38,692 bases of DNA. Origin: Herbinix sp. (lineage in GTDB: Bacteria; Bacillota; Clostridia; Lachnospirales; Lachnospiraceae). The position numbers and the translations under genes were made by a program. This document shows positions 1 through 38,692 of this stretch, one piece after another (the first letter of the stretch is position 1; the number at the start of each line of letters is the position of its first letter). The stretch lies in assembly GCA_029239235.1 (NCBI GenBank), contig JAQZBD010000039.1:1-38692 (forward strand), given 5' to 3'. A model generated the notes under the pieces. It saw nothing but the letters and a program-made list of their open reading frames with translations. It did not search any database and had not been told where the DNA came from.

Positions 1-404
1 TTCAAAACAATGTCGATAAAAATGTAAGAAGAGCTTGTATTGAATTTGGAAAATGGTTGAGAAATAATTACTATTTTCCAATTAGAGTAGTTATATATTT
101 TAAAAGTGCTCAATACATTAAATCTATTGATGGAGAGTATGTTTCTGCAATATTTTTTGAACCATATAACAAGATTGATGAGCCATATATTAAAATAGCA
201 TGTGGTGATTTGTATATTATGATAGAGGCATGGGGTGAGGATAGTGCACTTGCTGCGATCTTGGGTTCTGTAGCACACGAATTGACTCATTATTTTCAAT
301 GGATTAATGATATTAACCTTACTGATATTGGTATGGAAAGACAAGCTTCATACTATTCAAAAAAGATTATAGAGGAATATTCAAAAACAAGGGAACATCC
401 ATAA
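1..404 (+). CDS. C-terminal part of an HExxH-motif protein (partial)
   Basis: The frame is open from the left edge of the window (first full codon at 3) to TAA, so this is the 3' end of a longer gene; the TTG at 57 is not needed as a start. About 133 residues are visible. Near the middle is AHELTHYFQW, an HExxH pattern of the kind that binds zinc in metallopeptidases, preceded by a short hydrophobic-acidic stretch. I do not recognise the family. An RHS-repeat fragment follows 60 bases later, so this could be part of a polymorphic-toxin or immunity locus, but that is context only. The third zinc ligand cannot be named with confidence; candidates are the acidic residues after the motif. AT content is higher than in the core genes to the right, consistent with accessory DNA. 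Confidence 0.55.
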   Translation, partial: QNNVDKNVRRACIEFGKWLRNNYYFPIRVVIYFKSAQYIKSIDGEYVSAIFFEPYNKIDEPYIKIACGDLYIMIEAWGEDSALAAILGSVAHELTHYFQWINDINLTDIGMERQASYYSKKIIEEYSKTREHP

Positions 405-464
405 TTCTTCCTATATCAGATTGTTTTCAATAGTGTAATTTTATTTTATGGATCAAAAAAATAA

Positions 465-671
465 AAAACGGTACTCAACAAGGTAGGGGAGAAGGCGTTA
501 AAGCATTCCTATGCCTATACAGCCGACAACCTGCTTAACACTTACACGATGCCGACAGAAAAAATAGTAAATTATACGTATGACGGTTTAAACAGGCTGA
601 AACAGTACCAGATTAATATAGCCACACCGCTTACGGTAGCCTATGAATATGAGGCATCAAAAAGATTATAA
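465..671 (+). pseudogene. RHS/YD-repeat protein fragment
   Basis: No start codon or ribosome binding site precedes this frame, which is open from a TAA at 462 to TAA at 669. The translation contains YTYDGLNRLKQY followed by VAYEYE, a typical tyrosine-aspartate (YD/RHS) repeat. RHS proteins are large shell-forming toxin carriers of well over a thousand residues, while only about 68 residues are left here. I read it as a relic of a larger rhs/wapA-like gene removed by deletion. The downstream ORF begins only 24 bases after its end. Confidence 0.6.
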
Positions 672-694
672 ATTTTTGGAATATTGTCTGTGAT

Positions 695-904
695 ATGGCT
701 AAATCGACGAATCATGACTTCTTAGGTGATAGTAAAGCAATAATAATCAAAAATATTTATGATAAATTATTCTATGGATGTAATTTGTTGGCAATAAAGG
801 GGGATGGCGAAGACTATTTCCCTACATGGGATAATGAGGAAATCAAGACACTTCAGTTAGTAGTTGATAATGGTTTAGGAATTATACTGAAAAACTTAAT
901 ATAA
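695..904 (+). CDS. small hypothetical protein, possibly a truncated gene
   Basis: This is a 69-residue acidic ORF that I do not recognise. There is no convincing ribosome binding site before its ATG. The same frame stays open upstream for 13 more codons after a TGA, giving residues with a plausible protein composition (KKIINFWNIVCD). It may therefore be the 3' end of a gene whose front was lost when the RHS relic was formed. Small ORFs after rhs fragments are often immunity genes, but nothing in this sequence proves that. A hairpin terminator lies about 80 bases downstream. Confidence 0.35.
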   Translation: MAKSTNHDFLGDSKAIIIKNIYDKLFYGCNLLAIKGDGEDYFPTWDNEEIKTLQLVVDNGLGIILKNLI

Positions 905-985
905 TTACGATATAAATTGATTTAGTTGTTACTTCCAATGAGATTATATAGCAAAAGAATTGATTTACGTAATAAGTCTTACTTG

Positions 986-1019
986 AAGCTCTGATAGAAA
1001 ACCTTTATCAGGGCTTTTT
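986..1019 (+). terminator. intrinsic terminator after the accessory patch
   Basis: AAGCTCTGATA pairs with TATCAGGGCTT (one G-T pair) around a loop of about 9 nt, followed by a run of T. It separates the accessory patch from folD. Confidence 0.7.
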
Positions 1020-1177
1020 GCCTTGAACCTCAATGATATAATTTACTAATGAACCCTTAGAATAAAGAAGGACCAATAGCCAAAGGATAATTATAACTTG
1101 CAGAATAGCATCCCCAATTTGTATTATTAGCTATACTAATGGGTGAAATTCCATCATTTAATCAATCACATAGAAAA

Positions 1178-1207
1178 TTGACCTTGTTATCTCAAAAGGA
1201 ATATATT
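1178..1207 (+). promoter_or_regulatory. possible folD promoter
   Basis: TTGACC (1178-1183), an 18-nt spacer and TATATT (1202-1207) fit a vegetative sigma promoter. It lies 140 nt upstream of folD, so a long leader would result. This is a weak single-site call. Confidence 0.4.
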
Positions 1208-1354
1208 AGAATATAGTTCGTACATATGATATTTCAAGTTTGAAGTTATATAAAGGATATTTTAATAGAAGCATTAATATTTTTGCATGAACTTTATATG
1301 AAATATAGATGAGATATAAATGAATCAATAGAATTAAGAAACGGAGAGATGAAA

Positions 1355-2191
1355 ATGGAACAAATCATTGATGGTAAGAGAATATCTGCAGAAATCAAGG
1401 ACGAATTAAAGGTAAAGGCAGCGGAACTAAAACAGCAGGGGATCGAAATTACTCTGGCAGTAATCCAGGTTGGCAATGATCCTGCCTCCTCAGTCTATGT
1501 GGGCAATAAGAAAAAGGCCTGTGAATACATCGGAATTCGTTCTCTGGCTTATGAGCTGCCGGAGGAGACAACCCAGGAGGAGTTAATCGCTATTGTAGAG
1601 AAGTTAAATAACGATTCTTCTGTTAACGGAATTCTGGTACAGCTTCCTCTGCCTAAGCATATTGATGAGGATACCATTATTAAGACCATCTCTCCCCTTA
1701 AGGATGTGGACGGTTTCCACCCACAAAGCGTAGGGGCATTGAGCATTGGACAGAAGGGCTTCGTGTCCTGTACCCCCGCCGGGATAGTACAATTACTAAG
1801 ACGTTCCGGTATAGAACTGGATGGTAAGGAATGTGTTATTATAGGAAGAAGTAATATTGTTGGTAAGCCTATGGCGCTTTTAATGCTTAGGGAAAATGCA
1901 ACAGTTACTATCTGTCATTCCCGTACCAAGAATTTGAAGGAAGTTGCAAAACGTGCGGATATTTTAATCGTTGCAATTGGAAAGCCTCTCTTTGTTACAA
2001 AGGATTTTGTAAAGGAAGGTGCTGTAGTCATCGACGTTGGTATTCATAGGAATGAGGACAACAAACTTTGCGGTGATGTAGATTATGAAGATGTATTACC
2101 GCTTGTTTCCGCAATCACACCGGTTCCCGGAGGAGTTGGCCCAATGACCATCGCCATGCTGATGAATAACTGTGTAGAAGCAGTGCAATAA
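1355..2191 (+). CDS. folD: bifunctional methylenetetrahydrofolate dehydrogenase / methenyl-THF cyclohydrolase
   Basis: Cytosolic FolD interconverts 5,10-methylene-, methenyl- and 10-formyl-tetrahydrofolate using NADP, feeding purine and formyl-Met synthesis and, in anaerobes, the folate branch of C1 metabolism. Visible signatures are VQVGNDPASSVYVGNKKKACEY near residue 40 (catalytic Tyr and Lys), PLPKHID, the DVDGFH motif, and C-terminal PGGVGPMTIAMLM. GRSNIVGKPMALLM is the Rossmann dinucleotide site. The length of 278 residues is normal. An ATG also exists at 1349, but GGAGAG at 1343-1348 spaces properly (6 nt) only for 1355, so I chose the latter. No partner gene is close; a gap of almost 400 nt separates it from rimO. 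Identification is secure. Confidence 0.97.
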   Translation: MEQIIDGKRISAEIKDELKVKAAELKQQGIEITLAVIQVGNDPASSVYVGNKKKACEYIGIRSLAYELPEETTQEELIAIVEKLNNDSSVNGILVQLPLPKHIDEDTIIKTISPLKDVDGFHPQSVGALSIGQKGFVSCTPAGIVQLLRRSGIELDGKECVIIGRSNIVGKPMALLMLRENATVTICHSRTKNLKEVAKRADILIVAIGKPLFVTKDFVKEGAVVIDVGIHRNEDNKLCGDVDYEDVLPLVSAITPVPGGVGPMTIAMLMNNCVEAVQ

Positions 2192-2223
2192 GCTTAATTA
2201 ATGTGATTATAGAAGTACACTGA

Positions 2224-2288
2224 GTGTCGGATGAGAATTATGCTTTTCTATAATTCGGGCTAACTTCCTCAACACCAAATGATTGTTA
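2224..2288 (+). repeat. dispersed hairpin repeat, degenerate copy F
   Basis: This copy has a hairpin GAATTAT / ATAATTC (2235-2241 with 2250-2256) and a tail CACCAAATGATTGTTA ending at 2288 that matches the other copies. Unusually, GTGTCGGATG at 2224-2233 is the reverse complement of the CATCCGACAC core found in the others, so it looks like a rearranged or composite copy. Confidence 0.5.
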
Positions 2289-2447
2289 AGATTAAAATTT
2301 AATAAATTTTATGGTGACTTCTTTATTAAAAGCTGATACAATGTTGTTGCTACAGGGATTTTGCTAAATTTGAAGCGAATTTCAAGACGATCGCAATAGA
2401 AATACACGCGATCCGCCAGAACTGCAGTTACTGAACAATCATCCTTT

Positions 2448-2490
2448 GTCATGATATCTATTTTTATTTCTGATATCATGACTTTTATTT
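2448..2490 (+). terminator. perfect 11-bp inverted repeat with T-rich tail
   Basis: GTCATGATATC (2448-2458) pairs perfectly with GATATCATGAC (2472-2482); ACTTTTATTT follows. It could end a long folD transcript. The loop (13 nt) is itself T-rich, so the call as a terminator is moderate. Confidence 0.5.
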
Positions 2491-2507
2491 CCGCGTAAGA
2501 AAGTGAG

Positions 2508-2535
2508 TATGAACCTACTAACTTATTAGTTCATA
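2508..2535 (+). promoter_or_regulatory. small hairpin in rimO upstream region
   Basis: TATGAAC (2508-2514) faces TTAGTTCATA (2526-2535), with an inner CTAA/TTAG pairing and a bulge. It lies 50 nt before the rimO start. Function unknown. Confidence 0.3.
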
Positions 2536-2585
2536 ACAGTAATGCAGTTTACAGATTTATTTTAAATAGAAGAATGGAGATTTAT

Positions 2586-3911
2586 ATGAACATATTTTTT
2601 GTTTCTCTGGGGTGCGACAAGAATCTTGTAGACAGCGAGAATATGCTTGGTATCCTGCATGAAAATGGATATCGAATTATTAATGAAGAAGCGAAAGCAG
2701 ATATTATTATCGTTAATACCTGTTGTTTTATCAATGATGCGAAACAGGAGAGTATTCAGACCATCCTTGAAATGGCTGAGTATAAAAAGACAGGCTCCTG
2801 TAAAGCACTCATTGTAACCGGATGTCTTGCAGAGCGTTATAAAGAGGAAATCTTAAGTGAAATTCCAGAAGTGGATGCCCTGCTTGGAACCTCCAGCTTT
2901 GATGGAATCATGAAAGTCGTAGAGGGAATTCTGGGCGGCGAACAGCAAGCTGTATTCGAGGAACTGGATCGTCTTCCTAGCGTCAGCGGAAAACGTATGC
3001 TTACCTCAGGCAGCTATAGTGCATATCTTAAAATAGCAGAAGGCTGCGATAAGCATTGCACCTATTGCATCATTCCGCAGGTACGCGGTAATTTCAGAAG
3101 TGTTCCTCTGGACGCACTGCTGAAGGAAGCAAGCTATCTGGCAGAACAAGGAGTAAAGGAACTCATTCTGGTTGCACAGGAAACAACCTTATATGGTAAA
3201 GATTTATCCGGTGAAAAGGAATTACCAAAGCTGTTAGATGAACTATGTAAGATTGAAGGCATTGAGTGGATTCGTATTATGTATTGTTATCCGGAAGAAA
3301 TCACTGATGAGTTAATTGAAACCATGAAAAATCAGCCTAAGATTTGCCGTTATTTAGATATTCCCATTCAACATGCCTCAGATCGAATTCTAAAGCTGAT
3401 GGGTAGAAGAACGAATAAGGCTGACTTAATAAATATCATAACAAAGCTTCGAACTAATATGCCTGATATTGTCCTTAGAACCACCTTAATTACCGGCTTC
3501 CCTACAGAGACTCAGGAGGAGCATGAGGAGCTGATAGATTTTGTAAAAGAGATGAAATTTGAGCGTCTTGGTGTATTCACTTATTCAAAAGAAGATAATA
3601 CTCCGGCGGCTAAACTAAAGCCTCAGGTGACTGCAAAGGTAAAGAAGCAAAGACAGAAGGAGATCATGAAACTGCAGCAAAGTATAGTATTTGACCGTAC
3701 TGCTTCTCTGGAAAGCAATACCTATGATGTTTTGGTCGAGGGTAAGATTGCGGACGAGGAGAATGTATATATCGGCAGAACCTATATGGATGCGCCTAAT
3801 GTGGATGGATTTATCTTCCTCACTTCGAATTATGAACTAATCTCTGGTGATCTTGTAAAAGCTACCGTAACCGGAGCAAAGGGATATGATCTCTTAGGAG
3901 AAATCGTGTAA
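2586..3911 (+). CDS. rimO: ribosomal protein S12 methylthiotransferase
   Basis: RimO is a radical-SAM enzyme that adds a methylthio group to an Asp of ribosomal protein S12. The order is a UPF0004 domain (SLGCDKNLVDSE at the N-terminus, then VNTCCF and TGCLAERY, giving the three Cys of the auxiliary iron-sulfur cluster), a radical-SAM domain with CDKHCTYCIIP (CxxxCxxC) and a C-terminal TRAM domain. SLGCDKN is the RimO-type form; the related tRNA enzyme MiaB usually has a different start. The length of 441 residues is normal. An ATG at 2574 exists, but GGAGA at 2576-2580 overlaps it and is spaced correctly for 2586. pgsA follows after a 117-nt gap, the common Clostridia order rimO-pgsA-cinA. 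Confidence 0.95.
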   Translation: MNIFFVSLGCDKNLVDSENMLGILHENGYRIINEEAKADIIIVNTCCFINDAKQESIQTILEMAEYKKTGSCKALIVTGCLAERYKEEILSEIPEVDALLGTSSFDGIMKVVEGILGGEQQAVFEELDRLPSVSGKRMLTSGSYSAYLKIAEGCDKHCTYCIIPQVRGNFRSVPLDALLKEASYLAEQGVKELILVAQETTLYGKDLSGEKELPKLLDELCKIEGIEWIRIMYCYPEEITDELIETMKNQPKICRYLDIPIQHASDRILKLMGRRTNKADLINIITKLRTNMPDIVLRTTLITGFPTETQEEHEELIDFVKEMKFERLGVFTYSKEDNTPAAKLKPQVTAKVKKQRQKEIMKLQQSIVFDRTASLESNTYDVLVEGKIADEENVYIGRTYMDAPNVDGFIFLTSNYELISGDLVKATVTGAKGYDLLGEIV

Positions 3912-4028
3912 TGTCTGTTATGAATAAATGCATACAGATCACAGTAAGATAATAACAAGATGGACCAGCAAGCTGATTCACTTATTATAAAAAAAGTCAG
4001 TGCCTTAATGTGGCGGAATGGAGAAACT

Positions 4029-4568
4029 ATGAATTTACCGAATAAAATCACGATTTTTAGAGTAATCATGATTCCAATCTTTCTTGTATTTATGTTAATT
4101 CCAAGCATACCAAATGGAAAGTATATCGCTGCTGCTATTTTTATCATCGCTGCTCTAACTGACTTTTTGGATGGTTATCTTGCCCGCAAGTATCATCTGA
4201 TTACGAACTTCGGAAAGTTTATGGATCCACTTGCGGATAAACTTTTGGTTTGCAGTGCCTTAATTTGCTTCGTGCAATTGGAGCTGGTACCGGCATGGAT
4301 TGTTATTATCATTATAGCAAGAGAATTCATAATCAGCGGTTTTCGTTTGATCGCATCGGATAATGGAGTTGTTATTGCTGCCAGCTGGTGGGGAAAGATA
4401 AAAACGAATGTTCAAATGATTATGAGTGTTCTGTTGATTTTTCACCTGAATTTTTATGCTTTTCATGTGTTAGAGCAGATTTTCATATACCTGTCCGTGA
4501 TTTTAACAGTAGTATCCTTAATTGACTACATGATTAAGAACAAAGACATATTAAAAGATAAACATTAA
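4029..4568 (+). CDS. pgsA: CDP-diacylglycerol--glycerol-3-phosphate 3-phosphatidyltransferase
   Basis: This integral membrane enzyme condenses CDP-diacylglycerol with glycerol-3-phosphate, the first committed step to phosphatidylglycerol and cardiolipin. The CDP-alcohol phosphotransferase signature DG-x2-AR-x8-G-x3-D-x3-D is complete: DGYLARKYHLITNFGKFMDP plus the second Asp in LADK. About five hydrophobic segments are visible, and NLPNKITIFRV is the typical start. The length of 179 residues is standard. An upstream ATG (3960) would add 23 residues that do not fit the family; GGAG at 4019 supports ATG 4029. The stop is followed by a long imperfect hairpin. Confidence 0.93.
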   Translation: MNLPNKITIFRVIMIPIFLVFMLIPSIPNGKYIAAAIFIIAALTDFLDGYLARKYHLITNFGKFMDPLADKLLVCSALICFVQLELVPAWIVIIIIAREFIISGFRLIASDNGVVIAASWWGKIKTNVQMIMSVLLIFHLNFYAFHVLEQIFIYLSVILTVVSLIDYMIKNKDILKDKH

Positions 4569-4573
4569 ATAAT

Positions 4574-4663
4574 AAAACACTATTTGATCTACATTTTGCT
4601 CATGACAAGTGAATCGGCGAGCAGATTCATCTTGTTTGGAAATGTATGAAAGGATAGTGTTTT
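4574..4663 (+). repeat. 90-nt imperfect hairpin between pgsA and cinA
   Basis: The outer arms AAAACACTAT (4574-4583) and ATAGTGTTTT (4654-4663) pair perfectly. Inside them ACATTT pairs with AAATGT, and ACAAG-TGAATC pairs with GATTCATCTTGT with one bulge. The stems are nested, so nearly the whole gap folds into one rod. It could be a terminator, a processing site or a small mobile-type inverted repeat. Confidence 0.55.
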
Positions 4664-4714
4664 TCAAATATTAATTAAAATATCATGTCACAGCTATGGC
4701 AGACGGGAGGATTT

Positions 4715-5971
4715 ATGGTTGTTGAATTAATCAGTGTAGGAACAGAGCTTTTATTAGGAAACATAGTAAATACGAATGCTAATTATCTTTCTCAGAAATG
4801 TGCAGAATTGGGTTATTCCCTCTATTATCAAATTACAGTTGGGGATAATGATGGCAGAGTATGTGAGGTATTAAAATCTGCCCTGGAGCGTTCTGATATT
4901 ATCATTTTAACAGGCGGACTTGGACCTACCCAGGATGATATGACGAAAGAGGCTGTTGCTAAAGTATTTGGAAAAGATCTAGTGATGGATGAACCATCCA
5001 GAAAACGAATTGAAGAGTATTTCCAGTTCCGATTTAAGGGGAATCCTTTGAATAATGCAGTAACTCAGAATAATTGGAAGCAGGCACTTAAAATTGACGG
5101 TTGTATCGTGCTTGACAATGATAATGGCACAGCCCCCGGTTATATTGTGGAAGAAAACGGGAAAGCAGCCATCCTATTACCGGGACCTCCTTCCGAAATG
5201 ATACCTATGTTTGAAACTCATATCATTCCTTATTTGCAAAAGAAGCAGAACAAGGTCTTCATCTCCTCCATGGTTAAAATATGCGGTATCGGTGAAAGCA
5301 AAGCTGAGACTGATATCCTTGATCTGATAGAGCAGCAGACGAATCCAACCATCGCTCCCTATGCGAAGAGCGGAGAGGTACATTTTCGGGTAACAGCGGC
5401 TGCTGATCACGAAGAAGAGGGCAGAAATCTAATTGCACCGGTGGTAGAAGAGCTGTATCGACGTTTTGGTGATAATATCTACTCCACCGAGGAAAGTGAA
5501 ACCCTGGAGTCAGTGGTTGTAAAGCTCCTTCAGGAACACAATCTAACGGTTGCAACAGCCGAATCCTGTACCGGCGGCTTGTTAACCGGAAGACTGGTGA
5601 ATGTGCCAGGAGTTTCAGGTCTGTTAAAGGAAGGCTTTATCACATATTCCAACGAAGCGAAGATGAAATATCTGGGCGTGAAAGAAGAAACCTTAAAAAA
5701 TTACGGTGCAGTAAGTGAGCAAACTGCAAGGGAAATGGCCGTTGGAGTAGCTGCAGCCTCTGGCTCCAATACAGCTCTTGCCATTACCGGTATTGCCGGA
5801 CCGGAAGGCGGAACTCCTGAGAAACCGGTGGGTCTTGTGTACATTGGCTGTCTCGTGAATGGTGAAACTACCGTTAGGGAATATCGCTTGAAAGGCAATC
5901 GCGCAAAGGTAAGAGAGCTAAGTGTCATCTTTGCACTGGATTTATTAAGAAGAAGACTCCTCCTATTGTAG
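4715..5971 (+). CDS. cinA: CinA-family nicotinamide-nucleotide amidase / competence-damage protein
   Basis: CinA proteins combine an N-terminal molybdopterin-binding-like (COG1058, ADP-ribose pyrophosphatase) domain with a C-terminal nicotinamide mononucleotide deamidase domain, in pyridine-nucleotide salvage. The N-terminal half shows SVGTELLLGNIVNTNA, LTGGLGPTQDDMTKE and LPGPPSEM. The C-terminal half shows ATAESCTGGLLTGRL, YSNEAKMKYLGV and ITGIAGPEGGTPEKPVGLVY. Both domains look intact over 418 residues. The start at 4715 is set by GGGAGG at 4705-4710; the longer frame from 4685 has no such site. In many Clostridia recA follows cinA directly; here it is about 15 kb away. Confidence 0.94.
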   Translation: MVVELISVGTELLLGNIVNTNANYLSQKCAELGYSLYYQITVGDNDGRVCEVLKSALERSDIIILTGGLGPTQDDMTKEAVAKVFGKDLVMDEPSRKRIEEYFQFRFKGNPLNNAVTQNNWKQALKIDGCIVLDNDNGTAPGYIVEENGKAAILLPGPPSEMIPMFETHIIPYLQKKQNKVFISSMVKICGIGESKAETDILDLIEQQTNPTIAPYAKSGEVHFRVTAAADHEEEGRNLIAPVVEELYRRFGDNIYSTEESETLESVVVKLLQEHNLTVATAESCTGGLLTGRLVNVPGVSGLLKEGFITYSNEAKMKYLGVKEETLKNYGAVSEQTAREMAVGVAAASGSNTALAITGIAGPEGGTPEKPVGLVYIGCLVNGETTVREYRLKGNRAKVRELSVIFALDLLRRRLLLL

Positions 5972-6023
5972 ATGTTAAATCCACCGCAAAATAACAAAAA
6001 ATTGTACTCATAATAACATATGA

Positions 6024-6051
6024 TTGACACAGTTATGTCCTATTGTAAAAT
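6024..6051 (+). promoter_or_regulatory. vegetative promoter before the lipoprotein gene
   Basis: TTGACA (6024-6029), 16 nt, TAAAAT (6046-6051). This is a close match to the sigma-A consensus and lies about 130 nt upstream of the lipoprotein ATG. Confidence 0.55.
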
Positions 6052-6179
6052 TACAAGAGATTGGATTAAGAGATAATCACTTCCAAATACTGATTATATT
6101 TTAATTCACTTTTGGGGAAGAAAATAATTTCTTTCAGATCAATTTTTACAATCCGCCAAAGCGGTAAATGGAGGTTATT

Positions 6180-6848
6180 ATGAAGCAAGGTAGCAGATTA
6201 TTTATTATGATGATTATTCTGGTTGGAATGTTACTTCTTACCGGCTGTGATAAAATTAACTTTTCGACCTTTCAGGCATCGAAAGAAGAAACAAATGAAG
6301 AGACTACAACGACAGATGAGGATTCTGAAAGCTCTAAGGACGAAAAAGATATTACTAATGTGAATGGTTCAAAGGATGAGACTAATAAAAGTTCTGAGGA
6401 TACTGAGGAAGATTCAGGTGAGGCTAGTAATCAGACGCCGACTCCCTCCTCCATACAGCCCTCAGAGAACATTGATCTTCCTGTCTATACGGTTAACGCA
6501 ACTTCCGGGGATGTGGAGCCGGTAACAGCCGCGATTCCTAAGAGTGATAAGTTAAGCCCAGAGCTAATCGTGGATACAGTGGTAGAGTCCCTGGCGGATC
6601 AGTCCATCATTGTAGGAGTCAAAACAGTAACTACGAAAGATGATACTGTTATTGTTAATTTTACAAAGGATAATCCTCCCTCTAAAAATCAGGGCTCAGG
6701 CTATGAAGGTGCTATTTTGAATGCTTTCGCACAAAGTCTCTTAGACAATTTGGATGACTATCACAAAATAATTTTCCATATTGATGATAAGGCATATATA
6801 AGCGGAGTTTATGAATATGGCATTGACGAAGTGTATCTGCAGGAATAA
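6180..6848 (+). CDS. GerMN-domain-like lipoprotein
   Basis: The N-terminus has a lipoprotein signal peptide: positive residues, a hydrophobic core (LFIMMIILVGMLLL) and the lipobox LLTGC, so the mature protein is probably anchored to the outside of the membrane. Residues about 30-100 are a low-complexity linker rich in Glu, Asp, Ser and Thr. The last 120 residues (LPVYTVNATSGDVEP, IVNFTKDNP, YEGAILNAFAQSLLDNL) resemble the GerMN fold found in spore germination and sporulation lipoproteins. The match is by pattern, so the role in spores is an inference. The start at 6180 follows GGAGG at 6171; 222 residues. It is a single-gene unit with its own promoter and terminator. Confidence 0.7.
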   Translation: MKQGSRLFIMMIILVGMLLLTGCDKINFSTFQASKEETNEETTTTDEDSESSKDEKDITNVNGSKDETNKSSEDTEEDSGEASNQTPTPSSIQPSENIDLPVYTVNATSGDVEPVTAAIPKSDKLSPELIVDTVVESLADQSIIVGVKTVTTKDDTVIVNFTKDNPPSKNQGSGYEGAILNAFAQSLLDNLDDYHKIIFHIDDKAYISGVYEYGIDEVYLQE

Positions 6849-7242
6849 GCCTTAGTACGAAGAGAAAACTCAAATTAATAATTGTATTAGAAAGAATGAT
6901 ACGGTAACAAGTTGAAACAGTAACTGCTTCATTTTCTAAATGATTCAATAAAGGCTGCGTTGTTATTGCGACGCAGCTTTCGTTTATGGGTTTTAGCAAA
7001 ACAAGAGAAGCTATTGATTATAATTCGGAAGTCATAGTTATAATAGCAATAAAGTTATATTCGACAATTGGATGATTTTATGATATCTTAATACAGGTGA
7101 AAAAGTGAATGTAATTCAATAAAGAATATTTAATAAATGATAAATACAATGCGATTAGATATACTAATTAGAGATTAGTTTTTTCTCTAATAACAGAAAG
7201 ATATCGTATTGTTTCTATTTAGATACAGATATGGAGGAAGCT
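6849..7242. other. intergenic stretch with terminator
   Basis: A gap of 394 nt. It holds the terminator at 6951-6985. The rest is AT-rich; I see no ORF, repeat or clear promoter pair. Confidence 0.55.
6951..6985 (+). terminator. intrinsic terminator of the lipoprotein gene
   Basis: GGCTGCGT pairs with ACGCAGCT across a 10-nt loop, followed by TTCGTTT. The tail has an interrupting CG, so termination may be partial. Confidence 0.6.
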
Positions 7243-8484
7243 ATGAGTAAGGTATATGTTATCGGAGGCGGTGCGGCCGGAATGCTTGCAGCGATTGCTG
7301 CAGCTAGAAATGGACACAAGGTAGTATTGCTGGAGAAAAATGAAAAATTAGGCAAGAAACTTTTTATTACAGGAAAGGGTAGGTGTAATCTTACAAATGC
7401 CTGCGATAGGGAAGAGTTCTTTGAGCAGATCGTCACCAATCCGAAATTCTTATACCGTGCCTATCATTCCTTCAGTAATTACGATGCTATGAATTTCTTT
7501 GAGGAAATAGGTTTGCCTATTAAAACAGAGAGGGGTAACCGTGTTTTTCCGGAATCCGATAAATCCTCTGATGTTATAGGGGTATTAAAACGAGAACTGG
7601 ATAGACAAGGAGTAGATATTCGCTATAAATGTGAGGTTGCTAAGATATTAGTAAAGGATGGCAGCTTTTATGGTGTTCAATTGAAGAATTCCGGTGAAGA
7701 GCTATATGGAGATGATGTGATCATCTGTACCGGTGGTCTTTCCTACCCTTTAACAGGTTCCACAGGAGATGGCTTTAAATATGCAAAAGCTATGGGACAT
7801 ACCGTCACTGATATGTATCCTTCTCTGGTTCCGATTCATGTAAAAGAGCCTTATGTAAAGGAATTGATGGGGTTATCCTTAAAAAATATTGAGATCATCA
7901 TTACCGCCGGAAATAAAGCGATTTATCGGGATTTCGGGGAGTTGTTATTTACTCATTTCGGGGTCAGCGGCCCGGTTATCCTTAGTGCCAGCAGCTATAT
8001 AATTCCTCATCTTGCTAAGAAGGAAGCGCTGGAACTTAGTATAGATTTGAAGCCTGCACTGTCGATTGAACAATTGGATGCCAGAATATTAAGAGATTTT
8101 GAAGAATTCAAGAATAAACAATTCAAGAATTCATTGGAACGCCTATTGCCAAATAAATTAATTGATGTTATCATTCGACTTAGTGATATTGATCCGGAAA
8201 AGAAAGTAAATTCCATTACAAAGGAAGAACGCCTTGGCTTAGCTGCACTTTTGAAAAACCTAAAGCTTCATATTACGAAGCTCAGTGATTACGGACAGGC
8301 TGTTATAACAAAGGGTGGAATTAATGTCAAGGAGGTCAATCCCTCTACGATGGAATCCAAGCTCGTGAAGCATGTTTATTTTGCGGGAGAGGTACTGGAT
8401 CTGGATGCCTTGACCGGAGGCTATAATCTACAGGTAGCTTGGTCAACGGGATATTTGGCTGGAAACTCCATCGAATGTTATTAA
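7243..8484 (+). CDS. YhiN/HI0933-type FAD-dependent flavoprotein
   Basis: This belongs to the HI0933-like flavoprotein family, often annotated as aminoacetone-oxidase-like or NAD(P)/FAD-dependent oxidoreductase; the physiological substrate is not established. VYVIGGGAAGMLAAIAAARNG near the N-terminus is the FAD dinucleotide site, GKGRCNLTNAC is the family signature, CTGGLSYPLTGSTGDG lies mid-protein, and FAGEVLDLDALTGGYNLQ is the C-terminal FAD motif. Length 413 residues, normal. GGAGG at 7233-7237 supports ATG 7243 rather than 7231. In Clostridia this gene is often followed by cmk and ispH-rpsA, as here, hinting at a shared transcript. Confidence 0.9.
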   Translation: MSKVYVIGGGAAGMLAAIAAARNGHKVVLLEKNEKLGKKLFITGKGRCNLTNACDREEFFEQIVTNPKFLYRAYHSFSNYDAMNFFEEIGLPIKTERGNRVFPESDKSSDVIGVLKRELDRQGVDIRYKCEVAKILVKDGSFYGVQLKNSGEELYGDDVIICTGGLSYPLTGSTGDGFKYAKAMGHTVTDMYPSLVPIHVKEPYVKELMGLSLKNIEIIITAGNKAIYRDFGELLFTHFGVSGPVILSASSYIIPHLAKKEALELSIDLKPALSIEQLDARILRDFEEFKNKQFKNSLERLLPNKLIDVIIRLSDIDPEKKVNSITKEERLGLAALLKNLKLHITKLSDYGQAVITKGGINVKEVNPSTMESKLVKHVYFAGEVLDLDALTGGYNLQVAWSTGYLAGNSIECY

Positions 8485-8615
8485 GGGAATGTTATTTATT
8501 AAGGAAATGTTATTAAGAATAAAATAGATTCATACCTGAAATAGAAAAGGCGTTTTAGCCAACGATAGATAAAATATGAAATAAGGTACCATAAGTGGAA
8601 AGGCAGGAATTAGTA

Positions 8616-9287
8616 ATGTCATATTTTAACCTGGCAATTGACGGCCCTGCAGGAGCCGGCAAGAGTACCATTGCCAAAAGAATTGCAAAGAAACTTGGAT
8701 TTGTCTATGTTGATACCGGCGCAATGTACCGTGCAATGGCCTTGTATTTTTTAAGAAACAATATCAGCTCATCGGATAGCGAAGGTATTGAAAAGGCTTG
8801 CGGGAAGGTTGATGTCACAATTGAGTATAAAAATGGTGAGCAACTTGTTATTTTAAATGGGGAGAATGTAAACGGACTCATTAGAACCGAGGAGGTTGGT
8901 AATATGGCCAGCACTTCCTCCGTGAATAAATCAGTGCGCAATAAGTTGGTTGAACTCCAGCAAACTCTTGCAAAAAAAGAAAATGTAGTAATGGATGGCC
9001 GGGATATCGGTACTTTTGTATTGCCCAATGCTGATCTGAAGATATATTTAACTGCCAGCTCCCATGTACGAGCAAGAAGAAGATGGCTGGAACTGCAAAG
9101 TAAAGGGATTGCTGCAGATCAGGAGGAAATTGAACAAGATATTATTGACCGGGATAACCGGGATATGAACCGCGAATTTGCCCCTTTAAGACAAGCTGAG
9201 GATGCCATTTATCTTGATTCCTCAGATTTATCCATTGATGAAGTGATTGGAAAAATTATTTCACTTTATGAAAATGTAAATAAATAA
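8616..9287 (+). CDS. cmk: cytidylate kinase
   Basis: Cmk phosphorylates CMP and dCMP to the diphosphates in pyrimidine salvage and supply for RNA, DNA and phospholipid head groups. IDGPAGAGKSTIAKRIAK is the P-loop, DTGAMYRAMAL follows, GRDIGTFVLPNADLKIYLTAS is the family core, and RDNRDMNREFAPLRQAEDA is the lid region. Length 223 residues, as expected. A GTG at 8595 gives a longer frame, but ATG 8616 with AGGAA upstream fits the family start. The stop lies only a few bases before the damaged start of ispH-rpsA. Confidence 0.96.
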   Translation: MSYFNLAIDGPAGAGKSTIAKRIAKKLGFVYVDTGAMYRAMALYFLRNNISSSDSEGIEKACGKVDVTIEYKNGEQLVILNGENVNGLIRTEEVGNMASTSSVNKSVRNKLVELQQTLAKKENVVMDGRDIGTFVLPNADLKIYLTASSHVRARRRWLELQSKGIAADQEEIEQDIIDRDNRDMNREFAPLRQAEDAIYLDSSDLSIDEVIGKIISLYENVNK

Positions 9288-9295
9288 GAATTGTA

Positions 9296-9311
9296 GGAGG
9301 CCAAAGCCTCC
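9296..9311 (+). repeat. Shine-Dalgarno hairpin at the truncated ispH start
   Basis: GGAGGCCAAAGCCTCC is a 6-bp perfect hairpin with a CAAA loop. Its left arm is the expected ribosome binding site of ispH and its right arm is the exact inverse. The first recognisable IspH residues begin a few codons later, so the hairpin marks the junction where the gene start is missing. Confidence 0.7.
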
Positions 9312-9318
9312 AAAACAT

Positions 9319-11187
9319 GTTTACACCTACGGACCCATTATCCATAATGAAGAAGTCGTAGCAGATTTATGTAAAAAAGGTGTTATCGTAGTTGAAACAC
9401 CGGAAGAATTAAAAACCTTACCTGCGGGAACAATAATTATACGTTCCCATGGAGTTTCTGAGGAAATACAAAAAGAGCTCACTGCTTATGGTCATAAAGT
9501 TATCGATGCCACTTGTCCTTATGTGAAGAAAATACATAGGGCAGTCAAGGACAAAAGCTCGGAGGAACAGCATATTATTATTATTGGAAATGCTGCTCAT
9601 CCTGAGGTTCAGGGCATAATTGGCTGGTGTAAAAGCAATAAATTTGCCGATGAAAATAACGTTTATACTGTGATTGAAAACGAGCAGGAAGCCCTCGCCT
9701 TAGATATTCCCAAGGATAGAAAGCTATGTATTGTTGCCCAGACGACATTTAATTACAAGAAATTTCAAGATTTAGTTGAAATTATTACAAAAAAGGGTTA
9801 TGATATATTTGTTTTAAATACGATTTGCAATGCCACCGAGGAAAGACAAACAGAAAGTTATCAGTTAGCAAAAGAATCTGATGCCATGATTGTAATAGGT
9901 GGAAAAAGTAGCTCGAATACTAGGAAGCTATATGAAATCTGCAAAAAGGAATGTGAAAATACTTACTATATACAGAAACTTGATGACCTGGATTTAAGTA
10001 TGATTAAATCTTATCGAAACGTAGGTATTACAGCAGGGGCATCGACCCCAAACAATATTATCAAGGAGGTTCATACCGCTATGTCAGAAAAGAGTTTTGA
10101 ACAGTTATTAGAAGAAGAGAAGGTAGTGAAAATAAGCAACGGTGATGTTGTAGAAGGAATTGTCTTGGGTGTTAAGGAAGATGAGATCATCTTAAATATA
10201 GGTTACAAGTCGGAAGGTATCATTACAAGAAACGAATACACCAATACACCTAATTTAGACTTAAGAACTGTTGTAAATGTTGGTGATGCCATGACCGCTA
10301 AGATTCTCAAGGTAAATGATGGTGAAGGCCAGGTTGCATTAACCTATAAGAGATTAGCAGCAGAAAAGGGTAACAAGAGATTAGAAGAAGCTTTTGAGAA
10401 TCATGAAGTATTATCTGCAAAGGTTGCAGCTGTATTAAACGGCGGCTTAAGCGTTATTATTGATGAAGCAAGAGTATTCATTCCTGCAAGTCTTATTTCT
10501 GATTCCTATGAGAAGGATCTTGCAAAATATGCTGGTGAGAAGATTGATTTTGTTATCACAGAATTTAATCCTAAGAAGAGAAGAATCATTGGCGATCGTA
10601 AGCAGTTAATCGTTGCTAAGAAAGAAATCTTAAAGAAGGAATTATTCGAAAAGATTAAGGTTGGCGAGACTGTAGAAGGTACTGTTAAGAATATTACCGA
10701 TTTCGGTGCATTTATTGATCTTGGCGGAGCTGATGGACTTCTTCACATCTCTGAGATGTCTTGGGGAAGAGTTGAGAATCCTAAGAAGGTATTCAAGGTT
10801 GGCGAAACTGTAAAGGCATTCGTAAAAGATATTCAGGGTGATAAGATCGCTCTTAGCTTAAAATTCGAAGGTGCTAATCCTTGGATCAGCGCTGAAACAA
10901 AATATGCTGTTGGCAATGTAGTAGACGGCGTTGTTGCGCGTATGACTGACTTTGGTGCATTTATTGAGCTTGAGCCAGGAATTGATGCATTATTACATGT
11001 ATCCCAGATCTCCAAAGAGCATGTTGAAAAGCCTGCTGATGTTTTAAAAATCGGACAAGAGCTTACTGCTAGAGTTGTAGAATTTAACAAAGATGATAAG
11101 AAGATCAGCTTAAGCGTTAAGGCTTTAGAGGCTCCTGAGAAGGAAGTTGAAGCAGAAGAATTTCCTGTAGAAGCAACAGAGGAATAA
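9319..11187 (+). CDS. ispH-rpsA: IspH-ribosomal protein S1 fusion, N-terminus missing
   Basis: The N-terminal part is 4-hydroxy-3-methylbut-2-enyl diphosphate reductase, the last MEP-pathway enzyme, a 4Fe-4S protein. The C-terminal part has four S1 RNA-binding domains (from VSISNGD-like VVKISNGDVVEG on) as in ribosomal protein S1. This fusion is known in Clostridia. Conserved IspH residues are present from YTYGPIIHNEEVV on: SHGV, DATCPYV, AAHPEVQG, AQTTF, NTICNAT, SSNTRKL, AGASTP. Two of the three cluster cysteines remain; the first (in the usual AGFCFGVKRAV segment) and the start codon are absent. The frame is open back to 9280 but has no ATG, GTG or TTG until GTG 9523, which would delete even more. 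Given that both halves are normally essential, an assembly or sequence gap is more likely than a dead gene. 622 codons from 9319. Confidence 0.88.
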   Translation, partial: VYTYGPIIHNEEVVADLCKKGVIVVETPEELKTLPAGTIIIRSHGVSEEIQKELTAYGHKVIDATCPYVKKIHRAVKDKSSEEQHIIIIGNAAHPEVQGIIGWCKSNKFADENNVYTVIENEQEALALDIPKDRKLCIVAQTTFNYKKFQDLVEIITKKGYDIFVLNTICNATEERQTESYQLAKESDAMIVIGGKSSSNTRKLYEICKKECENTYYIQKLDDLDLSMIKSYRNVGITAGASTPNNIIKEVHTAMSEKSFEQLLEEEKVVKISNGDVVEGIVLGVKEDEIILNIGYKSEGIITRNEYTNTPNLDLRTVVNVGDAMTAKILKVNDGEGQVALTYKRLAAEKGNKRLEEAFENHEVLSAKVAAVLNGGLSVIIDEARVFIPASLISDSYEKDLAKYAGEKIDFVITEFNPKKRRIIGDRKQLIVAKKEILKKELFEKIKVGETVEGTVKNITDFGAFIDLGGADGLLHISEMSWGRVENPKKVFKVGETVKAFVKDIQGDKIALSLKFEGANPWISAETKYAVGNVVDGVVARMTDFGAFIELEPGIDALLHVSQISKEHVEKPADVLKIGQELTARVVEFNKDDKKISLSVKALEAPEKEVEAEEFPVEATEE

Positions 11188-11237
11188 TCATTAATCTAAT
11201 TCAACTACTACCGAGGAAAATTTAAAGGAGATTTGTC

Positions 11238-12017
11238 GTGCTGGATAGTTACGAATCATTTAAGAAGTCTATTTATGATATGACAAAGATTGATTTAGAT
11301 GCGTATAAAGAGCGTCAGATGAAGCGTCGTATCGAGGCATTGATAACCAAGCATAGCATTAATTCATTTTCTGACTATGTTATTAAACTAAAGACCGACA
11401 AAGTAGCCTTTGAGGAATTCATTAATTATATTACAATTAATGTATCGGAATTTTATCGTAACCCGGAACAATGGGCTTTGCTTGAGAAGGAAGTTTTTCC
11501 TTATTTATTCGAGCGTTTCGGCAAAGATTTGAAAATATGGAGCGCAGCTTGTTCCACAGGTGATGAACCATATTCTTTAGCAATGCTATTATCAAAATTC
11601 ATTCCACTTAACCGTATTAAAATTACCGCAACAGATATTGATAAAACGGTTATGGAGAAAGCAAAGGCCGGATTTTATAATGTTAAAAGTCTGAAGGCAT
11701 TGCCGCCGGAGTTTATTAGTAAATATTTTGTTAAAGTAAATGATAAAACCTATCAAATATCAGATCAGATCAAAGCTTGTGTTGAATTTAAGCAGCATGA
11801 CTTGTTAAGAGAACCTTATCCGGCAAATTGTGATATGGTTGTATGCAGAAATGTTTTGATATATTTTACAGATGAGGCAAAGAATAAAATTTATTCCGAT
11901 TTTCATAAGGCTTTGAAAAAAGACGGATTATTGTTTGTAGGCAGTACAGAACAAATTATACAAGCTCAGCAGATTGGGTTTGGTAATTTTAAATCCTTCT
12001 TTTACAAAAAGGTATAA
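11238..12017 (+). CDS. cheR: chemotaxis protein methyltransferase CheR
   Basis: CheR uses S-adenosylmethionine to methylate glutamates on chemoreceptors. The N-terminal helical domain (DAYKERQMKRRIEALI) precedes the SAM-binding domain with INVSEFYRNPEQW, IWSAACSTGDEPYSLAMLL, ATDID and MVVCRNVLIYFTDEAK, all typical. 259 residues. The start is GTG at 11238 with AAAGGAG at 11224-11230. It stands alone here, 50 nt after the S1 domain gene and without other chemotaxis genes, and ends in a terminator, so it may be read from the upstream transcript. Confidence 0.94.
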   Translation: MLDSYESFKKSIYDMTKIDLDAYKERQMKRRIEALITKHSINSFSDYVIKLKTDKVAFEEFINYITINVSEFYRNPEQWALLEKEVFPYLFERFGKDLKIWSAACSTGDEPYSLAMLLSKFIPLNRIKITATDIDKTVMEKAKAGFYNVKSLKALPPEFISKYFVKVNDKTYQISDQIKACVEFKQHDLLREPYPANCDMVVCRNVLIYFTDEAKNKIYSDFHKALKKDGLLFVGSTEQIIQAQQIGFGNFKSFFYKKV

Positions 12018-12028
12018 TGATGATATAA

Positions 12029-12087
12029 GAAGATGCCGCGTAAATGGTGATAAAATCAATCATTTTGAAGGCATCTTCTTTCTGTTT
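12029..12087 (+). terminator. intrinsic terminator after cheR
   Basis: GAAGATGCC (12029-12037) pairs perfectly with GGCATCTTC (12070-12078); an inner AAATG...ATCATTT pairing extends the stem; TTTCTGTTTT follows. Confidence 0.75.
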
Positions 12088-12106
12088 TACATTTTCAAAA
12101 ATGTGG

Positions 12107-12135
12107 TTGATTTTTAGTATAATATCGAGTATATT
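12107..12135 (+). promoter_or_regulatory. promoter of plsX-acpP
   Basis: TTGATT (12107-12112), a 17-nt spacer and TATATT (12130-12135), 75 nt before plsX and just after the cheR terminator. No inverted repeat typical of a FapR site is evident. Confidence 0.55.
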
Positions 12136-12210
12136 GTTTTATAGATTAGCAACTGCTAAAAAAATACTTTTAGTACAGCATTTTGGACTAACAGCGGAAT
12201 GGAGGATACT

Positions 12211-13227
12211 ATGCCGAATATGATAACGATCGCAGTTGATGCAATGGGTGGTGATAATGCACCGGCTGAGATTATCAAAGGAGCAGTACTTGCAGTAGGC
12301 GATAAGAAAGATATAAAAGTAGTCTTAACAGGTGATGAAACTGTCATTCGTAAAGAACTCAGTGAGTATAATTATGACAAGGAACGAATTGAGATCGTTC
12401 ATGCTCCGGAAGTAATTACAAACTGCGAGGCACCGGTTTTGGCAATCCGTCGTAAGAAGAATTCATCAATTGTTGTTGCATGTAATATGGTGAAGAGTGG
12501 TGAAGCAGATGCTTTTGTATCAGCTGGAAGCACCGGAGCAGTTCTTGCTGGCGGACAGTTAATTATAGGTAGGGTTAGCGGCGTGGAAAGACCGCCTTTA
12601 GCACCTCTCATTCCTACACTAACCGGCGTATCTTTACTAATAGACTGTGGCGCAAATGTTGATGCGAGATCTTCCCATTTAGTTCAATTCGCTAAAATGG
12701 GTTCCATCTATATGGAAAATATCATTGGTATTAAAAATCCGCGTGTAGCGATTGTAAATATCGGCGCGGAGGAAGAGAAGGGAAATCAATTAGTTAAAGA
12801 GACTTTCCCGCTGTTAAAAGCTTGTAAAGACATTAATTTTATCGGAAGCATTGAAGCAAGAGAGATTCCGAATGGCGGAGCAGATGTAATTGTAAGTGAA
12901 GCCTTTGTTGGAAATGTTATTCTTAAGCTCTATGAAGGCTTAGGAGGTGCTCTGGTGCAGAAGATAAAAACAGGAATGATGAGCACAACAAGAAGTAAGA
13001 TCGGCGCATTGCTCGTCAAACCCGCATTAAAGGAAACCTTAAAGGACTTTGATGCATCCAGGTATGGCGGCGCTCCTATGCTGGGATTAAATGGACTGGT
13101 TGTTAAAACACATGGTAATGCGAAAAGTACAGAAGTGCGTAACTCAATTCTGCAATGTGTTACATTTACAGAACAACATATTAATGATAAAATCAAGAAA
13201 AATTTAAACACCGAACAAATAATATAA
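12211..13227 (+). CDS. plsX: phosphate acyltransferase PlsX
   Basis: PlsX converts acyl-ACP to acyl-phosphate, the acyl donor for glycerol-3-phosphate acylation, at the inner face of the membrane. Family signatures are ITIAVDAMGGDNAP at the N-terminus, DAFVSAGSTGAVLAGG, PTLTGVSLLIDCGANVDAR, and ARYGG-like ASRYGGAPMLGLNGLVVKTHG near the C-terminus. 338 residues. GGAGG at 12201 sets the start at 12211. acpP follows after 17 nt, so the two are co-transcribed. The fabD and fabG genes that sit between plsX and acpP in Bacillus are absent here. Confidence 0.95.
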   Translation: MPNMITIAVDAMGGDNAPAEIIKGAVLAVGDKKDIKVVLTGDETVIRKELSEYNYDKERIEIVHAPEVITNCEAPVLAIRRKKNSSIVVACNMVKSGEADAFVSAGSTGAVLAGGQLIIGRVSGVERPPLAPLIPTLTGVSLLIDCGANVDARSSHLVQFAKMGSIYMENIIGIKNPRVAIVNIGAEEEKGNQLVKETFPLLKACKDINFIGSIEAREIPNGGADVIVSEAFVGNVILKLYEGLGGALVQKIKTGMMSTTRSKIGALLVKPALKETLKDFDASRYGGAPMLGLNGLVVKTHGNAKSTEVRNSILQCVTFTEQHINDKIKKNLNTEQII

Positions 13228-13244
13228 AGAAGGGGTATATAATC

Positions 13245-13475
13245 ATGGAATTTGAAAAGTTAGTAAAAATTATCAGCGAGGTATTAAATGTAGACGAAGA
13301 TGAGATCACTATGGATACCACTTTCGTAGACGATTTGGGAGCAGATTCCTTAGACGTTTTCCAGATTATCATGGGAATTGAAGAAGAGTTCGATATTGAA
13401 ATTGCGAATGAAGAAGCTGAAAATATTGTTACTGTAGCTGATGCGATTGAACAGATCAAAAATGCACTTAATTAA
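13245..13475 (+). CDS. acpP: acyl carrier protein
   Basis: A small acidic protein of 76 residues that carries fatty-acyl chains on a 4'-phosphopantetheine arm. The attachment serine is in DDLGADSLDVFQI. The AAGAAGGGG-type ribosome binding site precedes ATG 13245. It lies directly behind plsX and before rnc, the order seen in many Firmicutes; a strong terminator lies between it and rnc. Confidence 0.95.
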   Translation: MEFEKLVKIISEVLNVDEDEITMDTTFVDDLGADSLDVFQIIMGIEEEFDIEIANEEAENIVTVADAIEQIKNALN

Positions 13476-13549
13476 TAAATAGGAATCACTGAACCTTATT
13501 TGAAAGCATTGATTCCAGATCAGGAACTATAACATAGGAATATATGTAG

Positions 13550-13587
13550 AGCCCTGGGAATAAGGCTTGCCTTATCTAGGGGCTTTT
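13550..13587 (+). terminator. strong intrinsic terminator between acpP and rnc
   Basis: AGCCC...AATAAGGC pairs with GCCTTAT...GGGGCT around a two-base loop and is followed by TTTT. It lies only about 30 nt before the rnc start region, so rnc needs read-through or another promoter. Confidence 0.8.
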
Positions 13588-13619
13588 CATATATGTTGAG
13601 AGGAGGAAGCGGCTGGTTT

Positions 13620-14330
13620 ATGAAGGGACGTAAAAGAAATGAGGAAAAACTAATTTTACTTGAGGAAAAGATTAAATATCATTTTTCGGATCCTACAATT
13701 CTATTACATGCATTAACCCACAGCTCTTATGCGAATGAAATGAGACTGGACAAGGAGAAGAATAATGAACGTCTGGAATTCCTGGGAGATGCAGTACTGG
13801 AGTTAGTCACTAGTGAATATGTGTACAAGGAATATTCTGAATTGTCTGAGGGGGATTTGACAAAGCTTCGCGCCAGCATTGTATGTGAGCAGACCTTATC
13901 TACTTGCGCAAGGGATTTAAATATTGGACAGTTTTTATTACTAGGAAAAGGGGAAGATATTTCTGGCGGAAGAAATCGCAATTCCATACTATCCGATGCT
14001 TTGGAAGCGGTAATAGGAGCCATTTATTTGGACGGTGGTTTTACTAATGCAAAAGAGTTTATTAAGGGCTTTATATTGGCTGATTTAAAAGGTAAGAACC
14101 TCTTTTTCGATAGCAAGACTATCTTACAGGAAATAATTCAGAATGATAGCAGCAAGCAAAAGCTTCGTTATAAGTTAATTTCGGAGGATGGCCCGGATCA
14201 TAATAAAACCTTTACCGTTGCCGTCTGTATCGGGAATGATGAGATAGGCTATGGAACCGGCAGAACAAAAAAAGCTGCAGAGCAGGAAGCAGCCAACCAG
14301 GCAATTCTTAAGTTACAGAAGAAAGAATAA
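13620..14330 (+). CDS. rnc: ribonuclease III
   Basis: RNase III cleaves double-stranded RNA, including rRNA precursors. The catalytic signature NERLEFLGDAVLEL is at about residue 48, followed by the second acidic cluster SDALEAVIGAIYLDGG. The C-terminal double-stranded-RNA-binding domain ends in GTGRTKKAAEQEAANQAI. 236 residues from ATG 13620. AGGAGG at 13601-13606 is 13 nt away, longer than usual; the ATG at 13593 has no ribosome site and would lie at the base of the terminator, so 13620 is preferred with some doubt. smc follows after about 100 nt. Confidence 0.94.
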   Translation: MKGRKRNEEKLILLEEKIKYHFSDPTILLHALTHSSYANEMRLDKEKNNERLEFLGDAVLELVTSEYVYKEYSELSEGDLTKLRASIVCEQTLSTCARDLNIGQFLLLGKGEDISGGRNRNSILSDALEAVIGAIYLDGGFTNAKEFIKGFILADLKGKNLFFDSKTILQEIIQNDSSKQKLRYKLISEDGPDHNKTFTVAVCIGNDEIGYGTGRTKKAAEQEAANQAILKLQKKE

Positions 14331-14433
14331 CCGGGGGAGAAGCAATGCAATTTGTGTAATCGAAGTTTAGGCTATTATGAAACGATCTGGTTTTATAATT
14401 ACTAAATATAAGTTAATGGATGGGAGACTATGA

Positions 14434-17400
14434 ATGTACCTTAAAAGTATAGAAGTTCACGGTTTTAAATCTTTTGCAAATAAGATAGTTCTAGAGTTTC
14501 ACGATGGAATTACCGGTATCGTAGGACCTAACGGCAGTGGTAAAAGTAATGTAGCCGATGCGGTGCGCTGGGTATTAGGTGAACAGAGTGCTAAGCAGCT
14601 GCGTGGAGCCCGGATGGAGGATATCATTTTCTCCGGTACAGAAGCACGTAAGCCTTTAGGCTACGCCTATGTTGCCCTTACCATGGATAATTCTGATCAT
14701 AAGTTACCAATTGAATACGATGAAGTGATCGTTGCCAGAAGGGTATATCGATCGGGAGAAAGTGAATATTTGATTAATGGAACCTCCTGCCGATTAAAAG
14801 ATGTCTATGAACTATTCTTAGATACCGGTGTTGGAAAAGAAGGCTACTCTATCATTGGACAAGGTCAGATTGATAAAATATTAAGCGGTAAACCGGAGGA
14901 TCGCCGGGAATTATTTGACGAAGCTGCAGGTATCGTAAAGTTCAAGCGAAGAAAGTATTCGGCGGAAAAGAATCTGGAAGAAGAGAAACAGAATCTGTCT
15001 CGTATCACAGATATTTTAAAGGAGATAGAAAAGCAGCTGGCACCACTGGAAAAGCAGTCTGCTGTTGCGAAGGTCTATCTGAAATTAAAGGAAGAATTAA
15101 AAAGCCTTGATGTCAATCAGTTTCTAAAGGAATACGAAAGGATTCGCGTATCAAAGGAACAGCTGGATGAAAAACTCTCCATCGCTACCGTAGATTATGA
15201 GAAATCAAAGGTAGAATACGAAAATACGAAGGAAGAGTATGTACGGCTTGAACAGGAACTGGAAAAATGTGACCAGATTATAGAAGAAGATCGTGGTACC
15301 TTAAGCGGCCTTAAGCTGGATAAAGAGAAGGCAGAAGGAGAGATCAAGGTACTGAAGGAGCAGATTATTGCCGTTTTGCAAAACGATGATTATATCCAAA
15401 ATCGGATTAAGAGCGGTGATGATGAACTGGAGGTAAAGAAATCAGAGGAAAGTAAGTATCTCTCAGAAAAGGCTGTAATCGATGAGAAAATCTCCGGAAT
15501 GGATGATATTCTTACAAATGCGTTAAACGAATTGAATCGGATTAAAGAAGAGATTATAAGATATAGTAAGGAAATTGAAGACTGCAATAATAATATCTTT
15601 GAGCACTTGAACATTAATTCCGGTATTAAAAGTAATATGCAGCGTTATGAGACCATGCTGGAACAAAATACGATCCGTAAGGCTGATTTAAACCAGAGAA
15701 TCTTGAAAAATAAAAGCGAAGAATGCTCCTATGAAGAATCAATTCTCGCTTGTCAAGAGCATCTGAAGAATATATCTGAATCGATTATTACAATGAGTCA
15801 GGAAAGCTCCTCATTAGAACAGTCCATCGGGGATACTCAGGCTGAGATTGACAGTATTGGAGCACAGTACAATGAGGTACATGCAAAGTATCTTGGTGAA
15901 AAATCAAGACTTGATTCCTTAATGAATCTGACGGAGCGGTATGAAGGCTATGGTATCAGTATAAAGAAGGTCATGGAACGTAAGCCTCAGGAGCCGGGTA
16001 TTATCGGTGTTGTAGCTGATATTATAAAGGTTGAAAAGACATATGAGACCGCTATTGAGACCGCCCTTGGTGGTACAATTCAAAATATTGTTACCGCGGA
16101 TGAAGCGACTGCAAAGAATTTAATCACTTATTTAAAGCAGAATAAGTTCGGTAGAGCAACCTTTCTGCCGTTAACGAATATGGCATCCGGGCATGGAATA
16201 CAAAACGACAGGGTGCTTAAGGAAAAAGGTGTACTTGGTATAGCAAGTAGCTTGGTAGAAACAGACAAGAAATTTAATGCATTAATTGACTATTTGCTTG
16301 GTAGAATTATAGTAGTAGATGACATTGATAACGCAACCCTCATTGCTAAAAAGTATAACTACAGCCTACGAATCGTAACCTTGGAGGGCGAATTATTGTC
16401 ACCGGGTGGCTCCATCTCCGGTGGTGCCTATAAAAATGCAAGCAATTTACTTGGTAGACGACGTGAAATAGAAGAAATGGAAGAGTCCGTAGCTTCTCTT
16501 TTGCAAAAGAGTCAGAATTTGCAAAGCAAACGAGAAGCGTGTAAAGAAACGAAGGCTAGGCTTCGTCAGGCTCTGGAGGAAGGAAAGCTTCGTCTTCAGG
16601 AGAAATCCCTGGAACAAAATACGGCTAAGATGAATCTGGAACGTGAGAAGACAAAGAAATCCGAATCCGAGGCAATCTATCAGGAATATGTGAAGGAGCT
16701 TCAGGAAATTGAGCAACAGGCAAAGGACTTAAAGGATAATCTGAATAAGTTGCATGACTCTCTTTCAGAAAACGTACAGCTGAATAAAGAAATAGATTCA
16801 AAGATCGAACAGTTGAATAAGCTTCTGGAACAAGAGCGAATAAAGGAGCAAGAGGCAAACGAAAAATCCGCTGGCCTTAAGCTGGAGCTTTCTACCCTAG
16901 AGCAAAGCAATCAATTTATGTTAGAGAATATTAAGCGTGTCAAACGAGAGATTGAGCGTTTATTTGAAGAACAATCCTCCCTAAAAAAGGATGTTGAAAA
17001 AGCAGCACAAATTGTGTCCGACAGACAAAAAGAAATCGAACTTACTCAGTCACGTGTACAGGAATATGAGCTTCTAATTGAGGCCTTAGAAATTAAGCTG
17101 AAGGAACGAACTGAGGAAAAAGAGCGAATTAACGCAGGACATAAGAATTTCTTTGCAAAGCGGGAAGAATTATCCAGCCTCATTAATGAACTGGACAAGG
17201 AATGCTACCGTTTGAATGGCCAGAAAGAAAAATTAAGCGAACAGATTGACCAGCAGATTAATTACATGTGGGAGGAATACGAACTTACCTATTCCAGTGC
17301 CTTAGAATATCCAATTGATGAGGAGATTAGCCTGCCTCAGGCAAAGAAGCTAATCGGAGAAATCAAGGGAAAGATCAAGGAGCTTGGAGATGTCAATGTC

Positions 17401-17994
17401 AATGCTATCGAGGACTTTAAGAATCTGTCCGAGCGATATGAATTCCTCCATGTTCAGCGAGAGGATTTAATAAAGGCTGAGGAAGCCCTTCTACAAATCA
17501 TTGGTGAGCTTGATTCGGAGATGAGAATACAGTTTGCTGAGAAATTCAAAGCCATTAAGGATCAGTTTGATATCGTATTTAAAGAACTCTTTGGCGGTGG
17601 TAAGGCGGATCTGGAATTAACGGAAAGCGAAGATATTCTGGAGGCAGGTATTCGAATTAATGCACAGCCACCGGGCAAAAAGCTTCAGAATATGATGCAG
17701 CTATCCGGTGGAGAGAAAGCTCTGACGGCCATATCCCTCTTATTTGCAATTCAGAACTTAAAGCCTTCTCCTTTCTGTCTATTGGATGAGATTGAGGCGG
17801 CTCTGGATGATTCGAACGTAAATCGGTTCGCAAAGTATTTACATAAACTGACTAAGGATACACAGTTTATTATTATCACCCATCGTCGGGGAACGATGGC
17901 AGCTGCGGATATCTTATATGGTATCACAATGCAGGAAAAGGGAGTGTCAACTCTTGTATCAGTAAGTTTGATTGAGAACGAGCTAGATAAATAG
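14434..17994 (+). CDS. smc: chromosome segregation protein SMC
   Basis: A condensin ATPase that organises and segregates chromosomes as a dimer with ScpA and ScpB. N-terminal head: [30 protein letters not shown] (Walker A at residues 32-39). Two long coiled coils rich in Glu, Lys and Leu run about 170-500 and 670-1010 and flank a hinge ([13 protein letters not shown] to [10 protein letters not shown]). The C-terminal head has [18 protein letters not shown] (signature) and [13 protein letters not shown] (Walker B). Length 1186 residues, normal. GGGAG at 14422 sets ATG 14434. ftsY follows, with one dispersed repeat in between. Confidence 0.97.
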   Translation: [1186 protein letters not shown]

Positions 17995-18069
17995 GTAGAT
18001 GATGATTCGGTAGTAGCCAAGGCTGTGAAGATGAATATGGGTGGTTGTAAAACGAATAATAAAAGATAT

Positions 18070-18129
18070 TGTGAATTATGGAAAAATTTAATTCACATTC
18101 GACATGGTCTTGCGGCCAAATGATTGTTA
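18070..18129 (+). repeat. dispersed hairpin repeat, copy E (before ftsY)
   Basis: TGTGAATTA (18070-18078) pairs perfectly with TAATTCACA (18089-18097); then ATTCGACAT, a second stem GGTC-TTGC-GGCC (18106-18117), and the tail AAATGATTGTTA. It ends 26 nt before the ftsY ATG. Confidence 0.65.
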
Positions 18130-18155
18130 GCGTTATAGTAGAATGGAGATTTTAT

Positions 18156-19085
18156 ATGGGAGACAAACCAGGTTTTTTTGGACGATTAGTTCAAGGTCTT
18201 ACTAAGACCAGAGATAATATTGCACATGGATTTGATGCAATCTTTAGCGGATTTTCCAGCATTGATGACGATTTTTATGAGGAGTTGGAAGAAACTTTGA
18301 TTATGGCTGATCTTGGAATTAATACAACCACCGCCATTATTGAAGATTTAAGAATGAAGGTAAAAGAGAATAAGATTAAGGAGCCGGAGGAATGCCGCGT
18401 CCTTTTGATGAACAGTATGAAGGAGCAGATGAAGCTGGAGGACAATGCTTATGATTTTGAAACCAGAAAATCCGTTGTTCTTTTAATCGGAGTAAATGGC
18501 GTTGGTAAGACAACCTCTGTAGGTAAGCTTGCCGGTCAGATGAAAGACCAGGGGAAAAGAGTAATGGTTGCGGCTGCGGATACCTTCCGTGCAGCTGCCA
18601 TTGAACAGCTGACGGAATGGGCGCATCGTGCAAATGTAGACATTATCGCTCAGAAAGAAGGCTCTGATCCTGCCGCTGTTATCTATGATGCAGTTACAGC
18701 AGCCAAGGCTCGTAATGTTGATGTTCTGCTATGCGATACCGCTGGACGCTTGCATAACAAGAAAAATCTTATGGAAGAGTTAAAGAAGATTGATCGTGTT
18801 ATCGAGAGGGAGTATCCGGAAGCTTATCGTGAAACCTTAGTTGTACTAGATGGTACCACCGGACAGAACGCTATGGTTCAGGCTAAGGAATTCAGTGAGG
18901 TAGCCGATGTTACTGGTATCGTGTTAACAAAGTTGGATGGAACGGCAAAGGGCGGTATTGCTATTGCAATTCAAGCCGAGCTTGGCATTCCTGTAAAATA
19001 CATTGGAATCGGTGAAAAAATCGATGATCTCCAAAGATTTCATGCGGAAGAATTCGTAGATGCCTTGTTCCAGAAGAACGAGTAA
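18156..19085 (+). CDS. ftsY: signal recognition particle receptor FtsY
   Basis: FtsY is the membrane-associated GTPase that docks SRP-ribosome complexes. A short basic N-terminal part leads to the helical N domain (DDFYEELEETLIMADLGI) and the G domain: GVNGVGKTTSVGKLA (G1), DTFRAAAIEQLTEWA, DTAGRLHNKKNLMEEL (G3), TKLDGTAKGG (G4). 309 residues. The frame is open to 18078, but GGAG at 18145 and homology place the start at 18156. The acidic A domain of proteobacterial FtsY is absent, as usual in Firmicutes. Its usual neighbour ylxM-ffh lies 10.7 kb downstream. Confidence 0.96.
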   Translation: MGDKPGFFGRLVQGLTKTRDNIAHGFDAIFSGFSSIDDDFYEELEETLIMADLGINTTTAIIEDLRMKVKENKIKEPEECRVLLMNSMKEQMKLEDNAYDFETRKSVVLLIGVNGVGKTTSVGKLAGQMKDQGKRVMVAAADTFRAAAIEQLTEWAHRANVDIIAQKEGSDPAAVIYDAVTAAKARNVDVLLCDTAGRLHNKKNLMEELKKIDRVIEREYPEAYRETLVVLDGTTGQNAMVQAKEFSEVADVTGIVLTKLDGTAKGGIAIAIQAELGIPVKYIGIGEKIDDLQRFHAEEFVDALFQKNE

Positions 19086-19113
19086 GATAAAATAAATGAG
19101 AGCATTTTGCTTA

Positions 19114-19145
19114 TGGCTGTTACAGAGATAATGATGTAACAGCCA
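19114..19145 (+). terminator. hairpin after ftsY, possible terminator
   Basis: TGGCTGTTAC (19114-19123) pairs perfectly with GTAACAGCCA (19136-19145). The following bases are AT-rich but lack a T-run, so it may be a processing stem or a weak terminator. Confidence 0.4.
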
Positions 19146-19208
19146 ATCAAATATAATAATACGTATTCGATTGCTATCACAATTGGAACGTGGATGGAGG
19201 GTAATATC

Positions 19209-20426
19209 ATGATGACATTAGATAAGTTTGAAGAAGCTACAGAAGCGGTCAAAAAAGTTATTAACCGGACAGACTTGGTTTATAGTGAGTATTTTTCGGA
19301 GCAGTCAGGGAATAAGGTCTATTTAAAGCCTGAAAATATGCAGTATACCGGAGCCTATAAGGTTCGTGGGGCTTATTATAAGATCAGCACGTTAACCAAA
19401 GAAGAAAGAGAGCGGGGTCTGGTCACCGCATCTGCCGGTAACCATGCACAGGGAGTTGCCTATGCAGCGAAGCTCTATCAGGCAAAGGCGATTATTGTTA
19501 TGCCTTCGACAACACCTTTAATTAAGGTGAATCGCACTAAGAGCTATGGTGCAGAGGTAATTCTGTATGGAAATGTCTATGATGAGGCATGTCAATACGC
19601 CCTTCAGCTATCTGAAGAAAAAGGTTATACCTTCATCCATCCCTTCAATGACGAAGTCGTGGCAACGGGTCAGGGAACCATTGCTATGGAGATCTTTAAA
19701 GAGCTTCCGACGGTAGATATTATTCTTGCTCCCGTTGGCGGAGGCGGTCTCCTTGCCGGTGTGGCAACTCTGGCAAAGATGTTAAATCCTAATGTACAGG
19801 TAATCGGCGTAGAGCCTGCAGGCGCGGACTGCATGAAGGCCTCCCTAAAGGCTGGAAGCGTGGTAACGCTCCCAAAGATTGATACTATCGCGGACGGTAC
19901 TGCGGTAAAAACTCCGGGAGATGTGATTTTCCCATACATTCAAAAATATGTGGATGATATTATTACAGTAGAAGATACTGAATTAATTGTTAACTTCCTG
20001 GATATCATCGAAAATCATAAAATGGTAGTAGAAAACTCAGGCTTACTGACGGTAGCAGCTTTAAAGCATTTAAAATGCAAGGGTAAGAAGGTAGTGTCTA
20101 TTTTAAGCGGCGGCAATATGGATATTATTACGGTATCCTCCGTGGTACAGCATGGGTTAATTCAAAGAGGACGTGTCTTTACCGTATCCGTACTACTTCC
20201 GGATAGACCGGGTGAGCTTGTAAATGTAGCTTCTATCATAGCAAAGCATCAGGGAAATGTAATCCGTCTGGATCATAATCAGTTCGTCAGCATCAATCGA
20301 AATTCTGCCGTGGAATTAACAATTACCATGGAAACCTTCGGACACGAGCATAAGAAAGAAATCGTTCAAGCCTTAACTGACCATGGTTACAACCCAAAGA
20401 TTACAATGCCAAGTAAACTGTATTAA
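19209..20426 (+). CDS. ilvA: threonine ammonia-lyase with ACT domain
   Basis: A PLP enzyme that deaminates threonine to 2-oxobutyrate for isoleucine synthesis or amino-acid catabolism. The PLP lysine is in TGAYKVRGAYYK; SAGNHAQGVAYAA, the glycine loop PVGGGGLLAG and the C-terminal catalytic-domain sequence VVSILSGGNMD are typical. A single ACT-type domain (RVFTVSVLLPDRPGELVNVASII) follows. Length 405 residues matches the short tdcB/ilvA class with one ACT domain; the choice between biosynthetic and catabolic roles cannot be made from sequence. GGAGGG at 19196 supports ATG 19209. A promoter-bearing gap of 640 nt follows. Confidence 0.92.
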   Translation: MMTLDKFEEATEAVKKVINRTDLVYSEYFSEQSGNKVYLKPENMQYTGAYKVRGAYYKISTLTKEERERGLVTASAGNHAQGVAYAAKLYQAKAIIVMPSTTPLIKVNRTKSYGAEVILYGNVYDEACQYALQLSEEKGYTFIHPFNDEVVATGQGTIAMEIFKELPTVDIILAPVGGGGLLAGVATLAKMLNPNVQVIGVEPAGADCMKASLKAGSVVTLPKIDTIADGTAVKTPGDVIFPYIQKYVDDIITVEDTELIVNFLDIIENHKMVVENSGLLTVAALKHLKCKGKKVVSILSGGNMDIITVSSVVQHGLIQRGRVFTVSVLLPDRPGELVNVASIIAKHQGNVIRLDHNQFVSINRNSAVELTITMETFGHEHKKEIVQALTDHGYNPKITMPSKLY

Positions 20427-20485
20427 TCCGTGTTTTTACATAAAAAAACGTCAAAAATTCGTGATTATTACGGGGCATAAAATTG

Positions 20486-20514
20486 TTTACAGGATATGGA
20501 GAGATTGCTATAAT
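20486..20514 (+). promoter_or_regulatory. promoter upstream of the recA-leader repeats
   Basis: TTTACA (20486-20491), exactly 17 nt, TATAAT (20509-20514). A near-consensus sigma-A promoter pointing into a region without genes. Confidence 0.65.
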
Positions 20515-20527
20515 TAGATTGTCATTC

Positions 20528-20560
20528 GATTACAGGAACGAAATACAGGTTCCTGTAGTC
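20528..20560 (+). repeat. hairpin 1 of the recA upstream region
   Basis: GATTACAGGAAC (20528-20539) pairs with GTTCCTGTAGTC (20549-20560), 11 of 12 positions. The loop is 9 nt. The left arm recurs in hairpin 2. Confidence 0.7.
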
Positions 20561-20623
20561 AGGTTATACAGCGTATGAATAGTGCCTATGATAAGAAGTT
20601 AGAAAGCAAGCTATCATTATCTT

Positions 20624-20658
20624 AGATTACAGGAACTAAGTACACGTTCATGTAATCT
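20624..20658 (+). repeat. hairpin 2 of the recA upstream region
   Basis: AGATTACAGGAAC (20624-20636) pairs with GTTCATGTAATCT (20646-20658), 12 of 13 positions, with a 9-nt loop. The GATTACAGGAAC arm is identical to that of hairpin 1 while the right arms differ, which suggests duplication followed by drift. Confidence 0.7.
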
Positions 20659-20659
20659 A

Positions 20660-20810
20660 GATGCAAGGTGCAAAAGCAATACGGCCTCCTATAATCGGGA
20701 TGCACGACGCAAAAACAATACAGCCTCCTATAAACGGGATGCACGGTGCATAAGCTATACAGCTTCTTTTGATCGGGATGCACGGCGTATGTGCAGCACC
20801 TTTTATCGAG
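20660..20810 (+). repeat. 39-nt tandem repeat, three full units plus a partial
   Basis: Units at 20660-20698, 20699-20737 and 20738-20776 have exactly the same length. Each starts GATGCA, contains ATAC(A/G)GC(C/T)TC and ends in (A/G)A(A/T)CGG-like sequence. A diverged fourth unit runs 20777-20810. Units 1 and 2 differ at only a few positions. Unit 3 contains the small palindrome ATGCACGGTGCAT. Confidence 0.8.
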
Positions 20811-20981
20811 AAATTAGATTACAACTTCTTATCAACTTATATTCTGTATATCTTTAAAATTCTGAAATAATACTGACATGTATTTCCTTGGATTAAGCAA
20901 TAAACTTCTAAAACTTCTTTCAGTACGTCCGGAACAGATATTCCCAGATATAAGTAAAAGTTACTATGTTGATTGTTTTTA

Positions 20982-21010
20982 TTGACATTGATAAGGAAAT
21001 AAGTTAATAT
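20982..21010 (+). promoter_or_regulatory. recA promoter
   Basis: TTGACA (20982-20987), 17 nt, TAATAT (21005-21010). The match to the vegetative consensus is excellent; the start site would lie inside or next to the LexA box. Confidence 0.8.
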
Positions 21011-21018
21011 GTAGAAAA

Positions 21019-21030
21019 GAACATAAGTTC
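21019..21030 (+). promoter_or_regulatory. LexA (SOS) operator of recA
   Basis: GAACATAAGTTC matches the Gram-positive LexA pattern GAAC-N4-GTTC exactly. It begins 8 nt after the -10 box, so LexA bound here would block initiation, as known for recA in Firmicutes. Confidence 0.85.
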
Positions 21031-21066
21031 GTGTTTTGCAAAAGCTATTAAAAAGGGAGATTAGAT

Positions 21067-22095
21067 ATGGCTAAGGATGATAAAATCAGAGCATTGGAAT
21101 CTGCATTAGCGCAGATTGAGAAACAATACGGTAAAGGTTCCGTTATGAAGCTAGGCGATAATACTGCTAATATGAACATTGAGACAATTCCTACCGGATC
21201 AATCAGCTTAGATATTGCACTTGGTTTAGGCGGAGTTCCAAAGGGTAGAATTTTAGAGGTTTACGGACCAGAGTCCAGTGGTAAGACTACTGTTGCATTA
21301 CATATGGTAGCCGAAGTGCAAAAGAGAGGCGGAATTGCAGGCTTTATCGATGCAGAGCATGCACTAGACCCTGTTTATGCTAAGAATATCGGTGTTGACA
21401 TCGATAATTTATATATTTCACAGCCGGATAACGGTGAGCAGGCATTAGAGATTACGGAGACAATGGTACGTTCCGGTGCGGTAGACATTATTATTGTGGA
21501 CTCCGTTGCAGCCTTAGTACCAAGGGCAGAGATTGATGGAGACATGGGAGATTCCCATGTAGGTCTTCAGGCAAGACTTATGTCTCAGGCTTTAAGAAAA
21601 TTAACAGCAGTAATCAGCAAATCAAATTGTATCGTTGTATTTATCAATCAGCTCCGTGAAAAGGTTGGTGTAATGTTCGGTAATCCCGAGACTACAACTG
21701 GTGGACGAGCATTGAAATTCTATTCCTCCATCCGTCTGGATGTCAGAAGAATTGAATCCCTAAAGCAGGGCGGCGAAGTAGTTGGTAATAGAACTAGAAT
21801 TAAGGTTGTAAAGAATAAGATTGCTCCTCCGTTCAAGGAAGCAGAATTCGATATTATGTTTGGTAAGGGTATTTCCAGAGAAGGCGATGTACTTGATCTC
21901 GCTGCTGATAGTAATATTGTAATAAAGAGTGGTGCCTGGTATGCCTATAATGATGCAAAGATTGGCCAGGGTAGAGAGAATGCGAAGCAATATTTGATTG
22001 AAAACCCTAGCATATTTGTTGAAATCGAAGAGAAGGTTCGAGATAAATATGGCCTCCGTGATTCATCAAAAGAGCTTACAGAAAACCAGGAATAA
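21067..22095 (+). CDS. recA: recombinase RecA
   Basis: RecA forms filaments on single-stranded DNA for strand exchange and triggers LexA self-cleavage. [18 protein letters not shown] starts the protein; Walker A is GPESSGKTT at about residue 67; [19 protein letters not shown] and [15 protein letters not shown] (loop 1 area) follow, then [27 protein letters not shown] (loop 2) is intact. 342 residues, normal, with no intein. AAAGGGAG precedes ATG 21067. recX follows after 10 nt, so both are SOS controlled. Confidence 0.98.
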
Positions 22096-22105
22096 GTGAT
22101 TCACT

Positions 22106-22714
22106 ATGATCATTACACGAATCGAAGTACTGAATAAGACAAAAGTAAATATCTATTTGGATGGTGAATATTCCTTTTTCTTAGCTCAGAAAGAAGTCGA
22201 TCAGTTAAATATAACGGAAGGCGACGAGATCCCCTCTTCCTTTTATGATTCTCTTCTTGAGAAGATTGTACTGCCGAAAGCTAAACTTAAGGCTTTATCA
22301 ATTCTTAAATTCATGAATCGAACTGAATCAGAGCTGAGAAGCAAGCTGTCCGATGCCGGTTTTACACAAAGTATCGTCGACAAAGCAATTCAATATGTAG
22401 ATAGCTATGGCTATCTGAATGATGAACGGCTGGCTGAAACTTATATTCGAACCCGAAAAAATGATAAAAGCAAGCTTGCCATTAAAATGGAGTTAAAGCA
22501 AAAAGGTGTTGATTCTAAAATAATCGATCTGGTATTTTCTGAGGAATATGATACTGAAGGTGAAGAAGATCCGGAAGTGGTAGCCATAAAGAAAGCTGTC
22601 GCTAAGAAGACTAAGTCACCTGAGGAGATGGATTATGAAGCGAAGCAGAAGTTAATTGCATCTCTTTATCGAAAAGGCTTTGATATTAGTAAAATTAAAC
22701 AAGTAATCAATTAA
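22106..22714 (+). CDS. recX: regulatory protein RecX
   Basis: RecX binds RecA filaments and limits their growth and activity. The protein is helical with the family pattern ALSILKFMNRTESELRSKLSDAGF, then VDSYGYLNDERLAETYIRTR, and a third repeat near the C-terminus (YEAKQKLIASLYRKGFDISKIKQVI). The N-terminal segment ITRIEVLNKTKVNIYLDGEYSFFLAQKEV is the extended Firmicutes form. 202 residues. It is 10 nt behind recA and is followed by a very strong palindromic terminator. Confidence 0.92.
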   Translation: MIITRIEVLNKTKVNIYLDGEYSFFLAQKEVDQLNITEGDEIPSSFYDSLLEKIVLPKAKLKALSILKFMNRTESELRSKLSDAGFTQSIVDKAIQYVDSYGYLNDERLAETYIRTRKNDKSKLAIKMELKQKGVDSKIIDLVFSEEYDTEGEEDPEVVAIKKAVAKKTKSPEEMDYEAKQKLIASLYRKGFDISKIKQVIN

Positions 22715-22724
22715 AGTTTTGTAG

Positions 22725-22760
22725 CAAGTGAACAACAATTGTTGTTCACTTGTTTTATTT
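22725..22760 (+). terminator. palindromic terminator after recX
   Basis: A 28-bp perfect palindrome (22725-22752, centred on AATT) is followed by TTTTATTTT. In RNA it forms a stem of about 12 bp with a tight loop. The perfect symmetry would act in both directions. Confidence 0.85.
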
Positions 22761-22887
22761 TAGTTTGCTTTTAATAATGATATTTGAATAAGTTAACATA
22801 ATGTCCCACTAATGTGGATTTTATCCTTGCCTTTTACCGTTAATTATAATACAATTAAAATTGGCATAGAATTGATTTAGTTTACTA

Positions 22888-22915
22888 CAAATGAAACAAT
22901 AAGCTGTTTCATTTG
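22888..22915 (+). promoter_or_regulatory. 11-bp inverted repeat before the carboxyltransferase operon
   Basis: CAAATGAAACA (22888-22898) pairs perfectly with TGTTTCATTTG (22905-22915) across 6 nt. It sits 28 nt before the first ATG and about 37 nt after a TATAAT (22845-22850), so it could be an operator or a leader hairpin. A clear -35 box for that TATAAT is not visible. Confidence 0.5.
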
Positions 22916-22943
22916 CCAAGAATTGAAAAATGGAGGGCTGAAA

Positions 22944-24380
22944 ATGAGCAGTACGGCACAACTGTCAGCGAGAGAAAGAATTGTTTCTTTGCTTGACGAC
23001 AATAGCTTTGTAGAAGTCGGCGCTTTCGTTACACAAAGAAGTACAGACTTTAACTTACAGCAGAAGGGCACACCTGCTGACGGCGTTATTACCGGTTACG
23101 GTGTAATTGATGGCAATCTGGTTTATGTATATAGTCAGGATGCAGCTTCAATGGGCGGTTCCATCGGTGAAATGCACGCAAAAAAAATAGTAAATATTTA
23201 TGATTTGGCACTTAAAGTAGGTGCCCCTGTGATAGGACTAATCGACTCATCCGGTTTAAGATTACAGGAGGCTACTGACGCTTTAAACGGCTTTGGAGAG
23301 GTGTACTTAAAGTCAACTCTGGCTTCCGGTGTGATACCTCAGATTACAGCAATCTTTGGTAATTGCGGTGGTGGTCTAGCTGTTTTGGCAGCTTTAAGTG
23401 ATTTTTCTTTTATGGAGGGAACGCAGGCAAAATTATTCGTTAATTCTCCAAACGCTTTACTTAGTAATAGCAAGGAAAAATGTGATACAGCACAGGCAGT
23501 ATTCCAAGGGAAAGCTGGTATCGTAGATTATGTAGGCGAGGACGAGACCGATGTTCTTAATCAGATTCGCAATTTAATTGGCCTTTTGCCTTCTAATAAT
23601 GAGGATGATGCTTCTTTCGTGGAGTGTACTGATGATTTAAATAGATTACTTCCTGAGATGTCAGCACAAGTAAATGATTCTAAAAAAGCTTTAATCGATA
23701 TATCAGATAATAATAAATTTTTTGAAATCAAAGCTGATTATGCAAAAGAAGTGGTAACCGGCTTTATTCGACTGAATGGTATGACCATCGGAGCAGTTGC
23801 TAACCGCAGCGAAATTACAGATGAGACCGGTAAGGTAACAGAGCAGTTTGATGGTTCCTTAACCACTGCCGGCTGCTATAAAGCAGAAAGCTTTATTAAG
23901 AAATGTAATGCCTTTGGTATCCCTGTTTTAACTCTTACGAATGTAAATGGTTACAAGGCAAGCCTTGAAGAAGAGAAGGGTATTGCAATAGCATCTGCAA
24001 AGTTGACCTATGCCTTTGCTAATGCAACGATACCTAAGGTTAACGTAATCATCGGAAAAGCCTATGGAACTGCATATATTACGATGAACTCCAAGCATAT
24101 AGGAGCGGATATGGTCTTTGCATTACCAAGTGCACAGATTGGCATGATGGATTCAGCACTTGCAGCTCAGATCATGTATGAAGGAGACGCTTTGAAGGTT
24201 CAGCAGGAAAAAGCATCCGAATATGAAGCTCTTCAATCCAGTGCACAAGCTGCGGCTAGACGTGGTTATGTTGACAGCATTATAGAACCTGACTCTGTAC
24301 GTAAGCATTTAATCTATACCTTTGAAATGCTTTTCACTAAAAGAGAGACCCGCCCTGCGAAAAAGCATGGCACCATATAA
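22944..24380 (+). CDS. biotin-dependent acyl-CoA carboxyltransferase (12S/MmdA-like)
   Basis: Carboxyltransferase of the crotonase-like AccD/PccB/MmdA superfamily; it moves a carboxyl group between carboxybiotin and an acyl-CoA such as propionyl- or methylmalonyl-CoA. Two CT half-domains are visible: the first has VGAFVTQR, GVITGYGVIDGNLVYVYSQD and GLIDSSGLRLQEATDALNG with GNCGGGLAVLAAL; the second has NGMTIGAVANRSE, IPVLTLTNVNGYKASLEEEKG and GKAYGTAYITMNSKHIGAD. At 478 residues it is a little shorter than MmdA and PccB (about 510). GGAGGG at 22932 sets ATG 22944. It opens a four-gene operon with an OadG-like, a biotin-carrier and a 5S-like gene. Substrate choice is inferred. Confidence 0.85.
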   Translation: MSSTAQLSARERIVSLLDDNSFVEVGAFVTQRSTDFNLQQKGTPADGVITGYGVIDGNLVYVYSQDAASMGGSIGEMHAKKIVNIYDLALKVGAPVIGLIDSSGLRLQEATDALNGFGEVYLKSTLASGVIPQITAIFGNCGGGLAVLAALSDFSFMEGTQAKLFVNSPNALLSNSKEKCDTAQAVFQGKAGIVDYVGEDETDVLNQIRNLIGLLPSNNEDDASFVECTDDLNRLLPEMSAQVNDSKKALIDISDNNKFFEIKADYAKEVVTGFIRLNGMTIGAVANRSEITDETGKVTEQFDGSLTTAGCYKAESFIKKCNAFGIPVLTLTNVNGYKASLEEEKGIAIASAKLTYAFANATIPKVNVIIGKAYGTAYITMNSKHIGADMVFALPSAQIGMMDSALAAQIMYEGDALKVQQEKASEYEALQSSAQAAARRGYVDSIIEPDSVRKHLIYTFEMLFTKRETRPAKKHGTI

Positions 24381-24393
24381 ATGAGGTGAAATT

Positions 24394-24762
24394 ATGGGAA
24401 GCATATTAGTCAGCCAAGCAATGCTCTCAGGTGGTTTAAGCAGTTATATTACTTTAAATACATTGTTTGGTGCAGTTGTTGTTCTAGCGGTTGTAGTTTT
24501 GTTAATGTTAATCACATATTTTGTTAGCATTAAGCCAAATTTAAATGATACTTCTACAGAAGGCTCAGTTCCTGGAAGAGATGCGGGAAATAATGCAATT
24601 GCTTCCGAAAGAGGCGAAGGAGCAAATTTAGTTGATGATTGTGAACTGGTGGCAGTTATCACCGCTGCGATCTATGCCTCAATGGGTGAGGATGCCCCAA
24701 AGGATGGATTCGTGGTACGTTCTATTCGCAGGGTGAACAGTAAGAATTGGATGAATGCATAA
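24394..24762 (+). CDS. OadG-family small membrane subunit
   Basis: A 122-residue protein with one long transmembrane segment (about residues 22-46, LFGAVVVLAVVVLLMLITYFV), a polar linker, and a C-terminal soluble part ending in DGFVVRSIRRVNSKNWMNA. This layout, with the closing LVAVITAAIYA...RSIRR..W pattern, is that of the gamma subunit of sodium-pumping oxaloacetate or methylmalonyl-CoA decarboxylases, which anchors the alpha subunit and joins the complex. It starts 13 nt after the carboxyltransferase with GAGGTG upstream. No beta subunit follows. Confidence 0.75.
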   Translation: MGSILVSQAMLSGGLSSYITLNTLFGAVVVLAVVVLLMLITYFVSIKPNLNDTSTEGSVPGRDAGNNAIASERGEGANLVDDCELVAVITAAIYASMGEDAPKDGFVVRSIRRVNSKNWMNA

Positions 24763-24775
24763 AAGAGACGCGAGG

Positions 24776-24841
24776 GCAGGATTGGAAATTCTCTTATCCT
24801 GCGCAATAATAGCACCAGAGGGTGCGACGCACTTTATGCGT
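24776..24841 (+). repeat. three small hairpins in the OadG-biotin carrier gap
   Basis: GCAGGAT/ATCCTGC (24776-24782 with 24796-24802), GCACC-agag-GGTGC (24812-24825) and ACGCA-cttta-TGCGT (24827-24841) stand in a row. They end 9 nt before the GGAGG of the biotin carrier. No T-run follows, so transcription should continue; they may stabilise or insulate that mRNA segment. Confidence 0.5.
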
Positions 24842-24863
24842 AAAAAATAAGGAGGATTTCATA

Positions 24864-25268
24864 ATGAAATATTATACAATTACAGTCAATGGTAATACCT
24901 ATAATGTATCTGTGGAAGAGGGAGTTTCAGCTGCACCGGCTCCAGTAGCAGCTCCAAAAGCAGTTGCTGCGCCAGCTGTGGCTGCAACGGCTCCTGTAGC
25001 AGAGAAGCAAGAGGCTGCACCGGCACCTGCACCATCAGCTGGTGGCTCCGAAGGAAGCTTTAAAGTAAGCTCTCCAATGCCAGGAAAGATCGTATCTATA
25101 AAGGCATCGATTGGCCAGACCTTAAAGAAGGGCGAAGTGATCCTGATTCTGGAAGCAATGAAGATGGAGAATGAAATAGTTGCACCTCAGGATGGTACCG
25201 TAGCAAGCATAAATGTGACAGCAGCGCAGACTGTTGATGCTGGTACATTACTCGCTACATTAAACTAG
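24864..25268 (+). CDS. biotin carboxyl carrier protein
   Basis: A small carrier of 134 residues: an N-terminal strand pair (KYYTITVNGNTYNVSVEEG), a flexible Ala/Pro linker of about 40 residues, and a biotinyl domain with the acceptor lysine in EAMKMENE near residue 100. It shuttles carboxyl groups between the 5S-like and 12S-like subunits. GGAGG at 24851 supports ATG 24864. It matches the 1.3S or gamma-type carrier of transcarboxylase and decarboxylases rather than the AccB of fatty-acid synthesis, judged by its neighbours. Confidence 0.88.
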   Translation: MKYYTITVNGNTYNVSVEEGVSAAPAPVAAPKAVAAPAVAATAPVAEKQEAAPAPAPSAGGSEGSFKVSSPMPGKIVSIKASIGQTLKKGEVILILEAMKMENEIVAPQDGTVASINVTAAQTVDAGTLLATLN

Positions 25269-25296
25269 TAACTTTCAGTTCACAGGAGGTAAAGTA

Positions 25297-26709
25297 ATGG
25301 CAGAGCAAGTAAAAAGACCGGTTAAAATAACCGAAACCATATTGCGTGATGCCCACCAATCCCTGATTGCTACAAGATTGACGACGCAGGAAATGCTTCC
25401 CATTCTTGAGACAATGGATAAAGTAGGTTATCATGCCGTAGAATGTTGGGGAGGCGCAACCTTTGACGCATCCTTACGCTTCCTTAAGGAAGATCCTTGG
25501 GACAGATTAAGAAAATTCAGACAGAGCTTTAAAAACACAAAATTACAGATGTTATTCCGTGGACAGAACATCCTTGGATATCGCCACTATGCAGATGATG
25601 TGGTAGAGTATTTTGTTCAGAAATCTATTGCAAACGGTATCGACATCATCCGTATATTCGATGCTTTAAATGATATCCGCAATCTGGAATGTGCAGTAAA
25701 TGCCACCAATAAGGAAAAAGGTCATGCACAAGTAGCAATTGCCTATACCCTTGGTGATGCTTATACCACAGATTATTATATTAATATGGCTAAGAAAATT
25801 GAAGAACTGGGCGCATCCACCATCTGTATCAAAGACATGGCAGGCTTACTCGTTCCTTACGAAGCTACCAATTTGGTTACCGCATTAAAGTCAGCTGTAA
25901 GTATCCCCATTGATATGCATACCCATTACACCAGTGGTGTTGGCGGCATGACATATCTTAAAGCAGTAGAGGCAGGCTGTGATATTATTGATACAGCGAT
26001 GTCACCCTTTGCAATGGGAACCAGCCAGCCTGCAACAGAGGTTATGGTCGAGACCTTTAAAGGAACTCCTTATGACACAGGCTATGATCAGAAGCTTCTC
26101 GCTGAGATCGCAGATTATTTCCGCCCGATTCGTGATAAGGCTTTAGATTCCGGCTTACTTAATCCCAAGGTTATGGGCGTTGATATCCAAACCTTATTGT
26201 ATCAAGTTCCCGGTGGTATGTTATCCAATCTTGTTTCCCAGTTAAAGGAAGCTAAGCAGGAAGATAAGTACTATGAGGTACTAAAGGAAATACCACGTGT
26301 TCGTAAAGATTTCGGTGAACCGCCGTTGGTAACCCCTTCCAGCCAGATTGTCGGAACTCAGGCAGTGCTTAACGTACTTGCTGATGAGCGCTATAAGATG
26401 GTAACAAAGGAAACCAAGGCATTGCTTGCCGGTGAATATGGTCAGACCGTAAAGCCTTTTGATAAAGAGGTTCAAAAGAAGGTTATTGGAGATAAAAAGC
26501 CAATTACCTGCCGTCCCGCAGATTTGCTGGAACCTGAGCTTAAAAAGATTGAAGCAGAGATTACTCAGTGGAAGCAGCAGGATGAGGACGTATTATCCTA
26601 TGCATTATTCCCTCAGGTAGCAGTTGAATATTTCAAGTATCGCCAGGCTCAACAGACCGGCGTTGATGTAACAGTTGCTGACAAAGAGAACAAGGCTTAT
26701 CCGGTATAA
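25297..26709 (+). CDS. oadA: oxaloacetate decarboxylase alpha / pyruvate carboxylase subunit B-like (5S)
   Basis: A TIM-barrel carboxyltransferase that exchanges CO2 between carboxybiotin and pyruvate/oxaloacetate. ITETILRDAHQSLIATR holds the metal-site Asp, ICIKDMAGLLVP the catalytic Lys, and DMHTHYTSGVGG the metal His pair. The C-terminal part (PGGMLSNLVSQLKEA, CRPADLLEPELKK) is the PYC-type conserved region. Length 470 residues; no biotin domain is fused, unlike many OadA proteins (about 590), because the carrier is the separate gene before it. GGAGG at 25284 region precedes ATG 25297. A strong terminator follows. Confidence 0.88.
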   Translation: MAEQVKRPVKITETILRDAHQSLIATRLTTQEMLPILETMDKVGYHAVECWGGATFDASLRFLKEDPWDRLRKFRQSFKNTKLQMLFRGQNILGYRHYADDVVEYFVQKSIANGIDIIRIFDALNDIRNLECAVNATNKEKGHAQVAIAYTLGDAYTTDYYINMAKKIEELGASTICIKDMAGLLVPYEATNLVTALKSAVSIPIDMHTHYTSGVGGMTYLKAVEAGCDIIDTAMSPFAMGTSQPATEVMVETFKGTPYDTGYDQKLLAEIADYFRPIRDKALDSGLLNPKVMGVDIQTLLYQVPGGMLSNLVSQLKEAKQEDKYYEVLKEIPRVRKDFGEPPLVTPSSQIVGTQAVLNVLADERYKMVTKETKALLAGEYGQTVKPFDKEVQKKVIGDKKPITCRPADLLEPELKKIEAEITQWKQQDEDVLSYALFPQVAVEYFKYRQAQQTGVDVTVADKENKAYPV

Positions 26710-26736
26710 GCAATTTTAAACAATAAATTTAACTAT

Positions 26737-26783
26737 AAGAACCCTACAAAAAACCATTTGGCTTATTGTAGGGTTCTTTCTAA
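26737..26783 (+). terminator. intrinsic terminator of the carboxyltransferase operon
   Basis: AAGAACCCTACAA (26737-26749) pairs perfectly over 13 bp with TTGTAGGGTTCTT (26766-26778), followed by TCTAA. Confidence 0.85.
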
Positions 26784-26795
26784 CTCATTACAAAA

Positions 26796-26867
26796 TTAAC
26801 ATGATGGATCTCGTATGAATTAACATGATAGATCTCATATGAATTAATATAATGCAATTCGAATGAA
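26796..26867 (+). repeat. 24-nt tandem repeat, three units
   Basis: Units at 26796-26819, 26820-26843 and 26844-26867. The first two share TTAACATGAT-(A/G)-GATCTC-(A/G)-TATGAA; the third is diverged (TTAATATAATGCAATTCGAA...). They lie just before the promoter of the ABC operon. Confidence 0.75.
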
Positions 26868-26874
26868 ATAACAA

Positions 26875-26903
26875 TTGACTATTATAATAGAAAGTTTTAC
26901 AAT
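26875..26903 (+). promoter_or_regulatory. promoter of the ABC exporter operon
   Basis: TTGACT (26875-26880), exactly 17 nt, TACAAT (26898-26903). Confidence 0.6.
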
Positions 26904-26932
26904 ATATTTCCGCTGTACTATAGCGTAAATAT
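26904..26932 (+). promoter_or_regulatory. inverted repeat at the ABC operon start site, possible operator
   Basis: ATATTTCCGCT (26904-26914) and AGCGTAAATAT (26922-26932) match at 10 of 11 positions around a 7-nt centre. It directly follows the -10 box, a classical place for a repressor site. No regulator gene is adjacent. Confidence 0.5.
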
Positions 26933-27040
26933 TAACCACGGGTTTTCTTGGCAAAATCCAAGGAAAAAAGTGTATCCAATGCGGTACGCCGTCGCTTGGC
27001 AAGATATTTGAAAAAATATTACTACCAGGAGGAAATTTAT

Positions 27041-28015
27041 ATGATTGAGGTCCAACATATTTCTAAGACCTTTCAGGTCAGCCGGCGAAATGCCGGATTT
27101 TCTGAGGCATTCAAGGCTCTTTTTCACAGACAGTATGAATGCATCAAAGCACTCGATGATATCTCCTTTCAAATTGAAGACGGAGAGATGGTCGGGTATA
27201 TCGGCCCCAACGGTGCGGGAAAAAGCAGTACGATTAAGGTACTCAGCGGCATATTAACACCGGATCAGGGAACCTGCAGCATCAACGGGAGAATTCCATG
27301 GAAGGAAAGAATAGCACATGTGAATGAAATTGGGGTTGTGTTCGGTCAACGGTCACAGCTTTGGTGGGATGTTCCTGTGATTGACTCCTTTGAACTTCTG
27401 CGGGATATCTACAGAATTCCAAAAAATCGTTATAACAATAACCTGGAGGAACTGGTTACTTTATTAAATCTTAAGGAATTGATCAGAACCCCTGCCAGAC
27501 AGCTATCCCTGGGGCAGAGAATGCGCTGTGAGATAGCGGCTTCCTTGCTTCATAGTCCGAAGATATTATTTCTTGATGAACCAACCATAGGCTTGGACGC
27601 CGTTTCTAAAATTGCAGTAAGAGATTTTATTCTGGAGCAGAACAGAAAGCATAAGACAACGGTTATTTTAACAACTCATGATATGCAGGATATTGAAACA
27701 CTGACAAAAAGGATTATACTAATTGGAAAAGGGAAAATCCTTATGGACGGTAGCCTGGAGCACATTCGTAAACGCTTTTCGAATAATAAGAAATTAACGG
27801 TGGAGCATAACGGAAAAAGAATCAATCCCTGTGATGGAATGGCGCTTTGCTCCTCCAGTAATCAGATTGCTACCTTTGAGATTGATCTGAATAAATTGAG
27901 TGTATCAGATGCCATTTCCCATATTAACAAACAGGTAGAGGTCAATGATATTTCTGTAGAAAGCTCTTCTATTGATGAGGTTGTGTCTAACTTATATCAT
28001 CAATATCAGATATAA
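27041..28015 (+). CDS. ABC-2 exporter ATP-binding protein
   Basis: An ABC ATPase with Walker A GPNGAGKSS (residues about 54-62), the Q-loop in VFGQRSQLWWDVPV, the signature LSLGQRMRCEIAAS, Walker B ILFLDEPTIGLD and the switch His in LTTHDMQDIE. The C-terminal tail of about 90 residues after the core is typical of ATPases paired with DUF990-type permeases. 324 residues. AGGAGG at 27028 sets ATG 27041. The next two genes encode the permeases (gaps of 18 and 5 nt). Substrate unknown; relatives export lipids or toxic compounds. Confidence 0.88.
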   Translation: MIEVQHISKTFQVSRRNAGFSEAFKALFHRQYECIKALDDISFQIEDGEMVGYIGPNGAGKSSTIKVLSGILTPDQGTCSINGRIPWKERIAHVNEIGVVFGQRSQLWWDVPVIDSFELLRDIYRIPKNRYNNNLEELVTLLNLKELIRTPARQLSLGQRMRCEIAASLLHSPKILFLDEPTIGLDAVSKIAVRDFILEQNRKHKTTVILTTHDMQDIETLTKRIILIGKGKILMDGSLEHIRKRFSNNKKLTVEHNGKRINPCDGMALCSSSNQIATFEIDLNKLSVSDAISHINKQVEVNDISVESSSIDEVVSNLYHQYQI

Positions 28016-28033
28016 GAAGAGGAGCGTGATTCT

Positions 28034-28867
28034 ATGGGACAAGAGCTAAATGGTATTTTTCGATATCAAAAATATATTTCTTTCTTTCGTATACGATTTG
28101 TTGCCGGATTACAATACAAGGCGGCTGCATTGGCAGGAATCGTTACACAATTTGTATGGGGAGCCTTGGAATTGTTAATGTTTCGAGCTTTTTATGAGGC
28201 ATATCCAGCGGCTTTTCCGATGACAAGAGAAGCTTTATCCTCTTATATCTGGCTGCAGCAGGCATTGCTGGCTTTATTTATGACATGGTTTTTGGAAAAT
28301 GATATTTTTAATACGATTACAGAGGGCGGAATTGCATATGAATTATGCAGACCTGCAGATCTATATGATATGTGGTTTTTTCGAAGTATGGCGAACCGGT
28401 TATCAAAGGCAGTCCTTCGAAGTTTCCCCATACTAATCTTTGCCTCATTTTTACCAATGCCATATGGCATGAGGCTTCCGGTAAATTTAACCGCAGGCTT
28501 TTGGTTTTTTATTACCGTCATTCTGGGCTTCCTTGTTGTAGTGGCCTTTTGTATGTTGGTGTATATTGCTACATTTTTTACATTCTCACCGGTGGGTGTC
28601 AGAATGGTTGCTATATCGGTAGTCGAATTCTTTTCAGGAGCAGTTATTCCGCTCCCCTTTTTACCGGATGGTTTCCGGCAATTTGTAGAGATCCTTCCCT
28701 TTGCTTCCATGCAGAACGTACCTCTTAGGATCTACTCCGGTGATATTAACGGACTTGAAATCTATGCAAGAGCAGGACTGCAGCTGTTTTGGCTCATAGT
28801 ATTGGTTGGACTTGGTAAATGGCTGACTGCTGTAGCTTTGAAACGGGTCGTCGTGCAGGGAGGTTAA
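28034..28867 (+). CDS. ABC-2 exporter permease (DUF990-like), first
   Basis: A 277-residue integral membrane protein with about six hydrophobic segments (AALAGIVTQFVWGALELLMF, LIFASFLPM, FWFFITVILGFLVVVAFCMLVYIATFF and others). The pattern ITEGGIAYELCRPADLYDMWFFRS in the second quarter is characteristic of the COG4587/COG3694 permeases. GAGGAG about 8 nt before ATG 28034. It pairs with the next gene to form a heterodimeric pore driven by the ATPase. Confidence 0.82.
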   Translation: MGQELNGIFRYQKYISFFRIRFVAGLQYKAAALAGIVTQFVWGALELLMFRAFYEAYPAAFPMTREALSSYIWLQQALLALFMTWFLENDIFNTITEGGIAYELCRPADLYDMWFFRSMANRLSKAVLRSFPILIFASFLPMPYGMRLPVNLTAGFWFFITVILGFLVVVAFCMLVYIATFFTFSPVGVRMVAISVVEFFSGAVIPLPFLPDGFRQFVEILPFASMQNVPLRIYSGDINGLEIYARAGLQLFWLIVLVGLGKWLTAVALKRVVVQGG

Positions 28868-28872
28868 AAGTT

Positions 28873-29649
28873 ATGAGATTATATTTCAATTTTTTTGTGA
28901 TGCATTTAAAAGTTGCTATGCAATATAAGATATCCTTCATGCTTACGACGCTTGGACAGTTTCTGGTTTCCTTTAATGTGTTCTTGGGAGTTCTTTTTTT
29001 GCTTCAGCGTTTTCATGAAGTGAAGGGATATGGCTTTAGTGAGGTGGTTTTATGTTACGCAACGGTATTAATGGCATATTCTATTGCTGAGATGTTCATG
29101 AGAGGCTTTGATATGTTTGCAAGCACTATCAGTAATTTTGAATTTGACCGTATGCTCCTTAGACCCCGTAGCTGTATTTTTCAGGTAGTATCGGGAAAAA
29201 TGGAATTTACCCGGATCGGACGAATTCTTCAGGCACTCGTTATGTTTGCCTATGGAATTACAAAGTCGGAGGTTCACTGGGATTTGTGGAAGGTGGTCAC
29301 CTTGTTATTAATGATTGTGGGTGGAAGTGTAGTATTCGGTTGTTTGTTTCTGATCTATGCAAGCATCTGTTTTTTCACAATTGAGGGCTTGGAGTTCATG
29401 AATGTATTAACCGACGGAGCAAGAGAGTATGGAAAATATCCGATTGACGTATATGGAAAAGGAGTACTTCGCTTTTGTACCTATCTTGTTCCCTATGCTT
29501 TGTTTCAGTATTATCCGTTTCTTTATCTTATTGGAAAAGCAGATCAATGGTGGTATATGCTGCTTCCCCTTCTGGGTTGCATATTTCTCTTTCCCTGTTA
29601 TCTGCTTTGGAGGTTTGGCATAAGACATTATAAATCAACGGGGTCGTAA
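28873..29649 (+). CDS. ABC-2 exporter permease (DUF990-like), second
   Basis: A 258-residue membrane protein with about six hydrophobic segments, including FMLTTLGQFLVSFNVFLGVLFLL and VVTLLLMIVGGSVVFGCLFLIYASICFF. FEFDRMLLRPRSCIFQVVSGKMEF corresponds to the LxRP signature of the first permease. The reading frame is open to 28819, inside the previous gene, but GGGAGG at 28859 and a normal membrane-protein start favour ATG 28873. No terminator hairpin is evident behind it; a 12-nt tandem repeat follows. Confidence 0.82.
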   Translation: MRLYFNFFVMHLKVAMQYKISFMLTTLGQFLVSFNVFLGVLFLLQRFHEVKGYGFSEVVLCYATVLMAYSIAEMFMRGFDMFASTISNFEFDRMLLRPRSCIFQVVSGKMEFTRIGRILQALVMFAYGITKSEVHWDLWKVVTLLLMIVGGSVVFGCLFLIYASICFFTIEGLEFMNVLTDGAREYGKYPIDVYGKGVLRFCTYLVPYALFQYYPFLYLIGKADQWWYMLLPLLGCIFLFPCYLLWRFGIRHYKSTGS

Positions 29650-29687
29650 CCTATGACGCCTTGATTTAAAGGCTATCGATGAGGTAT

Positions 29688-29723
29688 AAGTTAAGCTTTA
29701 AGTTAAGCTTTAAGTTAAGCTTT
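29688..29723 (+). repeat. 12-nt perfect tandem repeat, three units
   Basis: AAGTTAAGCTTT occurs three times without change (29688-29699, 29700-29711, 29712-29723). Each unit contains the palindrome AAGCTT, so the array can pair with itself. It lies between the permease gene and the ylxM promoter. Confidence 0.9.
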
Positions 29724-29786
29724 AAAATGATCATTCAATCTGTTATAATTAGAAATGATAATTCAAATAATTTGATAAGATTATGC

Positions 29787-29815
29787 TTGACAAGATCCCT
29801 AAATTCAAGTATACT
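29787..29815 (+). promoter_or_regulatory. promoter of ylxM-ffh
   Basis: TTGACA (29787-29792), exactly 17 nt, TATACT (29810-29815), a near-consensus sigma-A promoter 42 nt before the ylxM start. Confidence 0.8.
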
Positions 29816-29848
29816 ACCACCTGTAAAGAAAATTCCTTTACAGGTGGT
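29816..29848 (+). promoter_or_regulatory. 13-bp inverted repeat covering start site and ribosome site of ylxM
   Basis: ACCACCTGTAAAG (29816-29828) pairs perfectly with CTTTACAGGTGGT (29836-29848) around 7 nt. It starts directly after the -10 box, so the transcript probably begins inside the left arm. AGGTGGTG of the right arm is the only good Shine-Dalgarno for ATG 29857. It can act as a protein operator or as an RNA stem that hides the ribosome site. Confidence 0.7.
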
Positions 29849-29856
29849 GAATTTTT

Positions 29857-30231
29857 ATGAAGCAGAATGAGACGCAGATTGATAAGCTGGACGAAATTGT
29901 ATTACAGTCTATTTTATATGATTTCTATGGAGAATTACTAAGCGATCATAAAAAGCAAATCTTTGAGGATTATGTATTAAACGACTTATCCCTAAGTGAA
30001 ATAGCCACAGAACAGGGCATGAGCAGGCAGGGTGTTTACGATATTGTGAAGCGTTGTACTCTGGAGCTTAAGAGCTATGAAGCAAAGCTTGGCCTAATGA
30101 AGAGATTTCAGACCATTAAAGATAAAGTAGCCAATATGAAAGAGATCGTTTCTGATATCTCCGAGACAGGGGAGATGAAACACCTGAATGATATTTCAAC
30201 CTTGGCGGATGATATTTTAAAGGAATTATAG
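29857..30231 (+). CDS. ylxM: YlxM-family SRP-associated helix-turn-helix protein
   Basis: YlxM is a small protein encoded before ffh in many Firmicutes and linked to SRP function in streptococci. It resembles sigma-factor region 4: ILYDFYGELLSDHKKQIFEDYVLNDLSLSEIATEQGMSRQGVYDIVKR, a helix-turn-helix. The 124 residues end in a helical, acidic tail. ffh starts 63 nt later. A regulatory role on its own promoter is possible because of the inverted repeat there, but unproven. Confidence 0.88.
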   Translation: MKQNETQIDKLDEIVLQSILYDFYGELLSDHKKQIFEDYVLNDLSLSEIATEQGMSRQGVYDIVKRCTLELKSYEAKLGLMKRFQTIKDKVANMKEIVSDISETGEMKHLNDISTLADDILKEL

Positions 30232-30294
30232 ACGAAAAGACAGATATCCTTTTCTTGAATACTTAAATCACCTAGGGTGATGGAAAGGAGTATT

Positions 30295-31647
30295 ATGGCA
30301 TTTGAAAGTTTATCCGATAAGCTGCAGAATATATTTAAAAACCTCAAAGGCAAAGGCCGACTTTCCGAGGCAGATGTAAAGGTGGCTTTAAAGGAAATTA
30401 AGATGGCTTTATTAGAAGCTGACGTTAACTTTAAGGTAGTAAAGAATTTTGTAAATACAATTCAAGAGCGTGCAGTTGGACAGGATGTAATGGGGAGCCT
30501 CACTCCCGGTCAGATGGTAATTAAGATTGTTAACGAAGAAATGGTTCGATTACTTGGTGATGAGACCGTTGAACTTCAGTTAAAGCCCACCAATGAGATC
30601 TCCGTAATAATGATGTGCGGTCTTCAAGGTGCCGGTAAAACAACTACCGTTGCAAAGCTTGCAGGTAAATTAAAATCTAAGGGTAGACGACCTTTACTCG
30701 TTGCCTGTGATATTTACAGACCCGCAGCGATTGATCAATTAAAAATTAACGGTGAGAAACAGGGTGTTCCTGTATTTGCAATGGGTGATAAGCACAAGCC
30801 CCTTAATATTGCAAAAGCAGCAATTGAGCATGCTGAGAAGAATAGCTTTAATACAGTGATTCTCGATACTGCAGGACGGCTTCACATTGATGAAGCAATG
30901 ATGGAGGAGCTGCAGGAGATTAAGAATAATCTTACGGTGCATCAGACAATATTAGTAGTAGATGCTATGACCGGTCAGGATGCGGTAAATGTATCCGAAA
31001 TGTTTAATGATAAGCTTTCCATCGACGGTGTTATTTTGACTAAGTTAGATGGTGATACCAGGGGCGGTGCGGCCTTATCAATTCGTGCCGTAACCGGAAG
31101 ACCCATATTGTATGCAGGTATGGGTGAAAAGCTGTCAGATCTGGAACAGTTTTATCCGGATCGTATGGCCTCCCGTATCCTTGGAATGGGAGATATTCTT
31201 ACCTTAATTGATAAGGCACAGGCTGAATTTGATGAAACCAAAGCCAGAGAAATGGAACGTAAGCTCAAGAAGAACGAATTTGACTTTAACGATTTCCTGG
31301 AGCAGATGCAGCAAGTAAAGAAAATGGGTGGCATTGGCGATATGCTAAATATGCTGCCAGGAATGAACAAACAGCTTAAGAATGTAGAGATTGATGATAA
31401 TGCATTATCTAAGCCGGAAGCAATCATTAATTCGATGACTAAAACAGAACGTTCCAACCCGGATATTATTAATCCATCCCGTAAAAAGAGAATTGCCGCC
31501 GGAGCAGGTGTGGACATCAGTGAAGTAAATGCGCTGGTGAAGCAATTTGAACAGTCGAAAAAGATGATGAAGCAATTTTCCGGTATGATGGGTGGCAAAG
31601 GCAAACGCGGCGGAATGGGTAAATTCCGTATGCCCTTTGGATTTTAG
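30295..31647 (+). CDS. ffh: signal recognition particle protein Ffh
   Basis: Ffh binds SRP RNA and signal sequences and docks on FtsY. N domain at residues 1-95 (FESLSDKLQNIFKNLKGKGRLSEADV), G domain with MCGLQGAGKTTTVAKLA, DIYRPAAIDQLK, DTAGRLHIDEAMMEEL and TKLDGDTRGGAALS, then the Met-rich M domain (FLEQMQQVKKMGGIGDMLNMLPGMNK ... FSGMMGGKGKRGGMGKFRMPFGF). 450 residues, normal. GGAG at 30287 sets ATG 30295. It is co-directional with ylxM and rpsP. Confidence 0.97.
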   Translation: MAFESLSDKLQNIFKNLKGKGRLSEADVKVALKEIKMALLEADVNFKVVKNFVNTIQERAVGQDVMGSLTPGQMVIKIVNEEMVRLLGDETVELQLKPTNEISVIMMCGLQGAGKTTTVAKLAGKLKSKGRRPLLVACDIYRPAAIDQLKINGEKQGVPVFAMGDKHKPLNIAKAAIEHAEKNSFNTVILDTAGRLHIDEAMMEELQEIKNNLTVHQTILVVDAMTGQDAVNVSEMFNDKLSIDGVILTKLDGDTRGGAALSIRAVTGRPILYAGMGEKLSDLEQFYPDRMASRILGMGDILTLIDKAQAEFDETKAREMERKLKKNEFDFNDFLEQMQQVKKMGGIGDMLNMLPGMNKQLKNVEIDDNALSKPEAIINSMTKTERSNPDIINPSRKKRIAAGAGVDISEVNALVKQFEQSKKMMKQFSGMMGGKGKRGGMGKFRMPFGF

Positions 31648-31829
31648 GCACACTTATTAGAATAAGCTAATCCATAAGAATAGCCTGCAATGCTTTCGCT
31701 TGTAAGTTATGATTGCTTGTTTTTAATAATATATGCACGAGGCACCGGTAACGGTAAGCTTGTGTGATTCATATCAAGTAAGTCAGCTTTGATTTGCTTG
31801 TATAAAATTTTTAAGGAGGTGAATTTAAA

Positions 31830-32072
31830 ATGGCAGTAAAGATTAGATTAAAGAGAATGGGACAGAAAAAGGCTCCTTTCTATAGAATCGTTGTATCTGA
31901 TTCCAGAACACCTAGAGATGGTAGATTCATCGAGGAAATCGGTACCTATGATCCAACTAAAAATCCAAGTGCTTTCAACGTAAATGCAGAATCTGCAAAG
32001 AAGTGGTTAGCAAATGGTGCACAGCCAACAGATACAGTAGGTAAAATCTTCAAGCACGCTGGTATTCTATAA
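31830..32072 (+). CDS. rpsP: ribosomal protein S16
   Basis: A small-subunit ribosomal protein of 80 residues: [41 protein letters not shown] is the classic start. AAGGAGGTGA at 31811-31820 is a full-strength Shine-Dalgarno. A gap of about 180 nt after ffh contains no clear terminator. The KH protein gene follows after 21 nt. Confidence 0.98.
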
Positions 32073-32093
32073 TAAATATCGGAGGTAATGAGA

Positions 32094-32324
32094 ATGAAGG
32101 AATTAGTCGAAGTAATCGCTAAATCACTCGTTGATCATCCCGATGAGGTTGTAGTTACGGAAAAGGAAACCGATAAGGCAATTGTTGTGGAATTAAAAGT
32201 CGCTTCTGAAGATATGGGAAAGGTAATCGGCAAACAAGGTCGTATTGCAAAATCCATTCGTACCGTAGTAAAAGCAGCCGCAACAAAGGATGATAAGAAG
32301 GTAATAGTTGAGATTTTACAATAA
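32094..32324 (+). CDS. khpA: KH-domain RNA-binding protein (YlqC/KhpA family)
   Basis: A 76-residue single KH domain with the GxxG-type loop in KVIGKQGRIAKSIRTVVKAAA. KhpA works with KhpB in RNA binding and cell-shape control in pneumococcus, and the gene sits after rpsP in most Firmicutes. Two ATGs compete: 32088 and 32094. GGAGG at 32081-32085 spaces correctly (8 nt) only for 32094. Confidence 0.92.
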   Translation: MKELVEVIAKSLVDHPDEVVVTEKETDKAIVVELKVASEDMGKVIGKQGRIAKSIRTVVKAAATKDDKKVIVEILQ

Positions 32325-32390
32325 GTAAATGCAACTGCAAAGTTTCCTTTACAGAATGGGGAAGCTGTCTGTTATGTCCCATGAGATTAA

Positions 32391-32543
32391 TTTTTCATAA
32401 TGACATAGTAGAGAGCTTCTTTTTTCTAAGTTAATCGTAGTGGAAGAATTATTCTAAGTTATGACATAGTAGAAAACTTATTTACAAAGTTATAACATAA
32501 CTTAGAGCTCATTTTTCTAAGTTATATCATAGTTTAGAGTTAA
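32391..32543 (+). repeat. degenerate tandem repeat, five units of 29-32 nt
   Basis: Units start near 32391, 32420, 32452, 32481 and 32512. The shared pattern is TTTTTCTAAGTTAT, then a segment like GACATAGTAGA. TCTAAGTTAT appears almost unchanged in units 3 and 5. AT-rich, so boundaries are approximate. Confidence 0.6.
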
Positions 32544-32572
32544 ATTTATGAAGAGAATATAACAGGATAACG

Positions 32573-32634
32573 TGTGAAAATTAGAAACATTTTCACATCC
32601 GACATTGGCAAGGCTTCTAGTCGAATGATCGTTC
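32573..32634 (+). repeat. dispersed hairpin repeat, copy A
   Basis: TGTGAAAAT (32573-32581) pairs perfectly with ATTTTCACA (32589-32597); then TCCGACA, a short GGC-TTCTA-GTC stem (32612-32622) and a tail CGAATGATCGTT. CGAC also pairs with GTCG across the middle. Confidence 0.7.
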
Positions 32635-32635
32635 G

Positions 32636-32697
32636 TGTGAATTATTAAAACACATTTCACATCCGACACCCCGTCGTCTCACGCCAAATGATCGTTA
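32636..32697 (+). repeat. dispersed hairpin repeat, copy B
   Basis: TGTGAA (32636-32641) pairs with TTCACA (32656-32661); then TCCGACACCCCGTCGTCTC, a short CGT-CTC-ACG stem and the tail CCAAATGATCGTTA. It follows copy A head to tail with a one-base gap. Confidence 0.7.
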
Positions 32698-32803
32698 CTG
32701 AGAAAATAGATGATAGAGAAGGTGAAGATGCCGCTTTAGCTGTAATACAAGTTTAAAAAGCTAGTAGAATTTCAAATGGCATCTCAAAGGAATGGAGAAT
32801 ATT

Positions 32804-33310
32804 ATGGATAATTATTTAAGAGTAGGTGTGATATCCTCCACCCATGGAATTAAGGGTGAGGTAAAGGTGTTCCCAACAACTGATGATGTAAATCGTTTTA
32901 AGGAATTGAAGACTGTGTTCTTAGATACAGGAAAAGAGCTGCTTTCTATGGAAATAGAAGGCGTTAAATTCTTTAAGCAAATGGCTATTCTAAAGTTTAA
33001 AGGAATTGACGATATTAATGACGTAGAAAAATACCGTGGAAAGGATCTGCTTATAGACCGAGAGAACGCGGTTAAATTAGAGGAAGGTGAATATTTCATC
33101 TTTGACCTGATTCATTCCGAAGTTATAACGGATGAGGGCGAGAAACTGGGCTCCTTGGCAGAAATCATTTCAACGGGAGCGAATGATGTTTATGTCGTGA
33201 AAACAGATGAAGGAAAAGAGATTTTGATACCCTCCATTAAGGAATGCGTCCTCGATGTGAATGTTGAGCATAAAAAAATCACGGTGCACTTACTAAACGG
33301 CTTAAGATAG
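32804..33310 (+). CDS. rimM: 16S rRNA processing protein RimM
   Basis: RimM binds S19 and helps mature the 30S head. N-terminal RimM domain: [32 protein letters not shown]-barrel C-terminal domain: [37 protein letters not shown] and [28 protein letters not shown]. 168 residues, normal. GGAGAAT at 32794 supports ATG 32804. trmD follows after a gap of about 107 nt with a stem-like inverted repeat. Confidence 0.95.
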
Positions 33311-33324
33311 TGCTTCCTTGATTA

Positions 33325-33383
33325 GAAGACCATTCCACCTATACGTAAATTCTATTGCTTGAAATTAACGTGGAAGGATCTTC
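33325..33383 (+). repeat. imperfect inverted repeat between rimM and trmD
   Basis: GAAGACCATTCCAC (33325-33338) faces GTGGAAGGATCTTC (33370-33383), paired except for three adjacent positions. No T-run follows. Possible leader stem of trmD. Confidence 0.45.
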
Positions 33384-33417
33384 TTCCTACTGATTACCAT
33401 GTAGATTGGAGAAAACT

Positions 33418-34194
33418 ATGAATTTTCATGTACTAACGCTTTTTCCGGAAATGATTCAGCAGGGGCTGAATACAAGTATTACCGGCAGAGCAATTGATAA
33501 GGGACTGATTAATGTCAATACAATTAATATCAGAGATTTCAGCGAGGATAAACATAATAGAGTCGATGACTATCCCTACGGCGGAGGTGCCGGGATGGTA
33601 ATTCAAGCCGAACCGGTGTACAAGGCCTATGGATATTTGGCAAATCATATTAAGCTTTCGAAGGAAGATACCACTGATTATAAGAAGCCCCGGGTGATTT
33701 ATGTAACACCACAGGGCAGCATCTTTAATCAAGGTATGGCTCAGGCGCTGGCTCAGGAAGAGGATGTGATTTTCCTATGCGGACACTATGAGGGTATTGA
33801 TGAACGTGTCCTGGATATGATTGTTACAGATAACATATCCATTGGTGATTATGTCCTTACCGGAGGAGAGCTTCCAGCCATGGTTATGATTGATGCGATA
33901 TCCAGACTGGTTCCGGGCGTCCTAAATAATGAAGTATCCTCCGAATTTGAATCCCTGCATGGAAATTTATTAGAATATCCGCAATATACAAGGCCGGAGA
34001 CCTTTATGGGAATGAAAGTACCTGAAGTGCTTTTGTCCGGGCATCATGCTAAAATCGAAGCCTGGAGGAGGGAACAGTCCATCCTAAGAACCTATGAACG
34101 CCGCCCGGATTTATTGGAGAAGGCTGATTTAACGGATCAGGAGGGTGAATTACTCACCAAGCTGATTTTTCAAAAGAATTATGATGTTTATTGA
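33418..34194 (+). CDS. trmD: tRNA (guanine-N1)-methyltransferase
   Basis: TrmD methylates G37 of tRNAs next to the anticodon and prevents +1 frameshifts. It is a SPOUT enzyme with a trefoil knot. Motifs: [78 protein letters not shown] and the C-terminal [30 protein letters not shown]. 258 residues. The frame opens with TTG 33406, but GGAG before 33418 gives the family start. Confidence 0.97.
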
Positions 34195-34335
34195 TTTCGT
34201 GTGTAACAAAAAAGTACTTGCATTATATGACAGTTTATGTTAAAGTAAGTAGTTGTGAGATGGGATGGTCCTCTGATGCATGGTAAATATGCCAAATCGT
34301 GTCAAGAACATCTAAATATGAATGGAGGTCACAAA

Positions 34336-34683
34336 ATGAACGATATCATTAAGAGTATTGAAGCTGAGCAGTTAAAAGCTGAAGTAACTAGCTTCAACGT
34401 AGGCGATACTGTAAAAGTATACGCTAAAGTAAAAGAAGGTAACCGTGAAAGAGTCCAGGTATATGAAGGTACCGTACTGAAAAGACAGAACGGTGGTTCA
34501 AGAGAAACCTTTACTGTTAGAAAGACTTCTAACGGAATCGGTGTAGAAAAGACTTGGCCGCTTCATAGTCCTGTTATCGAAAAGATCGAAGTAATTAGAC
34601 GTGGTAAAGTAAGAAGAGCTAAGTTGTTCTATTTACGTGATAGAGTAGGTAAGAGAGCTAAGGTTAAAGAAGTAATCAGATAA
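34336..34683 (+). CDS. rplS: ribosomal protein L19
   Basis: A 50S protein at the subunit interface; 115 residues. [34 protein letters not shown] is the family N-terminus, followed by [25 protein letters not shown] and [44 protein letters not shown]. The reading frame extends to 34255, but GGAGG at 34324 sets ATG 34336. The 140-nt leader between trmD and rplS might carry a ribosomal-protein leader, but no stable structure stands out. It ends in a terminator. Confidence 0.97.
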
Positions 34684-34690
34684 TACAACG

Positions 34691-34723
34691 AAGGGACAAT
34701 ACTTAAGCGATTGTCCCTTTTTT
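34691..34723 (+). terminator. intrinsic terminator after rplS
   Basis: AAGGGACAAT (34691-34700) pairs perfectly with ATTGTCCCTT (34710-34719), followed by TTTTTT. lepB therefore starts a separate or read-through unit. Confidence 0.9.
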
Positions 34724-34768
34724 AACACTAAATTATATCGGACAAACCTTGTTTGTTTTAATCAGGTA

Positions 34769-34825
34769 GTGTGAAAATAAAGAACAATTTTCACACCCGG
34801 CAGCCTTGCAGCCGAATAAACATTA
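34769..34825 (+). repeat. dispersed hairpin repeat, copy C (before lepB)
   Basis: GTGTGAAAAT (34769-34778) pairs perfectly over 10 bp with ATTTTCACAC (34787-34796). CGGC (34798-34801) pairs with GCCG (34811-34814), where copy A has CGAC/GTCG. The tail is diverged (AATAAACATTA). It ends 19 nt before the lepB start. Confidence 0.65.
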
Positions 34826-34843
34826 GGGAAAGAAGGGAAGAAG

Positions 34844-35452
34844 TTGGCAAGAAGAATGGAATATGATTTTGACCAAGAGAATAAGAAGTCTTTTAAAAAG
34901 AAAGTTCTGAGAGAAATATTAATTTGGAGTCTTCAAATTGCAGCGGTTATCTTCCTGGCATATTTCATTGTGTATTATGCTCTTGAAAAAACATCCATGG
35001 TAGGGGTCTCTATGGAAACCACTCTGAATGATGGAGATGAGATTATAATCAATAAAATTAATTACCGTATCTTAGATCCCACGCGATTCGATGTAATTGT
35101 ATTTAAGCAAAGCGGTAAAGAGCACAGTTATTATGATATTAAGCGAATTATCGGTTTACCCGGTGAAAAGCTTCAGATAAAAAATGAAAAGATATCTATT
35201 AATGGGGAAGTGATCGAGGACCTTGTAAACACTGACGTCATGAACAATTATGGTTTAGCGGATGAGGAAATCACTCTCGAAGAGAATGAATATTTTGTTC
35301 TTGGAGATAATCGTAACAACAGCGAAGATAGTCGCTTTGCCAGTGTTGGAACGATTCGAAGGGAAGAAATTGTCGGAAAGGCTTTTATAAGATTAAAACC
35401 CTTTAATTTTATCAATAAGCTAAATCTGAAAAAAGAAGAAAGCCTCAATTAG
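34844..35452 (+). CDS. lepB: signal peptidase I
   Basis: Membrane-bound serine/lysine protease that removes signal peptides from exported proteins. A single N-terminal transmembrane helix at residues 25-47 is followed by the nucleophile Ser56 in MVGVSM, the general-base Lys100 in DIKRIIGLPGE, and the GDNRNNSEDSR box. 202 residues. The frame begins with TTG 34844; ATG 34856 is a possible alternative (4 residues shorter). GGGAAG around 34835 fits TTG. A signal peptidase between rplS and rbgA is common in Firmicutes. Confidence 0.95.
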   Translation: MARRMEYDFDQENKKSFKKKVLREILIWSLQIAAVIFLAYFIVYYALEKTSMVGVSMETTLNDGDEIIINKINYRILDPTRFDVIVFKQSGKEHSYYDIKRIIGLPGEKLQIKNEKISINGEVIEDLVNTDVMNNYGLADEEITLEENEYFVLGDNRNNSEDSRFASVGTIRREEIVGKAFIRLKPFNFINKLNLKKEESLN

Positions 35453-35487
35453 GAGGAATCCTCTTTTCAGGAGAAAAATCCTCTTAT
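35451..35487 (+). repeat. Shine-Dalgarno palindromes at the truncated rbgA start
   Basis: AGGAGGAATCCTC contains GAGGA/TCCTC pairing with one-base loop; AGGAGAAAAATCCTC a few bases later repeats the motif; AATCCTCTT occurs twice (35458-35466 and 35478-35486). The AGGAGG overlaps the lepB stop and is the expected ribosome site of rbgA. Recognisable RbgA sequence starts at 35483. Confidence 0.65.
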
Positions 35488-36316
35488 CGAGCTGGTAGAT
35501 GCACGAATTCCATATTCCAGTAAAAATCCTGATATTGATGCATTAGCAAAGAACAAATCCAGAGTTATACTTTTAAATAAATCTGATATGGCAGACCCAC
35601 GGTATAATACTGCCTGGAAGGAATATTTTGAAAAACAGGGTTATTTTGTATCCTTAGTAAATTCTAAAAGCGGAGCCGGAGTAAAGCAGGTTCAGGATAT
35701 TGTAAATAAAGCCTGTGAAGCTAAAATCGAACGGGATCGCCGTAAAGGTATCCTGAACAGACCTGTCCGCGCCATGATCGTAGGAATTCCCAATGTAGGA
35801 AAGTCCACCTTCATCAATAGCTTTGTAGGTAAGGCTTCTACAAAAACAGGGAACAAACCTGGCGTCACAAAAGGAAAGCAATGGATTCGTCTGAATAAAA
35901 ATACGGATTTGCTGGATACTCCTGGTATCCTATGGCCTAAATTCGAGGATCAAATGGTTGGATTGAGGTTAGCACTCATTGGTTCCATCAACGATAATAT
36001 CATTGATACAACCACAATGTCCTTGGAACTGATCTTAATCCTCAGCAGGTATTATCCAGATGTTTTGGCCACTCGTTATGGTTTAGAAATCACATCGAAA
36101 GCGGAAACTCAAAAGGATGCTCTGGAAATCTTGGAGACTGTGGCCATCAAGAGATCCTGTCTTTTAAAAGGTGGCTTGCCTGATATTGACCGTGCGGCTG
36201 CTTTCTTAATCGATGATTTGAGAAGTGTAAAACTGGGAAATATCACATTGGAGTTTCCAACTGTGACAACGGAGGATACAGAGCCTAGCAGTTCTGCGCC
36301 ACTCGATACAGAATAG
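35483..36316 (+). CDS. rbgA: ribosome biogenesis GTPase RbgA (YlqF), N-terminus missing
   Basis: RbgA is a circularly permuted GTPase needed for late 50S assembly. The recognisable part starts with LIELVDARIPYSSKNPDIDAL, then ILLNKSDMADP (G4), GIPNVGKSTFINSFVGKAS (G1), GNKPGVTKGKQWI (G2) and LLDTPGILWPKF (G3), and ends in the C-terminal helical domain. The usual opening (IQWFPGHMAKT...) and the start codon are absent: the frame runs straight out of the lepB stop (TAG at 35450-35452) with no ATG, GTG or TTG before ATG 35588, which lies inside G4 and cannot be the true start. About 25 codons are missing. An assembly or sequence gap is likelier than a dead gene. The 277 visible codons are otherwise intact. 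Confidence 0.85.
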   Translation, partial: LIELVDARIPYSSKNPDIDALAKNKSRVILLNKSDMADPRYNTAWKEYFEKQGYFVSLVNSKSGAGVKQVQDIVNKACEAKIERDRRKGILNRPVRAMIVGIPNVGKSTFINSFVGKASTKTGNKPGVTKGKQWIRLNKNTDLLDTPGILWPKFEDQMVGLRLALIGSINDNIIDTTTMSLELILILSRYYPDVLATRYGLEITSKAETQKDALEILETVAIKRSCLLKGGLPDIDRAAAFLIDDLRSVKLGNITLEFPTVTTEDTEPSSSAPLDTE

Positions 36317-36362
36317 ATTATGAAACAAGTAACAACAGATGAGGATCCCCCTAGTGTAAGTA

Positions 36363-36423
36363 ATGTGAAAGAAAGAGCCTTTCACATCCGATACCCCGCG
36401 GTCTCGTGGCCAAAGGGTCGTTA
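36363..36423 (+). repeat. dispersed hairpin repeat, copy D (before rnhB)
   Basis: ATGTGAAAG (36363-36371) pairs perfectly over 9 bp with CTTTCACAT (36379-36387); then CCGATACCCCGC, the stem GGTC-TCGT-GGCC (36400-36411) and the tail AAAGGGTCGTTA. It ends 16 nt before the rnhB ATG. Confidence 0.7.
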
Positions 36424-36438
36424 ATAGGAGAATTTATA

Positions 36439-37227
36439 ATGGATGTACAAATAAGGGAAATTATTGCCCCAAAGAAAATTGCAGAAGTTAAATTAGAATT
36501 TATGCAGGCAAAGGATGTAGATATTCCGGAACTGCTTATAAAATACAGTGAGGATGAAAGAAGCGGAGTAATTACCATCTGCAATCAGTATCGTAATAAA
36601 ATATGGACGCTTCAAAGAGAAATGGAACGTCTTGCCGAGATGAGAAGCTATGAGAATAAGTATAGTGATTACGAATACATTTGCGGTATCGATGAGGTGG
36701 GAAGAGGACCCTTTGCAGGTCCTGTCATTGCTGCCGCTGTCATTTTGCCAAAAGACTGTAATATTTTATATGTTAATGATTCCAAGCAGCTTACTGAGAA
36801 GAAGAGGGAAGAGCTGTATGACGAAATCATCTCAAAAGCGGTTGCCTTTGGTGTAGGAAGCGTTCCACCGAACAAGATTGATGAAATGAATATTCTTCAA
36901 GCTACCTATGAAGCAATGCGTAAAGCCATCGGAAATCTGTCCGTGAAGCCGGACTTGCTGCTAAATGATGCAGTAACAATCCCCGGAGTTAATATAAAAC
37001 AAGTTCCTATTATTAAAGGTGATGCAAAAAGCATTTCCATTGCAGCAGCCAGCATTGTAGCAAAGGTAACGAGAGATCGAATGATGATCGCATATGATAA
37101 GGTGTTTCCCGGATATGATTTTGCAAGTAATAAAGGCTATGGCTCTGCAAAGCATATCGCAGCAATTAAGGACATAGGGCTAACACCAATACATAGAATG
37201 AGTTTCCTTAAGAATTTCATGGAATAA
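36439..37227 (+). CDS. rnhB: ribonuclease HII
   Basis: RNase HII cuts RNA in RNA/DNA hybrids and at single ribonucleotides in DNA. The catalytic motif IDEVGRGPFAGPVIAAAVILP is at about residue 82; VNDSKQLTEKKREELYD, DLLLNDAVTIPG, IIKGDAKSISIAAASIVAKVTRDRMM and SNKGYGSAKHIAAIKDIGLTPIHRMSF follow. 262 residues, with about 75 residues in front of the core, an extension seen in several Firmicutes RNases HII. AGGAG at 36426 supports ATG 36439. A longer frame from TTG 36406 would run through copy D of the repeat. Confidence 0.96.
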   Translation: MDVQIREIIAPKKIAEVKLEFMQAKDVDIPELLIKYSEDERSGVITICNQYRNKIWTLQREMERLAEMRSYENKYSDYEYICGIDEVGRGPFAGPVIAAAVILPKDCNILYVNDSKQLTEKKREELYDEIISKAVAFGVGSVPPNKIDEMNILQATYEAMRKAIGNLSVKPDLLLNDAVTIPGVNIKQVPIIKGDAKSISIAAASIVAKVTRDRMMIAYDKVFPGYDFASNKGYGSAKHIAAIKDIGLTPIHRMSFLKNFME

Positions 37228-37380
37228 ATCAATCATGTAATTTAGTAAAATAGCAGTTTGATTCCAAACATAAAAATTAAGAATTGGTTTGCAAACAAGC
37301 GAATGCTAGTACGGTATGCTTACTTAACAACTATTGATTCAAGGTTTATCGATTCCTATTATAGGTATGGAGATTAGACT

Positions 37381-37743
37381 ATGGATAATAAGGATAAATT
37401 AAATGCTAATGTAAAGAATAATATAAGTAGCAATATCAGCTTAGATACAAACGGTCAGGTAAATGCTACGGATCTTAAGGCCAAGACAGCTGTTGCACTT
37501 TCCTATGATCAGGAGGATCAGGCGCCGAAGGTGATTGCTTCCGGTAAGGGCTATGTAGCTGATCGAATCATAGAGAGAGCAAAAGAAGCTGATATCCCTC
37601 TACATAAGGATGAGAAGCTGGCTAATTCCCTGTCCAAATTAGAAATTGGTGATATGATACCGCCTGAATTATATGAGGTAGTTGCTGAGGTTCTTGCCTT
37701 CGTAGATAAAATGGATCGTATCAAAGATAAGGTGCTAAAATGA
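37381..37743 (+). CDS. FlhB C-terminal-like export-switch family protein
   Basis: A 120-residue protein resembling the cytoplasmic autocleavage domain of FlhB/YscU: KTAVALSYDQEDQAPKVIASGKGYVADRIIERAKEADIPLHKDEKLANSLSKLEIGDMIPPELYEVVAEVLAFV. The autocleavage motif NPTH is replaced here by a non-matching segment (VALSYD), so cleavage is not expected. Membrane helices are missing. In Bacillus the related YlqH sits beside rnhB, as here. Its last bases overlap yraN (ATGA), implying translational coupling. Confidence 0.82.
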   Translation: MDNKDKLNANVKNNISSNISLDTNGQVNATDLKAKTAVALSYDQEDQAPKVIASGKGYVADRIIERAKEADIPLHKDEKLANSLSKLEIGDMIPPELYEVVAEVLAFVDKMDRIKDKVLK

Positions 37744-38093
37744 ACACTAGAAAAGTCGGAACAAATTTTGAACAAAAGGCAGCTGACTTTCTTACGGAAC
37801 ATGGATATCGGCTACTGGAACGAAATTTTCGCTGTAAGCTGGGTGAGATCGACTTGATTGCTAAGGACGGGGCTTATCTTTGCTTTATTGAGGTAAAATA
37901 CCGTTCCAGTGCGACAAAGGGCTTTCCGGCAGAAGCGATCAATTATCATAAAATACGCCGAATCACACGAACAGCCCAGTTCTATATGCTGTCCCATAAA
38001 ATATCTTCGGACACACCCTGTCGCTTTGATGCGGTAGTAATTCTTGATAAAGATATTTCATTAATTAAAAACGCATTTGATGGTGTATCTTAA
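37740..38093 (+). CDS. yraN: YraN-family (UPF0102) putative endonuclease
   Basis: A 117-residue predicted nuclease of the restriction-endonuclease-like fold. GTNFEQKAADFLTEHGYRLLERNFRCKLGEIDLIAKDGAYLCFIEVKYRS contains the active-site pattern E-x(n)-D-x(n)-E-x-K. The ATG overlaps the stop of the previous gene by 4 nt. The family's physiological role is not settled; the neighbourhood rnhB-yraN is common in Firmicutes. Confidence 0.93.
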   Translation: MNTRKVGTNFEQKAADFLTEHGYRLLERNFRCKLGEIDLIAKDGAYLCFIEVKYRSSATKGFPAEAINYHKIRRITRTAQFYMLSHKISSDTPCRFDAVVILDKDISLIKNAFDGVS

Positions 38094-38157
38094 AAGGATC
38101 GTCAGGCTAAGTCGATGGAAGATTAATTTGCTTTAGAACATTATTTTATTAAAATAA

Positions 38158-38183
38158 TTTGCATACTATATTTGCATACTATA
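38158..38183 (+). repeat. 13-nt perfect tandem duplication before pgeF
   Basis: TTTGCATACTATA occurs twice, at 38158-38170 and 38171-38183, about 30 nt before the pgeF start. Each unit contains a TACTAT that could serve as a -10 element, so the duplication may create two alternative start sites. Confidence 0.6.
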
Positions 38184-38211
38184 AAAGAACAATGAGAAAG
38201 GGAATTTCTAT

Positions 38212-38692
38212 ATGGTATTTAAAAACAGTGACTCCGCTAGGTTAGATTTGAATATGGAAGTACCCTACATTACCTTCCCAGTGCTCTTAGAAATACCCTT
38301 TATAAAGCATGGCTTTTCTACAAGGCTTGGCGGTGTGAGTGAGGGTATGTTTTCAACCATGAATTTTGGAAGTGAAACTAGCAGCTATACTGATTCTCCT
38401 GTTAATATAGAAGAAAATTATCGCCGTATGGCAAATAGTATCGGTTTTGATGTAACTAAGCTTGTTGTATCTTTGCAGGTTCACAAGACGAATATTAAAG
38501 TTGTTGAGGAAAAGGATTATGGAAAAGGGCTATTTGTACCACGAGACTACGATGAAATTGATGGCCTGATTACGAATAAGCCTGGTATCACACTAGTTAC
38601 AAAATATGCTGACTGTGTTCCGCTCTATCTGGTGGATCCGGTAAACAAGGCCATTGGATTATCCCATTCCGGTTGGCGGGGCACGGTACTAA
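38212..38692 (+). CDS. pgeF: PgeF-family multicopper-like oxidase (YfiH/YlmD), 5' part
   Basis: The CDS runs off the window after 160 codons. The family (laccase-domain, purine nucleosidase or peptidoglycan editing factor) has FSTRLGGVSEGMFSTMNFG near residue 40, then VVSLQVHKTNIKVVEEKDYGKG, and the zinc site in TLVTKYADCVPLYLVDP and IGLSHSGWRGTV, with the conserved C and H. AAAGGGA at 38197 sets ATG 38212. It stands behind yraN in its own unit, with a duplicated AT-rich element upstream. The lost C-terminus is about 100 residues. Confidence 0.9.
   Translation, partial: MVFKNSDSARLDLNMEVPYITFPVLLEIPFIKHGFSTRLGGVSEGMFSTMNFGSETSSYTDSPVNIEENYRRMANSIGFDVTKLVVSLQVHKTNIKVVEEKDYGKGLFVPRDYDEIDGLITNKPGITLVTKYADCVPLYLVDPVNKAIGLSHSGWRGTVL

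Follow-up and report, generated by a model that had tools for sequence, protein, structure and literature searches.

A family of short two-hairpin repeats in Herbinix, probably non-autonomous mobile elements

The hairpin repeats found in a 38,692-nucleotide stretch of Herbinix sp. DNA (contig JAQZBD010000039.1 of assembly GCA_029239235.1, here called the window) probably belong to a new family of mobile elements that are short and non-autonomous, a reading to which we assign a probability of roughly 60%; on our best reading the family resembles bcr1 or REP in kind. The unit is about 60–66 nt long, runs from (G)TGTGAA to GTTA, is nearly fully paired as two adjacent hairpins (P1, then a longer P2) and ends in TTA. 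The reading is drawn from the patchy distribution of the units, their empty sites and turnover, TA flanks, the identities between neighbours, the kept fold and the strand bias.

Five of the six copies proposed by the initial annotation were confirmed, all on the plus strand and, as had been stated, in the orientation of the genes. Window copies were scored with the covariance model R2 with filters off, and neighbouring genes were identified by NCBIfam. The unit at 18070–18129, between smc (ending at 17994) and ftsY (ATG at 18156), scored 67.8 bits with a second covariance model, R1, and 59.5 bits with R2 (E = 1.8e-10); its P1 is TGTGAATTA/TAATTCACA and its P2 is CGACA...TGATTG with the inner stem GGTC/GGCC and the tail TTA. 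A pair lies 5′ of rimM. Its first unit (32573–32634; R2 48.7 bits, E = 3.3e-8) has a poorly pairing P2 inner stem and a CGTTC end that abuts the second (32636–32697; R2 59.4 bits, E = 1.9e-10), a single G separating two units whose loops and inner stems are unlike. The closest ORF of a simple caller ends 248 nt 5′ of this pair, with rpsP (31830–32072) farther away. The unit at 34770–34825, 3′ of trmD and of an ORF at 34255–34683 and 5′ of the signal peptidase I gene, kept an intact P1 and a decayed P2 with several broken pairs (R1 59.5 bits; R2 35.2 bits, E = 2.2e-5). The last, at 36364–36423 between ylqF (ending at 36316) and rnhB, scored 56.9 bits with R2 (E = 6.3e-10), with TGTGAAAG/CTTTCACA as P1 and CGATA...GGTCG as P2. 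Units sit in the core operons smc-ftsY and ylqF-rnhB and 5′ of rimM. A distance of 16–26 nt to the next start codon, claimed for three copies, applies to those at 18070 and 36364, while for that at 34770 it hinges on whether the gene starts at TTG 34844 or ATG 34856.

The sixth proposed copy, at 2224–2288 between folD and rimO, was supported by neither model: R2 gave nothing at E ≤ 5, and R1 gave a weak minus-strand match at 2195–2256 (25.5 bits; genome-wide E = 0.139). By eye, the plus strand carries CCAAATGATTGTTA, a unit-like tail, and the minus strand TTCTCATCCGACAC, the latter strand being also described as bearing TTCTCATCCGACA. With unit-like pieces on opposite strands, this stretch can be no more than a copy that has decayed or been rearranged.

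The family extends well beyond the window. As all five window copies were in the training sets of both R1 and R2, the independent evidence is the remaining genome matches: 81 matches at E ≤ 1 in the window's genome (G000), of which 61 reached 38 bits. Neither outcome that would have counted against the element according to the initial annotation (no more copies, or copies oriented at random with no compensatory changes) was observed. Within the genus, 4 of 61 genomes carry units (the window's own included), with 62, 73, 1 and 2 copies; the genome with 73 is designated G023. In the two copy-rich genomes, the units are scattered, mostly intergenic and locally joined into head-to-tail chains. The 391 other genomes of an order-wide sample had no match, leaving the window's own as the only positive of 392. 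A strict pattern search found no match in viral contigs and 17 stretches among genome contigs, every one from one assembly. Alignment A5 comprised 83 of the 119 searched sources, at E ≤ 1e-5. For the logos, orientation and neighbour counts, we kept copies scoring 38 bits or higher (61 of the 83 tabulated in G000, where 83 of 85 matches were tabulated, and 72 of 77 in G023), excluding loci L137–L139 from other genomes.

The initial annotation knew the element from no described family, in agreement with Rfam 15, of which no family reached the gathering score in the window and, by E-value, none matched at a unit in 26 other loci (8 unit-bearing and 18 further ones). The other matches of this E-value scan were one T-box and chance-level hits.

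The covarying arms reported earlier are genuine and extend to a helix that had been missed. Doubly changed cells numbered 95, compared with 35.1 in shuffles, with all three helices covarying, and pairing stood at 94.6% in the true register, compared with at most 42.2% when the partners were slid. What had been called a second small stem does exist, as the tip of a longer helix to which the supposed TCCGACA linker and the tail also belong: the linker pairs with the TGATCG tail as the outer helix of P2, with clear covariation. P2 contains one unpaired base. Pairing declines in divergent copies, though the copy ranking itself uses structure. From the covariation, selection on RNA structure had been proposed; the covariation stands, but it is silent on whether RNA or single-stranded DNA is folded.

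Units abut head to tail every 56–66 nt in about a quarter of the arrays. Ten of 32 adjacent pairs were at least 0.89 identical, and the remaining 22 were at 0.56–0.85. Near-identical neighbours reflect local duplication; others are no closer than random copies and either reached the site independently or are old. No opposite-strand matches lay within 300 nt of each other among the 83 (G000) and 77 (G023) tabulated, against 32 head-to-tail neighbours. The unit usually lies directly 3′ of TA or TTA, the outer left flank showing A in 91/96% and T in 74/83% of cases in G000/G023, then G in 83/89%. The left foot is (T/A)TAG, with G in fourth place in 21% (G000) and 13% (G023), and the outer right flanks are similar to GTRTGAA.

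At two orthologous empty sites, the inserted stretch comprised whole units, placed at or close to TA/TTA, and no additional bases. At one, between two genes, three units in G023 are flanked by 3 + 16 nt, and the unit-free G000 counterpart measures 19 nt; the other site has two units and no net change in the flank. Owing to divergent flanks, a third (site 1) was not clean. Coding DNA of the two genomes is only ~80% identical, so the empty-site evidence depends on short alignments, and a TA duplication is indistinguishable from a unit ending in TA. Turnover was evident in both directions: by eye, none of four alignable window sites carries a unit in G023, and none of three G023 sites carries one in G000. 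Loci L118 and L048 resemble insertions into a hairpin loop; as a rule, loop targeting was rejected, mean cross-junction pairing being 7.44 compared with 7.49 in permuted data (97 arrays, 60 permutations).

Of 101 arrays, 62 are sense to both neighbouring genes, 6 antisense to both and 33 mixed or of unknown orientation. By inferred replication strand, 79 are leading, 11 lagging and 11 ambiguous. Among tandem gene pairs with clear skew, 54 arrays were same-strand and leading, 1 same-strand and lagging, 2 opposite and leading, and 3 opposite and lagging; a 20-kb skew check, on loci partly chosen as exceptions, gave cases in both directions. Replication and transcription were inseparable as causes of orientation in these data. 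Tails such as AATGGAGGTTA had raised the idea that units carry their own ribosome-binding site, which was rejected because ATGGAGGTTA followed by ATG is simply frequent in the genus (377 matches compared with 85 in reversed controls, 34 genomes); GTRTGAA lay upstream in 2 of the 30 such loci read.

We propose that an enzyme acting in trans would recognise the folded strand and join the TTA end of the unit to a TTA-like target. Ending in TTA, a unit would itself provide a target, allowing chains to grow. Leading-strand-biased insertion, purging of harmful insertions, or both might explain why the units are sense and intergenic. Transcribed into mRNA, they would form hairpins unlike terminators, and consequences for mRNA stability or translation, if any, would be a by-product. 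Against this reading, no mobiliser turned up in the copy-richest genome, G023, among the families searched: PF01797 and PF07282 had no match and PF01548 only sub-cut-off ones. Without a systematic search, no longer copies with the unit's ends were noticed.

The most serious competitor, although we consider it rather improbable, is a functional cis-acting RNA, in which hairpin pairs in operon mRNAs insulate genes, set decay or modulate translation and were spread by selection. The three covarying helices and the sense bias of the arrays fit it, as do the four units within 31600–37400, none of which has a terminator-like site (stem then T run), and the excess of G-T over A-C cells on the sense strand (110 to 61 in the best 62 of 85 and best 76 of 80 rows). 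This excess was not counted as proof of RNA folding, since leading-strand C-to-T bias predicts it likewise; orientation, too, is predicted by the replication strand. Pairing falls in divergent copies, with the reservation given above, and the 20 downstream proteins read have no evident common function. Together with the patchy distribution, the two precise empty sites, the chains and the turnover, this favours a mobile repeat over a conserved regulatory RNA. Both species share at least 5 of the 47 G000 arrays, as expected of a conserved regulatory element, and the covariation is equally explicable by RNA function.

A gene-free cassette-like system is a somewhat weaker candidate, and we regard it as doubtful: structurally unrelated hairpin units sharing only their GTRTGAA...GTTA ends would be joined head to tail, in sense, between operon genes by one putative recombinase, giving species-specific transcribed intergenic sets.

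Weaker again, and unlikely, is a REP-like or IS200/IS605-type system in which a Y1 transposase cuts single-stranded hairpins 3′ of TTA. As in IS200/IS605, insertion occurs 3′ of a short fixed target, here repeated at the unit's 3′ end, with neither duplication beyond TA nor terminal inverted repeats; the two hairpins, the unpaired P2 base and the strand bias also agree. G000 has three PF01797 matches, namely two full-length Y1 genes (on contigs C178 and C34) and one broken fragment (C338); units also occur on C178 and C338. The one Y1 locus examined in G000 had no unit-like ends, though: CGTTA lies upstream and GTATGAA downstream of the gene, reversed relative to the unit ends. The foot, moreover, is (T/A)TAG and not GTAG. 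G023 gave no match to PF01797 or PF07282, although its assembly is a draft of 97% completeness that is interrupted at arrays.

Integron-like capture, with a site-specific recombinase joining hairpin cassettes at a core CGTTA|GTRTGAA, seems less likely still. The junction chains differently folded units in seven further Herbinix genomes (14 of 21 places by eye), and the outer right flanks resemble GTRTGAA. Integron attC sites have an R′ box GTTRRRY and an R″ box RYYYAAC; by inspection, the junction GTTAGTR misfits the former and the unit start lacks the latter. Nor is the junction enriched genus-wide (68 compared with 72 in the reversed control, 34 genomes), although the ratio exceeds parity in G023 (28/1), G010 (12/2), G000 (11/4) and, by a narrow margin, a few more genomes. 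Insertion at the RNA level by reverse splicing or retrotransposition, suggested by the sense orientation and GUGUG start, is highly improbable: G023 does carry one group II intron, for which both a reverse transcriptase and D1–D4 RNA were identified, but the sole RVT_1 match of G000 lies inside a long protein of another kind, the TTA end misfits the AY 3′ end of group II introns, and the unpaired P2 base is frequently T in G023.

The probable mobile family adds a hairpin repeat, so far from one genus only, with a well-supported fold that no Rfam model matched at the loci scanned. Its units could otherwise be mistaken for a riboswitch candidate in every operon. Their place in core operons matters for annotation and for how operons tolerate hairpins, and, since unlike units have the same junction, a common mobiliser can be tested for.

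Among known systems, passages of PMC3733652 and PMC8266576 describe REP/BIME/REPIN as hairpin repeats mostly between unidirectional or convergent genes and, with RAYT (TnpAREP), as proposed non-autonomous transposable elements. The present units are alike in being intergenic hairpin repeats and candidate non-autonomous elements. REPs are 20–40 bp long, one end carrying GTAG or CGTC, and many families have units in opposite orientation; here we found two hairpins, a (T/A)TAG foot in place of GTAG or CGTC at a palindrome foot, head-to-tail order in place of inverted BIME/REPIN pairing, and no RAYT match in G023. Classical MITEs have terminal inverted repeats, whereas the GTGTGAA start and CGTTA end are not complementary by inspection. 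PMC2267715 gives BCRs of the Bacillus cereus group as 100–400 bp, with bcr1-type repeats listed in a table as having conserved structure. A different motif sets bcr1-type repeats apart from the present units, with their head-to-tail chains and TTA end; for these units the evidence of mobility is comparative, from the two empty sites. BOX repeats have a modular build. BOX and RUP of Streptococcus pneumoniae (PMC3049150) are likewise small repeats interspersed in the genome of a Gram-positive bacterium.

A first covariance model (R1) of the ~61-nt two-hairpin repeat rests on ten copies, half of them from the window and half from the rest of its genome (G000, 4.97 Mb in 345 contigs), and it found 81 matches in G000 at E ≤ 1, so that the further copies sought in this genome do exist. 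A pattern check with TTCACATCCGACA at one mismatch or fewer gave 41 places, compared with 3 for the reversed control. Five of the six copies proposed in the initial annotation were confirmed by the model (18070–18129, 32573–32634, 32636–32697, 34770–34825, and 36364–36423), whereas 2224–2288 was not. The window also contains a 69-nt direct repeat present three times at a spacing of 39 nt (20641–20787) and a 24-nt unit in three tandem copies (26794–26865).

The first hairpin (P1) consists of TGTGAA/TTCACA and the upper part of variable sequence, and the second (P2) has GGCC/GGCC or a variant of it as its inner stem, plus an outer helix in which C-G-A-C-A faces T-G-[unpaired]-T-C-G. What had been described as a linker and a tail are in fact the two arms of this outer helix, which is 92.3% paired in alignment A5 (117 matches, 115 distinct), a value that does not exceed 51.4% once the partners are slid. 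As the outer helix is absent from R1, alignments made with this model were not fitted to it. The covariation proposed for the arms was put to the test: the whole structure, 94.6% paired, carries 95 doubly changed cells against 35.1 in shuffles, and the outer helix 40 against 15.0 (A5), although these counts ignore kinship and the cells are not independent events because the copies share ancestry. Outer-helix pairs switch between A-U and G-C (61/27) and between G-C and U-A (83/8) in A5. The number of doubly changed pairs in this helix was reached by 67 of 500 shuffles and the number of pair types by 164 of 500; for all 85 G000 matches, 57 of 500 shuffles reached the number of doubly changed pairs. 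The RNAalifold consensus for alignment A4 recovered only the four inner P2 pairs, and pairing is lower in divergent copies, falling from 94% to 82% in G000 and from 98% to 91% in G023, the second copy-rich genome of the genus.

At E ≤ 0.001, R1 matched 4 of 61 genomes (own included), all of one genus, with 62 copies in G000 under stricter filters, 73 in G023, 1 in G003, and 2 in G029; no match was found in 30 other genomes of the genus or in 27 outside it. Across an order sample of 392 genomes, whose listed rows include at least two genomes of the genus, the refined model (R2) matched only the window's own, with only 13 candidates scored per genome; weak matches can be lost. A strict pattern gave 17 stretches in 84,980 species genomes, a collection from which records close to the window's genome were possibly left out; a single MAG, 'Clostridiales bacterium isolate AS05jafATM_90', accounts for all 17. 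The pattern gave none in viral contigs. In the loci scanned with Rfam, no family matched at a unit, and no paper describing this repeat was among those listed from an open-licence library, which mostly excludes subscription papers.

Counting only copies of at least 38 bits, G000 holds 47 arrays (35 single, 10 double, 2 triple) and G023 holds 54 (40 single, 11 double, 2 triple, one of four), probably an under-count, because several G023 contigs end inside arrays. Units follow head to tail at 56–66 nt in G000 (14 pairs) and 60–64 nt in G023 (18 pairs), with no opposite-strand neighbours within 300 nt. With a simple ORF caller, an overlap with an ORF is seen for 10 of the 101 arrays, for one in the window only via an alternative ftsY start; in 14 the upstream stop codon coincides exactly with the left junction. 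Of the 101 arrays, 62 run in the same direction as both neighbouring genes, 6 are opposite to both, 23 are mixed, and 10 are unknown, while GC skew at third codon and intergenic positions places 79 on the leading strand and 11 on the lagging strand (11 ambiguous). These numbers do not separate transcription from replication as the source of this orientation.

The neighbouring genes do not point to a common regulon. Twenty downstream proteins look unrelated from their sequences, including what we take to be RuvB, ATP synthase c, EtfB, MurE, and a NifS-like protein, and the window neighbours are, by NCBIfam, folD, rimO, smc, ftsY, rpsP, rimM, trmD, signal peptidase I, ylqF, and rnhB. None of the four units within 31600–37400 scored as a terminator. 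Both type-1 copies of G029 (L138 4001–4064 and L139 2735–2798) have AATGGAGGTTA as their last bases, immediately in front of a start codon, and for this reason could supply a ribosome-binding site.

Adjacent units have a higher mean identity than other units (0.756 vs 0.659 in G000, 0.82 vs 0.752 in G023). Identity reaches 0.89 or more in 10 of 32 adjacent pairs. The remaining 22 lie at 0.56–0.85, mostly within the random-pair range; local duplication and repeated arrival both fit these identities. Elsewhere in the genus, units with unlike interiors are linked at CGTTA|GTRTGAA, for example a 94-nt unit in G004 and a three-hairpin unit, ~92 nt long or longer, in G003, G010, G020, G024, and G029. 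Inspection by eye in seven genomes found 14 of 21 such places to be true junctions and 7 not. Genus-wide, the motif is not enriched (68 vs 72 reversed; 34 genomes); clear enrichment is seen only in G023 (28 vs 1), G010 (12 vs 2), and G000 (11 vs 4). Other hairpin-unit families with the ends of the window repeat occur head to tail in G029 (L184, L185), G004 (L208/L220/L225), and G010 (L214/L227), and a T-box leader (109.7 bits, L218 1123–1355, minus strand) lies near a chained hairpin unit in G003.

The outer left flank ends in T (74/83% in G000/G023) and A (91/96%), followed by the unit's first G (83/89%), and outer right flanks resemble GTRTGAAA. One two-gene junction is unit-free in G000, at 19 nt, and in G023 holds three units, the third with an internal deletion, between flanks of 3 nt and 16 nt. 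A second has no unit in G000, which also lacks the TA there, and a pair of units in G023; flank length shows no net change. These unit-free counterparts imply that whole units were inserted or lost, and they fit a TA duplication just as well as a unit that ends in TA. A third junction is too diverged to be read as an empty site. By eye, the four alignable window sites have no unit in G023, the 2224 site not being alignable. Flank alignments give at least five sites common to G000 and G023 (L011/L090, L021/L091+L098, L024/L096, L027/L107, and, by left flank, L014/L116), with identities of 0.67–0.81 for the units and 0.75–0.95 for the 60-nt left flanks; some positions are therefore old.

No enzyme common to the carriers was found with the profiles PF01797 (Y1 transposase), PF07282, PF01548, and RVT_1. 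PF01797 had no match in G023 and three in G000, one broken; one G000 Y1 gene and the broken fragment are both on unit-bearing contigs, the latter ~1.2 kb upstream of a unit (L016, G000:C338, position 3854 vs 2514–2681). PF07282 was absent from G023 with one match in G000, and PF01548 gave below-cut-off matches in both. RVT_1 in G023 matched a group II intron, with a reverse transcriptase ORF and D1-D4 RNA (L299, G023:C2:321861-322484), and a second, short stretch; in G000 it matched (2.5e-12) L300 (G000:C157:12072-12635), inside a 1532-aa open frame seemingly holding other domains.

We read the repeat as a genuine new family that is probably mobile and non-autonomous, and whose two-hairpin fold, which may matter as DNA or as RNA, was probably maintained during its spread.
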